64,000 nt of DNA from assembly GCA_009840625.1 (NCBI GenBank), contig VXNJ01000001.1:62001-126000 (forward strand), written 5' to 3'. The DNA is from Chloroflexota bacterium (lineage in GTDB: Bacteria; Chloroflexota; UBA11872; VXNJ01). The notes beneath the pieces were generated by a model, which saw only the letters and a list, made by a program, of their open reading frames with translations, had not been told where the DNA came from and did not search any database. Positions 1 to 64,000 of this stretch are shown here, piece by piece. The position numbers and the translations under genes were made by a program. How positions within the stretch are numbered: position 1 is the stretch's first letter; the number at the start of each line of letters is the position of its first letter.

Positions 1-1279
1 GCACGCCTTCATCAATCAATACTCGTTTAGGGTCTCGCGTATCTTGAGGGTCGGACCAGGAAAAATGTTCCGAAACCGAACCGTCGGCATTCAGCACTCT
101 GTACCCTTTTGAGCAATCACCGCATGAGGCAATGTGCCTCCCTACCGCAATGGGTGAACTTTCGACCAACTTGGCCAAGTCACCATAGGTTGTCCACTCC
201 CCAGGACGCACAAAACCTAACAATTCGTGCAGGGCGCCCCAATCCCGCCGAACTCCCCGGGCCCAACTAAATCCTGCCAATTCGGCAAGCGACTTCCCGC
301 TCCTAGACTGCCAAGCTTCGGGCCCATTGATTACAGCGAGCATTTCACCCGTTGCCTTCAACCCGATTTCTTTTGCTAGTCCGGTCGGGCTCCAATGTGC
401 GCCATCAATCGCCCACTTCAAAGGCAAGCGAGAGTGATTACGCCAGGTCGCTATGGCTCGCTCAGGCGTTTCTGCCAGCCATCTAGAGATTGGTTGCCGC
501 ATTCGGACCGGGAACGCCTCAACTACTACGTCTACGTGCACACCGTCGTCAAGCAATCCGCCGTCAACGATTTTTTTGGTCGCGGTAGCTTCTCGACGAT
601 TGCGCGTTCTTTCCCGTAATCCCCCAGGCGGCGCCGGTGTAACCACGAAATCTTCGGCGTCGGGAATCGGCCAGGTTTGCGATACGGTGATCACGATCTG
701 TTTACCGGTATCCCAAGCGCTGAATTCAATCAGCGACACGTCTATTCCCATTTCTGTCAGCCACACTGCGCTCGTCGAGACTTGTGATGGGAATCCTTCC
801 GCCATCAAGATGATCCTGGGGCGTTTCAGCAATTCAGGATCGAAGTCACCACCAATGTGATCCTCAAGGAGTCCGAGGGCCTCGTTTTCACTGACAGTCG
901 ATTCGCCAACATCGGTCAAGTACCGGGAGTGACTGACGGCGAGCGTCGAAGAATCGAATCTGCTTGCCATGGCCGCGTATTTGATTGCCTGAGTCTCTAC
1001 GAAATCAGGTGCCACCCCGCGCTTCAGTTCGGCAATCACGAGTCTCCCATCCTCGTCGACACCCAAAAGATCCAGACGATCAAGTGGACGGTTGTTGCGA
1101 CCCTGCCATGAACTGAATTCGAAGGTAACTATGCGTACCGAATCTCCGAGGATTTTGGGGTTTTTTCTGACCCACTCTTGCAAATGTGTCCGTTCGCGAA
1201 ATCCCGCGTCTGCTAGCGAAATCCGCTGTGCAGGTAGAGCATTTCCCGATTCAACAGTGAAGACTTGCTCGTCTCCCAA
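1..1279 (-). CDS. NucS/DUF91-like nuclease domain fused to alkyltransferase-like domain (3' end cut off)
   Basis: An open minus-strand frame runs off the left edge, so about 426 residues are visible and the C-terminus is missing. The N-terminal half resembles the C-terminal nuclease domain of NucS/DUF91 proteins: a D-L-L-G-V-D segment followed by VIAELKR at residues 81-87, whose E and K fit a PD-(D/E)XK active site. Residues about 345-426 resemble an O6-alkylguanine transferase-like fold (PGEWTTYGDLAKL, then a VGRHIASC segment). The PCHRV nucleophile site of true alkyltransferases seems to read KGYRVL, so the methyl-accepting Cys appears absent. The start is TTG at 1279, six bases after AGGGG; an in-frame stop lies three codons upstream, which rules out a longer start. 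The gene diverges from the Mrr gene at 1549. A role in damaged or modified DNA recognition is inference; the domain calls are from motifs only. Confidence 0.72.
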   Translation of the reverse strand, partial: MGDEQVFTVESGNALPAQRISLADAGFRERTHLQEWVRKNPKILGDSVRIVTFEFSSWQGRNNRPLDRLDLLGVDEDGRLVIAELKRGVAPDFVETQAIKYAAMASRFDSSTLAVSHSRYLTDVGESTVSENEALGLLEDHIGGDFDPELLKRPRIILMAEGFPSQVSTSAVWLTEMGIDVSLIEFSAWDTGKQIVITVSQTWPIPDAEDFVVTPAPPGGLRERTRNRREATATKKIVDGGLLDDGVHVDVVVEAFPVRMRQPISRWLAETPERAIATWRNHSRLPLKWAIDGAHWSPTGLAKEIGLKATGEMLAVINGPEAWQSRSGKSLAELAGFSWARGVRRDWGALHELLGFVRPGEWTTYGDLAKLVESSPIAVGRHIASCGDCSKGYRVLNADGSVSEHFSWSDPQDTRDPKRVLIDEGV

Positions 1280-1548
1280 ATCAATCCCCTATTGGCCAAT
1301 AACACGGAGGTTTCAACTAGCAGGAATTCTTCGCCAAATCGATTGTTGGCGACTGCGTTGGCTTCATTTTGAGCATTGAATCATGCACAATAACTCCGTT
1401 CGATAGGAACGCGAAATCTACTTACGATTCATATAGAGTCTTGGCGTTCCCGGTAAGGGGTTGGTTTAGTCAGCCAGTCGGTGGTTCGTGCCGATTCGGC
1501 GAAGCTAAACAAGACCTCCCCAGAACGCGATCGTGAAGGCGATTCCAA

Positions 1549-2550
1549 GTGCGAAATATCTGGATCGTTAGAGCTGGCGGCGGCGGCGTGTTTGCTGATT
1601 CGTACTGGGAGGCGGGGATTATCGCGATCGGGTTTGCACGCACTGGTGATATCTCCCACCTGAAGACCCCAAAGGAGATCATGGACGCGATGAGAGGCGA
1701 ACATCCAAACGTGAAGGACCGCCGGCTACACGCTAGAGCGAGTCAGCTCCTTCGATTTGTTCACGTAATCAAGGAGGGCGACTTAATCCTCACGCCGATA
1801 AGGGATTCGCGCGAAATCATGATCGGGGTCTGCGATGGACCATACAAGTACGAGTCCGGACGACATGACAATAACCCTCATATCCGATCAGTCGATTGGA
1901 AGAAGCGTATTGCGCGGGAAAAGTTGTCCAACCGCGCAAGGAACAGCGCCGGCGGTGCGCAAACACTTTTCTCGATGAATGAACACCGGGCGGAAATCGA
2001 ATCGGTCGCGTTTTCCCAGGGGCAAACGATTGCCGCCAATGACCCGGCACTATTGGACGATTCAGAGGCGCAGTTCTACGAAGAAGTCCAAGGAAAGGCT
2101 GAGGAGCTGATCTCCGACAAGATTGCCCAAATGGACCCGCTGGACTTTGAGGAACTAGTCGCCGCCCTCTTGCGGTCGATGGGGTACTTCGCGCGTCGCA
2201 CTGTGGAAGGTCCTGATCGCGGCGTGGATGTTATAGCGCAGTCGGATCCTCTTGGATTCGAATCTCCCCGCATCAAAGTGCAAGTCAAGCAACGGAATGA
2301 TCGGACTGGTGCACGCGAAATCCGTGAGTTCATCGCGACGCTTCGCCCCCCGGACAAAGGACTTTACGTTTCCACTGGAGGGTATACACGCGAGGCGTTA
2401 TATGAGGCTGAACGAGCCCCACAAGGAATCTCTTTGACCGTTTTGACGGGAGACGAATTCACCGAATTCTTGCTGGAGTACTACGATCGGCTGGATCCTC
2501 AGGCCCAATCGCTGATGCCATTGAAAAAGGTCTTTGTGCCGATCGAATAA
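1549..2550 (+). CDS. EVE/PUA-like domain plus Mrr restriction endonuclease
   Basis: A 333-residue protein starting with GTG, eight bases after AAGG. Residues 1-115 match the small domain seen at the N-terminus of many Mrr-type restriction proteins (IWIVRAGGGG near the start, AIGF at about 26, GDLILTP near 77); these EVE/PUA-like domains are thought to read modified bases. Residues about 190-320 are an Mrr-type nuclease: LDFEELVAALLRSMGY, then GVDV near 226 and KVQVKQ near 242, supplying the D and QxK catalytic residues, then a GLYVSTGGYT strand. Type IV enzymes of this family cut DNA carrying foreign modifications. The gene stands alone, divergent from the NucS-like gene. Nuclease family is well supported; the target modification is unknown. 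Confidence 0.82.
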   Translation: MRNIWIVRAGGGGVFADSYWEAGIIAIGFARTGDISHLKTPKEIMDAMRGEHPNVKDRRLHARASQLLRFVHVIKEGDLILTPIRDSREIMIGVCDGPYKYESGRHDNNPHIRSVDWKKRIAREKLSNRARNSAGGAQTLFSMNEHRAEIESVAFSQGQTIAANDPALLDDSEAQFYEEVQGKAEELISDKIAQMDPLDFEELVAALLRSMGYFARRTVEGPDRGVDVIAQSDPLGFESPRIKVQVKQRNDRTGAREIREFIATLRPPDKGLYVSTGGYTREALYEAERAPQGISLTVLTGDEFTEFLLEYYDRLDPQAQSLMPLKKVFVPIE

Positions 2551-3489
2551 CGGATACATCCGATCTGAATTAACGCTGGGTGGTGGGTTCAAGGCTTGAG
2601 CGAACGCAAATCCGAACTCGCCGACGCTCAATTACCTGCGACACCGAATAACTGCCGCAGTACACCGCAACTACGGTATCTGACACCGGTTGAGTATTTG
2701 GTGGATTCGGGCCATTCGACATATTCGGGTTTATGTCTAGCTGGTCTACCCGGTATATAGCCTCCTCAGCCTTTACTCGAGGCGCAACCCATGGCCACGG
2801 GATTGCATCCGGGCAACTTGAGGCCGACCGGCAGTAGTTTGCGAGCCAATTCGCCACAGTTTCCCAATCGACGACGCAAACGCAGAAATGATCTGAGCTA
2901 AGCCGTTCGGGATCCTGGTAAGCGCTCAGTCCGCTTCAAGCGTTGAGGGTCTAGCCAGTAGGTTGGCGAGCCTGGGTTTTGGAGTTGTGGATCGATCAAG
3001 AATCCCTTGCATTTCTTCCCGCTCCTCTACCGACAGCGCGAATAACCGGCGATCTGACGGTTCTGCAATCGCGGCCCAGACTGCGATTTGCACCACAGAT
3101 TCACCGAGTTACATTCGGTTGTGAGCGATCGCGCGAGGCACGATCTTGTCCTTGTGCAGGGATTCCCAATCCGCCAACGCTGGGAATTGGGTACAGGATT
3201 CAAGAGGCGATTGTCCATCGATTGGGTGGACGAGCGTGCCAGGGCGGATCACAGCGTAGCGCCTTCGCAGGTTTCACGCCGAACGGGTTCTCGAATACGG
3301 AATCCGGTACCAAGATTCCAATTGGGGCCTTAATCCGAAGTCTTCAATCTGAACCTCCTACGGACGCTTAACTCCGCTCCCATTTCGTCGGCAATACGCT
3401 TCGATCCCGGTCATCAAAACTCGCTCGATGTTTCAATTCCGTATGCTATATTTCAGCGACCATACAAAACCCGAACGTGGAGTGCATAA
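2551..3489. other. Gene-poor stretch between Mrr gene and secretion/pilus array
   Basis: About 0.9 kb with only short, uncertain frames. Apart from the minus-strand frame at 2570-2857 (listed separately), neither strand shows a frame with recognisable motifs. The last 60 bases before 3490 must carry the regulator promoter, but no clear -35/-10 pair was identified. Confidence 0.5.
2570..2857 (-). CDS. Hypothetical protein or gene fragment
   Basis: A 95-residue frame from a GTG. The open frame continues upstream to about 2936 without a canonical start, giving roughly 125 protein-like residues (for example CVVDWETVANWLANYC and RVKAEEAIYRVDQL). No family was recognised. The lack of a start and its isolation suggest a remnant of a longer gene. 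It may also be chance. Confidence 0.25.
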   Translation of the reverse strand: MANWLANYCRSASSCPDAIPWPWVAPRVKAEEAIYRVDQLDINPNMSNGPNPPNTQPVSDTVVAVYCGSYSVSQVIERRRVRICVRSSLEPTTQR

Positions 3490-4185
3490 GTGACCAGTGC
3501 AAACCCGCTCGAACACGTGGGCCCCGGTACTGATCATGTGCCCGATCCCGGCGACGCCCCACTGCGCGCGGTCCTTGTGATTGCGCTCGAAGCTGATGTC
3601 GCTGACGCGATCCTGCACTCCCTCGACCGCCGCCGCACCTGCCGATTCCTCGCGTGGGTCAAAGATGCTGATGGGGCTGTTCGTCGGTTGGCGACCGAAC
3701 GATTCGATTTGGTTGTGGTGGCCGGGCTCTCGCCCGATTTCGCCTTGACCGTGGTGAAGCGACTCCGGGCGTGTCTGGGATCAACCCGCATGTTGGTCGC
3801 TTTGCATCAAGTTCCGGCACCCGTAATCGTGGATGACTTTGTTAATGCCGGGTCTAGCGGATTGGTCGACTGCTCAAAGGGGTATTCGGACCTGCCTGCG
3901 GCCGGCCAGATCATCGCCCACGGACACTCGATCTTTCCGCGCAGAGCGGAACTGAAGTCTCCGAACCAGATTCCGGCGATGGTTGTCGGTCCGGAGGAAC
4001 TCTCTGAACGCGAACGACAGATATTGGAGCTCGTCGCGATCGGTCTGACTTCGCAGCAGGTCGCGGAACAGCTTTACCTGAGCGTGCACACAGTTGAGAA
4101 GTACCTCAGCGTCTGTTACCGCAAGCTCCAGGCCGCCAACCGGGTCCAGGCTTGCAACATCGCCCGTTACTACGGGCTCATCTAG
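3490..4185 (+). CDS. LuxR-type DNA-binding regulator with degenerate receiver domain
   Basis: A 231-residue protein starting with GTG. Residues about 168-225 form a LuxR/FixJ helix-turn-helix (LSERERQILELVAIGLTS, then SVHTVEKYLSVCYRKL). Residues about 28-150 have the length and strand pattern of a response-regulator receiver (RAVLVIAL, FDLVVVAG), but the phospho-acceptor Asp position after FDLVVV is Ala, so classical phosphorylation is unlikely. No sensor kinase gene is adjacent. It ends one base before the ATG of the VirB2-like gene and heads the array to 18285, so it probably controls the secretion/pilus genes. That role is inferred from position. Confidence 0.82.
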   Translation: MTSANPLEHVGPGTDHVPDPGDAPLRAVLVIALEADVADAILHSLDRRRTCRFLAWVKDADGAVRRLATERFDLVVVAGLSPDFALTVVKRLRACLGSTRMLVALHQVPAPVIVDDFVNAGSSGLVDCSKGYSDLPAAGQIIAHGHSIFPRRAELKSPNQIPAMVVGPEELSERERQILELVAIGLTSQQVAEQLYLSVHTVEKYLSVCYRKLQAANRVQACNIARYYGLI

Positions 4186-4186
4186 G

Positions 4187-4600
4187 ATGCGTGACACCGA
4201 CGATCCGGCAAGACCGGGTACTCAGCAGCATCCCGTTGTTTGCCGGTTTCTCGGGTTGGTCCTCACAGCGCCGCTGTGGGCGATCGGAATCGCACTGCTT
4301 GGACCTGAACCAGTTTGGGCTGCCGAAATCGTTGCCCCGGCCAGCAGCTCGGATCCAATCACATTCGCGGTCAATTCGCTGAAGACCTTCCTGGCCACGA
4401 TCGCAACCGTGGTCGTTGCCGCCTCGATCGGTTGGAAAGCGGTGGTGGCCTGGTCGGCCGGAAGCGTTGAGGCCCAACGCGAGGCTCAGCGATTCGCGCT
4501 GCAATCGCTGGTCGTTTACGGCCTGGTGATGGCGTTCAATTTCGGCCTCATGCAGAACGCGGTCGAATACCTGGTCAATTCCATGGGCGGGCGCGCCTGA
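4187..4600 (+). CDS. VirB2/TrbC-like small membrane protein (putative T4SS pilin-like subunit)
   Basis: A 137-residue protein with a Sec-type signal segment (LVLTAPLWAIGIALLG, with a plausible cleavage site after PVWA) followed by two hydrophobic helices, at about 70-92 (ATIATVVVAASIGWKAV) and 105-125. This size and layout match VirB2/TrbC family pilin-like proteins. The ATG lies one base after the regulator stop. It is followed two bases later by a PrgI-like gene and then virB4, the usual order in Gram-positive-type type IV secretion clusters. The call rests on topology and context because VirB2 proteins have little sequence conservation. Confidence 0.5.
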   Translation: MRDTDDPARPGTQQHPVVCRFLGLVLTAPLWAIGIALLGPEPVWAAEIVAPASSSDPITFAVNSLKTFLATIATVVVAASIGWKAVVAWSAGSVEAQREAQRFALQSLVVYGLVMAFNFGLMQNAVEYLVNSMGGRA

Positions 4601-4602
4601 AA

Positions 4603-5022
4603 TTGATCCCTATCCCAGCCGATGTGGAGGAAATCGCCGGCCGGTTCAGTCTGATCGGCTTCTACGTGAGCCCGCGCGAACTGATCTGGCTGACCGGCGC
4701 CGTGGGAGCCGAGGCCACTTTGGCTGGGTTCGCGGTCACAGCCGGGTTCTCGCTGCCGGCGTTGCTGTTGCTGGCGATCCCGGCGTTGGCCTGCTGGGCG
4801 GCATTGAAGCTACGCGTCGATGGGGCGGTGATCGAGCGCTGGGTCGTGGACATGGCGCTTTTCGTCACCCGCGGCCGAGTCCTGGCGACTGGTCGGCAGC
4901 GGCCGGAGTCTGGGACGGCCCGATTGCGCATCAGTCTCGAATACGAAATCGTCAGCCCGGTCCATTCGCTGCGCCGCGGGCACCGCAACGACCGGGGGTT
5001 CCGGTTTGAATCGATCGATTGA
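4603..5022 (+). CDS. PrgI family protein (VirB3-like)
   Basis: A 139-residue protein from a TTG start. It opens with IPIPADVEEIAGRFSLIGFY, the pattern of PrgI family proteins that replace VirB3 in Gram-positive conjugation systems. Two membrane helices follow at about 25-65 (LIWLTGAVGAEATLAGFAV and LPALLLLAIPALACWAAL), then a soluble tail. The 3' end overlaps the virB4 start by 17 bases, so the two are probably translationally coupled, as usual for VirB3-VirB4 pairs. Its expected partner is the VirB4 ATPase at the inner membrane. Confidence 0.68.
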   Translation: MIPIPADVEEIAGRFSLIGFYVSPRELIWLTGAVGAEATLAGFAVTAGFSLPALLLLAIPALACWAALKLRVDGAVIERWVVDMALFVTRGRVLATGRQRPESGTARLRISLEYEIVSPVHSLRRGHRNDRGFRFESID

Positions 5023-7321
5023 AAAGCTATTCGGCGGTAGCCGCCGGTCGGTGCTAGATGTCGGCGTCCGTCGCGTAACCGAGAACGGCATCGAGCGCGA
5101 AGATGGCGTGCTGGTTGCCGGTCTGGCGCTCGCGCCGACAGATCTGGAATCCCTGGACCGAGAGCAGGTTTCCGCGCTGAATTCGGGCATGGCCGGATTC
5201 CTGGCCGGTCTGGACACACCGGTCCAATTTCTGGTAAGCAACAACCGATTCGATGCCGAGCGTTATCTTTCGCGCACCATCGACCGCTGGCGCGGTGACT
5301 GGTTCGCCAAATCCGGCCTGCGCGAGCGTCTTGTTGCTTCCCCTGAAGGCCAAACCTCCTGGGTCACGTTCGCGCATGTCGCGGCCGCGAACGCGAATCT
5401 TCGGCAGATCAAGGTCCGCCTCATGATTCTGGCCCACCGCGGGCGCGGAAAGAGTCCGCCCGACGCCGAATCCCGGATCGAGCGGATCGGTGCGGCGCTC
5501 TCTCAGGCAGGGATCGCCTGGCGGACGATGGGCGGCCTGGAGCTGGTGCTAGAGCTGGAGCGCGCGTTTTTTCACGGCGGCGGAACGCTGGCCAACGCCC
5601 TGGCGGCGGGAGGGCCGATGCGGGTCGTGGAGGGGCTGGAGAACCTGGCGTTCGATCTGGCCGATCCGCTGCCGGAATGGATCGAATTTTCGCCCCGCCA
5701 CATGCGGCTCCCCCTAGCGGAGGGGGACCGGTATTGCGCCGCCGGTTACCTTCGCGCGCTGCCGCGCGCCGTGGATACCGGGTGGCTGGCCCTGCCGTCC
5801 AGATTTGATTTCGATATGACGCTGTCGCTACATATCGACCCACTGCCTGACGAGGAGGTCATGCGCCGGGTCGCCCAATCGGAACGCGAAATCGCCGGAG
5901 CGCTTGACGATGCCGCCGGTACCGATCCGGTCGCTGCCCGGGAGCAACGCTGGCGAGCCGAGGATGTCGGCGAACTGGCTGAAGCCATGCGTGGTCGAGA
6001 CCGCTACTTCAAGCTGGGCGGTTATTACCTGGTGGGCGCAGACTGCCGCGAGGAATTGGACAAAAACCTTCGCACTTTGCGGTCAGTCCTATCGGGGACC
6101 GGGCTGGTCGGGTCCGGCGCATTCGGCTACCAGCGGCAGGCGCTGATGTCGATTCTCCCGCTTGCACGCGAGCAGTTGGTCCGCCGGCGAGGGATCACCA
6201 CGACCCCGTTGGCGGCCGCCCACCCGGGCAGCGGGCGCGGTCGGGCAGATCCCGACGGCTGGTTGCTGGCCGCCTGTGGATGGGACAATGGCCCCAGTGC
6301 GCCGTTCCTGTTCAATCCCTTCTCGCCCGCATACGAAAACCCGCACGTGGCGATCCTGGGGCAGAGCGGAACGGGCAAGACACACCTTGCCCGGGCAATC
6401 GCCTACAGCGCCTGGCTTTCAGGAGCCGAAGTCGCGTTGATCGATCCCAAGAACGAGTACGGGTCGTTATGTCAGCGGTGCGCGGGGTCCGAAATTGTGC
6501 TGGACCTGGGCGGTGGATCGGCCCTGAACGTATTCGATGCGGTCGGTGACGACGAAAGCTCCTACGCTGGCGGCGTCGCCAATGTCGCCGGGTTCTGGCG
6601 AGCGGCCCTCGGGAAGATGAGCGACCATCAGGCCGCCCTGCTTTCCAACGCGATCGAGAGGATCTGCCCGCCGCCCGGGAACCGGACCGGACGGCGCGCT
6701 TTGGCCGGCGACCTGGCCGCCGAACTGACCGATGATTCTTCGATCGACGGGGCGGGTCGCGTCGCCGCCCAGGACCTGGCGCAACGCCTGCAGAGGTTCT
6801 GTGGTCCGGCGATGGGACGTCTCTTTTCGTCTCCGACCAACGTCCAGTTGGACAACGATTTCCTGCTGTTCAAGCTGGCGGGCCTGCGCGCTCAGGACGT
6901 GGACGTTTTCTCGCTGGCCGTAAGGCTTACCCTGCTCGCCCTGGCGCGCTGGTTCAATCGCCCCGCCGACCGCCGCCTAATCCTGATCGACGAGGCCTGG
7001 TGCCTCCTGCATGACCGGGCCGGGTCGCGGTTTCTGCTCGATCTGGCCAAGACTGCGCGGGCCAAGGGCGCGATGCTTTTGATGATCACCCAGGATGTGG
7101 CTGATTTCGCCGCCAATCCCCTGGCGCGTTCGGTGTTGGCAAACTGCGCGGCGGCAATGATCTTTCGCCAGCACCGGGCGCATGGCGCCGCCCTGGCCGA
7201 ATTGTTCGATCTGGATTCTGAGGGCTCGGCGCGCGTTTCGACCCTGCGCCGCGGCCAGGCATTGGCCGCCCTTGCCGGCGGCGAACGGGTGGCGATCGAA
7301 GTGTTTAACCACCCTTGGTGA
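5006..7321 (+). CDS. virB4: VirB4-type secretion ATPase
   Basis: A 771-residue protein from TTG at 5006. The first 430 residues are the family N-terminal domain. A Walker A motif GQSGTGKTH lies at about 452-460, ALIDPKNEYG follows near 480, and a Walker B LILIDEAW near 658, then a TQDVADF segment near 697, all typical of VirB4/TraE ATPases. VirB4 powers assembly of the type IV secretion channel and pilus at the cytoplasmic membrane. The gene overlaps the PrgI gene upstream and the VirB6-like gene downstream. Length and motifs look intact. Whether it serves DNA transfer, protein export or only fibre assembly cannot be told here. Confidence 0.9.
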   Translation: MNRSIEKLFGGSRRSVLDVGVRRVTENGIEREDGVLVAGLALAPTDLESLDREQVSALNSGMAGFLAGLDTPVQFLVSNNRFDAERYLSRTIDRWRGDWFAKSGLRERLVASPEGQTSWVTFAHVAAANANLRQIKVRLMILAHRGRGKSPPDAESRIERIGAALSQAGIAWRTMGGLELVLELERAFFHGGGTLANALAAGGPMRVVEGLENLAFDLADPLPEWIEFSPRHMRLPLAEGDRYCAAGYLRALPRAVDTGWLALPSRFDFDMTLSLHIDPLPDEEVMRRVAQSEREIAGALDDAAGTDPVAAREQRWRAEDVGELAEAMRGRDRYFKLGGYYLVGADCREELDKNLRTLRSVLSGTGLVGSGAFGYQRQALMSILPLAREQLVRRRGITTTPLAAAHPGSGRGRADPDGWLLAACGWDNGPSAPFLFNPFSPAYENPHVAILGQSGTGKTHLARAIAYSAWLSGAEVALIDPKNEYGSLCQRCAGSEIVLDLGGGSALNVFDAVGDDESSYAGGVANVAGFWRAALGKMSDHQAALLSNAIERICPPPGNRTGRRALAGDLAAELTDDSSIDGAGRVAAQDLAQRLQRFCGPAMGRLFSSPTNVQLDNDFLLFKLAGLRAQDVDVFSLAVRLTLLALARWFNRPADRRLILIDEAWCLLHDRAGSRFLLDLAKTARAKGAMLLMITQDVADFAANPLARSVLANCAAAMIFRQHRAHGAALAELFDLDSEGSARVSTLRRGQALAALAGGERVAIEVFNHPW

Positions 7322-8505
7322 AATGCCTGTCCGGCGCCGTACTGATGATGGCGCTGCTGTTCGTTACCAATCCGGTCCTGGCCCAGGAACCAGGCGACGG
7401 CACCCCCGGATCCGCGGTCGAAGCTCCAAGTCCGGTGGAACTTCTGCCGTTGCCATGGAACGATCCCGGCGCCGCCGCGGCGGCGGCCGGAGCCGGCCTG
7501 GTGGGGGAGCTCACGCGCGTGATCAGCGGACCCCTGGAGTGGGTATGGGCTTATCTCTTCCTGGTCCCGGATGCGATCGACCCGGCGCGCGCAGACCAGG
7601 TGGATGCGGCGCTGGCGCGAATCGCCCCGGCGGGTTTGAGCGATCCGATTTTCAGCGGCTACGGAGCGGCCGTGGCGGTACGGACGGCCTGGGAGCGGTC
7701 GCGCGAACTGGCGCTCTCCTCGCGGCTGCCGTTTCTTGGACTGGTGCTGGGCGGGTTCGCGGTCTGGGCGCTGGCGATGCTGTTTCTCGGTCGACCGGTC
7801 GACGTTCCCGCGGCCGCTGGACGCTTAGGGATCGCTCTGCTCGGGTCGCTGGCCTCATATCAATTCGTAGATGCCATGCTCCAGGTCAACGACATCCTGG
7901 TGAGGCTTTTCGCCGGCATCGGGTCGACGGACGTGCTGCTGGGCGCGCCGCAGACTTTGATGAGCGCCTGGAGCTGGGGGGAAGACGCCGACAGTCTTGT
8001 GGACCTGGGCGGGGCGCTGCTGCAGGGCGCGTGGTATGGACTCTTTCGCGCATTCCTGCAATTGCTGCTGCTGATCGGGATGGCCGGGATTGCGATCCGC
8101 CTGCTGGTGCGCCTGGTCTGGATCTGGGCCCTGACGGTGGTCGCCCCGCTGGTGCTGACGCTGGCGGTATTCCCTCCGGCCGCGCGATTGCCGGAGCTGT
8201 GGTTGCGCCGCCTGCTCCGTACCGTATTTGAGAAATCGGCCCTGGTCCTGGGACTGTCGGTGAGTTTTTCGGTCATTGCTCTGCAACCGCCGGGCCTGCT
8301 CAGCGTCGCCCTGGCAATCGTGGCCCTGTTCGTCGCCCAGGCGCTGCCGGGATTCCTGCTCGACGCCGTGGCCGGAGCCGGTGGCCAGGGCGGGCGAGCG
8401 ATCCTGGGGCACCTCGCCGGTCCGGCGTCCGGGTGGCACAATGCCCGGCGGATCTTCAGGCGCACCCGGATGGGCCCGAAACCGCGCGCCGGGCCCGGAC
8501 CGTGA
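7318..8505 (+). CDS. VirB6/TrbL-like polytopic membrane protein
   Basis: About 395 residues, starting at GTG 7318, which overlaps the virB4 stop (GTGA); a TTG one codon earlier is the alternative. A signal-like segment (AVLMMALLFVTNPVLAQ) is followed by at least five hydrophobic helices, including LGLVLGGFAVWALAML, LLLLIGMAGIAIRLLVRLVW and ALTVVAPLVLTLAV, and a basic, Pro-rich tail. Position directly after virB4 and topology fit the VirB6/TrbL channel component of type IV secretion systems. No catalytic motif is expected. Sequence identity of this class is low, so the call leans on context. Confidence 0.6.
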   Translation: MKCLSGAVLMMALLFVTNPVLAQEPGDGTPGSAVEAPSPVELLPLPWNDPGAAAAAAGAGLVGELTRVISGPLEWVWAYLFLVPDAIDPARADQVDAALARIAPAGLSDPIFSGYGAAVAVRTAWERSRELALSSRLPFLGLVLGGFAVWALAMLFLGRPVDVPAAAGRLGIALLGSLASYQFVDAMLQVNDILVRLFAGIGSTDVLLGAPQTLMSAWSWGEDADSLVDLGGALLQGAWYGLFRAFLQLLLLIGMAGIAIRLLVRLVWIWALTVVAPLVLTLAVFPPAARLPELWLRRLLRTVFEKSALVLGLSVSFSVIALQPPGLLSVALAIVALFVAQALPGFLLDAVAGAGGQGGRAILGHLAGPASGWHNARRIFRRTRMGPKPRAGPGP

Positions 8506-8711
8506 AGCTGGTCTGGGTGCTTGGCCGCGTGGCACTGGAGGCGGGCATCTCAGCTATCGCCCGTCGAGGCGATGCCCCGGGCGAGCAGGAAGGTCGATCC
8601 AGTGGCGCAATTCACGTGTTGCTGGCGGCCGGGATCGCGGCCCTGATCCTCGCGACGCCGGGGATGCTCATCGCCCTGTGGTTGGCCGGTTTCTCGCCTG
8701 GCTCACCCTGA
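8502..8711 (+). CDS. Small single-pass membrane protein of the secretion cluster
   Basis: A 69-residue protein from GTG at 8502, overlapping the preceding stop by a GTGA. One strong hydrophobic helix near the C-terminus (AAGIAALILATPGMLIALWLAG) is preceded by a charged, polar stretch. No family was recognised. The tight overlap on both sides (about 34 bases with the next gene) implies co-translation with the VirB6-like and VirD4-like proteins, so a small accessory subunit of the same complex is a reasonable inference. Confidence 0.55.
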   Translation: MKLVWVLGRVALEAGISAIARRGDAPGEQEGRSSGAIHVLLAAGIAALILATPGMLIALWLAGFSPGSP

Positions 8712-10720
8712 ACGGAATTCGAGCCAAGCGCAACCACCTAACCGAATCGGCCTATTTCCGGATCGTGCCGGAATTCGAAAGCGCGGCGCCGCTCGGCCAT
8801 TGCGGCGACCCCGACCCCCAGGGGATCCTGCACGCGGCCCTGTCCGGATTGGCCGATTACGAAGAGGTCGAAATCCGGTGGCTGTTCGCGCCCGCGTCTC
8901 CAAATGCCCAGCGCCAATTCGCGGCCGCCTGCGGCCGGTTGCAGAACGGCATCGCCCCCTATCGCCACGGGCTAGCGGCCAGCCTGGCGCGATCCGTCGT
9001 CGGTGGAGTCAGGTTCCTTCTCGACGTTATGTTCTGCCGACCGGAGCATCCTGTACCTCACCGAGAAAGCGAGCTCTCCCGAATCGTCGCCAAACGCGCG
9101 CTCGAACCGCTATTGGCTGGGGCGGTCCTGGCCCGCGTTCGGGCCCCCAATGCACGGCATGGCACGATCGTCGCCGCGCTGGCCCAGGCGCTTGGCCAGT
9201 ACGGGTCCGGTTGGAATCGGCTGAAGGTCGAACGGCTGTCCGACAACCGCCGCGCTGAATCTTGGTTCGACGGCTGGCGCTTGCCGAATTCGGGATGCTG
9301 GCTGCTTACCGCCGCGGACGCGGCCGCGCTCTGCGAACTGCCAACGGCGCGGTCCCGCGATCCCAACCTGGCCCGCGCGCCGGCCGCCCAGGTCCCGCCG
9401 GCGGCGATGGTGCCGGTGGGCGAGGGGCTCTTTCTGGGTTGGCCCGAACCGGGATCGGCCGATCCCAGGCGGCAACTTGGTCTGCGCACCGAGGACGCGC
9501 TGCGGCACGTGCTGGCGGTCGGACCGACCGGGACCGGCAAGAGCACATTCCTATATTGGTACGCCCAGTCGGCAATCCGCAGCGGTATGGGATTGCTGCT
9601 GCTGGATCCCAAGGGAGACCTCGCCGAAGCGGTCCTGGACGCGGTGCCAGAGTGCCGGGCCAACGACGTCGCATTCCTGAACTTTGCCGACACCGCCAGA
9701 CCGATCGGGCTCAACCCGCTGGCGGTGACCGATACGGCCGCGGCCGACCAGACCGCGGCGGCGGTAAGCACCATGATGCGCGAGCTGGTTACCGGCGAGG
9801 GCATGGCGTGGGGCACCACTATGTCGCAGGCGTTCGCCTACGGCTTTAGGACCCTGGCCGCAAATCCACAGATCGAACCGACCATGCTGGACCTGGAGCG
9901 GCTGTTCTTCGACCGCGGATGGCGCGCCGGTCTGCTGCAGAACGTCTCCGATCCGTTCGTTGCCGCCTACTGGACCAACCAGGTGGACCGGATGGGCGAG
10001 CGCCAGTTCGAGCTCAACTTCGGATCGGCGCTGCGTCGGATGGCCCTACTGGTCAACGACCCGCGTGTCCGCAACATCCTGGCTCAGGCGCGGCCGGCAG
10101 TGCGCTGGGACCGTGCGTTAAAGCGATCGGCGATCGTGCTGGTGAACCTGGACCAGGCCGACAACGCCCTTGGGATCGCCGGATCGCGCCTGCTGGGCAG
10201 CATCATCGTCACCCAGTTCTGGCAGGCGGTGCTGAGGCGCCCGCGCGGAGATCGGCCGCCGTTCATCTTCCTGATCGACGAATTCCAGGAATTCCTCGAT
10301 ACCGGCCGCAACATGGGGGCGTTCTTCGAGCGCTCCCGCAGTTACCGGGTGGGGATGTGCATCGCGACCCAGTCCCTGGCCCAGCCGCGGCTCAAAGCCG
10401 TGCGGCGCACGGTGACGATCAACGCTCGCACCCACGTGGTGTTTGGCGGGTTGCGGGACGAGGCCCGGCACTTCGCGCTGTCAACCGAACCGCACTTTTC
10501 GGCCCGCGACTTGGACCGCCGCGAGGCATTCCAGATGACGGTTTCGACGCTGGTTGACAACCAGCCGGTGCCGCCGTTTTCAGCCCACGTGACGGCGCTG
10601 CCGGATCCCTGTGCGGATCGGCTGACGGCCCGAAAGCGGCGCGCCTCGCAGCTGTTTGGCGCCGACCTGGGGCAACTCGAGGAGAGCGTTCGCCGGCGCT
10701 ACGGCCCGCGTCTTAACTGA
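8678..10720 (+). CDS. VirD4/TraG-like coupling ATPase
   Basis: About 680 residues if GTG 8678 is the start. The frame is open further upstream, but the region before 8678 overlaps other genes, so this is the best canonical start. Walker A GPTGTGKST lies near 282, LLLLDPKGDLAEAV near 307, and Walker B FIFLIDEFQEFL near 530, followed by a CIATQSLAQPRL segment. This is the pattern of VirD4/TraG/TraD-type and related DUF87-like ATPases that feed substrates to type IV secretion channels. The N-terminal hydrophobic part is short (FLAWLTL), so the separate membrane protein encoded just upstream could act as anchor. No relaxase gene accompanies it. Confidence 0.78.
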   Translation: MVGRFLAWLTLNGIRAKRNHLTESAYFRIVPEFESAAPLGHCGDPDPQGILHAALSGLADYEEVEIRWLFAPASPNAQRQFAAACGRLQNGIAPYRHGLAASLARSVVGGVRFLLDVMFCRPEHPVPHRESELSRIVAKRALEPLLAGAVLARVRAPNARHGTIVAALAQALGQYGSGWNRLKVERLSDNRRAESWFDGWRLPNSGCWLLTAADAAALCELPTARSRDPNLARAPAAQVPPAAMVPVGEGLFLGWPEPGSADPRRQLGLRTEDALRHVLAVGPTGTGKSTFLYWYAQSAIRSGMGLLLLDPKGDLAEAVLDAVPECRANDVAFLNFADTARPIGLNPLAVTDTAAADQTAAAVSTMMRELVTGEGMAWGTTMSQAFAYGFRTLAANPQIEPTMLDLERLFFDRGWRAGLLQNVSDPFVAAYWTNQVDRMGERQFELNFGSALRRMALLVNDPRVRNILAQARPAVRWDRALKRSAIVLVNLDQADNALGIAGSRLLGSIIVTQFWQAVLRRPRGDRPPFIFLIDEFQEFLDTGRNMGAFFERSRSYRVGMCIATQSLAQPRLKAVRRTVTINARTHVVFGGLRDEARHFALSTEPHFSARDLDRREAFQMTVSTLVDNQPVPPFSAHVTALPDPCADRLTARKRRASQLFGADLGQLEESVRRRYGPRLN

Positions 10721-10842
10721 AGCCGGGCACCGGGGCGCGCATACGGGATTCCCTCTGGCGCAAGGGTCCTGGGCGGACCGAGGATTCTGCCAGCGCCGGA
10801 GTCCCGGCGCATAACACCTGGAGCTACAAAACGGAGCAGTTC

Positions 10843-11229
10843 TTGCCTTTGGCGCCGGCCGGGCTTCTGGCCGGCTGCGGCCTGGCAATTGCCGTCGCGC
10901 TTTTCGTTTGGTTGGGAGCCCGATCAGGGCCACTGGCTGGCGATCCGACCGGGACCTGGTACCGGATTCTGGTACCTTCCGACCACGATGGGCCGGCGCA
11001 TTCGATGCTTTCCGAGCTCGCCCGATCGGGCGAGCTGGCCGCACCCGGTCCGCGCCTGCTGGGCGGAGCGGAACCGGCCGCTTTCGGCCGCGCGGTCAGG
11101 ATCAACGCCCGCCGGATCTCATACAGCGATTACACCGCCGGGCCCTGGTCGGGAAACCACCCCGCGCGCCTCAAGCACCTTTACCCCGGTATCCGGGTAG
11201 ACGTCTCCCAAAGGAGGAACCTTGCTTAA
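10843..11229 (+). CDS. Small N-anchored protein of unknown function in the pilus array
   Basis: A 128-residue protein from TTG 10843, with GGAG six bases upstream. An N-terminal hydrophobic helix (GLLAGCGLAIAVALFVWLG) is followed by a soluble domain of about 100 residues with no recognised motif. Its 3' end overlaps the Flp pilin start by eight bases. It is separated from the VirD4-like gene by 122 bases, so a promoter for the pilus half of the array may lie in 10721-10842, though none was identified. Function unknown. Confidence 0.5.
   Translation: MPLAPAGLLAGCGLAIAVALFVWLGARSGPLAGDPTGTWYRILVPSDHDGPAHSMLSELARSGELAAPGPRLLGGAEPAAFGRAVRINARRISYSDYTAGPWSGNHPARLKHLYPGIRVDVSQRRNLA
11211..11217 (+). 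promoter_or_regulatory. Strong ribosome binding site of the Flp pilin
   Basis: AAGGAGG lies four bases before the TTG start of the pilin at 11222. It is the most complete Shine-Dalgarno match noticed in the array, fitting a pilin needed in many copies, and it decides the TTG as start. Confidence 0.75.
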
Positions 11230-11419
11230 TCGGATCATGCTGCGCCTGCGCGGCACTCTCGCGCGGTTCATCGCCGACGAGCGCGGTTCGGCGACCGAGT
11301 ACATCATGATCGCCGGCCTGGCGGTGATAGTCCTCGGCGCCGCCGTGGTGACCTGGAACGAAGGTCTGGTCACCTACCTCGACGACATGCTCTCCGACCT
11401 GCAGGGGCTGGGGGAGTAA
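11222..11419 (+). CDS. flp: Flp/Fap-type pilin
   Basis: A 65-residue protein from TTG 11222. It has a short basic leader, then ERGSATEYIMIAGLAVIVLG, the Flp pilin hallmark: a Gly-type processing site followed after a few residues by Glu and Tyr (the T-E-Y pair), running into a hydrophobic helix. The prepilin peptidase encoded at 17821 should remove the leader. The mature subunit polymerises into Tad pili used for adhesion. A strong ribosome binding site precedes it. Confidence 0.85.
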   Translation: MLNRIMLRLRGTLARFIADERGSATEYIMIAGLAVIVLGAAVVTWNEGLVTYLDDMLSDLQGLGE

Positions 11420-11474
11420 CGTCTTCCGGGCCCTGGCAAGCGAGCGCGGCGGCGCGGCCACCGAGGCGATCCTG

Positions 11475-11825
11475 GTGTTGTCGCTTCTGGCGCCGCTGTT
11501 TGCGGCGATGATCGCGCTCGGAGACCTCTGGGCCGACCAGGTGGCGTTGGACCATGTGGCGGCCGTCGCGGTCCGCCGCGCCGCCGCCGCCGGCGGGGAC
11601 TCGGCGCAGTTGCGGGCGAGCCTGCGGTCCGATCTCGAGGCGGCCGGTCTGCCGGAAGATTCGGTGACGGTGCGGGTCGATCCGGCAGCGCCGGCCTGGC
11701 AGGACTCGATCACGGTGCGCCTCAGCCTGTCGCGCAGCATCCAGATCCCGCTGCTCGGATCCCGGGACCTGCAGCTGTCTTCGCAGTTCGCGGCCCGCAA
11801 CGAGGTCGGCGAGGTCGCCGCATGA
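11475..11825 (+). CDS. tadE: TadE-like minor pilin
   Basis: The canonical start (GTG 11475) gives 116 residues, but the coding frame is plainly longer: from 11421 it reads ALASERGGAATEAILVLSLL, the TadE leader with ERGG and the conserved Glu. No ATG, GTG or TTG lies upstream in frame; a CTG at 11433 is the best candidate start. The hydrophobic helix (LLAPLFAAMIALG) is followed by a small periplasm-side domain rich in Ala and Arg. TadE-type pseudopilins help assemble Flp fibres. The stop overlaps the next ATG. Confidence 0.7.
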   Translation: MLSLLAPLFAAMIALGDLWADQVALDHVAAVAVRRAAAAGGDSAQLRASLRSDLEAAGLPEDSVTVRVDPAAPAWQDSITVRLSLSRSIQIPLLGSRDLQLSSQFAARNEVGEVAA

Positions 11826-12289
11826 TCGGGCGATTCCTATTTGGCGAACGCGGATCGGTCAGCGTGCAGGGGATCCTGCTGCTGGGCATATTCATGGTCG
11901 TGCTGGCGTTCGTGGCCGAATTCGGGTCGCTGCGCGCCAAGACCCTGCGGCTGCAGTCGGCGTTCGACCGCGCGGCCCTGGCGGCAACCGGTGCGATCGA
12001 TGGCGGCGCCCTGGCCGATAGAGGCGAGCTCAGGCTCGATGCGGCGGCCGCCGAGGCCGTCGCCCGGGAATACCTGGCCGCCAACCTGGAGCCGCTGGAA
12101 GGCTCGATACCCGGTATGACCGCGAGCCGGGTTGCGACCGCCGCCCAAGTCGGGGTTTCCTCGGCGCCGGAATCGTCCGTCACGCTGTCGGGCGTGGTGG
12201 ATCTGCCCAACGGGTTGCTCGCAATCGTCGGCGTCGGTCCGACCACCACCCACCGCATCGAATCCCATTCCGTATTGGAAGGACCCTGA
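11822..12289 (+). CDS. TadG/TadE-like pilus assembly protein
   Basis: A 155-residue protein whose ATG overlaps the tadE stop (ATGA). It opens with a TadE/G-type leader (ERGSVSVQGILLLGIFMVVL) with one hydrophobic helix, then a region (TLRLQSAFDRAALAATGA) like the QxAxDxAALAAA stretch of TadG and Flp-associated proteins. TadG proteins are normally larger and carry a von Willebrand domain, which is missing here, so this is a short version. It probably sits at the pilus base or tip with TadE. Confidence 0.6.
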   Translation: MIGRFLFGERGSVSVQGILLLGIFMVVLAFVAEFGSLRAKTLRLQSAFDRAALAATGAIDGGALADRGELRLDAAAAEAVAREYLAANLEPLEGSIPGMTASRVATAAQVGVSSAPESSVTLSGVVDLPNGLLAIVGVGPTTTHRIESHSVLEGP

Positions 12290-12290
12290 A

Positions 12291-12713
12291 TTGATCGGTA
12301 GAAACCTCTGGGCGCTCATGGTAGCCGCCCTCCTGCTGGCGGCGTTGGCCGGCGGCATCTGGTTCTCCAACCGTCCCGCACCAACCGAAAGCACCGAACC
12401 CGTCCCAAGCGGGGCCGGACCGGGGCCGACCCAACCACGCGCGCTGGCCCCAGTCGGCCTGGAGATCGGCTCCGACGAGGGACCGGGTCCCTTCGAGCTG
12501 ACGATCGGAGAGCGGCTAAGCCTGCTGGCGGCGGTGGAGCTCGAAGACGGCAGCGTCAGGTACGACGCCCCGATCAGCTGGTCGAGCTCAGATCCGCAGA
12601 TAGCCCGCGTCGATTCGCAGGGTCTTTTGAGCGGGATGGGAATCGGGCAGGTTCGGTTAACGGCCGAACTATCCCCATTGATTACGGAAGTTACCGTCCG
12701 CGTTGGCGAGTAG
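12291..12713 (+). CDS. Membrane-anchored protein with Big_2-like (bacterial Ig) domain
   Basis: A 140-residue protein from TTG 12291; GGAAGGA lies seven bases upstream. An N-terminal helix (LWALMVAALLLAALAGGIWF) is followed by a Pro-rich linker and a C-terminal domain with ISWSSSDPQIARVDSQGLLS, the signature of group 2 bacterial Ig-like domains (W-S-S-S-D-x-x-A-x-V-D-x-x-G-x-L). Such domains give adhesins extracellular bulk or binding surfaces. Its place between pilin-like genes and the secreted protein suggests a surface role with the fibre. Overlaps the next gene by 11 bases. Confidence 0.62.
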   Translation: MIGRNLWALMVAALLLAALAGGIWFSNRPAPTESTEPVPSGAGPGPTQPRALAPVGLEIGSDEGPGPFELTIGERLSLLAAVELEDGSVRYDAPISWSSSDPQIARVDSQGLLSGMGIGQVRLTAELSPLITEVTVRVGE

Positions 12714-14292
12714 CAGCGACTTGAATGCGGCGTTGACGCGAGCCTTGTCCGGCATATTCGGGGTCGCGCTGGCGGTCCTGCTGCTGGTCACGGGAGCTCC
12801 TCCGGCGCTCGCCGACCACGGCGAGTGGCAGGAGCGGCAGACCTGGATCGAACCGGTGCGGGAAGAAAGGATCCGCGTGATTCCCGGCCGCTGGGTGAAC
12901 AAAAGGGTCTGGGTCCCGCCGCGCACGGTGACCAGGGAGGAGACGACCACCGTTGAAGTCGAAGTCGAATACCAGTACTACGTCGAGGACGGGCACTGGG
13001 ACGTCGTTCACGTTTGGGTCGAGGCCTACGAGGTCCGGTGCCAAACAGTCTGGAAGTGGTACCGGGACTGCTCGGATTTCTGGGGCTCCTGCGAATGGGT
13101 CTACGGTCCGCGCGAGGAGTGCAAGCGGGTCGACGTCTCGTATTTCCGGTTGGAGCGCCGCTGGGTCGACACCTCCTACTGGGAGACCCGCACCCGCACC
13201 GAAAACCGGCAGGAAACCCGGACCGTGACCGAGGAGATCCCGGGTTACTGGGAAACCCGGCAACGGTGGGTGCCGGGCCGGACCGAGACCTACTGGCACG
13301 AAATCGAGCCGGGGCGCTGGGAGACCACCCGGGTATGGGTGGAGCTGCCCCACGAGGGAGTCGGCGAAGAGCCGCCTGCGTGCAGGCCCAGCGGCATCTA
13401 CAAGGTTTCCAGCAACTACGTGGGCAACACCCAGTGGACCGACGAGGACGGGACCATCCATTACGGGACCGAGACCTCCCCTGAAGAGAACCCCTGGTGG
13501 GCGGTCAGCCTGGGTTCGGTTTCCAAGGGCAGCGGCAGCCGCTACGACTCGCAGGCCTTCAACGGCCGCGGGAGCGGCGCCGACGGCCTGCTGCTTGCGG
13601 GACGCTTCTACCGCAACTACCTGCCGGACGGGGATTGCTTCGAAGCGGTGAGCGTCGTCTTCTTCCAGGACGATACGGTCGTGGCCGGCGAGCTGGACGA
13701 ACCCGGTACCCCCGATCCAACCCCAACGCCCGACCCCGGTTCGCCGACCCCGACCCCGAGTCCCACGCCCGAGGCAACGCCCACGCCCGGCAATCCACCG
13801 AACTCGCCGACCAAATCTCCGACTTCCACCCCGACCCGGCGACCGACCACCCCGCCCCATTCCCCGACCCAGCCGCCGGTCGTCTTGGATCCCGGGGGAG
13901 AGTTCGCCTTCGCGGTGGCCATCGAAGGGTCCGGTGAAGTGACCGGAGCCGGCCAGCCGAGCATCCAGGTGCTGCGCGGCGCTCCCGTCGAGGTCTATCT
14001 GCTGCCGCGCCTTAAACCGCCGGAACAGGACCCTGAAGCCACGATTTCGTTCAGGTCGTGGACCTACCTTTCAGGACCCAACGATCATCCGGATTCGCCC
14101 ACAGCCGGGACGGTGCACGGTCCGCTGCAACCGCTGCGATTGCGTCTCGACGCCCGTCCGCCCGCCGGACGCGCGCAGCATCAGATCGAACTCTCGGCCC
14201 GCGTGCGGGTCATCGCCAGCGACGGGCGCATCGAGGACTTCGAACTGCCGGTCACGCTCCTGGCCCAGGTCCACTACCAGGCGATCGCGTGA
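12703..14292 (+). CDS. Secreted Trp/Arg/Tyr-rich repeat protein with Pro-Thr stalk
   Basis: A 529-residue protein from TTG 12703. A signal peptide (ALAVLLLVTGAPPALA) is followed by about 190 residues of irregular aromatic-basic repeats built on P-G-R-W / R-x-W-V-P / E-T-R-T units (RVIPGRWVNKRVWVPPRTV and, further on, GYWETRQRWVPGR and EPGRWETTRVWVELP). Four Cys lie at about 107-145. After a small domain comes a Pro-Thr-Ser stalk at about 330-390, then a C-terminal beta-rich domain. No family was recognised beyond general likeness to W-x-x-V-P-G repeat proteins. The location inside the Tad genes and the secreted architecture suggest a fibre-associated adhesin or tip protein; this is inference. 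Confidence 0.6.
   Translation: MASSSDLNAALTRALSGIFGVALAVLLLVTGAPPALADHGEWQERQTWIEPVREERIRVIPGRWVNKRVWVPPRTVTREETTTVEVEVEYQYYVEDGHWDVVHVWVEAYEVRCQTVWKWYRDCSDFWGSCEWVYGPREECKRVDVSYFRLERRWVDTSYWETRTRTENRQETRTVTEEIPGYWETRQRWVPGRTETYWHEIEPGRWETTRVWVELPHEGVGEEPPACRPSGIYKVSSNYVGNTQWTDEDGTIHYGTETSPEENPWWAVSLGSVSKGSGSRYDSQAFNGRGSGADGLLLAGRFYRNYLPDGDCFEAVSVVFFQDDTVVAGELDEPGTPDPTPTPDPGSPTPTPSPTPEATPTPGNPPNSPTKSPTSTPTRRPTTPPHSPTQPPVVLDPGGEFAFAVAIEGSGEVTGAGQPSIQVLRGAPVEVYLLPRLKPPEQDPEATISFRSWTYLSGPNDHPDSPTAGTVHGPLQPLRLRLDARPPAGRAQHQIELSARVRVIASDGRIEDFELPVTLLAQVHYQAIA
13700..13875 (+). repeat. Low-complexity Pro/Thr/Ser-coding repeat
   Basis: Imperfect repetition of C-rich triplets such as CCGACCCCGACC encodes P-T-P-x-P units in the stalk of the secreted protein. 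It is prone to slippage, so length may vary between strains. Confidence 0.7.
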
Positions 14293-14942
14293 GAGCGATC
14301 AACTGGTGGCGGATCGCCCTGCTGGCGCTGGCGCTGCTGCTGGCCGGCGGTGCGGTATCGATGTACTTACTGGACGACCGCCCGGCCAAGGTCCTGGTCC
14401 TGGCCCGCGACGTCCCGGCCGGCCAGCGGCTGGTCGAGTCAGATCTTTCCTTCAAGAATGCCCCGCGCGGCGCGTTGCCGCCCGGCGCCCTTGCCGATCC
14501 TGAAGCGGCGATTGGACAGCATGCGCGCGGGCCCCTGCCACGGGGCCAATACCTGACCGGCCGGCAGCTGGCTCCAACCGCCTGGCGTGCGCTCGCCGAA
14601 TCCAGCATCAAGCTGCCGGTGGGATGGTCCCTGCTGGCGTTGCCGATGGAATTCGAGCACGCCCTCGGCGGGGCCCTCTCGCCGGGGCAGAAAGTCGACC
14701 TGTACGCGGTCGCCAAGCGATCGGCCGGACCGGCCGAGATCCTGGCACCCGGAGCCCGGCTGATCGACCTGCGCAGCCCGGATGGGCAGAGCCTGGCGGT
14801 GGCGCGTTCTCCCGGATTGGATGCCGACGAACCGCTCGGCTCGGTGTTGATCGCCCTGCCGCGCGCGTTGCTGGCCCGGGTAATCGCCCGCATCGAAAGT
14901 TCGCACTTCGTGCTGGCGACCGCCGCGGACGCCGGTCCCTGA
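14289..14942 (+). CDS. cpaB: CpaB/RcpC Flp pilus assembly protein (SAF domain)
   Basis: A 217-residue protein from GTG 14289, overlapping the preceding stop (GTGA). An N-terminal helix (IALLALALLLAGGAVSMYLL) leads to an SAF domain: VLVLARDVPAGQRLVESDL at about 35-55 and a second strand set near LPRGQYLTGRQL, then a C-terminal beta domain with SPGQKVDLYAV. This matches CpaB/RcpC, a periplasm-side component of Tad pilus assembly. The stop overlaps the proposed CTG start of tadA. Confidence 0.8.
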   Translation: MRAINWWRIALLALALLLAGGAVSMYLLDDRPAKVLVLARDVPAGQRLVESDLSFKNAPRGALPPGALADPEAAIGQHARGPLPRGQYLTGRQLAPTAWRALAESSIKLPVGWSLLALPMEFEHALGGALSPGQKVDLYAVAKRSAGPAEILAPGARLIDLRSPDGQSLAVARSPGLDADEPLGSVLIALPRALLARVIARIESSHFVLATAADAGP

Positions 14943-16201
14943 CGGCAACAGCACCCGGTTCTGGAAATCTCGAGGCCCAACTCGATTTCCTGCGCGACCA
15001 GCTGCTCCATCAAGTGGAACCCGAGCTGCTTGATCCATTCCGTTCTGAGCCCGGTCAGCGCCGGCAGCTGCGCGAGTTGATCAGGGAACTGCTGGCGCAG
15101 TGGTCGCCGGGCGCCGAATTCGGGGCCGAGCGGATCGAGACCCTGCTGGCCGAGCTGATCGGTCTGGGGCCGCTGGACCCGCTGCTTTCCGATCCGGGCA
15201 TATCAGACATCCTGGTTAACTCCCCCGACGAGGTCTGGGTCGAACGCCGCGGGCGCCTGGAACGCGTCGATACCGCTTTTCGGGGTCCGGAACACCTGGG
15301 CGCGTTGATGGAGAAGATCGCCGCCCTGGTCGGGCGGACCATTAGCCTGCAGACGCCCTGCCTGGATGCCCGGATGGCCGACGGTTCGCGCGCCAACCTG
15401 GTCATCGCTCCGGTGGGCGGTCCGTGTCTATCGATCCGGCGGCACCGCCAGGAACTGCGACCCCTGTACGGCGCCGCCGATTCGTGGGCCGCCGGCGGCG
15501 GGATGAGCGAACTGATGGGCAGGTTGTTCGCCATGGCCATGAGCGCGCGCTGCAATTTCCTTATCTCCGGCGCCACCGGGGCCGGCAAGTCGACCTTTCT
15601 GGCTTCGCTTTTGGCGCATGTGCCGCCAAACGAGCGATTGGTGGTAATCGAGGACACCCAGGAATTGCCGATCGATCCCGGCGCTCACGCCGTGCGTCTG
15701 CAGTGCGTGCATGACGTGCGGGGCGCCAGTTCGGGCCAGCGTCGCGTGAACCTGGCCGACCTGGTCGTCAACGCCCTGCGGATGCGCCCGGACCGCCTGG
15801 TGGTCGGTGAGATTCGCACCCCGCGCGAGGCTTACGTGACCATAGAAGCCCTGAACACCGGGCATCCCGGGTCGGGATCGACCATTCACGCCGACGGCGC
15901 CGCCGATGCATTGGGGCGGCTCGAGATGCTGATCAGGCGCGAGTACGGGGGGTTCAGCGCCGCCGACGTGCGGGCGCCGATCGCCCGGGCGTTTGATTTC
16001 ATCGTCCATGTCGGGCGCCTGGAGAACGGGCGCCGGATCGTTCGCGAGGTGATCGAACTGGCCGGGATGCGGGGTTCGGAATACGACCTGCGTCCGGCGT
16101 TTGCCTGGACCGCGGACGCTGGGTTTCAACCCTGCGGCGAATACAGGACAGGACCGCGGGTCAAGGCCAAGTTCGGTTCCACGTCCGACGTCGGCGCCTA
16201 G
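14939..16201 (+). CDS. tadA: TadA/CpaF pilus assembly ATPase
   Basis: About 420 residues. The family N-terminal domain (LDPLLSDPGISDILVN near 80, and ARMADGSRANLVIAPV near 145) precedes Walker A SGATGAGKST near 209, RLVVIEDTQELPI (Asp and Glu boxes) near 233, and VGEIRTPREA near 290 with HPGSGSTIHADGA near 310. TadA hydrolyses ATP to drive Flp pilin polymerisation with TadB and TadC. No ATG, GTG or TTG lies close to the expected N-terminus; CTG at 14939 overlaps the cpaB stop as CTGA, mimicking the ATGA and GTGA couplings of the neighbours, and is proposed as start. Catalytic motifs are intact. Confidence 0.88.
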   Translation: MTATAPGSGNLEAQLDFLRDQLLHQVEPELLDPFRSEPGQRRQLRELIRELLAQWSPGAEFGAERIETLLAELIGLGPLDPLLSDPGISDILVNSPDEVWVERRGRLERVDTAFRGPEHLGALMEKIAALVGRTISLQTPCLDARMADGSRANLVIAPVGGPCLSIRRHRQELRPLYGAADSWAAGGGMSELMGRLFAMAMSARCNFLISGATGAGKSTFLASLLAHVPPNERLVVIEDTQELPIDPGAHAVRLQCVHDVRGASSGQRRVNLADLVVNALRMRPDRLVVGEIRTPREAYVTIEALNTGHPGSGSTIHADGAADALGRLEMLIRREYGGFSAADVRAPIARAFDFIVHVGRLENGRRIVREVIELAGMRGSEYDLRPAFAWTADAGFQPCGEYRTGPRVKAKFGSTSDVGA

Positions 16202-16202
16202 C

Positions 16203-17054
16203 GTGCCGATTCACTTCGGATTGGTCGCAGCCGGTGTGGCAGTCCTGCTACTGGGCGCGTTTGACCTGCCGATTGCGGCATCCCGACTCCCGATCTTCGC
16301 CGCGGCCGGGGAGTTCCTGGCGCGGATCCGGCGCGCCAGCGGGATCAGTCTGGGATCGGCCCAGCTGCTCGTGGTCTGCTGCATCGCGGGTTTGGGGGCA
16401 GGTCGGTTGGCCGCAGGGATCTCCATCCAGATGGCGGTGTTATCCGGGGCCGCGGCCGCAATGGCGCCGCTGGCGTACCTGTGGCTGCGCACCGCCGGGC
16501 ACGAGCGCCGCATCGAGCGCGAGGTGATCGCCTGCTCCCGGCAGCTCTCGGCGCACCTGGCCGCCGGCGAGAACCTGTACCGCTCGATCCGCCAGCTGGC
16601 CGGATCGCGCGACAACCCGGTCGAGGAGGCACTCGGCAAGGTAGCCGACGAGTTCCGTTTCGATCGGCCGTTGGCCCAGGTGCTTGGCGCGGCGGCGGTC
16701 CGAGCCCAATACCGGCCGCTGGCGTTGTTGCTGACGGTAATGGCCCAACTCGCCCGGCAGGGCGCGCAGGGCCAGGCGGCCGCCGACGTGCTGGACCTCG
16801 TCGCCCGGCAGATCGAGCTCGGGCTGCGCGCGCGCGAGCAGCTCACCGAGCGAACCCGTGGGATTGCTATACAGATCTACGTCGTGGCAGGGGCGATCCC
16901 GCTCATGGCCGTCTGGCTCTGGCAGAGCTCCCCGTACCGGTTCTCCGTGTTTGAACTGCCGTTGGGGCGCTCGATCCTTATGCCATTTGCACTGGTGATG
17001 GAACTTATTGGATTGGTCCTGCTCTGGCGCTGGACCCGGCCCGATTCGCTGTGA
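16203..17054 (+). CDS. tadB: TadB-like Flp pilus assembly membrane protein
   Basis: A 283-residue protein from GTG 16203, one base after the tadA stop. N-terminal helices (HFGLVAAGVAVLLLG and later LLVVCCIAGLGAG, MAPLAYLWL) are followed by a cytoplasmic T2SSF-type region with ACSRQLSAHLAAGENLYRSI and LAQVLGAAA near 155, and C-terminal helices (IYVVAGAIPLMAVWLW, LVMELIGLVLLWRW). This is the usual TadB layout; it anchors the TadA motor together with TadC. Overlaps tadC by GTGA. Confidence 0.8.
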   Translation: MPIHFGLVAAGVAVLLLGAFDLPIAASRLPIFAAAGEFLARIRRASGISLGSAQLLVVCCIAGLGAGRLAAGISIQMAVLSGAAAAMAPLAYLWLRTAGHERRIEREVIACSRQLSAHLAAGENLYRSIRQLAGSRDNPVEEALGKVADEFRFDRPLAQVLGAAAVRAQYRPLALLLTVMAQLARQGAQGQAAADVLDLVARQIELGLRAREQLTERTRGIAIQIYVVAGAIPLMAVWLWQSSPYRFSVFELPLGRSILMPFALVMELIGLVLLWRWTRPDSL

Positions 17055-17821
17055 GCATTTCTGCGATCGCCCCACCCGCAATGTTGCTGGCGGCCGCGCT
17101 GCTGGTTGGAATAACTGTCCGGATCAGATCGAAGCAACGAGGCGCAACGGAATCGAACCGTATTCGGTCTGCGCTGCCGGTAAGCATTAAGGCGCCTCCG
17201 ACGCCAATCAAACGGCGTTTTTTGCTGGCGCTGGTCGGAATCGCATTAGGAGTGGCGCTTGTGCCGTTGATCGGTCTTCCCGCATTCGGATTGGCCGGGG
17301 TATTGGCCATGATGGGTTCGCTGCTGCCGCGATTGCGTGAAGAGCGAGATCGGGCCCGAGACAAGGCATCGGCGCTGAGTCAGGTCCAGTTGGCCATGGC
17401 GTTGCTGCGGGCCCAGATCGCTATGGGGCTGGGGCTGGAGGCGGCCCTACGCCTACTGGCCTACACCCCATTGATTGGTGGGGCCTTGACGAAAAGGCTG
17501 CGCTCGGTGCTTGCTGCATACGGGCTGGGCCGATCGGCGGAAACTGCCCTGTCGCAGTTGGGGCGCGAGCTGGGTTCGGTTGAGATAGAGATCCTGGCGC
17601 GCTCGATCACCCAGGCGCGGCGATTGGGAGTGGGGCTGGAAGAGACCCTGGCAAGGTCCGAATTCGAGTTCGTTGCCGCCCACGAGCGCCGTGTCGCGGC
17701 GGCCGCCGAACGGGCCCAGTTGCGTTCGCAGTTGCTGGTTGTCGGATGCTTTCTGCCCGCATTCATGGCCATGGTCCTGGTACCTCTTTTCCTTGGGATG
17801 CTGCAGGGCCTGGGCTCCTGA
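17051..17821 (+). CDS. tadC: TadC-like Flp pilus assembly membrane protein
   Basis: A 256-residue protein from GTG 17051. Two N-terminal helical regions precede a T2SSF-like cytoplasmic domain (VQLAMALLRAQIAMGLGLEAAL near 120, ILARSITQARRLGVGLEETL near 185) and a final helix (LLVVGCFLPAFMAMVLVPLFL). The family sits beside TadB in the membrane. The stop overlaps the ATG of the prepilin peptidase by one base. Confidence 0.78.
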   Translation: MSISAIAPPAMLLAAALLVGITVRIRSKQRGATESNRIRSALPVSIKAPPTPIKRRFLLALVGIALGVALVPLIGLPAFGLAGVLAMMGSLLPRLREERDRARDKASALSQVQLAMALLRAQIAMGLGLEAALRLLAYTPLIGGALTKRLRSVLAAYGLGRSAETALSQLGRELGSVEIEILARSITQARRLGVGLEETLARSEFEFVAAHERRVAAAAERAQLRSQLLVVGCFLPAFMAMVLVPLFLGMLQGLGS

Positions 17822-18285
17822 TGGCCACCGGTAACATGGCGTCGGCGGCTTGCGGGTTCGCCTGGCTCCTGACGGCGGTGATGCTGATGCTTGCGTCGTG
17901 GTTTGACATGCGATGGCGTCGGATACCGAATTGGCTTACGGTTGCAGCAGCCTTCGGCGGGTTGGCAATCGCGCTCATCCAGGGGGCACTTCTTTGTGCA
18001 TTGTTTGCGGTCCTACTCTCAATGCTGGTCACAAGTCTTCCCAACCTCTTTAAATCCGGCGCGATTGGCCCCGGAGATATAAAGCTGGTGGGGGCCGTTG
18101 GTGCATTGCTGGGCATCGCTAGCACCTTATTCACAATTGGTGCCGCATCCGGTGCGGCCCTGGCTTACGCAATCTCCATTGGGAGATTGCGAAGGAGCCG
18201 CAACCGACACTCCGCCCTACCTTTTGCTCCCTTTCTCCTAGCTGGATTTCTACTGGCAACTCGGGACGGGCTATGGCCCATTTGA
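17821..18285 (+). CDS. cpaA: Prepilin peptidase (TadV/CpaA type)
   Basis: A 154-residue membrane aspartyl protease from ATG 17821. The two catalytic Asp motifs are present: SWFDMRWRRIPNWLT near 33 and GPGDIKLVGAVGALLG near 85, the second being the G-x-G-D motif. It also has LPFAPFLLAG near the C-terminus. It lacks the N-terminal methylase domain of PilD, as usual for Tad-type enzymes. It should process Flp and TadE/G leaders. It is the last gene of the array. Confidence 0.85.
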   Translation: MATGNMASAACGFAWLLTAVMLMLASWFDMRWRRIPNWLTVAAAFGGLAIALIQGALLCALFAVLLSMLVTSLPNLFKSGAIGPGDIKLVGAVGALLGIASTLFTIGAASGAALAYAISIGRLRRSRNRHSALPFAPFLLAGFLLATRDGLWPI

Positions 18286-18465
18286 CCGAGGAATTCGAAC
18301 GATCTCGCCCAATCGAATAGTCGGCACACTCCCCTGCCGATCCCAATCGAGCCATGACATAGGCAAATGCGACCGATCCGGTCATCGCAGCGACGCTAGT
18401 CGGCTGTGTGCGACTCGTGATGAAATCGGTGCGCCGGAATAGCACTAGGTAAGGTTGATCGGTTA

Positions 18466-19341
18466 ATGACGACGAGAGTGGTTTGCTGGAATGTTGCCGG
18501 TCGCGTAGCACCGTGGCGGCAACTTGTGGAGATGGAAGCAGATGTCGGGCTTTTGCAGGAAGTTAAGGCAATCCCCGACGACGTGGCGGATCGGGTCGAG
18601 TGCGGAAGCCGAGAGCATTGGGACTCTCATGTTTGGAACTCTGATTGGTACAAAGACCGCTGGCCGAAGCTCTACGACCGCTGGCCCATGGTGGTCAAGT
18701 TGTCCGATCGAGTCCGAATTGAATGGTTCAAACAAGTTGGTCCGATCGGCGGTACAGAGTGCGATGAATTCGCCGTAAGCGGAATCGGCACGGTAGCCGC
18801 GGCCCGAGTCGTCCCTGAACAGGGTCAGCCTTTCCTGGCCGTGTCAATGTATGCGCGCTGGATAAGTCCTCACCCAATAGCTAACAGCAGTTGGTCGACC
18901 GGTTTTCCGGACGGTTCCGCCCACCGGATCATCTCCGACCTTTCGGCTTTCATCGGCAGCACGGACCCAAACACGCACCGGATCCTGGCCGCCGGAGACC
19001 TGAATACTATCTATGGCGCCTCGGATGACAACAAATATTCACTGCCCGCTCGCGACCGGACGGTCTGGGACCGGATGAATGCGCTGGGTTTGGAGTTTCT
19101 CGGGCCGCAGTATCCGGCCGGGAGGCGCGCGGACCCCACTCCGCAGGGCTTGCCTCGCGACACTAAGAACGTGCCCACTTTTCACGCAAGTAGCCAAACC
19201 CCTGCGACAGCCCAGAACCAATTGGATTACGTTTTCGCTTCACGCGGATTCCATGAACACGTCGAAGTCGAGGCATTGAATTCGGTCGACAACTGGGGTG
19301 CGAGTGATCACTGCCGATTGATCATCGACGTCCAGCGGTAA
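18466..19341 (+). CDS. Endonuclease/exonuclease/phosphatase (EEP) family protein
   Basis: A 291-residue protein starting at ATG 18466. All EEP landmarks are visible: VVCWNVAG at the N-terminus, VGLLQEV near 28 (metal-binding Glu), AGDLNTIYG near 177, NQLDYVFAS near 247, and GASDHCRLI near 281 (catalytic His). Members cleave phosphodiester or phosphate bonds in nucleic acids, lipids or small molecules; the substrate cannot be told. It stands alone between the pilus array and a flavin reductase-like gene, with no signal peptide, so it is cytoplasmic. Confidence 0.8.
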   Translation: MTTRVVCWNVAGRVAPWRQLVEMEADVGLLQEVKAIPDDVADRVECGSREHWDSHVWNSDWYKDRWPKLYDRWPMVVKLSDRVRIEWFKQVGPIGGTECDEFAVSGIGTVAAARVVPEQGQPFLAVSMYARWISPHPIANSSWSTGFPDGSAHRIISDLSAFIGSTDPNTHRILAAGDLNTIYGASDDNKYSLPARDRTVWDRMNALGLEFLGPQYPAGRRADPTPQGLPRDTKNVPTFHASSQTPATAQNQLDYVFASRGFHEHVEVEALNSVDNWGASDHCRLIIDVQR

Positions 19342-19769
19342 CCTCCGGCGAGTCTCTCCGACTTCGGCCGATTGACGAGGATCGTCCCCTTAACCTGTTC
19401 AGAATTCGGCCCCGGATTCGAAGAAATGCTCCCTCATAACGGGGAAATCCGGATTGGCCACGACAAGTAAGCACAAGAATGGGGAGCACTTCCAGGGTAA
19501 AGAGATCTTTCTCGCCGCCGCGCCCAATCGACGATCGCACCCTAATCTCCTATGCCGGGATTACGCCTGCAGCAAGCTCCTATGCAGAGCTGGGATGTGG
19601 CCGCAGAGAGACCGGCGCTGCTGCCATTCCCAACCGCTCCGACGAGATCTTGACAATTGCCTACTCGGTGCATTCCGGCGGCGACTGCAAAATTGCGCAA
19701 GCGTCGGCCCGCTGAGAGGAAGGCGCGGCCAAATTCACGCAAATGCGCCGACGTCGGAGGTTGGGTTCC
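19342..19769. other. Intergenic stretch
   Basis: No convincing gene on either strand; the short frames lack motifs and have unnatural composition. GGAGG about eight bases before 19770 belongs to the next gene. Confidence 0.5.
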
Positions 19770-20354
19770 ATGCATTCCGGACCGCACGTGTTTTTCGAAC
19801 GCCCAGACGACCCAGACGACTCGGTTGCATCGGCTATCCGGGCGATCACGAAACCGGGGTCCGTCGGTTGGATTTCGACTCTGGTGCCCGATGGGTCGCC
19901 CCGCCTTTCGGCATTCGATGATTTCGGGCTGGTGGGCATGGTTGAACCGGCGGTCATGTTCGCCGGAAGCGGTATCAGCGTGGCCGGCTTCATGCCAAAC
20001 GCAATAAACCATGCGCGCCAAGTTGGTGAATTTACGGCAAATCTCGCAAACGCAGATCTGCGGCGCCAGCTGTCGGCCACCGATTGGTGGGGCCAAGAAT
20101 TCGAGAGTGTAGGGGTGACGCCGGCGCCCGGTCGATCGGTCGGTTGTCCGCGGGTAATCGAGAGTCCAATAAGCGTTGAGTGTCGGGTGGTAGCAATCGT
20201 CGACCTGCCCTGCTTCGTGACTGATGTAGAAAACGTAGTCGTATTTGGACGCATAACGGGGATCCACATCGATCCACGCATAGTAACTGCGGATGGATTA
20301 GATCCGGCCAAGATCGAGCCGATCCGCAAGGCCCAAATTTCCGACGTTGAATAG
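19770..20354 (+). CDS. Flavin reductase-like FMN-binding domain protein
   Basis: A 194-residue protein from ATG 19770, chosen because GGAGG lies eight bases upstream; a longer frame from 19743 adds only basic residues. It has the split-barrel flavin reductase pattern: KPGSVGWISTLVPDGSPRLS near 28-48, a QVGEFTANLANADLR segment near 80, and SVGVTPAPGRSVGCPRVIES near 108, ending with a VFGRITGIHID strand. Such proteins bind FMN and supply reduced flavin or act as flavin-dependent oxidoreductases. No partner oxygenase is adjacent, so the role is unknown. Confidence 0.72.
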   Translation: MHSGPHVFFERPDDPDDSVASAIRAITKPGSVGWISTLVPDGSPRLSAFDDFGLVGMVEPAVMFAGSGISVAGFMPNAINHARQVGEFTANLANADLRRQLSATDWWGQEFESVGVTPAPGRSVGCPRVIESPISVECRVVAIVDLPCFVTDVENVVVFGRITGIHIDPRIVTADGLDPAKIEPIRKAQISDVE

Positions 20355-20674
20355 ACCGGCTTAGGGCCAGCAACGCTTCCAAGCCGCGTGCAGTTCGACC
20401 CGCTGATCAAATTGATTGACCCCCGCAAATCGGAAAACAAAACCAAAGTTGCTTTGGTGCTCAACTTTCGGCCATGACCAACCGGGATTGCTCCGCGTCC
20501 TTGCGGCGGTTGCCCACACGATCCGTGGAGCGTTGCTGCGGCAGAGCGGCCGGCAACATCATCTTTGGCCAATTCGTCATCCGGTCCCGGCAACGCTGCA
20601 TTCATATCGGCGCTGGCGAAAAGGTCCAAAGAATTCGGGGCCGCCCCAAATCAGGCCGCCTAAGTAGTTCACGG
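20355..20674. other. Intergenic stretch between convergent genes
   Basis: Between the flavin reductase-like gene and the exonuclease stop. I see no gene, hairpin terminator or repeat of note. Confidence 0.45.
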
Positions 20675-21331
20675 TTATCCGATGCGGTACGATCCGGGCC
20701 TGAAACCGCCGCTCTGGAATTCGTTGCGCTCGCACATCGCCACGAATAACTGCGCGACGGCTACCGCATCCTGCCTGGCGCGATGGCCGCCGCTCAATCC
20801 GACACCGTAGCGGCTGCAGGCATCGGCCAATTTGTGGGAACGCTCGCCGGAGTCGAAATGGCGCGACATTTGCAACGTATCGATTCCACGGCTGGTGGGC
20901 ACCTCCAGACCGCAACGTCTGAATTCGGCGTTGAGAAAACCGGCGTCGAACCGGAGATTGTGCGCGAGCAGGACCTTGCCGGCCAGCAACGCTTTGACGG
21001 TGTCGGAAACGTCAGAAAAACGCGGCGAATTCGCCACGTCCCTGTCCCGGATGCCGTGAATTCGCGTGGCCGAAGGCGGTATCCGCCGCCCCGGATTCAA
21101 TAACGACTGCCATTGCCAGGCGATCTCGCCCTCGCCTGTCAATCCGACCAGCGCTATTTCAACGATCCGGTCGCCATTCGGGAATAGGCCGGTGGTTTCG
21201 ACATCGACTGCGACTACGGAGTCAAGGCCCGTCGGCGAGTTGCGCCCGCCTTTTGGACAATCGGCGTCGGAATCGTCATATTGATCATCACCGAGCAAAC
21301 GCCGAACCAGGTTCCCGATCAGAGCTTCCAA
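20675..21331 (-). CDS. DnaQ-like 3'-5' exonuclease
   Basis: A 218-residue protein from TTG 21331, with GAAGG nine bases upstream. The frame is open to 21592, but the extra N-terminus has non-protein composition. Exo motifs are all present: I, AVDVETTGLFPNGDRIVEIA near 47; II, LLAHNLRFDAGFLNAEF near 123; III, HRARQDAVAVAQLF near 185 (H-x4-D). This is the DEDDh superfamily that includes the epsilon subunit of DNA polymerase III. Standing alone beside repair and restriction genes, it may trim DNA ends in repair or defence, but a general proofreading or RNA role is equally possible. Confidence 0.82.
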   Translation of the reverse strand: MEALIGNLVRRLLGDDQYDDSDADCPKGGRNSPTGLDSVVAVDVETTGLFPNGDRIVEIALVGLTGEGEIAWQWQSLLNPGRRIPPSATRIHGIRDRDVANSPRFSDVSDTVKALLAGKVLLAHNLRFDAGFLNAEFRRCGLEVPTSRGIDTLQMSRHFDSGERSHKLADACSRYGVGLSGGHRARQDAVAVAQLFVAMCERNEFQSGGFRPGSYRIG

Positions 21332-21689
21332 GCTAGCCGACCTTCGCCCCAGTTTCGAACGGAATCCCTCGAACAGGTGACAACTGCAACGCGAAGGCGC
21401 CGCCCCAGTTGATTCAGGCTTTTGTGCATGGCAGTTCGCTTCGCCACATTCACGCCCCTTGCTATACGCCGATCGAGCGCGCAATTCAGCGCGCCCAATA
21501 CGCGTCACCATTCTGTTTTCATTCTGATTGCGAGGTGAGAATTCTGCGGACGCTAATAAATGTGACTCACCGGTGGCGCAGCCCTGCGGCAATGGTCAGG
21601 TACCTGCCAACTTGCTGTTGCGCGTAATTGGCTGCCAGCCGCCCTGAACATCTCTTGGCTGCCGCGAATCTTGAAAATCAGTCTCCAAT
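21332..21689. other. Divergent intergenic stretch upstream of exonuclease and Vsr genes
   Basis: Should carry promoters for both genes. It is visibly more A/T-rich toward 21480-21560, but no confident -35/-10 pair was found. No gene seen. Confidence 0.4.
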
Positions 21690-22199
21690 ATGACCGACGT
21701 ATTGACGCCCGAACAGCGCTCATACTGCATGTCCCAGATCCGGGCAAAAGACATGCAGCCGGAGATGGCGGTGCGGTCCATGATCCATCGACTGGGCTTC
21801 AGGTTTCGACTCCACCAGAAAAACCTGCCAGGAAATCCCGACATTGTTCTCGCCAAACACCGCGCAGCCATATTTGTCCATGGATGTTTCTGGCATTGGC
21901 ATCCAGACCCTAAATGCCCTATTGCCCGATTGCCCGAATCGAACGTTGAGTATTGGGGGCCAAAGCTGGCCCGGACCAGGGAAAGAGATGCAGAACACTT
22001 GGCAGAATTGTCACGGCTCGGGTGGCGGGTATTGGTGATTTGGGAGTGCGATTTGCAGTCGCCCGAATCGCTTGTCAATCGGATTTGTAGCCATTTGAAA
22101 TTGGATCGTGCGGCCCAAGGTACCGATCCGGGTACGGAGGCAGGACGCCAAGACGCGAACCAACAGATAACTGACGTCTCGCGGGGCGCCAATTCATAA
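21690..22199 (+). CDS. vsr: Vsr-type very short patch repair endonuclease (first copy)
   Basis: A 169-residue protein from ATG 21690. It begins TPEQRSYCMSQIRAKDMQPE, the Vsr opening, followed by LHQKNLPGNPDIVL with the catalytic Asp near 50, AAIFVHGCFWHWH near 60 (FxHGCFWHxH, zinc and catalytic region), and a VLVIWECDLQ strand near 115. Vsr nicks T:G mismatches formed when 5-methylcytosine deaminates, so it accompanies cytosine methylases. Its partner is probably the methylase at 22860-23783, encoded convergently. The last 30 residues are poorly conserved. Confidence 0.9.
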   Translation: MTDVLTPEQRSYCMSQIRAKDMQPEMAVRSMIHRLGFRFRLHQKNLPGNPDIVLAKHRAAIFVHGCFWHWHPDPKCPIARLPESNVEYWGPKLARTRERDAEHLAELSRLGWRVLVIWECDLQSPESLVNRICSHLKLDRAAQGTDPGTEAGRQDANQQITDVSRGANS

Positions 22200-22305
22200 G
22201 CGGTTCCTGTAATCCGTCAATTGCTCGTTGATACCTCGCGCCACGGTCCAGAACCAATTTAGAAAAACCTACGTCCCCGAGTGGAATTTCAACGTCCCGG
22301 GCAGA

Positions 22306-22875
22306 TCAATCCTTAAATTTGTTTTTCAACCAATCGAGCGCGTGTTGCTGGTCGGCGACCGTGGCGGTGCGCAATATGGTCATCATCCTGATGCGGGAGG
22401 GAGGCTCCTGGGCAACGTTCTTGGCGCCCTGATTGCAAACGGTGCAGAGCGCACGAAGGTTGCCTGCCGTGTCATCCCCTCCTTGGCTCTTTGCGACGAT
22501 GTGCCCGACATGCAGAACTGTTCTGCGCCCGTTCACGGGGTGAGGTTCACCGGCGCCGGCACCGCACATCCGGCAAGTGTTGCCGTTTCTGATCAGGACT
22601 TCTGCACGCACTCGCCCGCTGATACTGCGCTCGAATTTCAGGTCGCCTTTTGGAGGCGGCGCCTCGGCAAGCCTGTATTGCCCGGGCTTGAGATCTTCAG
22701 CGTCGAGATGAGATTCGATCCGCCAACCTTCCTCGTCCCTGAGCTCCCGCAATCTCCGGCCGTATTGGACCTGGTTTCCGCTGGCGTCCCTGACTTGCTC
22801 CGTCGTAACAATCTCACCGACTCGCTGGCTGAGGAACGCCCTGATTCCTTTTTTGCCGGTTAATCTTTCAGGCAC
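22306..22875 (-). CDS. HNH endonuclease (putative restriction partner of the adjacent methylase)
   Basis: A 189-residue protein from GTG 22875, overlapping the methylase 3' end by 16 bases; GAAGG lies about ten bases upstream. Residues 1-75 look like a winged-helix region (RVGEIVTTEQVRDASG, RRLRELRDEEGW). The C-terminal half is an HNH nuclease with CRMCGAGAGE near 104, VLHVGHIVAKSQGGDD near 124 (His pair), NLRALCTVCNQGAKN near 144. The zinc-type Cys pairs are intact. Coupled to a cytosine methylase and a nearby Vsr, it is most simply the restriction enzyme of a type II system; the recognition site is unknown. Confidence 0.8.
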   Translation of the reverse strand: MPERLTGKKGIRAFLSQRVGEIVTTEQVRDASGNQVQYGRRLRELRDEEGWRIESHLDAEDLKPGQYRLAEAPPPKGDLKFERSISGRVRAEVLIRNGNTCRMCGAGAGEPHPVNGRRTVLHVGHIVAKSQGGDDTAGNLRALCTVCNQGAKNVAQEPPSRIRMMTILRTATVADQQHALDWLKNKFKD

Positions 22876-23783
22876 TTGCGCACTGCCTTCGCCACGGCGG
22901 TTGCGAGTTCGACGGTCAGCGCATTGCCGATCTGTCGGTACTGTTGTGTTTTGCCTCCGGCGAATTGCCAATCCGGCGGAAATGATTGGAGGCAAGCCAC
23001 CATCTTGATGGTCAATCGGGGCATTCCATCAAAATCACGGGACGGCGGCTCATTAGCAATACCCAATCCGTCCACGCCGATTTCGGCCCACTTGGCGCGT
23101 GACCTGGTTGGCCCAAGGTCTGGCCCACCGTGTTTGTGCGAGCCGCCCGTCAATGTTGGCGCCGGTTGATCCGCCTTTGCAGCCCATTCCTTAGCGTGGA
23201 GCCAACCGCCTTCGGCAATCAATTCACTGAGGGCCTCGCCCACGGTGCCACCGCCGCCATTCGGCTCAGGCCATTGAAACGACAAATCGTCGCCGTGGGC
23301 GACCATAAACGCTCGGGTGCGGTTTTGGTTCGCGCCGAAATCAAAAGCGTTGAGCAAACCCCACTTGGTTCGGTAGCCGGACTTTTCAAGTGCGCATTCC
23401 AAATCCGCCCGATATTGCTCGAAACGGCGCTGCATCAGCCCCCGCACGTTCTCAACGACAACCATCCTCGGATTGGTTGCGTCGACGATGCGCAGCAAAG
23501 CGGGGAATAAGTCGCGTTCATCGCTCCGGCCTTTTTGTTTTCCAGCCACAGAGAACGGAGGGCAGGGGAGCCCGCCGGCCACGACATCGACGCCGCGCCA
23601 ATAGGCCATGTCCAATTGGCGGATATCTGCATTGATGACATTCCAATACGGACGGTTAATGCGCAAAGTTGCGCAAGCGTGATCGTTGTCGTCAATCAGC
23701 GCCGAATGGTCAAATCCCGCCCGCTCAAAGCCAATCGCCTGGCCGCCGCCGCCGGCGCAAAGCTCTAGAACCGTGGGTTTCAC
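22860..23783 (-). CDS. C5-cytosine DNA methyltransferase (first copy)
   Basis: A 307-residue protein from ATG 23783. Conserved motifs in order: I, VLELCAGGGGQAIGFERAGF; IV, GGLPCPPFSVAGKQKG with the catalytic Cys near 73; VI, VVVENVRGL near 104; VIII, GANQNRTRAFMVAH near 152; IX-X, RLTIKMVACLQSFP and QIGNALTVELA near the end. The target-recognition region between VIII and IX is short. It protects the host site from the coupled HNH nuclease, and its product is the substrate class Vsr repairs after deamination. Confidence 0.92.
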   Translation of the reverse strand: MKPTVLELCAGGGGQAIGFERAGFDHSALIDDNDHACATLRINRPYWNVINADIRQLDMAYWRGVDVVAGGLPCPPFSVAGKQKGRSDERDLFPALLRIVDATNPRMVVVENVRGLMQRRFEQYRADLECALEKSGYRTKWGLLNAFDFGANQNRTRAFMVAHGDDLSFQWPEPNGGGGTVGEALSELIAEGGWLHAKEWAAKADQPAPTLTGGSHKHGGPDLGPTRSRAKWAEIGVDGLGIANEPPSRDFDGMPRLTIKMVACLQSFPPDWQFAGGKTQQYRQIGNALTVELATAVAKAVRKCLKD

Positions 23784-24247
23784 GCCGGGGACTCAATGAT
23801 TGGCGGGTGGACATTTCCCTCGACAGTGGCTGATTCCACAGTCAAACAGGACAAACGGTCATTCATACAACCAGAATACAACCCTTATCGGTTTACTGGA
23901 TGATTTTGCGGGTACCGGTGCGGGCCTGGCAAGGGCATTCGAGCGCCACCGGAGGTTCCACAGGCCCGCTGCCGCGGTTGTTGGCTACCCGAATGTGGCA
24001 CGCCAATTCGAATCGGTGAATATCCAGATTGAGGTTGCATTTCGCCTGATTGTTCAAGCCATTTGGTCGATCGAAGGCGCCCTTATTGCCCAAGCTGGTT
24101 TGCGCCAGATTGGCAGCAGCGCTTTCAGTGACCCCTCGGTTGCTGCAGCGCCATTCCATTTTCGTTGACGGATTGGAAGCGGTAACGAATACGAGGCAAT
24201 CGGGCCGATGCGCTTCGCCGAAACTTCCCGGCGGTGACAAGCCGTCC
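23784..24247. other. Intergenic stretch between helicase stop and methylase start
   Basis: No supported gene. A minus-strand frame crossing 23893-24247 has somewhat protein-like residues but no motif and would overlap the helicase 3' end; not called. The methylase promoter should lie near 23790-23850. Confidence 0.4.
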
Positions 24248-26968
24248 TCAGGCGGACCGAAACCGGCAAACGGCGCGCATGTCGCACGTCCCGCAGGCGC
24301 GCCCAGAAGGGGTCGGCGTGAAATCGGCGCTTCGAAACCGTTCAATCGCTTTGAGCACGCGCTCTTCGGCAGCCTCGATTGCCAATTGATCGGTTTGCAC
24401 GGAGAGGCGATCCCCCAAGTCAAGGTCATGTACGTATGCTCCTCGAACGTCAAGCCCTTCACGCCGGCCGGCGCTGGCGTAGATCTGGAGCTGGAGATCG
24501 TAATCGTCACCTCGGCGGAGCGATGTCTTGTAGTCGACTAGCGCGAGGGCTTGAGTTTGGCCCTCTTCTCGATCAAGAATCACATCCGCTCGCCCGGCCA
24601 CCGTTGCGCCGTCCAAATGCAATTCGAATGGACGCTCAACTTCCCACAACCTGTCGAGGTCTTCAGAGTACGCCTCCAAGTAACGATTAACCAGGCGCCG
24701 AGCGGATGCCTTGAGCTGTTTGTGGGCCGGTTTGCTTGCGTACGGCAGGAACATCGCTTCTTCAAATATTCGATCTAGCTCCTCGTGCGAAGGCGGGGAC
24801 CCGGATTCTTGATGGTGCTCGGCAACACGCCGCAATGCGTGGTGCACAGCGGTACCGTAACCGAGTTCTGGGGCGATCCGCGGCTGAAATCCGAGACCGT
24901 GGCGAAGCCGAAACGCATAGGGGCAGCGCAAGTAATTGGCGAGCTCAGAAAAGGAAAGGTTGACGCGCGCCAGTTCGCCGGTAGCTTCACGCGCACTCGG
25001 AGGCGGCGGTAATTCGGGGCGATCGGGTCGGGGTTCTCCTCCTAGCCCGGCGAGAAACGGCGAGGACCCGGAGCGGGCCGTATTCACGCGTTCGTGGGCG
25101 GAAAGGGACAACCAATCGCGGGCCCTCGTAACTGCGACGTAGAAAAGTCTCCGCTCATCGTCCATCGACCCCTCGTACCTGGCCCGGTCGAAAAGGTTTG
25201 GTGCGACGAACCAATTCCCTGCGCGACCCATTCTTGAGGGAGGGAACCGCTTCGCGGTCAGCGACGGCACAAATACGATAGGCCACTCACGCCCCTTTGC
25301 GCCGTGCACAGTGGTAAGGGTGACCGCATCGACAGCCAAGTCTTCTTCTCCCTCAAATCCTTCGTAGGCACCGTGCGCGTAGTTTTGAACGAAGGTCGCC
25401 AGCCTGAAGTAGAAAAAGGACCCCCTGTCTTGCCCGCCGATTTGCTCCCCAGGAACAGCTGGATCTGGCCGGGACCGGCGCTGGACGCTTTCGAAATCGG
25501 CCAGGATGCGGGAACAACGCGCGAGGCACCCCAGCCGCGCGACGTTTTCCGGTTCGTCCGGATCCCAGTCAAGCACACCGCAATGTTCCAGAAGGCGGTA
25601 AAAGTCCCCGACTAAGTCGGCCGGATGCGTCGGCGACTCGGCTTCTTCCTGCCAGTTCTCAAGCAACTCACGCAATTCCTGCCGTTGCCCGCTGCCTAGG
25701 CCATATTCGATTTCGTGCCGGTCCAGCAGATCGTCGATTTCGACGCTTAGGCGCTGGCCGTATTGTTCATCGCTCCATTCAATGCCCGCCAAAAAAGCCA
25801 CCGAACGGCCAAATAGCCGGGCAAGAGGCTGTTGAAACAACCCCTCCGCAGCCCCTGTCGTCACGGGTATGCGTTCAAACGCCCGCAGCAAAGCCGGATA
25901 GGCGACTTTGCCGCGGACGAGCACGGCAATGTCGCTATAGCGCCACCCCTGGTCGCGGAGATTGCGGATAGCTTCGGCAATCGTTTCCGATTCGCCCTGT
26001 TCGGTTGGTGCGACCCAGACGGTGTGCTCCGGTTCGGCCGGCTCTCGGTCGGGCTGCATTTCCTTCGGCAACCGGTTTGGAATCTGCGACGAGATCCCGT
26101 TTGCGAGGCTGATTATCCCTGGCCGGCTGCGCCGGTTGACAACGATTGGGTATTGCTTCGCGTCATAGCGTTGTTTGAATTCAAGGATGTTGTTTACGTC
26201 GGCTCCGCGCCACTGATAGATCGATTGATCGTCATCGCCAACCACGCAGAGCTCTACCGGCCCGCTAGCAAGCAATTCAATAAGGCGTTCTTGGGCCGGA
26301 TTGATGTCTTGGTATTCGTCGACCACCAGGTGCCGTAGCGACGAGTGGATTGTTCCCAGAACGGCACCGGATTCGAGGGCGCGAACCGCATGCTCTATCT
26401 GCTGGCCGTAAGTAAGCAATCGGCGCAGGTTCAATTCGTTGTAGTAGCGCCGGGTAATCTCCCCGAATGCCCCTTCGAGTTGATCGACCGCAATCAGCTC
26501 GTTCTCGACGACGGCGATATTCGCTCTGAAGTCACGGATTGCTGCGAACAACGGCCTGTCAAGCTCTCCCAGCTTGATGCGGCTTGACTCGATGGAGAGG
26601 AATGCCGAGAGGCCGTGCTCATCAAGTACGTCGAAAGTTTCATATCCGGGGACCTGCGACTGAAGAAGCCTGAAGCAATATGAGTGAATCGTGCCGATAA
26701 AGCAGTCGTTCATGTGATCGAGAAAGCCTCGGCCGAGGCGGTTCGCGACGCGGTCTTCGACCCGAGTCTTCAACTCATCAGCCGCAGCTTCGTTAAATGT
26801 GAATGAGACGATTTGCCCAGGGAGGACACCGTCTGCGAGGAGGTCTGCAATTCGCTGCGATACAACTTCGGTTTTGCCCGAACCAGCGGACGCAATGATT
26901 TGGAGAGGCCCGCCACGGTGTCTGACGGCATCCAAAGAGGCGCCGTCCAAGGTTGGCGGAACCGTCAT
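24248..26968 (-). CDS. UvrD/PcrA-type helicase with C-terminal RecB/Cas4-like Fe-S nuclease domain
   Basis: A 906-residue protein from GTG 26968. SF1 motifs: Ia Walker A IIASAGSGKTEV near 24, SFTFNEAAADELKTR near 55, II VVDEYQDINPAQE near 216, III CVVGDDDQSIYQWRGAD near 238, V TLTTVHGAKGREWPIVFVP near 560, VI RRLFYVAVTRARDWL near 615. The C-terminal 260 residues carry a RecB-type nuclease with AGRADVILD near 790, ALVDYKTS near 811, and four Cys (one in RCPYAFR near 682 and three in CGTCDMRAVC at the end) that fit an iron-sulphur staple as in AddB and Cas4. No AddB partner is adjacent. It may process DNA ends in repair or defence. Confidence 0.85.
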   Translation of the reverse strand: MTVPPTLDGASLDAVRHRGGPLQIIASAGSGKTEVVSQRIADLLADGVLPGQIVSFTFNEAAADELKTRVEDRVANRLGRGFLDHMNDCFIGTIHSYCFRLLQSQVPGYETFDVLDEHGLSAFLSIESSRIKLGELDRPLFAAIRDFRANIAVVENELIAVDQLEGAFGEITRRYYNELNLRRLLTYGQQIEHAVRALESGAVLGTIHSSLRHLVVDEYQDINPAQERLIELLASGPVELCVVGDDDQSIYQWRGADVNNILEFKQRYDAKQYPIVVNRRSRPGIISLANGISSQIPNRLPKEMQPDREPAEPEHTVWVAPTEQGESETIAEAIRNLRDQGWRYSDIAVLVRGKVAYPALLRAFERIPVTTGAAEGLFQQPLARLFGRSVAFLAGIEWSDEQYGQRLSVEIDDLLDRHEIEYGLGSGQRQELRELLENWQEEAESPTHPADLVGDFYRLLEHCGVLDWDPDEPENVARLGCLARCSRILADFESVQRRSRPDPAVPGEQIGGQDRGSFFYFRLATFVQNYAHGAYEGFEGEEDLAVDAVTLTTVHGAKGREWPIVFVPSLTAKRFPPSRMGRAGNWFVAPNLFDRARYEGSMDDERRLFYVAVTRARDWLSLSAHERVNTARSGSSPFLAGLGGEPRPDRPELPPPPSAREATGELARVNLSFSELANYLRCPYAFRLRHGLGFQPRIAPELGYGTAVHHALRRVAEHHQESGSPPSHEELDRIFEEAMFLPYASKPAHKQLKASARRLVNRYLEAYSEDLDRLWEVERPFELHLDGATVAGRADVILDREEGQTQALALVDYKTSLRRGDDYDLQLQIYASAGRREGLDVRGAYVHDLDLGDRLSVQTDQLAIEAAEERVLKAIERFRSADFTPTPSGRACGTCDMRAVCRFRSA

Positions 26969-27368
26969 ACAACCTCCCGCAAGGTGCTTCGCAATCTAGA
27001 TTCGATTGTTTGATTGCCAAAGGATTATGCGGAGAGGCATTCAGCAATCTAGTCAAATACGGATTCCCAATGGGGAGGCGTGCGGAAACGCACCCGCGCA
27101 AAGGATTTCCGTCACCCCTTTGGATTCAGCAATATTCGAACCAGGGGATCTGGAATCCGCCTAGGCATGTTCACAATCACACCGTTCTTGCGCGTTTCAA
27201 GTTGCCTGCGACCGATTGGCGCACTAGCTGAACGCCGCAATGAAGCGAATCGCGTCCTAGATGCGGCAGGTCGAAGCCTGCGAAATCGGGTCAATGGCGG
27301 CGAATACAAATGGCCGGTGCCGGATTCGCCATTGAATTGGAATCAAACCGTTGTGGTTTGGACCGCTT
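26969..27368. other. Intergenic stretch upstream of the helicase
   Basis: Lies between the Dam-type methylase stop and the helicase start. No gene supported. A motif of about ten bases (CAATCTAG) recurs near 26992 and 27047; too short to interpret. Confidence 0.4.
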
Positions 27369-28304
27369 TCAAATCGCGTAAGTCAAAAGTAGGCGCTCGC
27401 GAACGAGTTCCTCATTCAGGGAGTGGCCCTTCATTTGAAACCTTTTGAGCATGGATCTGCCCGTATCGAGATAAACCTCGCGTTCGAACAATCCGTCCGG
27501 CAGGTTCAGATGGCAAACGAACTCGCCGGAGCGCTTGGATCCGTCGATGCTCAAGGCAACTCGCGCGCCTCGGTTCTTGCAACCGGCAATCGCCTCGAAC
27601 AGTCGTTCCAGATCGAACGATTGCGAACCGTACAGGATCGATTGGCTGTACGAGTACGGCGGGTCGCAATAGACAAGGTCTCCACGCTGGGCGAGATCCA
27701 TTGCCTCTTCGAACGGCCGAGTTGCGAAGGTGACACCGCGAGTCCTCGAAAGCCAGTCATCGACTCTTTCGTCGAATGAGTCCGGCGGAATCGGATTGTG
27801 AACGCCGCAAGGCGTCGACATGTGCCCGTCGCGTTTCCTGAACCGCACGATGCCGCCGTAACAAGACCTGGAAAGAAAAAGCAAGTCGGCGCCATTAGGT
27901 TCCCGATTGAAAGACGATTTGATCCGCTCGTATTCGGACTTTTTCTCCCCCGAGGCCACAGCTTCCCAACGAGTCCGATACCAGGCTTTCAGGGTGTTGG
28001 GGCGAGATTTGAGAGTCTTCCAAATTTGGATCAACGGCTCGAACGCATCCGTGGCGATCGCCTGATCCGGGGACAGATGCCCTAACACCGCTCCGCTTCC
28101 AAGAAAAGGCTCGAAATATGTGCCGAATTCCTCTGGAAAGTGCGAAATGATCTCCGGGGCCGAGCGGTTCTTGCTTCCAACCCACTTCAGCAAGGGTTTG
28201 TATCGCGGCCGCCCAGTTCTTGCAGGCGCCAATTCCCCAGTGAATCCTAGTTGCGTCGAACTGTCAATTGACTTTGCTCGCATCCCCATATTCCATTTTG
28301 GCAT
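27369..28304 (-). CDS. D12-class N6-adenine DNA methyltransferase (Dam type)
   Basis: A 311-residue protein taken from ATG 28304; ATGs at 28289 and 28283 are alternatives. Motif X PLLKWVGSKNRSAPEI near 34, motif I YFEPFLGSGAVLGHL near 57, and motif IV GDLVYCDPPYSY near 210 (DPPY) mark the alpha-class Dam/DpnM family. It probably protects an A-containing site from the nuclease at 28573-29421. It diverges from the small helix-turn-helix gene with only 29 bases between starts, a layout typical of controller-protein R-M systems, although the spacing leaves little room for two promoters. Confidence 0.9.
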   Translation of the reverse strand: MPKWNMGMRAKSIDSSTQLGFTGELAPARTGRPRYKPLLKWVGSKNRSAPEIISHFPEEFGTYFEPFLGSGAVLGHLSPDQAIATDAFEPLIQIWKTLKSRPNTLKAWYRTRWEAVASGEKKSEYERIKSSFNREPNGADLLFLSRSCYGGIVRFRKRDGHMSTPCGVHNPIPPDSFDERVDDWLSRTRGVTFATRPFEEAMDLAQRGDLVYCDPPYSYSQSILYGSQSFDLERLFEAIAGCKNRGARVALSIDGSKRSGEFVCHLNLPDGLFEREVYLDTGRSMLKRFQMKGHSLNEELVRERLLLTYAI

Positions 28305-28333
28305 ATTGTGAAAGCCGCTTGTAGCATCGCCGC

Positions 28334-28573
28334 ATGTCGGGCGAGGACTTTCAATTCGAACGCGATGCGCTCCGGGATTTGCTCCGACAAACAAGGAAAG
28401 AAGCGGGGCTGCGGCAAATCGACGTTGCCCGCCGCTTAGGGCAAACGCAGTCGTTCGTGAGCAAGTACGAATCCGGTGAACGACGACTCGACTTGATCGA
28501 GTTGAGAGCAATTTGCAGCGCGTTGGGCATTCCGTTGTCGGATTTCGTCGCCCGATTCGAAAAGTCCACTTAG
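28334..28573 (+). CDS. XRE-type regulator, putative R-M controller (C) protein
   Basis: A 79-residue protein from ATG 28334. Nearly all of it is a Cro/C1-type helix-turn-helix: LRDLLRQTRKEAGLRQIDVARRLGQTQSFVSKYESGERR, then LRAICSALGIPLSDFV. Size and fold match C proteins, which bind operators upstream of their own gene and delay nuclease synthesis when an R-M module enters a new host. The stop overlaps the nuclease start (TAGTG), so C and R are translationally linked. No clear C-box palindrome could be identified in the 29-base gap. Confidence 0.8.
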   Translation: MSGEDFQFERDALRDLLRQTRKEAGLRQIDVARRLGQTQSFVSKYESGERRLDLIELRAICSALGIPLSDFVARFEKST

Positions 28574-29421
28574 TGTTGCCCGAAACCAAGTTCTTGGATT
28601 TGCCGAGCCCGTTTTGGGCCACTGTTCGACTGGTCAGCGAGACTGCCGGTTATTCGATGAAGGGTGCCGATAGAGTAAAGGCTCCGAGCGCCCAAGAAAT
28701 TTGCACGGCTATCTCCAAGCGCGGGTTTAATCCCCTGCGAAAGGCGAATGAGGCCTTAGGGCCAGCCCAGCTTGACGAGCTACTGGGCGAGTACCTCGCT
28801 TTTCGAGCTCACACGCTTAATGAATACGTCAGGCCTCGATTGATGGACGTGTACCGGGCGGCAACGGTTTTTGCCGAATTGCAAGACAGTCTCGAACCCA
28901 CTTGCCCAATCCCGATGAATAAACAGAAGGGCGACAAAAAGGCACCGGCTTACTTCACTGGAATTGTCAACATGCTCGTCGAAGCGCACGGCGCGGGAAT
29001 CAAATGCGACTACGACCCCCAAAGATTGATAACCGCCTCTCAGGCCGGCGATCTGGTTTTCACGTCCGCGAGAAGATTGGACGGAGCGTTCGGCGGAGAC
29101 AAGAATCCGATCGCAGTCTGGGAGGTCAAAGAGCAGTACTACACGACCACGTTCGGAAGTCGAGTCGCGGCAGGTGTGTACGAAACGCTATTGGACGGCA
29201 TGGAATTCGCCGCATTGCGAGATTCGCATGGAATCCAGATAAAGCACTACTTCATGCTCGACGCGTACGACACTTGGTGGGGAAAGGGCCGTTCGTACTT
29301 GTGCCGGATCGTCGATATGCTGCATATGGGATATGTGGACGAAGCTTTATTCGGTTACGAAGTGGTAGAGCGGCTTCCGCAAATAGTCCAAGGGTGGGTG
29401 AACTGCGACCGCGTCCAATGA
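28573..29421 (+). CDS. Putative type II restriction endonuclease of the Dam-type module
   Basis: A 282-residue protein from GTG 28573, overlapping the regulator stop by one base. The N-terminal half is helical with no motif. The C-terminal half has TASQAGDLVFTSARR near 155 and NPIAVWEVKEQYYTTTFG near 180, a good D...E-x-K nuclease core, followed by GVYETLLDGMEFAAL. Position after a C-like regulator and opposite a Dam-type methylase makes a restriction role likely. I do not recognise the specificity. The frame is intact. Confidence 0.72.
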   Translation: MLPETKFLDLPSPFWATVRLVSETAGYSMKGADRVKAPSAQEICTAISKRGFNPLRKANEALGPAQLDELLGEYLAFRAHTLNEYVRPRLMDVYRAATVFAELQDSLEPTCPIPMNKQKGDKKAPAYFTGIVNMLVEAHGAGIKCDYDPQRLITASQAGDLVFTSARRLDGAFGGDKNPIAVWEVKEQYYTTTFGSRVAAGVYETLLDGMEFAALRDSHGIQIKHYFMLDAYDTWWGKGRSYLCRIVDMLHMGYVDEALFGYEVVERLPQIVQGWVNCDRVQ

Positions 29422-29495
29422 CGGTTCCCGTCGAAGCAAGCCCGCATCACGATCCGGACGGCGCGCTGCTGGCTTAGCTAGGCCCCGGGGAGGCC

Positions 29496-30034
29496 TTGTT
29501 CGGAAGGCTGGATAGGAAATTGGTCGCCGAGAAGCTGAACGCCGGATTCGTCACGGACGGAAGCATCGATGCCAACGGTTCCGTAGGCGTTTCTCTAACG
29601 GTTCGCAACCCTCGGACATCTCAATCGGCTACTCCCTGGAGCGCCACGCCGCCGCCGTTTTCCGCGGCCACTGCCTCAAGTACGATCGCTATTCGGTGAC
29701 TGAAAGCATCAACAAGCCAGACTTCCCGTTTACCGGGATTGACGCCCGCAGGGCCGTGTCGTCGGGATGATGGCGCCTGGCAAGGCTCGGGGCCAGATTA
29801 ACCTGCAAGGGCCGCTGGCGGCAGGTGTTGGTGGAAACGCAATAGGTCCCGGAAAAGCACCTCCTGACGCTTGAGCCGGGAAAATCGAAGTCGCAGGCGC
29901 GCCAGATGGAGGCAGCCAAACTGCAACTGGTCGTACCGATTGCCATTTATGCCAGCTACTCACCAACACAGCGGGGATGGCCGCGGACCTTCGATCGATT
30001 CGTCCGCGAAGTGGAGGCCCAAAAACAGCCGTGA
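29496..30034 (+). pseudogene. Decayed coding sequence, family unrecognised
   Basis: Protein-like text continues for about 180 codons but is broken. The first part (FGRLDRKLVAEKLNAGFVTD) runs in one frame to about 29615. A frameshift then leads to SIGYSLERHAAAVFRGHCLK and YDRYSVTESINKPDFPFTG, interrupted by a TGA near 29768 and a TAG near 29852, ending with KLQLVVPIAIYASYSPTQRG and TFDRFVREVEAQKQP at 30034. The composition is natural and continuous across the stops, which supports a dead gene rather than chance. It lies between the Dam-type module and a second Vsr gene. Confidence 0.45.
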
Positions 30035-30135
30035 CTGGGTCGTCGGCTTCCCGGATGCCCGCCCGCATTTGCGTCGGCAACGGCGGCGGCTGGGGTGGTC
30101 AGTGCTGATCGACGACCGCTCAGCAAATTCGGCGC

Positions 30136-30645
30136 GTGGATCCTAGCGCGGGGGCCATGCCGCAATCCGACCGGCGGATCGGGCGCGATCACCTTACGAT
30201 CCGCGAGCGCAGCAAGTTGATGAGCAGAATCCGCTCAAAGGACACCAAGCCCGAGTTGTTGGTTCGGCGGCTCTTGCACGGGATGGGGTATCGATACCGC
30301 CTGCACGCGAAGGAACTACCGGGCCGCCCGGACCTCGTGTTCCAGTCCCGCCGAAAGGTCGTATTTGTGCACGGATGCTTCTGGCACCGGCACGAGGGTT
30401 GTAAGGCGAATCGCCTACCAAAATCGCGGCGGGAATTCTGGCGAAGCAAACTCGAAGGCAACGCGCGGCGCGATGACCGGAACGTGGCGGCCCTGGTGGC
30501 GCTCGGGTGGCGCGTGCATATTGTTTGGGAGTGCGAAACGTCAAATTTGGACTGCGTCGCCGGGACAATCAAGCGTTTCCTCGGCCCCACGCGCATGCGA
30601 TCGTCACACCCGCACGTGAAAACACAACGCCCCGACGCCAACTAG
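30136..30645 (+). CDS. vsr: Vsr-type very short patch repair endonuclease (second copy)
   Basis: A 169-residue protein from GTG 30136, or 162 residues from ATG 30157. The core matches Vsr: RERSKLMSRIRSKDTKPE near 25, RLHAKELPGRPDLVF near 55 with the catalytic Asp, KVVFVHGCFWHRHEGC near 72, and WRVHIVWECET near 130. It differs clearly from the first copy, so it is not a recent duplication. It precedes a second cytosine methylase by 197 bases and probably repairs deamination at that enzyme's site. Confidence 0.9.
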   Translation: MDPSAGAMPQSDRRIGRDHLTIRERSKLMSRIRSKDTKPELLVRRLLHGMGYRYRLHAKELPGRPDLVFQSRRKVVFVHGCFWHRHEGCKANRLPKSRREFWRSKLEGNARRDDRNVAALVALGWRVHIVWECETSNLDCVAGTIKRFLGPTRMRSSHPHVKTQRPDAN

Positions 30646-30842
30646 CTGAATAAACGAGGATCGAACCGCGGTCGACGGCACACCGACGAGACTCCCCGGC
30701 CGGAGCGAAGTTTGCGGTCACACAACCGGGGCGCGCCGCGCAAGCGTTGCACCCGGCCGCAAGTCCGCCAGCTGTCGCCTTCCCTTCCAACGCGACAATT
30801 GGACCATGCCGACCCTGCATCTAGCTGAGGGGGAAGCCGAGT

Positions 30843-31985
30843 TTGTCCAAGGGCCATGCACAGGAAACCCCTGACCGGGTTGAAGCGATCCCCGAAAGTA
30901 GATCGCTGATTGACTTGTTCGCGGGCGCCGGGGGGTTTTCGCTCGGATTCGCCCAAGCCGGGTTTTCGCCGGTGCTCGGGGTCGACGACGACCAGCGCGC
31001 GATTTCCGCCTACTCCGCGAACTTTCCGGGCGTCGCCACGATACTGGGAGACGTTGGCGAGTTGACCGGATCTGAGATGCTTGACTCCGCTGGCGTCGAC
31101 TCCTGCGGAGTCGTTGTCGGAGGCCCGCCGTGCGCGGCGTTCTCTATGGGCGGGTTCAGAAACGCCGACGATGATCGGTCCGAGCTAGTCTTCGAGTTCG
31201 GCCGGGTCGTTCGAGAGGTCGGACCAATGTATTTCGTGATGGAGAACGTGCCCGGAATCTTGGTGCCGCCCTTCGACGCGATCATTGAGAGATTCCGATC
31301 GGAAATGCGGACCGCCGGGTACCAAGTCACCGATCCTTGGGTGCTGGACGCTTCGGACTTCGGTGTTCCTCAGCGGAGGAGGAGGGTTTTCCTCGTGGGA
31401 GCGAAGGACGGAAGTGCACTTCCGGTGGAGCCCGCGGCCGGTCGCGAATCCAATCCCACGGTAAAGGACGCGATTGGGGATCTGGAGACACTTGAAGGCG
31501 AAACCCCTGGGCCCGATGGGGAGTTGACCCATTCGGCCGAGGTTGTGAGCGCCTACGTGGAGCAGCTCCGAAGGCTGTTTCCGGAGAACGGCGAGTCGCA
31601 GCATTCCGGCGTGCAAATGAAATTGACGGGGTGCGCGCGGGTGGAGCATTCCGAGGACGTCGCAAAGAGGTTCGAGTCGGTTTGTCCTGGCGAGGCCGAT
31701 CCGGTAAGCCGATTCCACAGACTCCACCCGGATCGGACATCCCCCACGATCCGAGCGGGCACGCTTCCGGCCCGCGGCAGCCACACCGCGCCGCGCCCGA
31801 TCCACTATCGGTTTCCCCGGTGCATCACGGTGCGCGAAGCCGCAAGACTCCAGTCCTTCCCTGACTGGTTTCTCCTCGATTCGACTAAGTGGCGGGGCTT
31901 CATGCAAGTGGGAAACGCCGTTCCGCCGCTGCTCGGTCAGGCGGTCGCCGACTCAATTGACAGGGCAATCTCGCAGGAAGCGTAG
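30843..31985 (+). CDS. C5-cytosine DNA methyltransferase (second copy)
   Basis: A 380-residue protein from TTG 30843. Motif I SLIDLFAGAGGFSLGFAQAG near 22, IV VVGGPPCAAFSMGGF with the catalytic Cys near 88, VI FVMENVPGIL near 124, VIII DFGVPQRRRRVFLVG near 165, then IX and X ITVREAARLQSFPDWF and QVGNAVPPLLGQAV near the C-terminus. It leads a tight same-strand set with the GHKL ATPase (8-base gap) and the putative methyltransferase (8-base gap). No intact nuclease follows in that set. Confidence 0.92.
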   Translation: MSKGHAQETPDRVEAIPESRSLIDLFAGAGGFSLGFAQAGFSPVLGVDDDQRAISAYSANFPGVATILGDVGELTGSEMLDSAGVDSCGVVVGGPPCAAFSMGGFRNADDDRSELVFEFGRVVREVGPMYFVMENVPGILVPPFDAIIERFRSEMRTAGYQVTDPWVLDASDFGVPQRRRRVFLVGAKDGSALPVEPAAGRESNPTVKDAIGDLETLEGETPGPDGELTHSAEVVSAYVEQLRRLFPENGESQHSGVQMKLTGCARVEHSEDVAKRFESVCPGEADPVSRFHRLHPDRTSPTIRAGTLPARGSHTAPRPIHYRFPRCITVREAARLQSFPDWFLLDSTKWRGFMQVGNAVPPLLGQAVADSIDRAISQEA

Positions 31986-31993
31986 GCGATTCC

Positions 31994-33328
31994 ATGGCCG
32001 AAACAATTGCAGCGAACGCGAGCGCCACGAGAGCTTTCTTCGTCGACATGTTGGTGCGAGACATCGGCGTCGACGGGGCAATCCTCGATCTCGTCGACAA
32101 CTCAATTGACGCTGCGGTCGCGCACTCGAGTCAACGGGAGGGCCTTGGTCTCTTCTGGGTCGAAGTGGTCTTCAATTCCGACTACTTCGAGATCCGTGAC
32201 AACTGCGGCGGCATCGATGTCGAAACGGCCCGGAATTACGCGTTTCGATTCGGCAGGGCGAGGGAATTCAACCCGAAGTCAAAGATCGGCGAATTCGGCA
32301 TTGGGATGAAGAGAGCCGTCTTCAGGCTCGGGCGGAAGTTCTTGGTCGAATCGTCCACAACAGACGCAAGTTTCAGCGTCGACGTCGACGTTGCCACATG
32401 GCGCGAACAGCGAGGGGAATGGACGTTTCCGATGGTCGTTTCGGATCCGCTGGGCGATTCGGGCACCCGGGTCAAAGTTACGGAACTAAACCAGGGTGTC
32501 GCTGAGCTACTCGACGGCGAGGAATATTCGAACCGAATGTTGCAGGAGATTGCTGAAGCGCACAGCGAAGCGCTGCGGCTTGGGATGCAATTGACCGTGA
32601 ACAAGATCCCGGCCGACGCGCGGTTGCACGAGGTGCTGAACGGCGCTGGAATTGCCCCAGAGAACCAGACTATCGAACTGGTCTCCGGGGACCACCCGGT
32701 GAAACTCCGCATAGTGGCCGGTATCGGGCCAGACAGGCGTTCAAGGTCCGAGTCCGGCTGGTACATATATTGCAACGGTCGATTGGTATTGAAAGCCGAC
32801 CGAACGCCCCTGACCGGATGGGGCACCGGAGGTACCGGCCAATCCGACGGCATACCCGCATGGCATCCCCAATACGCCCGATTCCGCGGTTTCGTGTTCT
32901 TCGAGTCCGAACACCCCGCCGCATTGCCGTGGACCACGACGAAGACTGAGATAGATGAGTTTTCCCCCGTCTATCAAAACGCGCTCGGAAGGATGCGCAC
33001 GGTGATTCGGAGATTTACCTCATTCACGAACGAACTTGACCAGGAACGCGAACGATATCAAGAGAGCGAAGGGGACGCCCCCCAAGTGATCCAAGAAGCG
33101 ATCGGCAAAGCCGAGCTCGTAGCGGTCAACGACTTGCCGGAAGGTGAATTCGCCGTTCCGGAGCGAGGCCGAATAAAGCGAACGCCGAGCGGCCCGAAAA
33201 TGACAAGAGTGCTATTCCACGCCCAAGCAGATCAAGTGGGCGAACTCAAGGCCGCGTTTGGCCTGACGACCAATCGGGCAGTCGGGGAACTGGCATTCGA
33301 GCGCCTGTATGAAGAAGAAATCGCCTAG
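31994..33328 (+). CDS. MORC/MutL-like GHKL ATPase of an R-M operon
   Basis: A 444-residue protein from ATG 31994. GHKL ATP-binding boxes are complete: N box GAILDLVDNSIDAAV near 30, G1 IRDNCGGID near 69, G2 KIGEFGIGMKRAVF near 96, and a GTRVKVTEL strand near 157. A conserved middle domain has a SGWYIYCNGRLVLKADRT segment near 253 and a Lys in WTTTKTEID near 315, comparable to the S5-domain Lys of MutL/MORC proteins. MutL-like ATPases linked to cytosine methylases and Vsr are an established class thought to be ancestral to eukaryotic MORC. It probably senses or clamps DNA for a restriction response; the exact action is unknown. Confidence 0.8.
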   Translation: MAETIAANASATRAFFVDMLVRDIGVDGAILDLVDNSIDAAVAHSSQREGLGLFWVEVVFNSDYFEIRDNCGGIDVETARNYAFRFGRAREFNPKSKIGEFGIGMKRAVFRLGRKFLVESSTTDASFSVDVDVATWREQRGEWTFPMVVSDPLGDSGTRVKVTELNQGVAELLDGEEYSNRMLQEIAEAHSEALRLGMQLTVNKIPADARLHEVLNGAGIAPENQTIELVSGDHPVKLRIVAGIGPDRRSRSESGWYIYCNGRLVLKADRTPLTGWGTGGTGQSDGIPAWHPQYARFRGFVFFESEHPAALPWTTTKTEIDEFSPVYQNALGRMRTVIRRFTSFTNELDQERERYQESEGDAPQVIQEAIGKAELVAVNDLPEGEFAVPERGRIKRTPSGPKMTRVLFHAQADQVGELKAAFGLTTNRAVGELAFERLYEEEIA

Positions 33329-33336
33329 GACCACCC

Positions 33337-34284
33337 ATGGCGACATTCCGGCCGAAGCTCGACTATGCAATCCGCCCCGCCAAAGCCACAGTTCGCAGAA
33401 TGGTCGCCGAAACCCTCGCGAAACTCGACCCGGCGGTGGCCGCCAACGAATGCCGCTATGTCGGAATGGGATCGATCTTTTTTCGGGATTTTCAGATCTT
33501 CCACCGGCGACTCGGGATGAACGACATGGTCACAATCGAGGGAAACAGGAACGCGGAGTCCCGAGTCAAATTCAATTTGCCGCTGGCCTGCATCGAATTG
33601 ATGATGGACTCGGCGGGAGCCGCACTTGCAAAGTTGCAGCTCGGTGCCCGCCCCCATGTGATATGGCTCGACTACGAAAGTCGCTTGAACCCTGGCGTTC
33701 TTTCCGATGTAGAGGAGGCGGCGAAGCGGAGTTGCGCGGGCAGCATTCTGCTGGTTTCGGTAAATGCCGAAAGGTTACTCGGCGATGAGCGCGAGAGTTG
33801 GCTAAGCGGATTCGGGGCCGAGGGGGAGCGGCCGCATCCACGCAACCCTCGATCCCGAAGAGAATACACGATGCTGTCCTACCGCTTGCTGGACGCCGCG
33901 ATCCAAAGCGCGATCCGGTTCCGAAACGCGGCGCTGCCCTCTGAAAGGCGAATCGAGTTCCGCCAACTGCTGCATTTGGTCCACGCCGACGGTGCCCAAA
34001 TGCTGACGGTGGGCGGTGCGCTGGCGGGGGAAAGGGAGTGCGCGAGTTGGCCTGAACACGAGATCAATACTCTCGAATTCACCCGATCAGGCAAGGATCC
34101 ATTCCATGTCAGAATTCCGCCGCTCACTCGTCGCGAAGCCCAGCACCTTTTGAGCCGCGTGCCCGATGTGGGCGGCGCGTTGAATAGGGCCGCGGCCGAG
34201 GCTGGCATCCCTAGGGCCGACGCGCGGCAATTCGCATCCATCTATCGATACGCGCCATTGTTTGTCGAAGCCGAAGATTGGTGA
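33337..34284 (+). CDS. R-M associated protein, putative (O-)methyltransferase-like
   Basis: A 315-residue protein from ATG 33337, eight bases after the ATPase. The N-terminal part has ECRYVGMGSIFFRDFQIFHR and LGMNDMVTIEGN at about 34-70, a pattern I associate with a family often labelled putative O-methyltransferase and found beside R-M ATPases; the Y-x-G-x-G-S stretch and the following strand ending in E could be a SAM-binding loop. Later segments (HVIWLDYES near 107, SILLVSVNAERL near 131) fit a Rossmann-like core. No nuclease motif seen. Its substrate is unknown; the link to this operon is solid, the chemistry is not. Confidence 0.5.
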   Translation: MATFRPKLDYAIRPAKATVRRMVAETLAKLDPAVAANECRYVGMGSIFFRDFQIFHRRLGMNDMVTIEGNRNAESRVKFNLPLACIELMMDSAGAALAKLQLGARPHVIWLDYESRLNPGVLSDVEEAAKRSCAGSILLVSVNAERLLGDERESWLSGFGAEGERPHPRNPRSRREYTMLSYRLLDAAIQSAIRFRNAALPSERRIEFRQLLHLVHADGAQMLTVGGALAGERECASWPEHEINTLEFTRSGKDPFHVRIPPLTRREAQHLLSRVPDVGGALNRAAAEAGIPRADARQFASIYRYAPLFVEAEDW

Positions 34285-34318
34285 CCGGCATCTCCGCCAC
34301 CTGTCGCTATCACCGGCG

Positions 34319-34710
34319 TTAGACGCGACAGGGCCGGCCCTTCGGTATTCGGCGCTCGGTTACAACTTTGATCGAATCGGTGGTCTTTGCGCAAATTCCT
34401 ACGGGTAGATTGCGCGTTTCTGGCAACAGCTCCAGCATCGTCTGGAGAAACAATGCCCCCTGGCCATGATCGGCTTCTGAGTCCAGGAGATTCGAGACAG
34501 GCCAAGTTCGTCGGTGCGGAGATACTTGAAAACGGAAAACCGGCGAGCCAGGTGGCGGTCCAGTTCGCGTTCGACTCTGCGGGCCGCCTGCAGGAGCGGA
34601 GTCAACTCCGCAAGCAATTTCTCACGTTCGCGGCGCCGCGAGTGGATCCTGCCGTCCACGTATTTCAGCAAGGTTCCAAACCCGTCATGGCCTAGCTGTC
34701 TAGTTTCCAA
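34319..34710 (-). pseudogene. Frameshifted and truncated PD-(D/E)XK nuclease-family gene
   Basis: From TTG 34710 the frame reads LLAELTPLLQAARRVERELD, then RHLARRFSVFKYLRTDELGL and SRI, typical of the N-terminus of a PD-(D/E)XK family found near R-M genes. At about 34489 the frame breaks. The expected continuation (LLDSEADHGQGALFLQTMLE, then LLPETRNLPVGIC) resumes in another frame and stops at 34319 soon after KVVTERRIPKGR, before any catalytic strand. Both pieces are clearly one gene. It is convergent with the MORC-like operon and may once have been its nuclease or that of the small gene upstream on its own strand. Confidence 0.65.
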
Positions 34711-34763
34711 GGACTAGATGCACACTGGGTCGCGGGACAGATACCGATACCGGCAGAATCACT

Positions 34764-35141
34764 TCACGTCATTGACAGCTGGACCGCGGGGTTGAGTGGA
34801 TAGTCCGATGGTCGTCCCGAATCACCCGGTTGGATTACGAAATCCCTGCGGTCCCTATAGAGCCTTGCGCGATTTAGTACGTAGTTGGTTCCTGGTTCAA
34901 TCTTTTCCCAATGTGTCATCAACCAGTACTTGTGCTCGCCGATGAACAAGTAGGTGTTTTGCATGCTAAAGAATCGGCAGGACACTCCTTCGCCGGCGCG
35001 AAACCGTTGGCAAACTGCCAAAAGAAGCTCTTGCTGGCTGTCTCTCTCAGTTAGGACATATTCGTGTGGCCACGTGTCGCGATAGGTGACCGCTTCTCGC
35101 CAAGGCGCATTTCGAATTAATTCCGTTAAGTTCGCAAGCAC
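34764..35141 (-). CDS. Conserved small protein associated with defence nucleases
   Basis: A 125-residue protein from GTG 35141. It carries LIRNAPWREAVTYRDTWPHE near 8-28, RFFSMQNTYLFIGEHKYWLM near 60, and YVLNRARLYRDRRDFVIQPG near 88. I recognise this as a conserved hypothetical family often seen near restriction or nuclease genes; its function is not known to me. It lies directly upstream, on the same strand, of the broken PD-(D/E)XK gene, with 53 bases between, so the two probably formed an operon. Confidence 0.62.
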   Translation of the reverse strand: MLANLTELIRNAPWREAVTYRDTWPHEYVLTERDSQQELLLAVCQRFRAGEGVSCRFFSMQNTYLFIGEHKYWLMTHWEKIEPGTNYVLNRARLYRDRRDFVIQPGDSGRPSDYPLNPAVQLSMT

Positions 35142-36012
35142 TGGAATTGTTCCTGATCAATCACTGCCCATATTGCAAGGTATTGTCGTCAGTCCTTCTC
35201 AGCCGATTCCGGGCCGGGCAAGCTACTAACGATTGTTGGCATGCCCGTACGCTATTCGCAGTTCGGACCTATTTGGCCAAGCTCACCATTGCTCGTCAGT
35301 TGTTATTTCGAAACAAGAATCCGATTCCGCCCCCGCTGGAATTCGTGAACTGGTCGGTCCCAATCCTCAAAGGCATCGGCGTTCAATACCAAAGCTCCGG
35401 ACTCCTAATCCAGACGATCAACGGAACGTAATGAACGCGCTAACTTGGGTTTATAGGGCGAGATTATTGAGATCCTACGGATCGGCGGCCCTCCATTGCA
35501 GCTAATGTCCCTGCCTGTCGATCTCGGCAATGACACTGGCGTTGATCCAATCCGCCTAGGCTAGGTTTCCGCATGGCCCTGCCATTGCTCCGGGATCGTC
35601 GCGGGATTGCGACCTAGATCGGAACCTCGGCTCCATCAAGTGCGACAGCCAGTCGTTTTTCTCTGCCGACAGTCACGTCGATCACGATCACGCAGACCTC
35701 AAGATCCTGCAGCCTGGCAAGTACTCTTCGGATCTCGTCGCGGGTTTTATCCGAACCAGGCGATATCACCTCGCGTCTCGTCCCGGTGCGCTTTCACAAA
35801 CTCGCGACTACCAAGATGAGCGAATTGAAATTGCCAAGTAGGTCGTCGCATTTGCTATCAGTGACACACCCACCCCGATTGTTGGGGCCCCAGCAGTCAA
35901 TGAGGTAATTCATGAATAGAAGTTTTTCAAAGCCATGCATAAGGCTCGTACGAAACCCGGGTTTTTGACGACATCGTGCCTGAAGCGTGGCCTCTTGATA
36001 AAGCTGTGCAGT
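35142..36012. other. Degenerate region with small coding fragments
   Basis: About 0.9 kb without an intact recognisable gene. On the minus strand near 35310-35420 a protein-like tail (LVLNADAFEDWDRPVHEFQR) is preceded by an in-frame TAG. At 35614-35769 a 51-residue frame is listed separately. Together these look like remains of decayed genes between two defence modules. Confidence 0.4.
35614..35769 (-). CDS. Very short frame, possible gene fragment
   Basis: 51 residues from a GTG, with natural composition (TRDEIRRVLARLQDLEVCVI and VIDVTVGREKRLAVALDG). A stop lies ten codons upstream. No family recognised. It may be the 3' end of a decayed gene or a small genuine protein. Confidence 0.25.
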   Translation of the reverse strand: MISPGSDKTRDEIRRVLARLQDLEVCVIVIDVTVGREKRLAVALDGAEVPI

Positions 36013-36291
36013 TTATCCCAATGCCAGGGGTCTTGGAATCGGACCGTACTGAGCTTCTATTTCGCGCTTTGATCGAGTCGTGTCGCCGCCAACCGAACGA
36101 GCATCTGGCATCCAACGGAGCAGCGAAGGAAAACGGTGCGCCGTCGCGATCATTCTTGCTTCATCACTGAAGTCAATCTCATAGACCGACAGCTCGTTGG
36201 CGATTTCCTGCGCGCGTGTACCGATTGCAGCGAACTGGCGCCTTGGCGCATCTTCTTCTAGCGGATCAGCTGAAAAACGATAAATCTGCAT
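36013..36291 (-). CDS. Small protein, tandem paralogue B
   Basis: A 92-residue protein from ATG 36291, two bases after the stop of paralogue A; the frame extends to 36327 but that would overlap A, and alignment with A supports the later ATG (MQIYRF against MVLFRI). It carries MIATAHRFPSLLRWMPDARS near 47-66, matching the motif in A. No family recognised. It is the last of three consecutive minus-strand genes running from the DUF262-HNH-AlbA_2 gene. Confidence 0.5.
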   Translation of the reverse strand: MQIYRFSADPLEEDAPRRQFAAIGTRAQEIANELSVYEIDFSDEARMIATAHRFPSLLRWMPDARSVGGDTTRSKREIEAQYGPIPRPLALG

Positions 36292-36293
36292 AA

Positions 36294-36548
36294 CTAGCTC
36301 GGACTTTGCTTCCGAGCTTTCTCCCAAGTCGGATAGGTTTTGCGAATCTGCTTAGTTGTCTGCAAGAACGGCCCCTCAATCGTTGCGTATGGAATCCAGC
36401 GCACGATGCCAGGGAAAAGCTGAGCCGTCTTGGTCAGCGTGCCTTCGTCGTTTAGGACGTATACCGGAATTCGGAAATCGGCATCTTCTTGCTCGTTGCC
36501 AATCGCTACCATCTTGGAGCCGCCATTGTCAATTCGAAATAAAACCAT
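36294..36548 (-). CDS. Small protein, tandem paralogue A
   Basis: An 84-residue protein from ATG 36548. It shares with paralogue B an N-terminal M-x-x-x-R strand and a C-terminal motif TAQLFPGIVRWIPYA near 40-55, that is T-A-x-x-F-P-x-x-x-R-W-x-P-x-A, followed by a basic stretch (TTKQIRKTYPTWEKARK). The shared motif makes both frames believable as real genes. It lies 194 bases after the DUF262 fusion gene on the same strand. Function unknown; an accessory or immunity-like role is only a guess. Confidence 0.5.
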   Translation of the reverse strand: MVLFRIDNGGSKMVAIGNEQEDADFRIPVYVLNDEGTLTKTAQLFPGIVRWIPYATIEGPFLQTTKQIRKTYPTWEKARKQSPS

Positions 36549-36742
36549 CGGTCTACTGCTTAATCAGTGGGGCATTTCTCGGCGGGCTCCCTGGCGTGAC
36601 GACCACGCAATTGTGCGGTCGTAGCGGATCAAGGAAGGTTCGGACTGCCGCAGCCGGCGTAGCCCACTTCCAAGATACGAGGGATTATTTGCAGTGACTG
36701 ACGCTCGATCGGCCACGTTGAATCAGTTGACCGCTGCCCCAA

Positions 36743-39127
36743 TTAACCGAGGGTGCTAACTGCGGGCCAGTGTTTCTTCTGGTATGCAAGCAAATCAGAT
36801 CCCGTTAGAACCCGCGTTGAGTTGTTGATTCGCGCATAAAAAACCTCACCGAGTTCACCCTTACCTCTTGCAAACACCGGGTGCGCGCTTTTGCGTACAT
36901 CTATACGAGCGACTGTCCGGCCGTCGATGGTGCAGAACAGGATTGGCGTTTCCGTGGCTGCAATTGCGCCCAACGCATTTTCGATGGCTGTCGTTAACCA
37001 AAGTTCCCAGCCGTCGCGGTCATTCCCTTTGACGTGTCGATAGTCGGATTCGATACCGACTGCATCGCCTCCGTCATTGATGCCCACCAATACCGTCCCG
37101 CCGTTGGTATTCATGAATGCGGCGATCGACTTGATCACGGCCCGCGTTATTTCGTCATCTTTCGCATCAGTGAAAAAGTTGTGTCTTGCCGTTGACTTGA
37201 ATTCCACAACTGCAGATTCGCCAGCACCGAGTAATGATTGCACCCCTCCGCTTACGGACTCGTTCGGTTCAATGAATGGACTTTCGTCGCGGTCGGGCCG
37301 CCTGTTGACTGGTTTTCCCATAGCTCTTTCTGCATGCTTAAGCAGGCTCTCGAATCGCTGATTGAAAAACTGTACGAAGTCATCGTGTCGCGTCGCGGCA
37401 GGATCAATGTCGTGCGAACGCAAGATGCTGTCCAGCTCGTGGGATTCAATTGCCGCATTCGACTCGATGCGCGAAAGGTAGATGCTTGGCGCACTGCCGC
37501 CAATTCGGCGATTGGTACTGGCATCGAGTGCAGTCTTGTTGACAATGCAATTGGCTATTCCGGGCGGTACGCGATTGTCGGAGTCGCCGGTTGCTCGCGC
37601 TCCTTGCGGTGAGTGGTTGTTGCACCATGCCCGCGGGAATATGTGATGAATGTCGATGGCGTGCTCAGAGTACGTGAGAGCGTCAATCCGTTTGCCAGTC
37701 CGAAAGTCTTTGCCTCCTTCTCTCATTTGCAGCGCGTACAAGCCTTTGTAGGCAGCGCTATTGCGCGTTCGGAGGGTTAGTAGCCGATCTGCCTGGAATT
37801 GAGCGGACTGCACTGTGCGCGGAGACGGCCGGTTGATTGGGTCCTCGATCCAAGCGACGCAATCTTCCAGGTCGTTGGCGAACCTAGTCTCCGTTGTGCC
37901 ACTGTACATCTCGCCAAGTACTCCGCACCAGTACCATTGCCCCAGGCGCTGTTGCGCCCCAAATGACTCCGCTCGATCTTGCAGCCACCCGTAGATCGCC
38001 CCCAGAGGGACTAGCTGTGTGGCATATGGAATATCCCGGTATCTGAAGATGCTGTGAGCGTGAAAGAAAGGCACCGTCCGAATTAGCCCTCTTTCCGCAC
38101 AATTTGCCCACCGGCGATAACTTGCAAGTGGCAAACGCAACACGTCGCGACGTTTGCAGGATACTGCGGGTGCCTTGTCATCTGTAGGTTTGTCTTGCAT
38201 GTGTTGCGTGCGCCGCTCGAAGGTCGCCAATAACGCGACGATCTGCAGGAATGCAGGTGCATTAATCCCTTTCAGGAGCTCGTGTTGTTTGAGCCGCGCA
38301 CTTCGCTCTTCCCAATCCTTGCGCAACTCAAAGTCGCCGGCCGCGTAGGTCGCCGTGAGCAATTCAAATACGGTAAGCGTGACGCCCCCGGTGTTTACTT
38401 TCTCGAATACTTGACAAACTGCTTCCTTCGGCGTCGATTTGATTAGCTCGATCGTCGGCACCTGGTACTGTACGAACGGGTTAATCAATGCATCCTGAAA
38501 TCGCTTCCACTTATTGAGGCGCCCTTCCATGCCACCTGGACCGAACTGCAAGTAGGCCATTTGCCAATCAACCGTTTCGCTTGAATCCAAAACGATGCCC
38601 AACGGAAACATCTCTTCCGCAATTTCCAATTCGCGAGAACTTAAATCCAAGTCAACCCTGCGACCAAAATCGCTCCGAAGAATCCGCCCCTCGGGGACAC
38701 TCAATATCCCTTCTTCTTCACGGTCTGCATTAGGGTCGATACAAACATCAATCTTTGCGTAGTAATGTCTCCGCAGGTCATGGCCACGACTGTCCCGTGT
38801 ATTAACAGGCGAGTTCGACTTCAACGCCTGAAACAATGAAGTGAGTCTTTGCTGGCCATCCAATAGCAATGTTTCAGGGATCCGCTTCGCTGGATCCCTC
38901 ACGCCTTCAAGTGCGCGCGCTTTGAAATTGACGTCTGGATTTCCGGCTTCCAGCGTCATGACCGCACCGATCGGGTATGAGAGTGAAATCGAAACGAGAA
39001 GGCTGCGAATGTGGTCGTCATCCCAAATCCAACTGCGTTGAAAATCCGGCAGTTGTAATTCGCCAGCCGCTGCTTGGTCGAGCAATTGCGCAAGCGGCAA
39101 CTCATCGCTACTGAATTTTTTTTCCAA
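36743..39127 (-). CDS. DUF262 - HNH (DUF1524-like) - AlbA_2/Schlafen-type fusion protein
   Basis: A 794-residue protein from TTG 39127, with GGAGAAG three bases upstream. Residues 1-250 are DUF262 (GmrS/ParB-like): LQLPDFQRSWIWDDDHIRSL near 22, TLLLDGQQRLTSLFQAL near 86, FEKVNTGGVTLTVFELL near 242. Residues about 475-560 hold an HNH module: AIDIHHIFPRAWC near 488 and IANCIVNKTALDASTNRRIG near 520. Residues 630-790 are an AlbA_2 putative DNA-binding domain: AVVEFKSTARHN near 634 and MNTNGGTVLVGINDGGD near 675. DUF262 plus DUF1524/HNH is the GmrSD architecture, which cuts modified DNA; the added AlbA_2 part is unusual. It diverges from the GHKL operon at 39619. Confidence 0.82.
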   Translation of the reverse strand: MEKKFSSDELPLAQLLDQAAAGELQLPDFQRSWIWDDDHIRSLLVSISLSYPIGAVMTLEAGNPDVNFKARALEGVRDPAKRIPETLLLDGQQRLTSLFQALKSNSPVNTRDSRGHDLRRHYYAKIDVCIDPNADREEEGILSVPEGRILRSDFGRRVDLDLSSRELEIAEEMFPLGIVLDSSETVDWQMAYLQFGPGGMEGRLNKWKRFQDALINPFVQYQVPTIELIKSTPKEAVCQVFEKVNTGGVTLTVFELLTATYAAGDFELRKDWEERSARLKQHELLKGINAPAFLQIVALLATFERRTQHMQDKPTDDKAPAVSCKRRDVLRLPLASYRRWANCAERGLIRTVPFFHAHSIFRYRDIPYATQLVPLGAIYGWLQDRAESFGAQQRLGQWYWCGVLGEMYSGTTETRFANDLEDCVAWIEDPINRPSPRTVQSAQFQADRLLTLRTRNSAAYKGLYALQMREGGKDFRTGKRIDALTYSEHAIDIHHIFPRAWCNNHSPQGARATGDSDNRVPPGIANCIVNKTALDASTNRRIGGSAPSIYLSRIESNAAIESHELDSILRSHDIDPAATRHDDFVQFFNQRFESLLKHAERAMGKPVNRRPDRDESPFIEPNESVSGGVQSLLGAGESAVVEFKSTARHNFFTDAKDDEITRAVIKSIAAFMNTNGGTVLVGINDGGDAVGIESDYRHVKGNDRDGWELWLTTAIENALGAIAATETPILFCTIDGRTVARIDVRKSAHPVFARGKGELGEVFYARINNSTRVLTGSDLLAYQKKHWPAVSTLG

Positions 39128-39618
39128 CTACTTCTCCAGATCCCCGCGTGCAGGCGCACTTCGTGGCGGCCAACATATTCTGCCGGTGCGTCCGGGGAAC
39201 TAGACCCAATCGCAATTATGTCTGGTACTTGCTTCGACATGCTGCATCGAATCGCAATCAATGGATTCAGTTATTGCAGCGAGTGGCGAAATTGACTTTC
39301 GAATCAGGACGGATTTGCTTACTTGATAACTCAACTAATTTGATTACATTTCCAGTAATCGGCTCGATCAGCGAAACCTGTTCGTAAGATCGCCACCCGG
39401 ATTCAAGGGTTGAAAGAACCTCTCACAAAGGCGCGCGCTTTCGAACACGGTTAAGTTTGGGTGCAAGAGCCACGTTTTGCTCCCTGTCTAGGTGAATCAA
39501 AACTCATTCAGCGTCGTGTATTGGTGTTGCAATCGCGTATTCGTGCATACTGAGGAGCCTTCGCAGCCAAGAGCCGTTAAAGCGCCGACTCAAATCTGAT
39601 CGGAAACCGGGAGTTGCA
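39128..39618. other. Divergent regulatory region between DUF262 fusion and GHKL operon
   Basis: No gene. A/T-richer than its surroundings. GGGAG five bases before the TTG at 39619 is the ATPase ribosome binding site. A TTGCAA and a TATACT-like CATACT occur at about 39527-39550 but their spacing is short, so no promoter is called. Confidence 0.45.
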
Positions 39619-41589
39619 TTGCACGCAGACCATGAATTCTCGAATTCGCCGCGCTGGCGGTTTCGACGGATGTTGCCATCGGAGATAAACCAAGATCCGA
39701 TCCAGGGAGAATTTTTTACCTCCTCTTCCGATCTGTCAGAGAGGCTAGTTCGGGAATCGATCCAGAATTCATTGGACGCTCAGCACCAACAAGAGCAAGT
39801 CCACGTGTGCTTTACCTTTAGCGGCCAAGAAAACGCGCTTTCACCAAGCGAAGCGGCGCCTTATCTCCGCGGTCTTGCACCCCACATTCAAGTGGATCCG
39901 GATGCGGATGCATCTGAATTGACCGCTATCGCGGCGGCGCGCGACCTTGTAACCGGGCCGATGCCTTGGTTGTCAGTAGAAGACTTCGGCACGACTGGCC
40001 TCACTGGCAACATTCGGGCCAATGGTTCAAACGAAAGAGGAAATCATTTCTGGGGGTTTTTTAGGAGCATTGGTATTTCCCCAAAAGGCGAGGACGACGG
40101 TGGCTCGTGGGGCTTAGGCAAATGGGTTTTTCCGGATGCATCGTCGATCAATGCATATCTTGGTCTCACTAAACGAGTAGGTGAGAACGAATCCTATTTG
40201 ATGGGTATGGCGGTATTGCGTACACATCATTTGGACGGGAATAAACATCCGCCGTACGGGCAATTTGCAACGGAAACTAACGAATCTGACGACGCGTGGT
40301 TACCGTTGCCGATAGTTGCACCTGGGGATTCAGAATTCAATGCGCGGGCCGTTGTGGATTTCGGTTTAGCAAGGTCTGAAGAACCAGGATTGTCAGTAAT
40401 CGTGCCCTTTCCAAAAGAGGAGCTTTCACCGGGGGCAATTGCTCGAGCAGCCATCGTAAATTTCTTTTTGCCAATAGTACGTGGGGACCTTTGCGTCGAG
40501 ATCCGTTCTCCAAGTGAAGGAAATTTCACCATTAACGCCGAAACGATTTCGGCCGAGGCCCTGAAAATGCCGGCACTCGAATCCTCGGACGCGCATGATG
40601 AAGAATCTGTGGCCTCGATTTCTGGGGTAATTCGGTTAGCGAAGTGGGCAATTTCCCTCGAAGCATCTGATTTCAATCAGCTTCACGTGCCGACTCGCGC
40701 AAATGATGCACTGGACATTCTTGACGTGGAACCCTTACGCGATCGGTACGAACGCGGAGAGCGACTCGCATTTGAATTCGGAATTCATGTACGTCCGAGG
40801 AGCTCGGGCACACAAATCAAGTCTGCCTTTCACGTTTTCCTCGAGAGAGATGATGGTCTTGGTAGTGGCCACGACTATTTTGTTCGGGGCCATCTCAATA
40901 TTCCGCGCATGAATCACATACGACGCTTTAAATCGCGTGTTTTGTTGACGGTGGCGGGAAAATCTGATCTTGCTCACATGCTCAGGGACTCCGAGGGGCC
41001 AGCTCATGTGTCCTGGAATCCACATGAACAACGACTCAAAGATCATTGGATTGGTGGATATAACCGTGTTCAGGAAGTGCGACGCGCCGCGTTGTTTCTA
41101 CTGAATCGATTTGCTGAACGTCCTGATGAAAAGCAATATGACGCCCTAGCTGATCTTTTTCCGGCCGAACCTGAAAACATTGGTCGAAATCCACCAAATA
41201 GGCGTAGGGGTGTCCAACCGCCGCGCCGACAGGTTTATCAGACTCAACCGCAGGCCCTTGTCGCGACACGTGTCGGAAACTCTTTTTCGCTTTCCGGTCC
41301 ACCAGACGCCCAGTTAGTTGATTCTGAATGGGAACTTCAATTTGCATATGACGTCGTGAGGGGGAATGCATTCAAGCTGTTCGACCAGGGCGTTCGAAAT
41401 GGAGTGCCAGACTTCGCAATAGCGCCAGGTGATGTTGAAGTGAATGCGAGATCTGCGTCAATCAAACAAATTGCCGAAAACAAGTTGCAATTCCAAATAA
41501 CTGGCGACGACTTCCGCATTGACATTTCGGGCTTTGATCATCGCGATTTGATCCTCGATGCGAGACCGATTGAGATCGTGAGCCCTTAG
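39619..41589 (+). CDS. Large GHKL-fold ATPase, first gene of an uncharacterised operon
   Basis: A 656-residue protein from TTG 39619. GHKL boxes: N box ERLVRESIQNSLDAQ near 41-55, G1 WLSVEDFGTTGLTG near 116-129, then a lid with GNHFWGFFRSIGIS and G2 GGSWGLGKWVF near 155-166. The remaining 480 residues match none of MutL, Hsp90, gyrase or histidine kinases that I can see; they include FEFGIHVRPRSSGTQIKSAF near 385 and a basic linker NPPNRRRGVQPPRRQ near 525, then a beta-rich tail. The stop overlaps the next start (TAGTG). Probable ATP-dependent switch of a defence-type system, from the neighbourhood; not recognised as part of a named system. Confidence 0.72.
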   Translation: MHADHEFSNSPRWRFRRMLPSEINQDPIQGEFFTSSSDLSERLVRESIQNSLDAQHQQEQVHVCFTFSGQENALSPSEAAPYLRGLAPHIQVDPDADASELTAIAAARDLVTGPMPWLSVEDFGTTGLTGNIRANGSNERGNHFWGFFRSIGISPKGEDDGGSWGLGKWVFPDASSINAYLGLTKRVGENESYLMGMAVLRTHHLDGNKHPPYGQFATETNESDDAWLPLPIVAPGDSEFNARAVVDFGLARSEEPGLSVIVPFPKEELSPGAIARAAIVNFFLPIVRGDLCVEIRSPSEGNFTINAETISAEALKMPALESSDAHDEESVASISGVIRLAKWAISLEASDFNQLHVPTRANDALDILDVEPLRDRYERGERLAFEFGIHVRPRSSGTQIKSAFHVFLERDDGLGSGHDYFVRGHLNIPRMNHIRRFKSRVLLTVAGKSDLAHMLRDSEGPAHVSWNPHEQRLKDHWIGGYNRVQEVRRAALFLLNRFAERPDEKQYDALADLFPAEPENIGRNPPNRRRGVQPPRRQVYQTQPQALVATRVGNSFSLSGPPDAQLVDSEWELQFAYDVVRGNAFKLFDQGVRNGVPDFAIAPGDVEVNARSASIKQIAENKLQFQITGDDFRIDISGFDHRDLILDARPIEIVSP

Positions 41590-42362
41590 TGAGGAGTCGG
41601 CTAAATAGCACCGGGCGGAGGCGAATAACGCGCAATCACGCGCAAGTTGGCATCAGGTTGGCTCCCGAGGGCGAGGCGCCGGTAGTTGATGTCACGCTTG
41701 AGTTGTCATCCTATGATTTCCCAAAAAACGCCCTGGTGCGTGTTGAGGCATGGCGCAGCAATTCAGTTCAGCGCTGGGAATACGGCACCGTTGGGGCAAT
41801 AGAGTCGCCGATTGGGGAAGCCAGCAAATTGACCGATGTTCCTACTTCTGCTCAATTCCGAGTTTTAGTGGTCGCCGGAGACGATTCGGGCCTGTTGTTG
41901 GGTCACGCGCCCAGCATTCGCCCAGTGCTTCCAAGACGATCACTGTTGCCCGTTAGGGAGACCAATGAACTGGGGGACGAGGTTTGGAGAGTCGACTTTG
42001 GCGATGGATTGGATAGCCCTGAGTTGCTCGTCAATTCATCTGTAGTAGGGATAAGTGAGATTGTCCGGAGTGATGCGACGTTCCGTTCGCTTGTGATGCC
42101 TGAAATCTTGCGGAAGGTATTGCACCACATAGTTGTAGTTGGATGCCATGACCCCCATGATGATGAAGGTCCATGGGGCGGTTGGTTTGCGATCGCCCGC
42201 ACGCACCTGCCGAATGAAGACCCGCCTACATTGCGATTCGATGAAACCTCCGAAGAAGAGATTTCATCTGCAATTCAATGGATTGATCGCGTCGTTGCTG
42301 CATTTGCGGATTCCCCGCTGGACGCAGTTGATGTGTACAACGCGACGATTTCGGGTCGCTGA
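41589..42362 (+). CDS. Unrecognised second protein of the GHKL operon
   Basis: A 257-residue protein from GTG 41589, overlapping the ATPase stop by one base. Residues 20-110 look beta-rich (VVDVTLELSSYDFPKNALVR, FRVLVVAGDDSGLLLGHA). Then VWRVDFGDGLDSPELLVNSS near 135, a helical stretch, and an acidic C-terminal part. No catalytic motif was identified and no family recognised. Two bases separate its stop from the next ATG, so all three genes are surely co-expressed. It could be a scaffold or target-binding subunit for the ATPase; that is inference from the order only. Confidence 0.6.
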   Translation: MRSRLNSTGRRRITRNHAQVGIRLAPEGEAPVVDVTLELSSYDFPKNALVRVEAWRSNSVQRWEYGTVGAIESPIGEASKLTDVPTSAQFRVLVVAGDDSGLLLGHAPSIRPVLPRRSLLPVRETNELGDEVWRVDFGDGLDSPELLVNSSVVGISEIVRSDATFRSLVMPEILRKVLHHIVVVGCHDPHDDEGPWGGWFAIARTHLPNEDPPTLRFDETSEEEISSAIQWIDRVVAAFADSPLDAVDVYNATISGR

Positions 42363-42364
42363 GA

Positions 42365-43450
42365 ATGAAAAACGTAGACAAGATCCAGGCGCTATCTACG
42401 CTGCGAGAACTCCGCGACGAGTTAGGGCAAGAAAATGCGCCTAGGCGGGTCAATTTACGTGCTCATATTCCCCAAAATTCACCTGCGTGGAAGGCGTTCA
42501 TTAAGGTTGCTGGAGTTCCAGGACGCAAAGTCCGTCGCAACACCGTAATCACGCGGGTAAACGCAACGATCGATTCACTTACAACTGAGCTTCTCGATGG
42601 TGCCTCGGAAGATGGACCGCAAGTTTCGAGAAGAGTACGTGTATCGGATTTCGGCCGTTCGAGAAACCTGGCCAATACCTCAGGGGTCAACCTGGAATTG
42701 CGTCGCTTGACCCCCGCTGGAATCACGCTTGCTCGTGAATTCTTGTCTGACTTGCGGGATAAGCCATCAGGTGCTGTCACCCCGCCGCAAGAGCTATTGA
42801 TCGACGAGGAATTCGCGGCTCGATTTGCCGGAGACATACGCTTAGAAATGCGCGGATTCAATTCGCGGCGTGAAGCCGCCGCGTATCTTTCCCCCATCCT
42901 TCAGCCGGTTTCACACCTAATTGCTGATCATTCCGGTGTTTGGTCATGGATCGGCATGCTTTATTTCCCCGAAACAGTTGCACGCGAAGACGGCGCCGTT
43001 AAGCTGTCGCCACTTGATGAGACGTTCGTAGTAAATCGCGAAGATTCTTCAACCCGCTCGTATCAATTGCGGTATCGGCATTATCTCTGGGGCGCTTGGA
43101 GGCTCTATTTGCAACACGGCGAGCAAGCAGATTTCTTGCTTGACAGGCCATTGACTCAGTGGGGAGATATCGAGGAACGCTGTTTTGGTTCCACCCGAAT
43201 CTTCAATTCGATCGGCGTCGTTGATCTGATATTGCGCTTGTACACACATGGCTCGCAACAAAAACGAGGGTTTTCTCGGAATCGTGCCGGCCTTCGCCAC
43301 TTGATCAGGGTGTTGGCGCAATTGGAACGCACGTTCGATGTCTACGGCATGGATTCGGACGCATTGCTTCGCATTTTGCCAGCGGAATTTCGGCAATGGG
43401 AAACCCAACAGACTCGCAGCCCTGCGAGATCTGCGGCACCTGGGTTTTGA
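42365..43450 (+). CDS. Third protein of the GHKL operon (DUF6339-like?)
   Basis: A 361-residue protein from ATG 42365. The N-terminal third is basic (LRAHIPQNSPAWKAF, GRKVRRNTVITRVN). The C-terminal two thirds contain SHLIADHSGVWSWIGMLYFP near 180, SYQLRYRHYLWGAWRLYLQH near 220, and RCFGSTRIFNSIGVVDLILR near 260, ending with a helical tail. From memory this resembles DUF6339, a family of unknown function; unverified. No nuclease signature is evident. Its last 18 codons overlap a further frame at 43396. Confidence 0.6.
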   Translation: MKNVDKIQALSTLRELRDELGQENAPRRVNLRAHIPQNSPAWKAFIKVAGVPGRKVRRNTVITRVNATIDSLTTELLDGASEDGPQVSRRVRVSDFGRSRNLANTSGVNLELRRLTPAGITLAREFLSDLRDKPSGAVTPPQELLIDEEFAARFAGDIRLEMRGFNSRREAAAYLSPILQPVSHLIADHSGVWSWIGMLYFPETVAREDGAVKLSPLDETFVVNREDSSTRSYQLRYRHYLWGAWRLYLQHGEQADFLLDRPLTQWGDIEERCFGSTRIFNSIGVVDLILRLYTHGSQQKRGFSRNRAGLRHLIRVLAQLERTFDVYGMDSDALLRILPAEFRQWETQQTRSPARSAAPGF

Positions 43451-43851
43451 AGTGCAATCCACTTTTTTGGCCCGATTGCGAATTAGCAAGCGCCGCAGCT
43501 CTTAAACCTGATTGCCAGAACGAGTGCCCACTTTCGAAGCGGGTCGGCCTCTCCCAGGTGGAGGTACTTGGGAGAATCGGGCCGTTCATTTGCAACATTC
43601 GCATTGAGGACCTTCGCAATTCGCAGAATCGGCTGACAAAGCTTCCGCAACATGTTCGAAACAAATGCGATGCGAACTACCTGGCAGCACCTTTCGAAGC
43701 CATTCTGTTGGCGATTCCCGCGAGGCGCCGTAGATTCGCGGCTCCATATTTCTCGGCGACTAATCTCATTCGTTGGATTCGCCGGTTGGAGCTAGCGCGA
43801 GGACGAGACATATTGGTAATTATGTCTAGCGTAAGTCCTCGACCCAAGTGA
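43396..43851 (+). CDS. Possible fourth gene of the GHKL operon, Cys-containing
   Basis: A 151-residue frame from ATG 43396, overlapping the previous gene by 55 bases. The N-terminal 45 residues hold a run of Cys (CEICGTWVLKCNP, then three more by about 50) that could bind zinc. The rest has helical, Arg-rich segments (YLAAPFEAILLAIPARRRRF, LIRWIRRLELARG). Codon choice looks moderately natural. The 3' end overlaps the convergent phosphatase gene by 26 bases. It may be genuine or chance; the long overlap argues for caution. Confidence 0.4.
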   Translation: MGNPTDSQPCEICGTWVLKCNPLFWPDCELASAAALKPDCQNECPLSKRVGLSQVEVLGRIGPFICNIRIEDLRNSQNRLTKLPQHVRNKCDANYLAAPFEAILLAIPARRRRFAAPYFSATNLIRWIRRLELARGRDILVIMSSVSPRPK

Positions 43852-44482
43852 AATCAAACTCACTGAGGGAACTGATGACGTAATCGGCGGCTGAGATGTC
43901 TAGTCCGGCAGTTGATTCAGTTCGTACAGCTACAGAAACCATGCCGGCAGCCTTGGCAGCGGCAATGCCGCGCGGGGTGTCCTCTATTGCAAGGCAGTTG
44001 CGAGGCGAGACGCCGAGCTTGTTGGCTGCAAGCAAATAAAGATCGGGTTCAGGCTTTGAAGCAGAAACCATGTCCGCGGTTGCAACAGCTTCAAAAAATG
44101 TGACGACGCCAATCCGGTTGAGAATGATCTCCGTCCACCTAGTTTTGGACCCAGTCGCCAGACCCACGTGCACACCCTTGCTCACCAAGCATTCGAGTAG
44201 CCAATGTAATCCCTCGGATGCGGTCGTTTTTGCGGAGAGGATTTCGGCAACCGCTTCATCGTAGACGCGAATCCACTCCTGGATGCCGCCGCCTAGATCG
44301 AATCGGTCGATCACGTATTGCCACGTAAAGGCAGTGCTGCTGCCGATGACGGCGCGGTAGTCTTCGGGCGCAAGCGCGATCCCATGCTTGGAAAGCACGA
44401 TATCCATCGCCTCCGCATAGAGTGGCTCGCTATCGGTGATTACGCCATCCATATCGAAGATGACGGCTCGTTGAATCTTCAA
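43826..44482 (-). CDS. HAD-superfamily phosphatase (beta-phosphoglucomutase-like)
   Basis: About 218 residues if TTG 44482 is the start; the frame is open to 44575 but the extra part is not family-like. Motif I VIFDMDGVITDSEPLY (nucleophile Asp) at the N-terminus, motif II GLATGSKTRW near 110, motif III Lys in SASKPEPDLYLLAANKLG near 143, motif IV CLAIEDTPRGIAAAKAAGM near 165. A helical cap between motifs I and II marks subfamily I, as in phosphoglycolate phosphatase and beta-phosphoglucomutase. Substrate undetermined. It marks the return to ordinary metabolic genes right of the defence island. Confidence 0.85.
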   Translation of the reverse strand: MKIQRAVIFDMDGVITDSEPLYAEAMDIVLSKHGIALAPEDYRAVIGSSTAFTWQYVIDRFDLGGGIQEWIRVYDEAVAEILSAKTTASEGLHWLLECLVSKGVHVGLATGSKTRWTEIILNRIGVVTFFEAVATADMVSASKPEPDLYLLAANKLGVSPRNCLAIEDTPRGIAAAKAAGMVSVAVRTESTAGLDISAADYVISSLSEFDFTWVEDLR

Positions 44483-45093
44483 AATCTTCGACCAGGGGGC
44501 GCGAACAGTGTCCAATGAATTTGATCGTGATTCACATATTCGATATTGCTTTTGGGCCGAACCCCGAGCCTTCAATGGGGTTTGTCAATCGCGTGAATCA
44601 GACGATGACGACGTGGCAAATCGCGGCAATCAACGCCCCAGTTGGACCCTGGAACACTTCGGGAACCGCGGTTGAACCAGCGTGAAGTGCTTGATCAATT
44701 CACCTCTGAAGTGTGTACCTGGAGGGAGACGCATGGGCGGGCGAGACACCGGTAACCCTGGAGCGAATTCGCTGTCGATGTTGCAGAGGACGAAGTCCCC
44801 GGGCTGATTGACCCCTTGATGCATCCGCCGAAGTCATTGACGATTTGGACGCGTTGGGCCCACCGACTCACGTCTTCCTGACGTGCAATTGACATCTTCG
44901 ACAAACCCTAACTTGCCGTGAATTCCGGGGTTGTGAAGCCGTTCTGCACGAAATTGGAGTAGTGGATTCTGCGAATGCTCTCGATGGCACGTTTGTTAAC
45001 GGTGATGAATATTGGACAACCTTGCGAGTCGTCCACGCCTGGAGCCCGGTACTTCGGGGTACGGTCATGGCTGATTAAGTAAAGTCGGAGGCC
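44483..45093 (-). pseudogene. Remnants of one or two decayed genes left of the aldo/keto reductase
   Basis: Two protein-like pieces without starts. From about 45072 to 44908 the minus strand reads RTPKYRAPGVDDSQGCPIFI and RRIHYSNFVQNGFTTPEF to a stop. From about 44900 a second piece (ARQEDVSRWAQRVQIVNDFG) breaks near 44825 and continues in another frame as PGDFVLCNIDSEFAPGLPVS and FRGELIKHFTLVQPRF to 44630. Families not recognised. The first piece loses its N-terminus where the GC-rich aldo/keto reductase module begins, as if that module had replaced it. Confidence 0.45.
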
Positions 45094-46119
45094 ATGGACA
45101 CTCCTGACACCGCGGAGCTGGGGTCTAGCGGCCTTCGCGTGCCGCGCATTGGAATAGGAAGCGCCGCCTTGGGCGGGCTTTACTACTCCGTGGATGAAGA
45201 CGAAGCCGTGCGCACCGTGAGGCGCGCGGTAGAGCTGGGAGCGAGCTACGTCGATACGGCGCCCCTTTATGGCCATGGACGCAGCGAGCGCATCGTTGGG
45301 CAGGCGCTGTCGCCGCTGGCCAGGGGCGACTACGTGCTCTCCACCAAGGTTGGGCGAGTCCTAGAACCAGTGAGCGCCCCCTCGGCCTCGGACTACTTTG
45401 TGGACTTGCCGCCGTTCGAGCCGGTCTTCGACTACAGCCGCAGCGGCGTACTCAGGTCACTGGAGGAGAGCCTGGAGCGCATGGGGCTCGACAGCGTCGA
45501 TGTCCTCTACGTCCACGACCCGGACGAGGGCCGCTCCGTATTCCACGCCTTTTCGGGCCCCGACCACTACCGGCAGGTCATCGACGAAGTGCTGCCCACC
45601 CTGAGCGTACTTCGCTCGCAGGGCGTTATCCGCGCAGTGGGCGTGGGCATGAACGGCTGGCAAATGCTGGCCCAGTTCGCCCGCGACGGCGACTTCGACT
45701 GCTTCCTGCTGGCGGGCCGGTACACGCTGCTCGACCAGTCGGCCCTACCCGAGTTTCTGCCGCTGTGCGAAAGCAAGAACATCAGTGTCGTGATCGGCGG
45801 GCCCTATAACAGCGGCATCCTGGCCTCCGATCTGTCGCTCGGCGCGACCTACTTCTACGACCAAGCCCCGCCTGCGGTGCTGGAGCGAGCCAGGAGCATC
45901 AAGGCGATCTGCGACCGCTACGGCGTGCCGCTGAAGGCCGCCGCGCTCCAGTTCTGCCTGGCCCACCCGGCGGTCGCCTCCGTGATCCCGGGCGCGCGGT
46001 CGGTGGAGGAGGCGGAGGAGAATTGCGAGATGGTACTCGTTCCGATTCCCGCCGACATGTGGGCGGAGCTGCGCCGGGCCAGACTGATACCGGCGGACGC
46101 GCCGGCGCCGACAGGGTAA
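45094..46119 (+). CDS. Aldo/keto reductase, L-fucose or D-threo-aldose dehydrogenase-like
   Basis: A 341-residue protein from ATG 45094, with CGGAGG eight bases upstream. AKR landmarks: ELGSSGLRVPRIGIGSAALG, ASYVDTAPLYGHGRSERIVG with Asp and Tyr of the active site near 50-56, VLSTKVGRVL near 83 (catalytic Lys), DVLYVHDPDEG near 136 (His), and VIRAVGVGMNGW near 175, with an SVIPGARSVEEAEEN cofactor-binding end. This fits the branch that oxidises L-fucose, L-galactose or related sugars to lactones. The next gene, eight bases away, is a sugar mutarotase, which supports a sugar role. Codon use is visibly more GC-rich than in the genes to its left. Confidence 0.85.
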   Translation: MDTPDTAELGSSGLRVPRIGIGSAALGGLYYSVDEDEAVRTVRRAVELGASYVDTAPLYGHGRSERIVGQALSPLARGDYVLSTKVGRVLEPVSAPSASDYFVDLPPFEPVFDYSRSGVLRSLEESLERMGLDSVDVLYVHDPDEGRSVFHAFSGPDHYRQVIDEVLPTLSVLRSQGVIRAVGVGMNGWQMLAQFARDGDFDCFLLAGRYTLLDQSALPEFLPLCESKNISVVIGGPYNSGILASDLSLGATYFYDQAPPAVLERARSIKAICDRYGVPLKAAALQFCLAHPAVASVIPGARSVEEAEENCEMVLVPIPADMWAELRRARLIPADAPAPTG

Positions 46120-46126
46120 GTCGGCA

Positions 46127-46462
46127 GTGAAAGCGTTCGCGATGACGCTGGGCCTGAAGAGCGATCCCGGCGTGGTCGAAGAGTACACGCGGTATCACCG
46201 CGCCGTCTGGCCAGCGGCGTTGTCAGGACTGCACGATATCGGCATCACGAAGATGAAGATATTCCTGCACGGCCACAGGCTCTTCATGTACCTGGAGGCC
46301 GGCGACGACTTCGACCCGGCTCGGGACTTCCCCAAGTACATGGAAGACCCCCGCGCAAAGGAGTGGGACGAGCTGATGCGCGGCTTCCAGGAGCCCGTCC
46401 CGGGCGCCAAGCCGGGCGAGTGGTGGGCCGAGATGGAGGAGGTCTTCGACCTCGACTGGTAG
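46127..46462 (+). CDS. L-rhamnose/L-fucose mutarotase family protein
   Basis: A 111-residue protein from GTG 46127. It matches the RhaM/FucM dimeric alpha-beta barrel family: KSDPGVVEEYTRYHRAVWPA near 12-31 with the active-site His, GITKMKIFLHGHRLFMYLEA near 40-60, and the C-terminal end GEWWAEMEEVFDLDW. Enzymes of this family interconvert alpha and beta anomers of deoxysugars. Paired with the dehydrogenase at 45094 it would supply the right anomer for oxidation; L-fucose is the most likely substrate by family logic, not proven here. Confidence 0.85.
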   Translation: MKAFAMTLGLKSDPGVVEEYTRYHRAVWPAALSGLHDIGITKMKIFLHGHRLFMYLEAGDDFDPARDFPKYMEDPRAKEWDELMRGFQEPVPGAKPGEWWAEMEEVFDLDW

Positions 46463-46687
46463 GGGAGGGTCCGCCGCGCCGACAAAGTCCGGCGAAAACT
46501 CCATCTACAGCCACCACCACCTCTGCGACACGGGGGCTCTGGCATTTCCGTGGATGCCACCAGGCCCGAATGCGATCCGATTTCCGGGGGTTCCCAAGAG
46601 TCGACCAATTGGAACACCTACCTTGAAGGCGTCACTTGGAGGGCTCGGTCGACGGTTGCGTTTCTCCTGCGCCAATAGACTTTCGGC

Positions 46688-47563
46688 GTGAAGATAAATG
46701 TTCTCGGTGGAACCGGCCAACTCGGTTCAAGAATCATCGATTCGCTCCTGCGGGCCGGAGCCAGACCTGAGCAATTGGTCATCAGCTGTCGCAACGAGGC
46801 GAAGGCGCGGCGGTTCGCCGAACTTGGAATCGAAATCCGGTATGCGGACTACGACGTTCCCGAATCTCTCGCACCGGCGTTTGACGACACCGACGTGCTA
46901 ATGCAAATTCCGAGCATGGCCCCCGTCGAAGACCGAGTAATCGAGCACGACCGCATCCTGGCGGGAGCGAAATCAGCCTCGGTGCGCAGGATCGTTTTCA
47001 GCAGTTTCAGCGCTGCTCGAACCGACTCCCTGTTCTTGATTGCTCCCTACCTTGTTTACGCCGAAACCAAGGTCAGACTCTGCGGGATTGATTGGACGAT
47101 CTTGCGGAACGGCATGTACCTTGACCCCCTTGCCGATTGGGCGCCGGAGCTTGTTAAACAAGGGCGCCTGCCATACCCGGTCCAATCGGGGCGCGTTGCG
47201 TACATTTCACGCGACGATTTGGCGAGAGCCAGCGCCAGCGCATTAATGCAGGACGGGCATTCCGGGCAGGTGTACGAGTTAACGGGGCCAGAGGCAGTGT
47301 CAATGCCGCAACTGGCTGGGGCCCTTACCGCAGCTACCGGAACACCCATTGCCTTCGATTGCGTTTCCGAGTCCGAGTTCGAGGCAATTTGCCGTGAGGA
47401 CGACATCCCGGATGAGATAGTCGCGATCCTTGCGTCAATGTACCGAGCTGTCGATCACGGCGAATTTGCCCGGGTAACTGATCACGTGGAACTGCTCTCC
47501 GGCGCGCCCGCGGAGTCCGTCGAAGCGCACTTGCAACGCGCCATCGGTGTTCCGGGCGGGTAG
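46688..47563 (+). CDS. NmrA/QorB-like NAD(P)-binding oxidoreductase
   Basis: A 291-residue protein from GTG 46688. The Rossmann start INVLGGTGQLGSRIIDSLLR has the G-x-x-G-x-x-G of atypical SDRs. VISCRNEAKARRF near 31 follows, then VRRIVFSSFSAA near 100, IDWTILRNGMYLDPL near 137, and VAYISRDDLARASASAL near 167. This is the pattern of NmrA-like regulators and QOR2-type quinone reductases. No catalytic Tyr-Lys pair is obvious, as usual in the group. It stands alone. Confidence 0.78.
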   Translation: MKINVLGGTGQLGSRIIDSLLRAGARPEQLVISCRNEAKARRFAELGIEIRYADYDVPESLAPAFDDTDVLMQIPSMAPVEDRVIEHDRILAGAKSASVRRIVFSSFSAARTDSLFLIAPYLVYAETKVRLCGIDWTILRNGMYLDPLADWAPELVKQGRLPYPVQSGRVAYISRDDLARASASALMQDGHSGQVYELTGPEAVSMPQLAGALTAATGTPIAFDCVSESEFEAICREDDIPDEIVAILASMYRAVDHGEFARVTDHVELLSGAPAESVEAHLQRAIGVPGG

Positions 47564-47658
47564 CAGCGAAGATCGACACAGCCATCGCCCCAAGCGTGTG
47601 TGATTGCCAGCCGAACCGGTGGCATCGAACCGGCTTGCCGTTTACTTGAGGGTTGCGG

Positions 47659-49572
47659 CTAGCGGCTTTCCATTTCGCGCTGCTTGATTGACAGGCCCCA
47701 GCCCCGCTCGAACAATGGGTTTTCTGAGCCTCCCGGGACATCTGTCAAGCTCTCTTCCACTGCCCGCATCGACGAGGGCAGCTCAATCGGCAGACTCCCT
47801 GTCGGGGGGTCGATGCCAAAAACCGCGTCGAGAAGGGCCGTGTCATCGCACGTAAACGAGGCCAGCAACGCCGCCGCCTCGCGGGCGATTTCAGGGAAGA
47901 CTGCCGGCCGATCCAGGCGGATGTCGACGATGGTCGGTACGGCGCGGCAGACCGCCAGGACTTTCGACAACCGGCGCCGCTGGAATGCCAGCGAACCCTG
48001 GGGAATAAAGTACTCGAGCAGGTACCTGCTCCATTTGAATCGGCGTGGTGAAACCAAGCGCAGGACCGCGATATCGGCGTTCTTCGGCGACTTGACCACT
48101 GTCCCATAGCGCCGCGACACGTCGGGATCGACGCCTTCCAGATAGAGCTTCACCGGCCCTGACACTGGCAGCGCCGGACGATCTCCGGCAGTGTTGCTGG
48201 ACCGGTTTTTCAATAGCACCAGGCTCCGCTTTTGGGCCCGTTTCCCGGCCGCCACCAGGTCGGCAGTTCCTGTCCTTTCTGCGGCCGCCTCCGCGTCCAC
48301 GTACGGGTTCTCAAACAACCCGAGTTCGAATTTGACCTTCAATATCCGCCGCACCGACTCGTCAATGCGCGATTCCGGAATGCGGCCGTCGCGGACCAGT
48401 TCCGTCACTTGAGCAGGGCCGCAGTCGCCGCCGAATTGATCGACTCCCGCTTCGATCGCCTTGGCGTACCGTTCCTTGGTCGACAGGTGCTCGACTCCCC
48501 AGGCCGACGCTTCTTTGAGCCTGAGCAATCCGAGAACGCGGATGGATTCCACGGTCATCCAGTCGCTGCAGACCACGCCGTCGAAGCCGAGCCGATCGCG
48601 AAGCAAGCCGGTGATGATCTCCGAGTTGAACGCCATTGCGACTTCTTCAGATGTCTGACCGCTGGGAATCCCGTAAGAGAGCATCATTTGCTGCGTGCCG
48701 GCGGCGATCGCGTCGCGAAACGGGCCGAGATGGTATTCGAAGTTGTCGCCGGGGTAGAGTTGGCGCCTGCCGGAGCTGAAATGCGGATCCAGGCCATCCC
48801 CGGCCGGCCCGCCGCCCGGGAAGTGCTTGACCATTGCGGCCACGCTGGCTGGATTCAGGCCGTCCGCCCCTTTTTGGAGTCCCCGCACGAAGGCGGCAAC
48901 CAGTCTGCCGGCGAGTTCGGCGTCATCGCCGAAGGTGGCTCCGGATCGTCCCCACCGCGGTTCGGTGGCCAGGTCTGCCATCGGGCCCAGCAACCCGCGC
49001 AGTCCGATCGCCGAAAATTCGCGCCGCACCGCGTCGCCGAAGCTCTCCGCCAGCCCTTCGTCGCCGGCCGCCGCCAGGCCCAGCTGCGAAGGCCAATGGC
49101 TGAAACCTTCCTGCTTAACTCCGCAGGCGGGGTTGAATCCCGGCGCGTGGCGGAGATCGGAACTGAACGTTATCGGGATTCCGAGGCGGGTCCCCTCGGC
49201 GATTTCCTGCAGCCGGTTGTGCCAACGGGCGACGGCAACGGGACCCGGGGCCATCATGATGTTGAAATGCCGAATATTCTGCTGGACTACCAGTTCGGTT
49301 GAAGGGGCAATCTTCATCGGGTGGAAACCCTCGACGACGCCCCCTTTGCGGCCGATCGGGATCCCCGGATGAAAAAGCAGGCCGGATTTCTCCTCCAGGG
49401 TCATTTGCGCCAGGAGATCGCCGACGCGGTCTACAACAGGCACCCGTGAGTCCTCATACGGGTCCAACCTGCCGTTTCCGTTCAAGTCGCGGTATTTGTG
49501 CCCCTGAACAATGCGCGGCCGGTCCCTGTGACCGTTTTCGAATGCGGCTCCGTCGCCTTTCAATTCCGACAA
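47659..49572 (-). CDS. Glycoside hydrolase family 3 protein (beta-glucosidase-like)
   Basis: A 637-residue protein from TTG 49572 (TTGTCGGAATTG). It opens with YRDLNGNGRLDPYEDSRVPV, an insertion common in one GH3 branch, then LLAQMTLEEKSGLLFHPG near 52. The GH3 barrel shows GVVCSDWMTVES near 335, the conserved S-D-W nucleophile motif, and GGGPAGDGLDPHFSSG near 255. The second domain follows KRSLVLLKNRSSN near 450. No signal peptide is seen, so it is probably cytoplasmic and acts on imported oligosaccharides. No transporter is adjacent. Confidence 0.87.
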   Translation of the reverse strand: MSELKGDGAAFENGHRDRPRIVQGHKYRDLNGNGRLDPYEDSRVPVVDRVGDLLAQMTLEEKSGLLFHPGIPIGRKGGVVEGFHPMKIAPSTELVVQQNIRHFNIMMAPGPVAVARWHNRLQEIAEGTRLGIPITFSSDLRHAPGFNPACGVKQEGFSHWPSQLGLAAAGDEGLAESFGDAVRREFSAIGLRGLLGPMADLATEPRWGRSGATFGDDAELAGRLVAAFVRGLQKGADGLNPASVAAMVKHFPGGGPAGDGLDPHFSSGRRQLYPGDNFEYHLGPFRDAIAAGTQQMMLSYGIPSGQTSEEVAMAFNSEIITGLLRDRLGFDGVVCSDWMTVESIRVLGLLRLKEASAWGVEHLSTKERYAKAIEAGVDQFGGDCGPAQVTELVRDGRIPESRIDESVRRILKVKFELGLFENPYVDAEAAAERTGTADLVAAGKRAQKRSLVLLKNRSSNTAGDRPALPVSGPVKLYLEGVDPDVSRRYGTVVKSPKNADIAVLRLVSPRRFKWSRYLLEYFIPQGSLAFQRRRLSKVLAVCRAVPTIVDIRLDRPAVFPEIAREAAALLASFTCDDTALLDAVFGIDPPTGSLPIELPSSMRAVEESLTDVPGGSENPLFERGWGLSIKQREMESR

Positions 49573-49844
49573 TGAAACCGTCCCGCCCGTGAGTTAGCAC
49601 CCAATCGATTTGCCGCTCGCAGCCCTGTTAGCCGCTCGGGCTTAGTAGATAACCAGCATCTTCCGTTAATGGTGATTAAACGGTACGGCTGATGCCGCCG
49701 GCTACTGTGCTGCCAGGGAGCATCCTCTCCATCCTTCATCAGCACTGGCGCGAGGCTTCGGAACCAGGGAATGGGCCGGTTTATCGACCGCACCGCTCCG
49801 GTTGAATCGGCACTAGGAGGATTTAGCTGTGGTTCGGAAAAACG

Positions 49845-52800
49845 CTATTCGACGGTGCGGAAGACTTCGATCCGGTTACCTGAGTTGACCACCACCGACA
49901 TGAATCGTTGAATGTCGTCGGCGGTGATTTGGCCGAGCACCTGCAGCCGCTGTTCCGGCGTGCCGGGAGCGTCGCCGAGGTGGCGGCGGCGCAGCAGCGG
50001 GGCGACGATCTCACTGTTGCTATCGAGTTGATAGTCATCGCGTGCCACCGATATGGCCTGGGCGAGATCGGTCTCGGTGGGTCCGTTGGCTCTCAGGTCC
50101 TCGATTACCGCGATGATGGTGGCCAGGCTCTCTTCAAGTACATCCGCTGCTCCGGTGGCCTGGATAACGACTTCCCAAGCGCCGGTTTGGATGGCGGGCG
50201 AAATAGAACTGCCGATTGAATAGGTTTCCCCGAGTCCTTCCCGAACGGTGACGTCGAGCAGATCGTTGATGAGGTTCTCGGTAACGTCCCCGGCGACTAG
50301 CGATTCGACCGTGACCGGCAAATTTCCGCCGAATGCAATGTTCAGGCCGGTTTCACCGGAATCGGCGGCAACCGGGATGGTTATCCGCTGGACCCCGGCC
50401 GGGAACCCTGGATTGTGATCCACGAACGAATCGGAGGCGCCGGACGGCAGCGTTCCAATGTACCGGGTTGCCATTTCAGCCACGGTTTCCCGATCGACGT
50501 CGCCGACCACTACCACCACCAGGTCGTCAACGTCGCCGAGCCGCATCTTGTAGAGCTCGAGCAGGGAATCGGGCGTGGCGGCGGCGATTTGTTCGTTGGT
50601 GGCAACGAGAGTGAACCATGGACTGTCCTGATAAACAGCGGCCCACATTGAAATCGCCGCAATCCACCCCGGCGAGTTGTCGGCGGCCGTCCTGCGCGTC
50701 TGCATGCTCTGGATCTGTTCGTTGGTCGCGACCTGGGAGATTCGCGGCTCGGTTACGAACAGATGCAGCAGGGCGAACAGGTCTTCGAGGTCGTCGGGGC
50801 TCGCGGAACCCGTGAATCCCTCGGTGAACTGGGAGATGTAGGGGCTTAATCGCGCGGTTGTGCCGGCAAGGTATTCATCCAGTTGGGTGGCCGAAGCGTC
50901 GCCGACACCACTTGCGGCCACGGCCGCGGTTGCATGGAAACGGATCGCGGAGCTGCCGACCGGCAGCAGCGACCAGCCGCCCAAGCCCTGCGCGGTGACG
51001 TTCACTTGGTTGGCAGCAAGGTCGCTGGGAACGAAAACGACCGTGGTGCCGTTTCCGAATACCCACTCAAACGCGCCTTCAAACGCCGCCAGTCCACCCT
51101 CGCCGGTCGGAGCGACCGGATCGGGCGCGACCATAAGCGATTCGATCGCCGGTTCGGTTTCCGGCACCGACACCGGAATTACCGCGTCGATCGCGGCCTG
51201 GAGCTCGGCTGCGGTCGGCACGTTTGCTGGATCGTCGCCCAAAGAAACGACTAGTGGCGGCGCGTTGTCCAAAATCCAGCGCAGGTGCGCCGTCAACTCC
51301 TCGACCGTAAAGGTACCCAGAAGAGCGCCGAGGCGAGCCACCCTATCGCTGGTTGATTCGATTCCCCCGCCACTCGTGAAATGTGAAACCATGCGACTCG
51401 CGTACGCAGAGCTTTGCGTAGTCTCCGCCCCCTCGAGCGTCGCTTCGAGACCGGTCCGCCACGCAAGGGCTGCGCGATCAAGTTCGTCCTGGGTGAACCC
51501 GTAGTGCGCGGCGCCTTCAAGAACCGAAAGGTAGTCGGTCGTGGCCTGCTTCAGATCGGGTCCGCGCAGGTTGGTGCCATACAAGCGCAATCCGCGCGCC
51601 TGCTGCCACAGCGCCATGAACGGTTCGCTGGCCTGAGACATCAGCCCGGCCTGGAACGCCTTGTCGAGGCGGATTTCCAGCATCTGTGCGATGACTCCTT
51701 CCATGAAGCGCAGGCGATCGCCGCCCACGGTGCTTGCCGGCCAGGCGGGGAGCTGCCAGTCGATGGACATCGAAACGAAGCCGAAGTCCGGATCGGTCAC
51801 GACGTCGGTGAAGGGTTCGGTTATGAAGTCCGCGGTGAAAGCGTGTCGTACGGGTTGGGCCGGTATCGGATCGGAAGGCTGCGCCAGACTGCCGAAATAC
51901 TGTTCGACCATCCGTTCCATATCGGTAACGGGGAGGTCCCCGACGATGATCACCGCCGCATTGTCGGGCCGGTACCAGGTTTCATAGAACTCCCGGAGGT
52001 GCGCCTCGGTGATTGCGTTGTTCGTTTCCTCGTTGCCTCCAATCAGCATTCCTTCATAAATGCTGCCGGTGTAGTAGATCGCGTTGAGGTATTGCGTGAT
52101 TCGGCCATTTGCGGATTCTTCGGTCAGTCGGTACTCGTCCAGCACAATTCCTCGTTCGGCCTCGACGTCTTCGGGTCGCAACGTCGCGGCCGACAGCCAT
52201 TGCGACAGCACTTCGAAAGCAAGATCCAGCGCTTCGGGGTTGTCGAGCAGGAAGTCGAACATGTAAACGGTTTCGTCGGCGCTGGTGTAGGCGTTTAGAT
52301 CAGGGCCAAAGTCGGTGCCGATGCTGCGCAGTGCTTGGATGAGATCGTTCTTGGAAAAACGCTCGGTGCCGTTAAACAACATGTGTTCCAGGTAGTGGGC
52401 AACGCCGTCGGTGCCCTCTGGATCCAGAATCGCGCCGGCGTTGACGACAAGGCGCATTTCGACACCTTCGACAGGCGTGTCGTTGGACCGCAGGTAATAC
52501 GTCAGCCCGTTGTCTAGCGTTCCGATGAGGATCTCTTCATCGACGCTCAAGCGGGTCAGGTCCGCGTCGGCCGGCTCGTAGTCGTTGAACTCACCTAGAT
52601 CGAGTCGGTCCGAGTCAGGCTCTGGCTCCCCGGACTCTTCGTCAGAAGGAGATACCTCGACCTGCTCGGGGGCAGGAGCTAGTTCGGCTGACTCGGGAGG
52701 TTGGGAGTCTGCGGGTTCGGGGCGATCCACCGGTTCCGTGGTATCGACGACCGGCGGCGCTGCGGTCGGTTCCACGGCAACCCGCTCGTCTTCAGTCCCG

Positions 52801-52916
52801 AATGGCGCGCACGCGGTCACCATCAATCCCAACGTCAAGGCCAACGCCAAACCGGCAAGTGCGGAAGTGCGCCGCAGGCGGCGTAGGGAGGCCACAAGGT
52901 CAGCGTCGGAGCGCAT
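49845..52916 (-). CDS. M16 family zinc peptidase, lipoprotein
   Basis: About 1023 residues from ATG 52916; the frame is open to 53027, but from 52916 the signal peptide has the right length (LAGLALALTLGLMVTAC, with Cys at about 36 as lipobox). A Pro/Glu-rich linker precedes the first M16 domain with DGVAHYLEHMLFNG near 170 (inverse zinc motif H-x-x-E-H) and VEAERGIVLDEYR near 255 supplying the third ligand. A second, inactive M16 half follows after about 600, as in PqqL-type and insulinase-like enzymes. It should degrade peptides outside the membrane. Stands alone. Confidence 0.88.
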   Translation of the reverse strand: MRSDADLVASLRRLRRTSALAGLALALTLGLMVTACAPFGTEDERVAVEPTAAPPVVDTTEPVDRPEPADSQPPESAELAPAPEQVEVSPSDEESGEPEPDSDRLDLGEFNDYEPADADLTRLSVDEEILIGTLDNGLTYYLRSNDTPVEGVEMRLVVNAGAILDPEGTDGVAHYLEHMLFNGTERFSKNDLIQALRSIGTDFGPDLNAYTSADETVYMFDFLLDNPEALDLAFEVLSQWLSAATLRPEDVEAERGIVLDEYRLTEESANGRITQYLNAIYYTGSIYEGMLIGGNEETNNAITEAHLREFYETWYRPDNAAVIIVGDLPVTDMERMVEQYFGSLAQPSDPIPAQPVRHAFTADFITEPFTDVVTDPDFGFVSMSIDWQLPAWPASTVGGDRLRFMEGVIAQMLEIRLDKAFQAGLMSQASEPFMALWQQARGLRLYGTNLRGPDLKQATTDYLSVLEGAAHYGFTQDELDRAALAWRTGLEATLEGAETTQSSAYASRMVSHFTSGGGIESTSDRVARLGALLGTFTVEELTAHLRWILDNAPPLVVSLGDDPANVPTAAELQAAIDAVIPVSVPETEPAIESLMVAPDPVAPTGEGGLAAFEGAFEWVFGNGTTVVFVPSDLAANQVNVTAQGLGGWSLLPVGSSAIRFHATAAVAASGVGDASATQLDEYLAGTTARLSPYISQFTEGFTGSASPDDLEDLFALLHLFVTEPRISQVATNEQIQSMQTRRTAADNSPGWIAAISMWAAVYQDSPWFTLVATNEQIAAATPDSLLELYKMRLGDVDDLVVVVVGDVDRETVAEMATRYIGTLPSGASDSFVDHNPGFPAGVQRITIPVAADSGETGLNIAFGGNLPVTVESLVAGDVTENLINDLLDVTVREGLGETYSIGSSISPAIQTGAWEVVIQATGAADVLEESLATIIAVIEDLRANGPTETDLAQAISVARDDYQLDSNSEIVAPLLRRRHLGDAPGTPEQRLQVLGQITADDIQRFMSVVVNSGNRIEVFRTVE

Positions 52917-53113
52917 TATTTCTGAATCTCTAGCGTCAAGGCGACTGGACATGGAGGTGTCTGCAACGATCGGAATACTACCCCGCGATAGGCCAATTTT
53001 GGCGCGGAAGCAGATGATTGGCGCCATACCGGGCCTGCGCTGCTGACTGGATCCGAACCAAAGTGCTTGAACCCTTGCGAGGTGCTTGCTCGACTATTCC
53101 CTGGCGTTGGGTG

Positions 53114-54388
53114 TCAGACCGCTTCGGCCCTCGCGGCCACCAATTGCCGCCCGTCCAAGCTGCGGATATGGCCTGCAAACACGAGAACACCTAGGACTAT
53201 CGCCATAAAGATGACTGCGCCGAGGCCGATTGCGACGCGTTCATCGTACAACTCCGCCACGGCGCCGCCGAGCAGCCCTCCGAGCGGTATGAGACTGAAG
53301 GTGATGCCGTGAATGCCCATCACGCGGCCCCTCAGCCGGTCCGGAACGCGCAACTGGAGGACCGACATCGAAGTTATCAGGTAGAACGAACTGAACATCC
53401 CCATGATCAATAGGGACACCAGCGCAACCGGGTACGTTGGCGCCAGCGCGAATCCAAGAACCAACAGCCCGAAAAGGAAACCGCCCCCCAACATGACTTT
53501 TCCTGTATGGCGGCCCCCCTGAATTCTTCCAACGACCAGAATGCCTACCACGGCACCGACACCGGAAATCGTGAACATCAACCCCAACCCCTCAGCGCCC
53601 ACGTCGAAACGCTTGGCAAATAACGGCATCAGTTGCACGTGTTGGGTCCCGAAAAAGTGGTGGGCGTAAGTAAGAGGAATGATCACCGCGAACAACGGGT
53701 CCTTCGCGATGAACTTCACGCCCTCCACCAGATCCCTCACAGCGTTGCGGCCGGATGGGGGGACTTGCACCGGAGTCTTGAGGGAAAGCAAGACCAACGC
53801 CATCGCGCCGAATCCCGCCGCTCCTCCGATGAACACCGCGCCAGTACCGAACATCCGGATCACAAATCCGGCAATGGCCGGCGAGATCACCCTGCCCCCG
53901 TGCCACAAGATTGAATTGAGCGCCACCGCGCTCATGATGTGCGCCCGCCGTATGAGCGCCGGAAAAAAGGCGTTTCTGGTCGGCCATTCGAGGCCGAATA
54001 CCAGCCCCAGCATGGCACTGATCACGACCACGTGCCATATTCGAACAGCCTCGGAAATCACCAGCAAAGCCTGTAGGGCCAGCAGCATCATCACCATGGT
54101 GGACGTGATGACCAAGAGCATCCGCCGGTTGACCCGATCCGCCACCACCCCTCCGAACGTGTTGACCGCGATCGTGGGCAGCGCCGAGGCGGCGCCGAGG
54201 TAGCCGAGATCGATTGGCGAACCGCCAAGCTCGTTGACGATCAGCCAGCCCTGCCCCACGATGATCAGCTGAACCGAGCCGACGGAGGCCACCGATCCCA
54301 GCCAGTAACGCCGGTAGGCAGGCTGCGATAACGCGCCCATGCGCTGTGTCAACGCGTCGGTATTTAGGAAACCAGAGAGCGATGCCAA
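53114..54388 (-). CDS. MFS transporter (DHA3/EntS-like exporter)
   Basis: A 424-residue protein with about twelve membrane helices. The N-terminus ALSQPAYRRYWLGSVASVGS is typical of the DHA3 group. GGVVADRVNRRMLLVITST near 78 is the loop 2-3 signature (G-x-x-x-D-x-x-x-R-R), and a similar VPDRLRGRVMGIHGITFSL occurs near 350. Relatives export siderophores, macrolides or other small molecules. No regulator or biosynthesis gene is adjacent, so the substrate is open. Confidence 0.85.
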   Translation of the reverse strand: MASLSGFLNTDALTQRMGALSQPAYRRYWLGSVASVGSVQLIIVGQGWLIVNELGGSPIDLGYLGAASALPTIAVNTFGGVVADRVNRRMLLVITSTMVMMLLALQALLVISEAVRIWHVVVISAMLGLVFGLEWPTRNAFFPALIRRAHIMSAVALNSILWHGGRVISPAIAGFVIRMFGTGAVFIGGAAGFGAMALVLLSLKTPVQVPPSGRNAVRDLVEGVKFIAKDPLFAVIIPLTYAHHFFGTQHVQLMPLFAKRFDVGAEGLGLMFTISGVGAVVGILVVGRIQGGRHTGKVMLGGGFLFGLLVLGFALAPTYPVALVSLLIMGMFSSFYLITSMSVLQLRVPDRLRGRVMGIHGITFSLIPLGGLLGGAVAELYDERVAIGLGAVIFMAIVLGVLVFAGHIRSLDGRQLVAARAEAV

Positions 54389-54928
54389 CGAAAGCTACAT
54401 CCAGACGGGTCAAACAGGTGGTGAAACGCTACCGGGCCAGCACCGTTCCCCTTGGAACGAAACCGTTCCCACGACGGTTCCCGCCCCCCGATCTGGAGAT
54501 TCCTCGTAAACCTGAACGGCCCGCCTGCGGTCTCGGCGTATTTTCCGCGGTTGGCTTTCGGTATCAGAGTTGCAATGCGAAGTTTGATCTCATCCGTGGA
54601 CAGCGCCAAACCCCTACGCATTGGGGTGTCGTCATCCTGGACGAACTTGAATGGCGCGCCGATTCTTGGCTTGGTCATTCCGGTCGGCCAAACCGCCGCA
54701 ATGAGGCCCGTCGGCCTTTCGGTACCTCGGATGCTGAACGGCACCCCGGGCGCATCCGTGATCTAGGCGATGTTTGCCACCCCCGAGCTCTCCCGGTTGC
54801 AGGACCTGGTTGCGTCTGCCGGAATTCGAACGACCGCGCGGTCGTTGCCCACCAATTGCGACGTTGCTCAGTTCAACGCCGCCAAGTCCGCGCCTCGGTC
54901 GCCGATCGAGGTACCGGTTGCAGCCGGA
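54389..54928. other. Intergenic stretch, possible gene remnant
   Basis: No intact gene. The minus strand from about 54744 to 54400 stays open and has some natural-looking text (TGLIAAVWPTGMTKPRIGAP and FKFVQDDDTPMRRGLALS), but no family was recognised and it would run into the MFS start. It could be a decayed gene. Confidence 0.35.
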
Positions 54929-56896
54929 TTAATCCAACAACACCCCGCGGATCGCGCGACCATATCGCTGGTAAAGGAACCCACCGGCGATTAGCATCAC
55001 GCCCAAGCCGATGAAAGCGGCGACTCGATACGCCTGCGCCAATTCGAACGCGTCATAGGCGAATAACTTTATGACCGGCACCGCAAGCAGTCCGAGGCCG
55101 GCCACTCGCAGCCAGTAAGTCCGGAACGCGATGCCCAGTATGATCAATACCGCCGCGTACGCCGCCCATAGACCGCTCAGGGAAAGACTCACCACCTGCC
55201 CGGCGATTTCGGGGTCGACCGCGAAATATTCCCTGTCGAACGCGTCCACGATCTCGCCGCTGAGGGCGAACACGGTAAGGCCGTTTGCCGCAACCAGCAA
55301 ATACCGCCGGAATCGTTGGTCTGAGGGATGGGGATCGTCGGCCTGCCGGCTACTGATCAACAAGGCCGATAGGTGCATCCCCGCGACCGCGGCGGCAAAG
55401 GCCAGGAAGTGCCAGTTGGCAACCGGGTGGTAGGAATGATCGGCGCCGAAATATATTTCGCGCCAGTCGTCGGCGGAAAAATCAAACACAACAAGCTTCA
55501 AAACGACGATGGCGAAGATCGCGCCCGCCGCCCAGCGCAAATTCGGCCTTGAATGCATGTAGGAGACCAGCATCAGCAGCGCCGCCTCGACCGTCCAGGC
55601 CGTCGTTACCCAGACTCCCTCAAACTGCACCGGAATTGCGATGGTCAACAGCACTATCGCTATCCCCAGCGAAACCCGTCCCAGCAGCTCCTTTTCCGGG
55701 TAGCGCAGCAGGATACCGAACCCGTTCAGGGCGTAGAAGACGGCCAGCGCAAGCGTGAATGCGCCCATCCAGGGCCGGTGCACGTCGAACAAGATCTGAT
55801 AGCTGATCGCAAGGAACGCGACCGCATTCAGGACGATCAACGCCCAGTCGAGCGGTTCCGGGTCGCCCGTCCTGCGCAGACACAAGAGGTTCGACGCGCC
55901 GGCAAACATCAAAAAGATGACTGTTATCCCTGTCTGCGCCAGGGCCAGGCCCGGATCGAATTCGTCGTACCAGAACCCGAATAGCACCAGTGAACCGACA
56001 AAGGCCAGGATCGCAAGCCAGCGCCAGTCGCGGTAATAGGCCAGCGCCAGGACGCCCAGATCCAGGACCACGACGTAAACCAGGAGAACCCACAGATCCT
56101 CAAGCCTGTCGGCAAGGAAAAGCGGCGTTGCGAATCCGCCCAGCATCGCGAGGACCGCGACCGCCCGGGATGCGTGGCGAATCGACAACCCCGCCGCCGC
56201 CGCGGTCACGAGGCCGGCGAGGAAGAGAGCTGGGACCGGAGCGAAAAGGTCGTAAAGGGAGTAGCCGGCAAACACCGAGAGGTAGAGGATCGCCACCCCG
56301 CCGCCGGTGACGGCCTGGGCCCACGCCGGGTAACGCCGCGACCAGAATTCGCCGCCGCCCAACAGCAGCACGCCCGTCGCAAACCCCAGCACGACCCGGC
56401 CGGTCTCGCCGATCCAATCGTTGTCGAAAGCCAGTTTGAGGAAGAAGCCAACTCCGACTATGAGCGCCAAGATGCCGATTCGGGCGAGCCAGTTGCCGCC
56501 CAGCAACCACTCCCAGTCCCTGGACGCGTCTTTTTCGTCGGCCGTCCGGGGAGCGGCCGGTGCCGGGCGCCGGGATCGCACCGCCTCCGCCGTCGCGGAA
56601 CCGCGCCGATCGGCGCCTGGGGCGCCGGCGCGTCCGGCCGATTCGGTCGCCGAAGGGGCGACCCCCGAGGTTGTGTTCTCCAACGCAAAAATGCGCCGCG
56701 TTTGGCGGTTCACCTGCGACTGGAGTCCGGTAACCAGCGACTGCAATTCGCTTACTGCCCGCCGCAGGTCTTCGTCGTCGGCGGTGGAGGCCGGTTCCGC
56801 GGCAAATTCGGGCAATTCGGTGCCGCAATTCACGCAATACTTGGCATCGGCGGACGACGCCTCGTGCCCGCAATTTGAGCAGTGCCGTTCGATCAT
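54929..56896 (-). CDS. DUF2339 polytopic membrane protein with N-terminal zinc ribbon
   Basis: A 655-residue protein from ATG 56896. A zinc ribbon opens it (CSNCGHEASSADAKYCVNCG, two C-x-x-C pairs). A coiled-coil-like stretch (LRRAVSELQSLVTGLQSQVN near 44) and a Pro/Ala linker follow, then about 20 membrane helices from residue 128 (WLLGGNWLARIGILALIVGV, the conserved DUF2339 start). The function of DUF2339 is unknown; it is usually a cell-envelope protein. It lies 60 bases downstream, on the same strand, of a DUF805 gene that also carries a zinc ribbon. Confidence 0.82.
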   Translation of the reverse strand: MIERHCSNCGHEASSADAKYCVNCGTELPEFAAEPASTADDEDLRRAVSELQSLVTGLQSQVNRQTRRIFALENTTSGVAPSATESAGRAGAPGADRRGSATAEAVRSRRPAPAAPRTADEKDASRDWEWLLGGNWLARIGILALIVGVGFFLKLAFDNDWIGETGRVVLGFATGVLLLGGGEFWSRRYPAWAQAVTGGGVAILYLSVFAGYSLYDLFAPVPALFLAGLVTAAAAGLSIRHASRAVAVLAMLGGFATPLFLADRLEDLWVLLVYVVVLDLGVLALAYYRDWRWLAILAFVGSLVLFGFWYDEFDPGLALAQTGITVIFLMFAGASNLLCLRRTGDPEPLDWALIVLNAVAFLAISYQILFDVHRPWMGAFTLALAVFYALNGFGILLRYPEKELLGRVSLGIAIVLLTIAIPVQFEGVWVTTAWTVEAALLMLVSYMHSRPNLRWAAGAIFAIVVLKLVVFDFSADDWREIYFGADHSYHPVANWHFLAFAAAVAGMHLSALLISSRQADDPHPSDQRFRRYLLVAANGLTVFALSGEIVDAFDREYFAVDPEIAGQVVSLSLSGLWAAYAAVLIILGIAFRTYWLRVAGLGLLAVPVIKLFAYDAFELAQAYRVAAFIGLGVMLIAGGFLYQRYGRAIRGVLLD

Positions 56897-56956
56897 CAGC
56901 TTCTTCCGGCGGCCCGCCTCATAAGACGCGTTTCGACGACGTCGCCGTCGTGCGGC

Positions 56957-57580
56957 CTAAACGGCCGCGCCACAGCTGGCGCAGAACTTTGCACCGGGGT
57001 CCAGGCTCGACCCGCACTGGGCGCAAAATCGGGGTTTGTCAGCCTCTCGTTCGATCGGTGGAGCGTGCGCTACCGGGTCGATCGGGGGCAAATCCACGGT
57101 GCCGGATTCGGGAGGCGGAGACAGCGGGTCGTCGCCAAAGCGGTTGGGTCCGACCGTCCCCGGGAGGGCACAGAGCACCAGGGGCAGCAAAGATGCGGCC
57201 AAGCCGGCCAGCAGGCCGAAGAGAAGAATCACCGCCAGGGTCACGAACTCGGCGTCCTCGAAATCAAATTCCGAGAAGATATCTTCCCCAGCGAACGCCA
57301 GCACGAACCCCGCTACCGCCAGAACGATGATCGCTACACCCGATACCAAATACGACAACAGCCACCAGGCCGAACGGCCGGTGTCATGCAGGCGGCGGGC
57401 CGACACCGCCAGAAACGGTGAAACCAGAAGCAGGAATAGGATCCCGGGCAGAAAAATGCCCACTACCCACTGGGCAATGGTTGCGCAGAGGAAGAACCAC
57501 CAGAATTCGGACCGCGAAGCTCTGCCGCTGAAATCAAAGTACTTCTGGAAGCAAGTCCGAATCGAGTCAACCAGCGTCAC
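56957..57580 (-). CDS. DUF805 membrane protein with C-terminal zinc ribbon
   Basis: A 207-residue protein from GTG 57580, chosen because GGAGG lies about seven bases upstream; the frame is open further up but not family-like. CFQKYFDFSGRASRSEFWWF near 9-28 is the DUF805 signature, followed by four helices and the typical SARRLHDTGRSAWW near 60. A zinc ribbon closes the protein (RFCAQCGSSLDPGAKFCASC). DUF805 is of unknown function. It shares strand and ribbon type with the DUF2339 gene, so the two are probably one operon. Confidence 0.82.
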   Translation of the reverse strand: MTLVDSIRTCFQKYFDFSGRASRSEFWWFFLCATIAQWVVGIFLPGILFLLLVSPFLAVSARRLHDTGRSAWWLLSYLVSGVAIIVLAVAGFVLAFAGEDIFSEFDFEDAEFVTLAVILLFGLLAGLAASLLPLVLCALPGTVGPNRFGDDPLSPPPESGTVDLPPIDPVAHAPPIEREADKPRFCAQCGSSLDPGAKFCASCGAAV

Positions 57581-57916
57581 TTCAGCACCCTCCGCCGTAC
57601 CTGATCCAACTCGCCACGACCCCGCCCGACCCGCATTTGCACACGCGGATTGCACGCACGTTTCGCGCGGATGCGCGTTCACGTACAACGATAGCTTTGC
57701 CCGCGCAGCGGAAACCTGTGTTGGGGTCCCGATGGTGCGCCCGAATCGCGATTGACCCTGGAGCCAGCGACCGCTTGAAAACGTATGGCCGAAGCACAGT
57801 TTGGCGTGATCAAACTCATATGAAGGGTGCCAGTCCCCGCGTTGCTGGCAGCTGCACGCCCGGCGAGGCGCTCAGAGTGCGCCGGACCAGCAATCAGACC
57901 CCCGGAGCAGATACCG
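57581..57916. other. Divergent intergenic stretch
   Basis: Between the DUF805 gene (minus) and the creatininase-family gene (plus). Must hold both promoters; none could be called with confidence. GGAG at about 57904 is the ribosome binding site for 57917. Confidence 0.45.
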
Positions 57917-58762
57917 ATGGAAAACTCGCACCGATTCGAAAACCTGACCTGGCCGGAGGTCAACGACGCAGTCGCCAACGGCCTGATTCCAGTCCTGCCG
58001 GTCGGCACGGTTGAACAGCACGGCCCGCACCTGCCCCTGAAGATGGACCTATGGTCGGCCGATTCGGTGGTTGACGAAGCTGCGCGGCGCCGGCCCGACC
58101 GGCTACTGGCGATGCCGGTCATCCCCTACGGTTACACGACCCATGTGATGGACTTCCCCGGCAGCATCACGGTCCACCACGAAACTTTCATCCGCTACGT
58201 CGTCGATGTGATCAAGAGCGTCGCCTACCACGGATTCAAAAAAGTGATCGTCGTCAACGGTCACGGCTCCAACGTTCCGCCGCTGGACTTGGCCGCCAGG
58301 CGGGCAATGATTGAAACCGACGCCGTGGTATCGATGACCAGCTGGTGGTCGCTCGTGACGGTCGATCCGGGCTTCGCGGCCCAGTGGCGGGAATCGGAAT
58401 TCCCGGGCGGCTGCGCGCACGCATGCGAACTGGAAACATCCCTCGCGCTGCGATTGGATGAGTCCATGGTTCGGAAGGACTTGGTCGAGAGCCACCAGAC
58501 GTGGACCAACGCCCAGGGATCCAAGTTCGAATCGGTCGACATTTTCGGATTCGGGCCCGTCGCGGTAACGGGCTGGACAAGCACATACACGGAAACGGGC
58601 GTATGCGGGTCGGCCGAGTTGGCGACCCGAGAAAAAGGAGAACTGCTTTTCGAGGAGGCAGTTTCCAGGTTGGCCGAGTGGGGAGACGAGTTTCATGCTC
58701 GCCAGTACCCGGCCAGGACCGACCATCACGCCGCACCGCCGTCGATTCCGGTTCCCGGCTAG
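57917..58762 (+). CDS. Creatininase family amidohydrolase
   Basis: A 281-residue protein from ATG 57917. Metal-binding motifs are complete: PVGTVEQHGPHLPLKMDLWS near 26-45 (Glu, His, Asp), VIPYGYTTHVMDFPGSIT near 69, VIVVNGHGSNVPPLDLA near 111 (His), and GGCAHACELETSLAL near 163 (Glu). The family hydrolyses cyclic amides such as creatinine, and includes MftE-like and formamide-type deformylases. No creatine pathway genes are nearby, so the substrate is unknown. Confidence 0.86.
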   Translation: MENSHRFENLTWPEVNDAVANGLIPVLPVGTVEQHGPHLPLKMDLWSADSVVDEAARRRPDRLLAMPVIPYGYTTHVMDFPGSITVHHETFIRYVVDVIKSVAYHGFKKVIVVNGHGSNVPPLDLAARRAMIETDAVVSMTSWWSLVTVDPGFAAQWRESEFPGGCAHACELETSLALRLDESMVRKDLVESHQTWTNAQGSKFESVDIFGFGPVAVTGWTSTYTETGVCGSAELATREKGELLFEEAVSRLAEWGDEFHARQYPARTDHHAAPPSIPVPG

Positions 58763-59016
58763 GCGGCCAAATCGCGCTTCCCCATTGAATCCGAATGCCT
58801 GACCGTTGGCAGGAGGACGGCCGGCCGCCGCTCGCCGGCGGGCCGGGCCCGCGATTTCTGTGCAACGCGCAGCGGACAAGGCAGATCGGCAGGATATGAT
58901 TTGTCGGCTCGTGCGCGGCTGATTGACGTTGGCACGATGTCCGGATCCCGTATCAATCGATTACGGCTGACGCTCCGAATTCCGCACCGGCCGAAAAGCC
59001 CATAGACACCGCGGCT

Positions 59017-59934
59017 TTGACTGCCAACCTCTCCTGGTATCGCGCCACTTTGCTGTTGGGGCTCGCCGCGGCAATCGCGCAGGTGGCGTTGGGTGGAGTG
59101 GTACGGGTCACCGGGTCCGGCGACGCGTGCCCCGATTGGCCGCTGTGCCACGGCCAGATAATTCCTCCCCTCGACTTGAACATCTGGCTTGAATTCAGCC
59201 ATCGCCTGTCGGCCTCGGTATTGGGCGTACTGGTACTGATAGCGAGCGTGCTGGCCTGGCGCCAGGTGCCGAGATTCGGAACCTCGCTGCTGGCGATCGG
59301 CGCGGCCCTGGTGTTGGTGGTGGCGGCCGCCCTGCTGGGCGGATTGACCGTTCTGACCGAACTGTCCTGGTGGGCGCGGCTCATCCACCTGGTGCTGGCC
59401 GAACTCGTCGTCGCCTGCATCGCCGTCGCTTGGCTCGCCGGGCCTAGGGAATTGCGGTCCGTCGATGAGCCGCGGGCCGGATCCAAACTCGACCGGACGG
59501 TGGGATTGGCAACCCCCGCCGCGCTGCTGTGCGTTATCGTTTTTGGCTCGTACATGGTCGGCTTCAACTACGGCGCCGCCTGCACTAGTTGGCCGATGTG
59601 CCAGGGAACGCGGATCCCCGAGGGTTTCGCCTTCATCGCGAACATGACCCACAGGGTCACGACCGCGCTTATTTCGTTACCGGTTTTTTGGCTGTGCTAC
59701 CGGGCCTGGGTTCCGGGACCCGGAACCCGTCGGGCGCGCTGGATCGCGGTGCTGGCGGCCGGCTGGATGACAGCTGCGATTCTCCTGGGGGCGCTCATGG
59801 TTTGGTTCAACTTCTCGGCATTGCTGAGATCGCTGCACCTGGTGACCGCGACCCTCCTCTGGGTCTCGCTCGTGGGACTGGTCGCGGTCCTATTCGACCC
59901 CGCCCGGTTTCGAGCCCGGATCTTGGTTAAGTGA
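59017..59934 (+). CDS. ctaA: Haem A synthase (COX15/CtaA family)
   Basis: A 305-residue protein from TTG 59017 with eight helices. Family marks: LGGVVRVTGSGDACPDWPLC near 25-44 with a Cys pair, EFSHRLSASVLG near 59 (haem-binding His), LIHLVLAEL near 122 (His), GAACTSWPMCQG near 188, NMTHRVTTAL near 209 (His), and LRSLHLVTATLLW near 270 (His). It oxidises haem O to haem A for aa3-type cytochrome oxidase, so the host respires oxygen. The farnesyltransferase gene follows after ten bases. Confidence 0.9.
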   Translation: MTANLSWYRATLLLGLAAAIAQVALGGVVRVTGSGDACPDWPLCHGQIIPPLDLNIWLEFSHRLSASVLGVLVLIASVLAWRQVPRFGTSLLAIGAALVLVVAAALLGGLTVLTELSWWARLIHLVLAELVVACIAVAWLAGPRELRSVDEPRAGSKLDRTVGLATPAALLCVIVFGSYMVGFNYGAACTSWPMCQGTRIPEGFAFIANMTHRVTTALISLPVFWLCYRAWVPGPGTRRARWIAVLAAGWMTAAILLGALMVWFNFSALLRSLHLVTATLLWVSLVGLVAVLFDPARFRARILVK

Positions 59935-59944
59935 CCGGCGGCAG

Positions 59945-60844
59945 ATGTTGATCCAGGCCTTTCCCTTCGCCGGGCACCTGCGCGACTACATCGCGCTGAC
60001 CAAGCCGCGGATCATCTCGCTGCTGCTTGTTACCGCCATCGCCGGGATGGTCGTCGCGGCCCAGGGGTGGCCCGATCCGATCACGTTGCTGCTGGTGACC
60101 CTCTGCGGGTACCTGGCCGCCGGTGGAGCCAACTCGCTGAACCACGGCGCGGAACGGGATTTGGACCGGAGCATGCGGCGGACCAGCCGACGCCCGGTCG
60201 CCAGCGGCCGGGTACCGCCCCGGCACGCGATCGGCTTCGGAATCATCCTCAACGTCCTGGCGTTCGCGATCCTGGCAACGTTCCTGAATCTTTTGACCGC
60301 CGTGCTCGCTCTGAGCGGCACTCTGATCTATCTGTTCGTGTACACGTTCGGGCTCAAGCGGATCACTCCGCAGAACATCGTCATCGGAGGTGCGGCCGGC
60401 GCGGTCCCTCCGCTGGTAGGCTGGGCGGCGGTAACCGGATCGCTCGAACTGCCGGCGCTGGTCCTCTTCGCGATCATCTTCATCTGGACGCCGCCCCATT
60501 TCTGGGCCCTGGCGCTGTTGATCAAGGACGATTACGCGCGAGCCGGATTGCCCATGCTCCCGGTCGTGGCCGGACCGGCGGCCACCAAGCGACAGATCCT
60601 GATCTACTCCTTCGTGCTGGTGGGCGTGACGATCGCGTTCGCCTTCACCGGCGTCGTCGGATCCATGTACCTGGTAATCGCGTCGGCATCGGGGGCGGGC
60701 TTTCTCGTGTTGGCGCTGCGCCTGGCCAGGTCCGAAGGGATAGAGGGTGCCAAGTCCTTGTACCTCTATTCGATCGCCTATCTGGCGGCGGTGTTTCTGG
60801 GCGCGATGCTGGACGTTCTGGCGGGCGGCTTTCTCGCCGCCTGA
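59945..60844 (+). CDS. ctaB: Protohaem IX farnesyltransferase
   Basis: A 299-residue protein from ATG 59945. UbiA-superfamily motifs: YIALTKPRIISLLLVTAIAG at the N-terminus, ANSLNHGAERDLDRSMRRTS near 62-81 (N-x-x-x-D-x-x-x-D), RRPVASGRV near 82, YTFGLKRITPQN near 132, and FIWTPPHFWALALLIKDDYA near 180-199, the CtaB/CyoE signature. It farnesylates haem B to haem O, the substrate of CtaA. The two genes form a haem A operon. Confidence 0.93.
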   Translation: MLIQAFPFAGHLRDYIALTKPRIISLLLVTAIAGMVVAAQGWPDPITLLLVTLCGYLAAGGANSLNHGAERDLDRSMRRTSRRPVASGRVPPRHAIGFGIILNVLAFAILATFLNLLTAVLALSGTLIYLFVYTFGLKRITPQNIVIGGAAGAVPPLVGWAAVTGSLELPALVLFAIIFIWTPPHFWALALLIKDDYARAGLPMLPVVAGPAATKRQILIYSFVLVGVTIAFAFTGVVGSMYLVIASASGAGFLVLALRLARSEGIEGAKSLYLYSIAYLAAVFLGAMLDVLAGGFLAA

Positions 60845-60908
60845 TCGTGGTGCCCGACCCGGTCTGAGTTCGCACCGAGCGCCGGGCCCCCGAGCATCTG
60901 CGAGCGAA

Positions 60909-62174
60909 TCAGTCGCCGTCGGCCAGACCCCAGAGCGCGTCGGCCAGGACCCGGGCACCGGCGACAAGATGCCCGGGTTCGGCCGATTCGGATTCGTTGT
61001 GGCTGACGCCGTCGCGGCATGGGACGAATATCATGCCGCTTTCGCAAACGGCGTGAAGGTTCCGGGCATCGTGACCGGCCAGCGAATAGACGCTGTGCCA
61101 GGCCAGCCCCAGGCGTTCGGCGGCCGTGCTCAGCCGCCGCTGCATGCTGACGGGAAACTCGATCGAGGGCGTGCTGGCAATCTCGCCCACGCTGACCGCG
61201 CAGGGACCGCGAGCGCGCTCGCAGCAACCGGCGATGGCATCTCCGAGGTCGGCCAGCACCGCGTTCACGGGATGCCGCAGGTCGATCGAAAAATAGGCCT
61301 CTTCCGCCACAACCGACGGTGCGTTCGGACTAACGTTCAGCAGGCCGACCGTGAACATCAAGTCCTGGGGTTCGTCCATCAGTGCAGCAAGGTCGGTAAT
61401 CATCCTCGCCGCCGCGAGGACCGCGTCGCGGCGGTCCCCCCGCGGGGTCGTGCCGGCATGGGACGCATTCCCGGAAACGGTTACCCGAAACCGGCGGCTG
61501 CCCTGCATCCCGCTCACCACGCCGATCGGCACGTCCTCGCGCTCCAGGACCGGCCCCTGTTCGATGTGGGGTTCGATGAAAGCATGAATCGGGAACCCCA
61601 GCGGCCTCGATTCGACCCCGGCGTCGGCGGCCAGGATCCGCGCAACTGATTCCCGGACCGTCTCACCTTCGGCGTCGGTCACGGCCAGAATTTTCTCCAG
61701 CGGGCGCAAACCGGCGAACGCCTCTGACCCCATCAATCCCGGGGCGAATCGCGAACCCTCCTCGTTGGTCCAGGCCACGACTTCGATGGACCGCCGCGGC
61801 CGCAATCCACCTGCGGCCATCGCAGTTACCGCTTCAAGCGCCGCCAGAACTCCAAACGCACCGTCGAACTTGCCGCCGGTGGGCTGCGAATCGATGTGCG
61901 ATCCGGCGAGCACCGGCGCGGCATCCGGGTCGCTTCCCTCAAGGCGCAGAAAAAGGTTTGCGATCGGATCGTGAAAGGCGGTCAATCCGGACTGCCGAGC
62001 CCAGGCCAGCAGTACCTGGCGGGCGGCGATCTCGACGTCGGACAACGCCGGTCGGTTAACGCCGCCGCCTGGCGTTGCGCCGATCTCGGCGAGCTGCATG
62101 TGCCGGTTCCACAACCGCTGCGGGTCGATCAGCCGGGAAGCCGGACCCGATCCCGGCGCGCCCGCTTGATTCAC
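60909..62174 (-). CDS. M20-family amidohydrolase (allantoate / N-carbamoyl-amino-acid hydrolase type)
   Basis: About 421 residues from GTG 62174, which overlaps the stop of the upstream hydrolase (GTGA). The open frame reaches 62333, but that part lies in the other gene. Metal-site motifs: LAGSHIDSQPTGGKFDGAFG near 81-100 (His, Asp), VVAWTNEEGSRFAPGLMGSE near 122-141 (Glu pair), AFIEPHIEQGPVLE near 190 (His), and SLAGHDARNLHAVCESGMIF near 363 (His). This matches AllC/HyuC enzymes that release ammonia and CO2 from ureido compounds. It is the last of three coupled minus-strand genes. Confidence 0.88.
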   Translation of the reverse strand: MNQAGAPGSGPASRLIDPQRLWNRHMQLAEIGATPGGGVNRPALSDVEIAARQVLLAWARQSGLTAFHDPIANLFLRLEGSDPDAAPVLAGSHIDSQPTGGKFDGAFGVLAALEAVTAMAAGGLRPRRSIEVVAWTNEEGSRFAPGLMGSEAFAGLRPLEKILAVTDAEGETVRESVARILAADAGVESRPLGFPIHAFIEPHIEQGPVLEREDVPIGVVSGMQGSRRFRVTVSGNASHAGTTPRGDRRDAVLAAARMITDLAALMDEPQDLMFTVGLLNVSPNAPSVVAEEAYFSIDLRHPVNAVLADLGDAIAGCCERARGPCAVSVGEIASTPSIEFPVSMQRRLSTAAERLGLAWHSVYSLAGHDARNLHAVCESGMIFVPCRDGVSHNESESAEPGHLVAGARVLADALWGLADGD

Positions 62175-63049
62175 GAAGTGCGCATGATCTGGTTGGGATC
62201 GGCGCGCGGGTCGCGTTCCCGCCAGCCGCCCGCCTCGACCGAGGCGAGGAATCCCGCCAGCAGGCGGTTGAAGAGCTCGGGCTCCTCGAGGTTTATCGTA
62301 TGCCCGGTCTTGGGCAACACGGCCAGTCCGCAAGCGGGGATCGTTCGCTTCAGGAAAATCCCCGGCTGGAGGCAGTGGTCGTCTTCATCCCCGCTGACGA
62401 TCAAAGTCGGGGCCGCGATTGCCCCGAGATCTGCTTCGAGGTCGTAAAGCGAGGGCCGCCGGGCCTGGACGCCGCGCATCGTGTTGGCCGCTCCCAGCTC
62501 CGAGTGCCTGGCCAGCCGCTCGGCGAATGTCCGCCAGCCGCGCGGATCCTTTCCCTGGAACTGGACGCGCGAAGCTCCCTCGGCGTAAACGGGGGCAAAT
62601 TCAGCCGCGCCGCGTTCGAACCCGCCGGCCACCAATTCCGAAACTTCGCGGAAGTACTCTTCGTGCTCCTTTTCGGCGCCGTAGCCGGTTCCCGCCACGA
62701 CCAGCGAGCGGACCATGCCGGGATGCCGAATGGCGGCGTGCAGAACCGCGAATCCACCCATCGACAACCCAACCAGGTGAGCCGGTTCGGCGCCGGCGGC
62801 GCCCAGGACGGCGACGATATCGTCGGCCGCCCGTGCCTGCGAGTAGGCTTCTACGCTTGGCGGTACGTCCGAGGGCGGGTAGCCGCGGGCCGCGTAGGTG
62901 ATGCAGCGATAGCGCCCCGCGAACGCTGATACCTGGGGTTCCCAGCTCCAGTAGCTGCCGGCGAATTCGTGCACGAAAACCAACGGATCGCCGCAGCCTT
63001 CTGATTCGTAGTAGAGGCGGACACCGTCGTCGGTGGTGGCGAACGGAAT
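62171..63049 (-). CDS. Alpha/beta hydrolase, probable ATT start
   Basis: About 292 residues. The reading frame clearly begins before the first canonical start (TTG 62983): DDGVRLYYESEGCGDPLVFV is the usual N-terminal strand pair. Only ATT at 63049 fits, seven bases after GGAG, which overlaps the SDR stop. FVHEFAGSYWSW near 25, HLVGLSMGGFAVLHA near 92 (nucleophile Ser in G-x-S-x-G), an Asp in SGDEDDH near 224, and KTGHTINLEEP near 245 (His) give a complete catalytic triad. Related enzymes hydrolyse esters, lactones or C-C bonds; the substrate is unknown. Coupled to the M20 amidohydrolase downstream. Confidence 0.8.
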   Translation of the reverse strand: MPFATTDDGVRLYYESEGCGDPLVFVHEFAGSYWSWEPQVSAFAGRYRCITYAARGYPPSDVPPSVEAYSQARAADDIVAVLGAAGAEPAHLVGLSMGGFAVLHAAIRHPGMVRSLVVAGTGYGAEKEHEEYFREVSELVAGGFERGAAEFAPVYAEGASRVQFQGKDPRGWRTFAERLARHSELGAANTMRGVQARRPSLYDLEADLGAIAAPTLIVSGDEDDHCLQPGIFLKRTIPACGLAVLPKTGHTINLEEPELFNRLLAGFLASVEAGGWRERDPRADPNQIMRTS

Positions 63050-63056
63050 GGCAGTG

Positions 63057-63060
63057 CTCC
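63057..63060 (-). promoter_or_regulatory. Ribosome binding site that supports an ATT start
   Basis: GGAG overlaps the last base of the SDR stop codon and lies seven bases before ATT at 63049. No ATG, GTG or TTG is in frame at a suitable distance, so this site is the main evidence for the unusual start of the alpha/beta hydrolase. Confidence 0.55.
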
Positions 63061-63842
63061 TAGATGATCGAGTGGCGCGAGCTGATGCCGCCGTCGACCG
63101 TGACGATCGTGCCCGACGTGTACCCCGAGCGGTCCGAGGCGAGAAAAACCATCAGGTCGACGACCTCGGGAACGGTTGCCGGTCGGTTCAGCGGATAGCG
63201 TTCCAGCAGGCGGGTGAACTGGCTTTCGTCGCCGTACAGGTCAAGCGCGCGGCGCCGCAGGAGCTTGTAGATCCGCTCGGTTTCGACCGGACCCGGGTTT
63301 ACGCCGACGACACGGATCCCGTCATCCAGGCTGCGTCCGCCGAGCGCCCGGGTGAACGCCATCAGGCTGGCGTTGCCGGAGGTTCCGGCCACGTAGTCGG
63401 GGTCGTAAACCTGGCCGGCATTGCCGATGTTGTTGACGATGACGCCGCCACCACGGTCGCGCATGATCGGGTAAATCGTCCGGGTCAGATTGATGTAGCC
63501 GTACACCTTGAGATCCCACCCCTCGCGCCAGGAGGCTTCACTGACGGATTCCAGGTTCCCGCCCGGGATGCTGCCGGCATTGTTCACCAATATGTCAACG
63601 TCGCCCGCAACCGCAGCGATCGCGTCTATGACCCCGGGCGCGGTCAGATCGCCCGGTAGGATTTCGACCGCCACCCCGTAGCTTTCGCTCAACCGGGTCT
63701 TTACCGCCAGCAGGCGGACCTCGTTCCGGGCGACTAGCAGAAGGTTCACGCCCTCGCGCGCGAAAGCTTCGGCGAGCCCCTCGCCGATTCCCTGCGAAGC
63801 GCCGGTAATAAGCGCCCGCCGGCCAGCTAACTGAAGATCCAA
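63060..63842 (-). CDS. Short-chain dehydrogenase/reductase with altered active site
   Basis: A 260-residue protein from TTG 63842. RRALITGASQGIGEGLAEAF near 8-27 is the NAD(P) motif, DILVNNAGSIPGG near 84, NNIGNAGQVY near 137, and GTIVTVDGGISSRH closes it. The catalytic segment reads DYVAGTSGNASLMAFTRALG; the Lys four residues after the catalytic Tyr of classical SDRs is absent and G-N occupies the region. A subgroup of SDRs with Y-x-A-G-x-x-G-N-A exists, so it may still be active. It is the first of three coupled genes with the hydrolases. Confidence 0.83.
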   Translation of the reverse strand: MDLQLAGRRALITGASQGIGEGLAEAFAREGVNLLLVARNEVRLLAVKTRLSESYGVAVEILPGDLTAPGVIDAIAAVAGDVDILVNNAGSIPGGNLESVSEASWREGWDLKVYGYINLTRTIYPIMRDRGGGVIVNNIGNAGQVYDPDYVAGTSGNASLMAFTRALGGRSLDDGIRVVGVNPGPVETERIYKLLRRRALDLYGDESQFTRLLERYPLNRPATVPEVVDLMVFLASDRSGYTSGTIVTVDGGISSRHSII

Positions 63843-63883
63843 CCGCTACCTCTTTCGTGCTTCATTGATCCAACGAAGGGGAA

Positions 63884-64000
63884 TCAGAACAACTCGCTGG
63901 CGGCGACTTTCCCCCGGCATCGCGCGACCGCTTCATCGAGGTGATTACAGAACTCGGCGATCCATTCGCTCGGCACCGTGGTGCCCACCTTTACGAATCG
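63884..64000 (-). CDS. C-terminal end of a gene cut by the right edge
   Basis: The last 38 codons of a minus-strand frame (TTVPSEWIAEFCNHLDEAVA, then ARCRGKVAASELF and stop). Composition is natural and codon use GC-rich. The stop lies 41 bases before the SDR start, so it probably leads the same operon. Family cannot be told from this fragment. Confidence 0.5.
   Translation of the reverse strand, partial: RFVKVGTTVPSEWIAEFCNHLDEAVARCRGKVAASELF

Follow-up and report, generated by a model that had tools for sequence, protein, structure and literature searches.

A conserved Chloroflexota gene array joining a type IV secretion core to a Tad pilus suggests a single cell-surface machine

Genes for a conjugation-type type IV secretion system (T4SS) directly precede genes for a Tad (Flp) pilus in the stretch of 64,000 nucleotides analysed here (the window), which raises the question of whether the two sets encode one apparatus or two neighbouring machines. 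The array spans positions 3490-18285 and comprises 17 tightly packed genes, all on the + strand, rather than the eighteen of the preliminary description; the order that it had reported, VirB2-like, PrgI-like, VirB4, VirB6-like and VirD4 genes before those for Flp, TadE, CpaB, TadA, TadB, TadC and prepilin peptidase, is confirmed. Neighbouring genes abut or overlap by 4-17 bases, and the largest gap, of about 120 bases, lies between the VirD4 stop and the earliest standard start codon of the gene that follows. A promoter and terminator scan returned nothing above chance. The predicted genes are as follows.

3490..4185, +: LuxR/NarL-type regulator, receiver-like N-terminus and GerE helix-turn-helix (GerE 3e-16)
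4187..4600, +: VirB2-like pilin candidate, signal helix and helical hairpin (sister-family orthologues 56-61% identical)
4603..5022, +: PrgI/VirB3-like inner-membrane protein (hhalign to the PrgI part of fusions; sits before VirB4)
5006..7321, +: VirB4 ATPase (NCBIfam conju_CD1110 4e-38; PDB 4ag5 9e-17)
7315..8505, +: VirB6/TrbL-like polytopic membrane protein (TrbL 0.011, below cut-off)
8441..10720, +: VirD4/TraG-type coupling ATPase (T4SS-DNA_transf 2.7e-5, above cut-off; TraG-D_C 1.4e-3)
10843..11229, frame open from 10717, +: small membrane or secreted protein, no Pfam match
11237..11419, +: Flp major pilin (Flp motif; orthologues in six relatives)
11475..11825, frame open from 11352, +: TadE-like minor pilin 1 (TadE 0.042; conserved order)
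11822..12289, +: TadE/TadG-like minor pilin 2 (conserved order)
12318..12713, +: secreted Ig-like (Big_2) protein (Big_2 7e-4; conserved in six relatives)
12703..14292, +: large secreted protein, adhesin candidate, with Trp/Arg-rich repeats and a Pro/Thr-rich stalk (no family)
14289..14942, +: CpaB/RcpC, SAF domain (TIGR03177 5e-16; SAF 7e-14)
14939..16201, +: TadA/CpaF ATPase (TIGR03819 8.5e-76; CpaF structures 4e-89)
16203..17054, +: TadB (T2SSF 1e-9)
17051..17821, +: TadC (T2SSF 9e-6)
17821..18285, +: prepilin peptidase, TadV/PilD-like (Peptidase_A24 5e-13)

Among the predicted type IV secretion components, VirB4 and the VirD4/TraG-type motor are assigned with confidence; the VirB6, VirB2 and PrgI assignments, made from orthologues and position, are weak. 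The start of the VirD4 gene is uncertain (8441, 8678 or earlier) and its product has no obvious transmembrane segment; a motor about 62% identical to it lies upstream of Tad genes in six relatives. The putative VirB6 is 36-38% identical to proteins located after VirB4 in the sister family (f2), and no relationship could be demonstrated between it and the polytopic protein of two other families, f13 and f24. The window copy of the VirB2 candidate matched no family itself, and one sister-family orthologue matches TrbC/VirB2 at 4e-4, below the cut-off; the AlphaFold model of the candidate is a helical hairpin (mean pLDDT 68), with which Foldseek found no informative match. The window PrgI copy has no Pfam match, and hhalign relates it to the PrgI part of PrgI-TadZ fusions at E 3.5e-4 with a probability of only 37%. 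No Pfam match to a wall hydrolase (VirB1-like) or to VirB8 was found among the array genes. M23/SLT wall hydrolases are present in relatives. The gene at 10843..11229 occupies the slot held by Replic_Relax in the sister family; the window array is without TadZ, Replic_Relax, wall hydrolase and relaxase. A homologue of the regulator precedes the T4SS locus in 7/7 sister-family genomes.

The putative CpaB, TadA, TadB, TadC and prepilin peptidase are likewise assigned with confidence. A Tad core is present, namely a TadA/CpaF ATPase and two tandem T2SSF proteins (TadB and TadC), together with CpaB, a dedicated prepilin peptidase, and Flp and TadE-type minor pilins recognized by motif and synteny only. 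The motif ERGxATEYIxIA, typical of Flp, is the only motif basis in the window copy, and six relatives carry Flp orthologues, 49-57% identical, at the equivalent position. The TadA start is uncertain (CTG 14939 or GTG 15014); its identification as a VirB11 was rejected, with PDB matches of 4e-89 for CpaF versus 1e-43 for VirB11. No secretin or TadD was seen among the array genes, and monoderm Tads have no secretin (PMC6668835). TadZ, which the preliminary description had reported missing, is indeed absent from the array and the genome as judged with a sister-family TadZ profile, whose sole match was one 48-residue P-loop stretch, but it is encoded in f2 and, fused to PrgI, in further relatives. 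Across the whole genome of the window, VirB4, VirD4 and TadA each gave a single match.

One link between the two halves comes from four other families of the phylum (f9, f13, f19 and f24). Nine loci in these families have the order TadA-B-C-TadE-TadE-CpaB-VirB4 on one strand, and a single ORF before TadA fuses PrgI, a T4SS component, to TadZ, a Tad component. The fusion N-terminus is a PrgI domain (Pfam 8.5e-6); searched with its profile, T4SS loci without Tad yield a stand-alone PrgI next to VirB4 at 1e-10. The C-terminus is a ParA domain, and the corresponding profile recovers the TadZ that neighbours ordinary TadA, with values down to 4e-18. In a sister clade without VirB4, TadZ is present without PrgI. 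The phylum was inferred to be Chloroflexota from reductive dehalogenases, of which same-phylum genomes encode 19-28 each, as in Dehalococcoides.

The joined loci differ in how much of the secretion system they contain. Those of f13 and f24 additionally encode VirB2, a VirB6-like protein, an SLT/M23 hydrolase, VirD4 and Replic_Relax. In f9 and f19, the T4SS part consists of PrgI and VirB4 only, with no VirD4, VirB6 or VirB2 nearby, and G081 has no VirD4 match genome-wide; such loci therefore cannot encode a complete translocator of this type. Because nothing but PrgI-TadZ and VirB4 is retained next to Tad there, PrgI and VirB4 represent the irreducible T4SS part. The same loci favour a reading in which these two proteins are accessory Tad motor parts, with VirB4 extracting, recycling or retracting pilins and PrgI docking VirB4 to TadZ/TadA; nothing would then be translocated, and VirD4, VirB6 and VirB2 would be extras in some lineages. 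We consider this unlikely: VirB6-like, VirB2-like and VirD4 genes are retained as well in the window, f2, f13 and f24, and each of the six f2 loci has VirD4 ahead of its Tad genes.

Phylogeny of TadA also ties the two halves together. The 17 T4SS-linked TadAs, including that of the window, form a single clade with SH-aLRT 84 and one change of state. It is nested in a larger clade of 29 rows, which a long stem with support 100 separates from ordinary Tads. Most loci of this Tad clade have a homologue of the window's repeat protein at the corresponding position, and one G267 locus of the clade has no VirB4 and a recombinase in its place. In a control set of 80 ordinary Tad loci, none has a relative of VirB4, VirB6, PrgI or VirB2 within the flanks examined, of up to 10 kb. 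A chance juxtaposition in one genome is rejected by the arrays in relatives and by the TadA clade.

In the sister family, the halves lie in separate loci within the same genomes: locus A (TadZ-VirB2-PrgI-VirB4-VirB6-M23) and locus B (VirD4-Replic_Relax-Flp...PilD). Counting the window's genome, 7/7 genomes with B also have A (hypergeometric P 2.3e-5, from counts that are not phylogenetically independent), and G007 has A without B. The halves are thus apart in f2 and joined in other families, and not always apart, an outcome that the preliminary description had named as refuting its proposal. Since VirD4 travels with the Tad half in f2, the natural seam lies near 8.5 kb, and the boundary previously placed at 10.8 kb is rejected. 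Together with the TadA clade, the fusions and the one-strand arrays of four families, co-inheritance of the split halves gives good support to the earlier proposal of one apparatus. We consider it fairly probable that the array encodes a composite cell-surface machine, in which the inner-membrane core of a monoderm conjugation-type T4SS is coupled to a Tad (Flp) pilus.

The VirB4s of Tad-linked loci do not form one clade, and their single origin is rejected (AU p 1e-75); the T4SS part was therefore recruited or replaced more than once. Such polyphyly would also suit an integrative conjugative element, or its remnant, carrying an ordinary Tad locus as adherence cargo, with the machines working separately. 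Recombinases occur near several relatives (G060, G267 and f2 locus A), and related Tad-less T4SS loci carry Replic_Relax-like genes; one of these loci adjoins an integrase-like gene. This arrangement appears quite unlikely in view of the PrgI-TadZ fusion, the single T4SS-linked TadA clade, the position of VirD4 inside the Tad operon and the co-inherited halves. Nor was a tyrosine integrase found in the window, or an att-like direct repeat flanking the array; the genome's two tyrosine integrases lie elsewhere, not at the array ends. Plasmid searches with VirB4 and TadA retrieved only remote relatives.

A precedent for the cargo arrangement is the linear plasmid of Cutibacterium acnes, where a tad locus stands side by side with a VirB4-type conjugation locus (VirB4/TcpC/FtsK), as Tad and VirB4 genes do here, and where the functional link was left unclear by the authors (PMC5696575). 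The preliminary description had recognized no comparable system, overlooking this plasmid as well as the archaeal Ced/Ups and R64 systems. The plasmid is the closest published case. Unlike the array, the plasmid has its conjugation genes divergent from tad, no fusion and FtsK-type coupling. Its TadA shares only 29-30% identity, sits on a branch of length 3.06 and is not nearest to the T4SS-linked clade, for membership in which there is no support.

What the machine might move is suggested by its gene neighbours. No MOBP relaxase (PF03432) was found in the window's genome, and 12/14 genomes tested have none. This, together with the ability of VirD4 to recruit proteins and the relaxase-less T4SSs of Patescibacteria reported in PMC12102498, would allow contact-dependent protein export, with the Tad fibre holding a target while a VirB4/VirD4 channel injects effectors. 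The array has no effector-like gene, and the Replic_Relax and integrase genes located next to relatives indicate DNA; DNA traffic appears to fit the neighbouring genes better than the export suggested earlier, which we regard as very unlikely. The earlier interpretation as a whole is partly supported. DNA is the likely cargo because of the VirD4 and Replic_Relax neighbours, a make-up like that of Ced/Ups, and Tad-dependent DNA uptake elsewhere.

The archaeal Ced and Ups systems combine VirB2, VirB6 and VirB4 homologues, no recognised relaxase and a type IV-family contact pilus, a make-up like the one predicted here (PMC9905601, PMC11868833). In Ced/Ups exchange, DNA is imported from cell to cell after induction by DNA damage. 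They differ in being archaeal, in their separate loci and in having no PrgI-TadZ fusion and, in Ced as described, no VirD4-type coupling protein. The predicted counterparts in the window are VirB4, VirB6 and VirB2 homologues and a pilus, two of them weakly assigned, and the match to CedB is weak (2e-7). Unlike the window array, IncI plasmid R64 has an MPF_I T4SS, a T4b pilus, a diderm host and a relaxase. Its T4SS and T4P-family pilus cooperate in mating-pair formation, as cited in PMC12102498, comparable to the model proposed here. The Ced/Ups and R64 pili are analogues of the proposed channel and pilus, which here are all in one operon. Patescibacteria have a monoderm T4SS of VirB4, PrgI/VirB3, VirB6 and VirB2-like proteins, mostly without relaxase, a set like that predicted here; unlike here, the available part of the source describes no Tad operon and gives T4P as a separate system (PMC12102498). 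Tad genes are required for DNA uptake by the competence pili of Micrococcus luteus, for which, unlike here, no VirB4/VirD4 part is mentioned in the available text (PMC4322843). DNA uptake in Liberibacter needs Tad.

We infer joint assembly of the array products, DNA as cargo and the direction of its transfer. In the composite machine, the prepilin peptidase would mature Flp and the TadE-like pilins, and TadA, TadB and TadC on a CpaB base would power a fibre that extends and retracts. The Big_2 and repeat proteins could be surface or tip adhesins, by which the fibre would attach to a neighbouring cell and pull it near. PrgI, VirB4, VirB6 and the VirB2-like pilin would form a translocation channel fed by VirD4, and TadA may additionally stand in for the absent VirB11. 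Such a machine would probably catch a nearby cell and transfer DNA from cell to cell, potentially in a domesticated conjugation-like exchange, as Ced/Ups do in archaea; alternatively, in some relatives it may be the transfer machine of an integrative element. There is about an even chance that the TadZ organiser, wired by fusion to PrgI and thereby to VirB4, marks a lineage-specific Chloroflexota retractile pilus plus channel for cell-to-cell DNA exchange, chromosomally domesticated in some lineages.

Little is understood of how mating contact is made in monoderms that have no classical conjugative pilus. The PrgI-TadZ fusion and the TadA clade make testable the question of joint work by Tad pili and conjugation genes that the C. 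acnes plasmid had left open; the fusion names a candidate protein contact linking both machines, and the relevant genome set is now defined. If the proposal is true, the array would be a bacterial counterpart of archaeal Ced/Ups DNA exchange.

The array at 3490-18285 (+) comprises seventeen genes on one strand, overlapping or abutting, in which type IV secretion (T4SS) genes are joined to Tad pilus genes; some gene starts are uncertain. Profile searches confirmed VirB4, VirD4, CpaB, TadA, TadB, TadC and the prepilin peptidase, and support for VirB2, PrgI, VirB6, Flp and TadE comes mainly from orthologues, motifs and gene order. No TadZ was found in the array, nor in the genome with a profile of the TadZ of the sister family (f2); the relaxase search across the genome used PF03432 only. 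The genome (2.27 Mb, 97% complete) carries the window (G000:C1:62001-126000) on a contig of 800 kb, and the array therefore lies clear of the contig's ends. G+C is about 0.65-0.68 over most of the array, compared with 0.53-0.60 in the flanks on both sides.

Among 24 genomes of the order, VirB4 and TadA were detected at E<1e-100 in 8 and 7, respectively, and VirB4 is present in 7/7 genomes with TadA (hypergeometric P 2.3e-5, uncorrected for kinship). Besides the window's genome, those with both genes all fall in f2, where the array is split into a T4SS-side half (locus A) and a Tad-side half (locus B):

Locus A: luxR, TadZ/ParA, VirB2, PrgI, VirB4, VirB6, M23 peptidase
Locus B: VirD4 (two ORFs), Replic_Relax, Flp, TadE, TadE, Big_2, repeat protein, CpaB, TadA, TadB, TadC, prepilin peptidase

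These gene orders place VirD4 on the Tad side and TadZ on the T4SS side, and show the window's order to be both loci end to end. Genome G007 has locus A without locus B. Extra VirD4 copies (L107-L111) occur without Tad in G005, G012 and G015, most with a Replic_Relax-type gene nearby.

Across 400 genomes of the phylum (inferred to be Chloroflexota), a TadA group with 44-60% identity occurs in f2 and in families f9, f13, f19, f24, f33 and f47; many of the genomes compared are draft assemblies. Nine loci of f9, f13, f19 and f24 have the order (PrgI-)TadZ, TadA, TadB, TadC, Flp, TadE, TadE, (repeat protein), CpaB, VirB4. Where the contig extends far enough, G060, G234 and G383 also hold VirB2, VirB6-like, SLT/M23 hydrolase, VirD4 and Replic_Relax genes. 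The Tad type of these loci recurs in families f33 and f47, there without VirB4; three contigs are too short to show presence or absence of VirB4 beside Tad, and in G267 a serine recombinase occupies the expected VirB4 place.

A bacterial ubiquitin-like conjugation operon (ThiS-like, E2-family, JAB and ThiF genes) lies a few kb 3' of the hybrid array in G060 (L247:2114-4999; Pfam-named) and G383 (L248:7377-10237; by sequence similarity); in G060, methylase, ATPase, excisionase-like and tyrosine integrase genes come after it. Family f22 has lone PrgI-VirB4 pairs (L047:9324-12402 and L048:7601-9993) around which no further T4SS genes were recognised; they are related to the VirB4s that adjoin Tad in f9/f19.

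The gene ahead of TadA in f9, f13, f19 and f24 is a fusion. The profile of its first part matches stand-alone PrgI proteins (E 1e-10 to 5e-6) that adjoin VirB4 in Chloroflexota T4SS loci with no Tad genes, and that of its second part matches TadZ/CpaE ahead of TadA in ordinary bacterial Tad loci (E down to 4e-18). The PrgI part is weaker in the f9 loci (3e-10 and 3e-9), and f33, which has no VirB4, has TadZ without PrgI. This joining of a T4SS part to a Tad part is the strongest single argument that the two machineries may be physically coupled.

In the TadA tree, all 17/17 T4SS-linked rows fall in one clade (SH-aLRT 84), sister to f33/f47 (support 99), and the stem that separates these together from ordinary Tads has a length of 1.16 changes per column (support 100). 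One change suffices for T4SS linkage. Relatives of VirB4, VirB6, PrgI and VirB2 were found in 0/80 ordinary Tad loci of other bacteria, with flanks of up to 10 kb per side. Monophyly of the Tad-linked VirB4s was rejected on the VirB4 tree, where they form three groups, two of them adjoining VirB4s of Tad-less loci; L029, scored there as Tad-less, has a TadZ-like neighbour, and the change count may be one too high. The simplest reading is a single Tad lineage that kept its link to a T4SS, the ATPase of the latter having been swapped or recruited anew.

An Mrr-type restriction endonuclease gene (1549-2550) lies immediately upstream of the window array, and an endonuclease/exonuclease/phosphatase-family gene (18466-19341) directly downstream; the latter has a 50% identical homologue in G005 (L096:2159-2989), next to locus B on its Tad side. 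Next to the array is a lower-G+C island with restriction-modification and defence-like genes:

20675-43450: exonuclease, HNH nuclease, two C5 methylases, UvrD-PDDEXK helicase, D12 methylase, DUF7687/7690 protein, HATPase protein, GmrSD-Schlafen protein
39619-43450, within the island: three-gene row without Pfam matches

Neither a tyrosine integrase nor flanking repeats were detected at the window array, which may be either a chromosomal system that has been domesticated or a component of a mobile island.

DNA-moving systems that pair such machineries include Ced with Ups pili (PMC9905601) and R64 with its T4P (as cited in PMC12102498), and Micrococcus transformation depends on Tad (PMC4322843). 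A C. acnes linear plasmid carries a tad locus beside VirB4, TcpC and FtsK genes, and its authors left open whether the two are linked (PMC5696575). It resembles the present array in that tad adjoins a VirB4 gene, but its tad and conjugation loci are divergent in the record, and its TadA forms its own long branch, with at most 29% identity to the tree rows. Both component families are known, and neither the composite nor a Chloroflexota T4SS-Tad system was found described in the open literature.

Gene content, order, fusion, clade and co-inheritance are the observed properties of the array and its relatives. In the working we propose, the Flp fibre would take hold of a neighbouring cell and then retract, PrgI, VirB4, VirB6 and VirB2 would form a channel, VirD4 would choose the cargo, and TadA may fill the role of VirB11. 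A serious rival is that PrgI and VirB4 act in a pilus-motor role, as suggested by the f9/f19 loci, which retain these two as their sole T4SS parts. For the proposed fibre and channel, the favoured cargo would be DNA, because of VirD4, Replic_Relax and the recombinases near relatives, and because the nearest functional parallels (Ced/Ups, R64 and the Micrococcus Tad) transport DNA.

Follow-up and report, generated by a model that had tools for sequence, protein, structure and literature searches.

Downstream of a restriction island, the 64-kb stretch of DNA analysed here (the window) carries three closely packed genes on the forward strand. Do these genes form a conserved unit, and is that unit a multi-gene defence system matching no named one, as the original prediction had proposed? 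The three-gene operon, A-B-C, is a genuine unit, with the following features:

39619-41589, + strand: gene A, GHKL ATPase of 656 aa (open reading frame, PDC-M33A match, motifs)
39730-40551, + strand: GHKL part of A that matches PDC-M33A, residues 38-311 (profile match, motifs)
40981-41016, + strand: family signature LxDSExPAHxxW in the C-terminal half of A (alignment of 49 homologues)
41589-42362, + strand: gene B, 257 aa (open reading frame, AlphaFold2 model, homologues directly after A)
42365-43450, + strand: gene C, 361 aa, probably a distant DUF6339 relative (open reading frame, model, hhalign)
42386-42613, + strand: movable module of about 65 aa at the N end of C (comparison of C relatives)
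42671-43423, + strand: conserved core of C, residues 103-353 (profile match)

The genes and their products

The frames of 656, 257 and 361 residues described in the original prediction are present at the positions it gave, and so is their tight coupling. Gene A starts with TTG, 5 nt after GGGAG. Its stop codon (TAG, 41587-41589) shares one base with the GTG start of gene B at 41589 (TAGTG), and gene C starts 2 nt past the stop of gene B. Across loci, the commonest A/B junction is a 4-base overlap (32 loci). The relatively A/T-rich composition was also confirmed: gene A has 51% GC and a GC3 of 0.48, and the operon as a whole 51-55% GC and a GC3 of about 0.5, versus a GC3 of 0.845 in the aldo/keto reductase-like gene that flanks it downstream. 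A fourth, Cys-containing frame (43396-43851), previously counted as a further partner, was rejected. It overlaps gene C, has zero homologues in any fetched locus and gave a sub-threshold RecR_ZnF match alone; it is probably no real gene. Rfam and tRNA scans of the 64-kb window returned no matches.

Searches of A, B and C against Pfam and NCBIfam gave no significant match, nor did sequence-profile searches against the PDB, where Top6B was among the nearest, non-significant, matches of A. The PADLOC model PDC-M33A matched A (E 4e-18) over residues 38-311, i.e., in the N-terminal half only, and it also matched all 49 aligned A homologues. The clear GHKL boxes previously claimed for A are all there, including the catalytic Glu: the N box (RESIQNSLDA), G1 (DFGTTGLTG) and G2 (GGSWGLGK). 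The residues R45, E46, Q49, N50 and D53 of the N box, D122, T125, G127, L128 and G130 of G1, and G162, G165 and G167 of G2 are invariant in 49 of the 49 homologues. A glutamate at this N-box position marks the hydrolysing members of the GHKL class, such as GyrB, MutL, Hsp90 and Top6B. The C-terminal half of A is family-specific, and within its signature E459 and H463 are invariant in the same alignment.

The AlphaFold2 model of B (mean pLDDT 92) consists of a predicted Ig-like beta sandwich (around residues 15-150) and a helical domain (around 155-255), for which Foldseek retrieved only generic Ig/FN3-type matches with low TM-scores. The model of C (mean pLDDT 89) is mostly helical, and Foldseek found no match to it in the PDB or among viral models. 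Four residues of C are invariant (G119, W193, Q319, D325) and H239 is nearly so; invariant polar residues are thus few. Only close relatives have the module of about 65 aa, which sits at either the N or the C end of their C protein, and the C genes of the window's branch are often duplicated or extended. No nuclease motif or fold was found in A, B or C with Pfam and PDB profiles, or with Foldseek in the case of B and C.

The Pfam search did not match C to PF19866 (DUF6339). The comparison of C with the DUF6339 alignment by hhalign gave a colinear match (E 3e-4, probability 40%), and C occupies the operon position held in other loci by annotated DUF6339 genes. For these two reasons C is probably a distant relative of DUF6339, in line with the likeness that had been suspected. 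In one locus (L028, 5721-7400, - strand) the DUF6339 subunit is fused to a PP-loop domain with a score on SspD and a weak one on PAPS reductase, and the C of another (L032, 3340-4986, + strand) is similar in length to this fused protein.

Recurrence across phyla and relation to PDC-M33

We used tblastn to find A in plasmids of Rhizobium, Paenarthrobacter, Arthrobacter and two haloarchaea. In each plasmid locus A is followed by two genes that correspond in size and order to B and C; three of these loci have C annotated as DUF6339. A scan of GTDB contigs, with one genome per species, returned 178 stretches encoding an A relative, and 78 loci were retained from these. These are from Chloroflexota, Acidobacteriota, Gemmatimonadota, Pseudomonadota, Actinomycetota, Planctomycetota, Bacteroidota, Nitrospirota, Nitrospinota, Verrucomicrobiota, Myxococcota and others. 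Altogether, about 90 loci from more than 12 phyla of bacteria and archaea have the genes in the order A-B-C. Most loci are chromosomal, and some are on actinobacterial and haloarchaeal plasmids. Scans of viral contigs revealed no A-B-C relative.

The distinct loci number 89, of which 81 belong to the window's branch. The ORF search identified B in 77 of these 81, and C as well in 73; a six-frame search recovered C near a contig end in four loci. In two more loci B is cut off at the contig end. The only exceptions, with neither B nor C, are two loci (L090, where A itself is short, and L109). The homologues are therefore not scattered without each other, and the claim of a conserved unit, in which two unrecognised partners accompany a GHKL ATPase, holds across unrelated phyla. 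Since A, B and C recur together in other genomes, a chance grouping is excluded.

Presence within the phylum is patchy. In three separate searches of 400 genomes we found A in 12, B in nine and C in nine. The genomes with B and those with C are the same nine, and the genes are adjacent to A; the three further genomes with A carry a sister branch. DUF6339 was matched in four of the 400 genomes, and all five matches adjoin an A gene. One apparent orphan DUF6339 gene (genome G023) was rejected as such, because an A gene lies about 1 kb upstream. The same genome encodes three separate operons of the A-B-C type, from different branches (L021, L030, L161), the third being followed by a Vsr-like ORF.

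Pairwise distances in 72 loci were strongly correlated between A and B (0.92), A and C (0.92), and B and C (0.89), values reached in none of 2000 permutations. These correlations are partly due to shared ancestry, yet A-B-C is clearly inherited as a whole. The tree of A mixes phyla (27 label changes versus a minimum of 14), to which contamination of metagenome-assembled genomes (MAGs) may add, e.g., in L055 and L056. The A genes of these two loci are identical, and the MAGs they come from are labelled Omnitrophota and Deltaproteobacteria, which points to either recent transfer or bin contamination.

The original prediction held that the set matches no named system, which must be corrected, since PADLOC-DB already lists it as the candidate PDC-M33A/B/C. 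Proteins of the sister branch match PDC-M33A, B and C in operon order, which identifies A-B-C as the set that PADLOC lists as candidate M33. The window's operon shares the gene order and gene sizes of PDC-M33, its A matches PDC-M33A, and the DUF6339 protein that serves as C in M33-type operons is probably a distant relative of its own C. It differs in that A is matched over the N-terminal half only and in that the models for the partners miss B and C: PDC-M33B did not match B at E 1, and PDC-M33C did not match C. A profile comparison between the window's B and the sister-branch B gave E 0.006 and a probability of 6%, which does not establish a relation between them by sequence. Membership is thus seen in the A model and in the gene order, and not in the B and C models. 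Because the latter miss B and C, we class the operon as a divergent variant and not as a plain M33 member. By profile and tree it is placed in a divergent, larger branch of PDC-M33 that existing B and C models mostly miss; recognisable M33 members make up eight rows of the A tree, versus 81 for the other branch. PDCs are described as candidates without experimental validation (PMC10855318; PMC12988326). Our literature search retrieved no paper naming PDC-M33 or DUF6339 and no experimental description of the set.

Genomic neighbourhood and the link to C5-methylation

The restriction island placed by the original prediction next to the operon was found upstream of it. The island encodes two C5-type methyltransferases (MTases), a D12-type MTase, a second GHKL protein (HATPase_c_3), a PF20553 protein, a UvrD-PD-(D/E)XK protein, an RNase_T exonuclease and a GmrSD-AlbA protein. 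At 20675-28622 (- strand) there are the RNase_T exonuclease, a C5-type MTase without a match to the strict patterns of motifs I, IV and X, the UvrD-PD-(D/E)XK protein and the D12 adenine MTase. At 30136-34284 (+ strand) a Vsr-like ORF, a C5-MTase, the HATPase_c_3 GHKL protein and the PF20553 'putative O-methyltransferase' follow in tandem, which is a probable paraMORC-type restriction operon. At 36743-39127 (- strand) a protein of 794 aa joins a GmrSD N-terminal domain to a Schlafen/AlbA_2 domain; L048 and L069 encode relatives of this protein close to their A-B-C operons.

When we asked whether homologues lie beside defence genes, a single neighbour proved clearly enriched, a C5-cytosine methyltransferase, which Vsr usually accompanies. 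The general PADLOC content of the neighbours was not clearly above that of control stretches from the same genomes, in a comparison that left out the three largest neighbours and the two largest controls. C5-cytosine methylases (six of 134 neighbours) and Vsr (four of 134) were both absent from the top families of the 133 control genes. C5-MTases were near 26 of the 89 loci and Vsr near 20, versus none of 20 control stretches. A C5-MTase was within 10 kb of the operon in six of 20 genomes, which together have 33 C5-MTase genes (expected 0.23, P 4e-8); as three of the six belong to closely related Bacteroidota, about four are independent (P 6e-5). The adjacency is operon-like in L107, L087, L097, L110 and L111. 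In the window, 7.6 kb separate the operon from the nearest C5-MTase, and most of the operon's close relatives lack one in reach, which makes the association a trait of parts of the family and not of its core. Around 70% of the loci lack a C5-MTase in reach, and methylation is therefore not a required part of the system.

Strict patterns for motifs I, IV, VI, VIII and X matched 20 of the 27 neighbouring MTases, and the window's two failed some of them. Truncated profile matches had hinted at associated MTases lacking the SAM motif I. This was rejected, since motif I is intact; an insert that separates it from motif IV accounts for the truncation. C5-MTases of about 507-553 aa with FAGPGG in motif I are encoded near L081, L087, L095, L097, L102, L104, L110 and L111; with their large insert before motif IV and their presence in several phyla, they are a possible partner subfamily. 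The neighbouring MTases also score on DrmMII of DISARM. Plasmid copies of the operon adjoin restriction-modification (R-M) and Shedu genes. In four loci a PIN-domain gene is directly upstream of A (L097, 1298-1696, + strand; L087; L105; L111). A constant large helicase or nuclease partner was rejected because none recurs across loci: the large upstream genes that we looked up in the PDB were a UvrD-like helicase (L054), a BNR-repeat protein (L074) and two unmatched proteins (L102).

Proposed function and its alternatives

Several characterised systems resemble A-B-C in part. The GHKL N box of A, with its catalytic Glu, is like those of topoisomerase VI subunit B and MutL, whereas its C-terminal half is unrelated to theirs by sequence and the operon lacks a Top6A/Spo11-like partner. 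MORC and paraMORC proteins are GHKL ATPases in an R-M context, as is the window's HATPase_c_3 protein, which adjoins a C5-MTase. In contrast to these, A does not match HATPase_c_3, none of 95 A proteins has the MORC S5-domain motif GhXhhpXXRhl (PMC2292703), and no constant helicase accompanies the operon, as we found no recurrent large partner of the paraMORC Superfamily II helicase type across loci. VcSduA is a Shedu protein with a GHKL domain proposed to control the defence effector (PMC12137116). It shares with A a GHKL ATPase domain in a (candidate) defence setting, but has a fused PD-(D/E)XK nuclease, whereas we found none here and B and C are separate proteins.

We tentatively favour, as a serious possibility, that A-B-C is a three-subunit, ATP-driven defence complex of divergent PDC-M33 type, acting on phages or foreign DNA without a classical nuclease. 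It is the context that suggests defence: co-inheritance of the genes, the PDC-M33A match, the invariant ATPase motifs, the patchy presence (12 of 400 genomes), the phylum-mixed tree, the low GC within a restriction island, the R-M and Shedu neighbours on plasmids and the enrichment in C5-MTase and Vsr. Against it, the general PADLOC content of the neighbours is not clearly above controls and PDC-M33 is itself only a candidate. In such a complex, A, whose N box is likened to those of topoisomerase VI-B and MutL, would hydrolyse ATP and work as a clamp or switch that dimerises on ATP. B and C would be its obligate partners, with a probable role in recognising the target or in loading. The GHKL class and the neighbours suggest DNA as the target. 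The complex would block foreign DNA by ATP-driven engagement and would have no classical nuclease of its own; with modest confidence we favour engagement over cleavage because no nuclease was seen in A, B or C, an apparent absence that reflects searches finding none. In a minority of lineages the adjacent C5-cytosine methyltransferase may mark self DNA.

Alternatively, the operon could be the restriction half of an R-M system, the C5-MTase marking self and A-B-C cleaving unmarked DNA, with the nuclease unrecognised in B or C or borrowed. The C5-MTase and Vsr enrichment, the five loci with operon-like adjacency and the GHKL proteins that Iyer et al. (2008, PMC2292703) described in R-M systems speak for this, but most loci lack an MTase nearby, our searches found no nuclease motif or fold in A, B or C, and some MTase-bearing loci already have a restriction enzyme of their own, which makes the reading somewhat unlikely. 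Rather unlikely, too, is abortive infection, in which A would serve as sensor and switch, while C or B, set free or activated upon infection, would be the toxic effector, with a new fold, that kills or arrests the cell. The fold of C is without match in the PDB, and C differs between loci in size, copy number and fused parts (such as the PP-loop of L028), as effectors often do; yet it has few invariant polar residues and no recognised toxin motif. That A-B-C is not for defence at all, but is a module that mobile elements use for maintenance, transfer or chromosome organisation, would agree with the plasmid copies and the weak general defence enrichment. We consider this quite improbable, given that the scans of viral contigs found no copy, most loci are chromosomal, the link to C5-MTase and Vsr is specific and the window's copy sits in a restriction island.

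A more specific form of the favoured defence complex is speculative, and we think it doubtful as a whole: a GHKL clamp loaded by the Ig-like and DUF6339-like subunits might immobilise or silence foreign DNA without a nuclease, with 5-methylcytosine as the self mark in some lineages, as a prokaryotic counterpart of MORC-type entrapment.

The window's operon belongs to a divergent, larger branch of a genuine family that is widespread, co-inherited, already named as a candidate and uncharacterised. The PADLOC candidate PDC-M33 is the small visible part of this much larger, cross-phylum family, most of which the existing models for B and C do not cover; a single scan, with one genome per species, returned 178 stretches encoding an A relative. 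The high-confidence predicted fold of C without match in the PDB, the invariant residues available for mutation and the unexpected link to C5-methylation and Vsr make the mechanism of the family directly testable.
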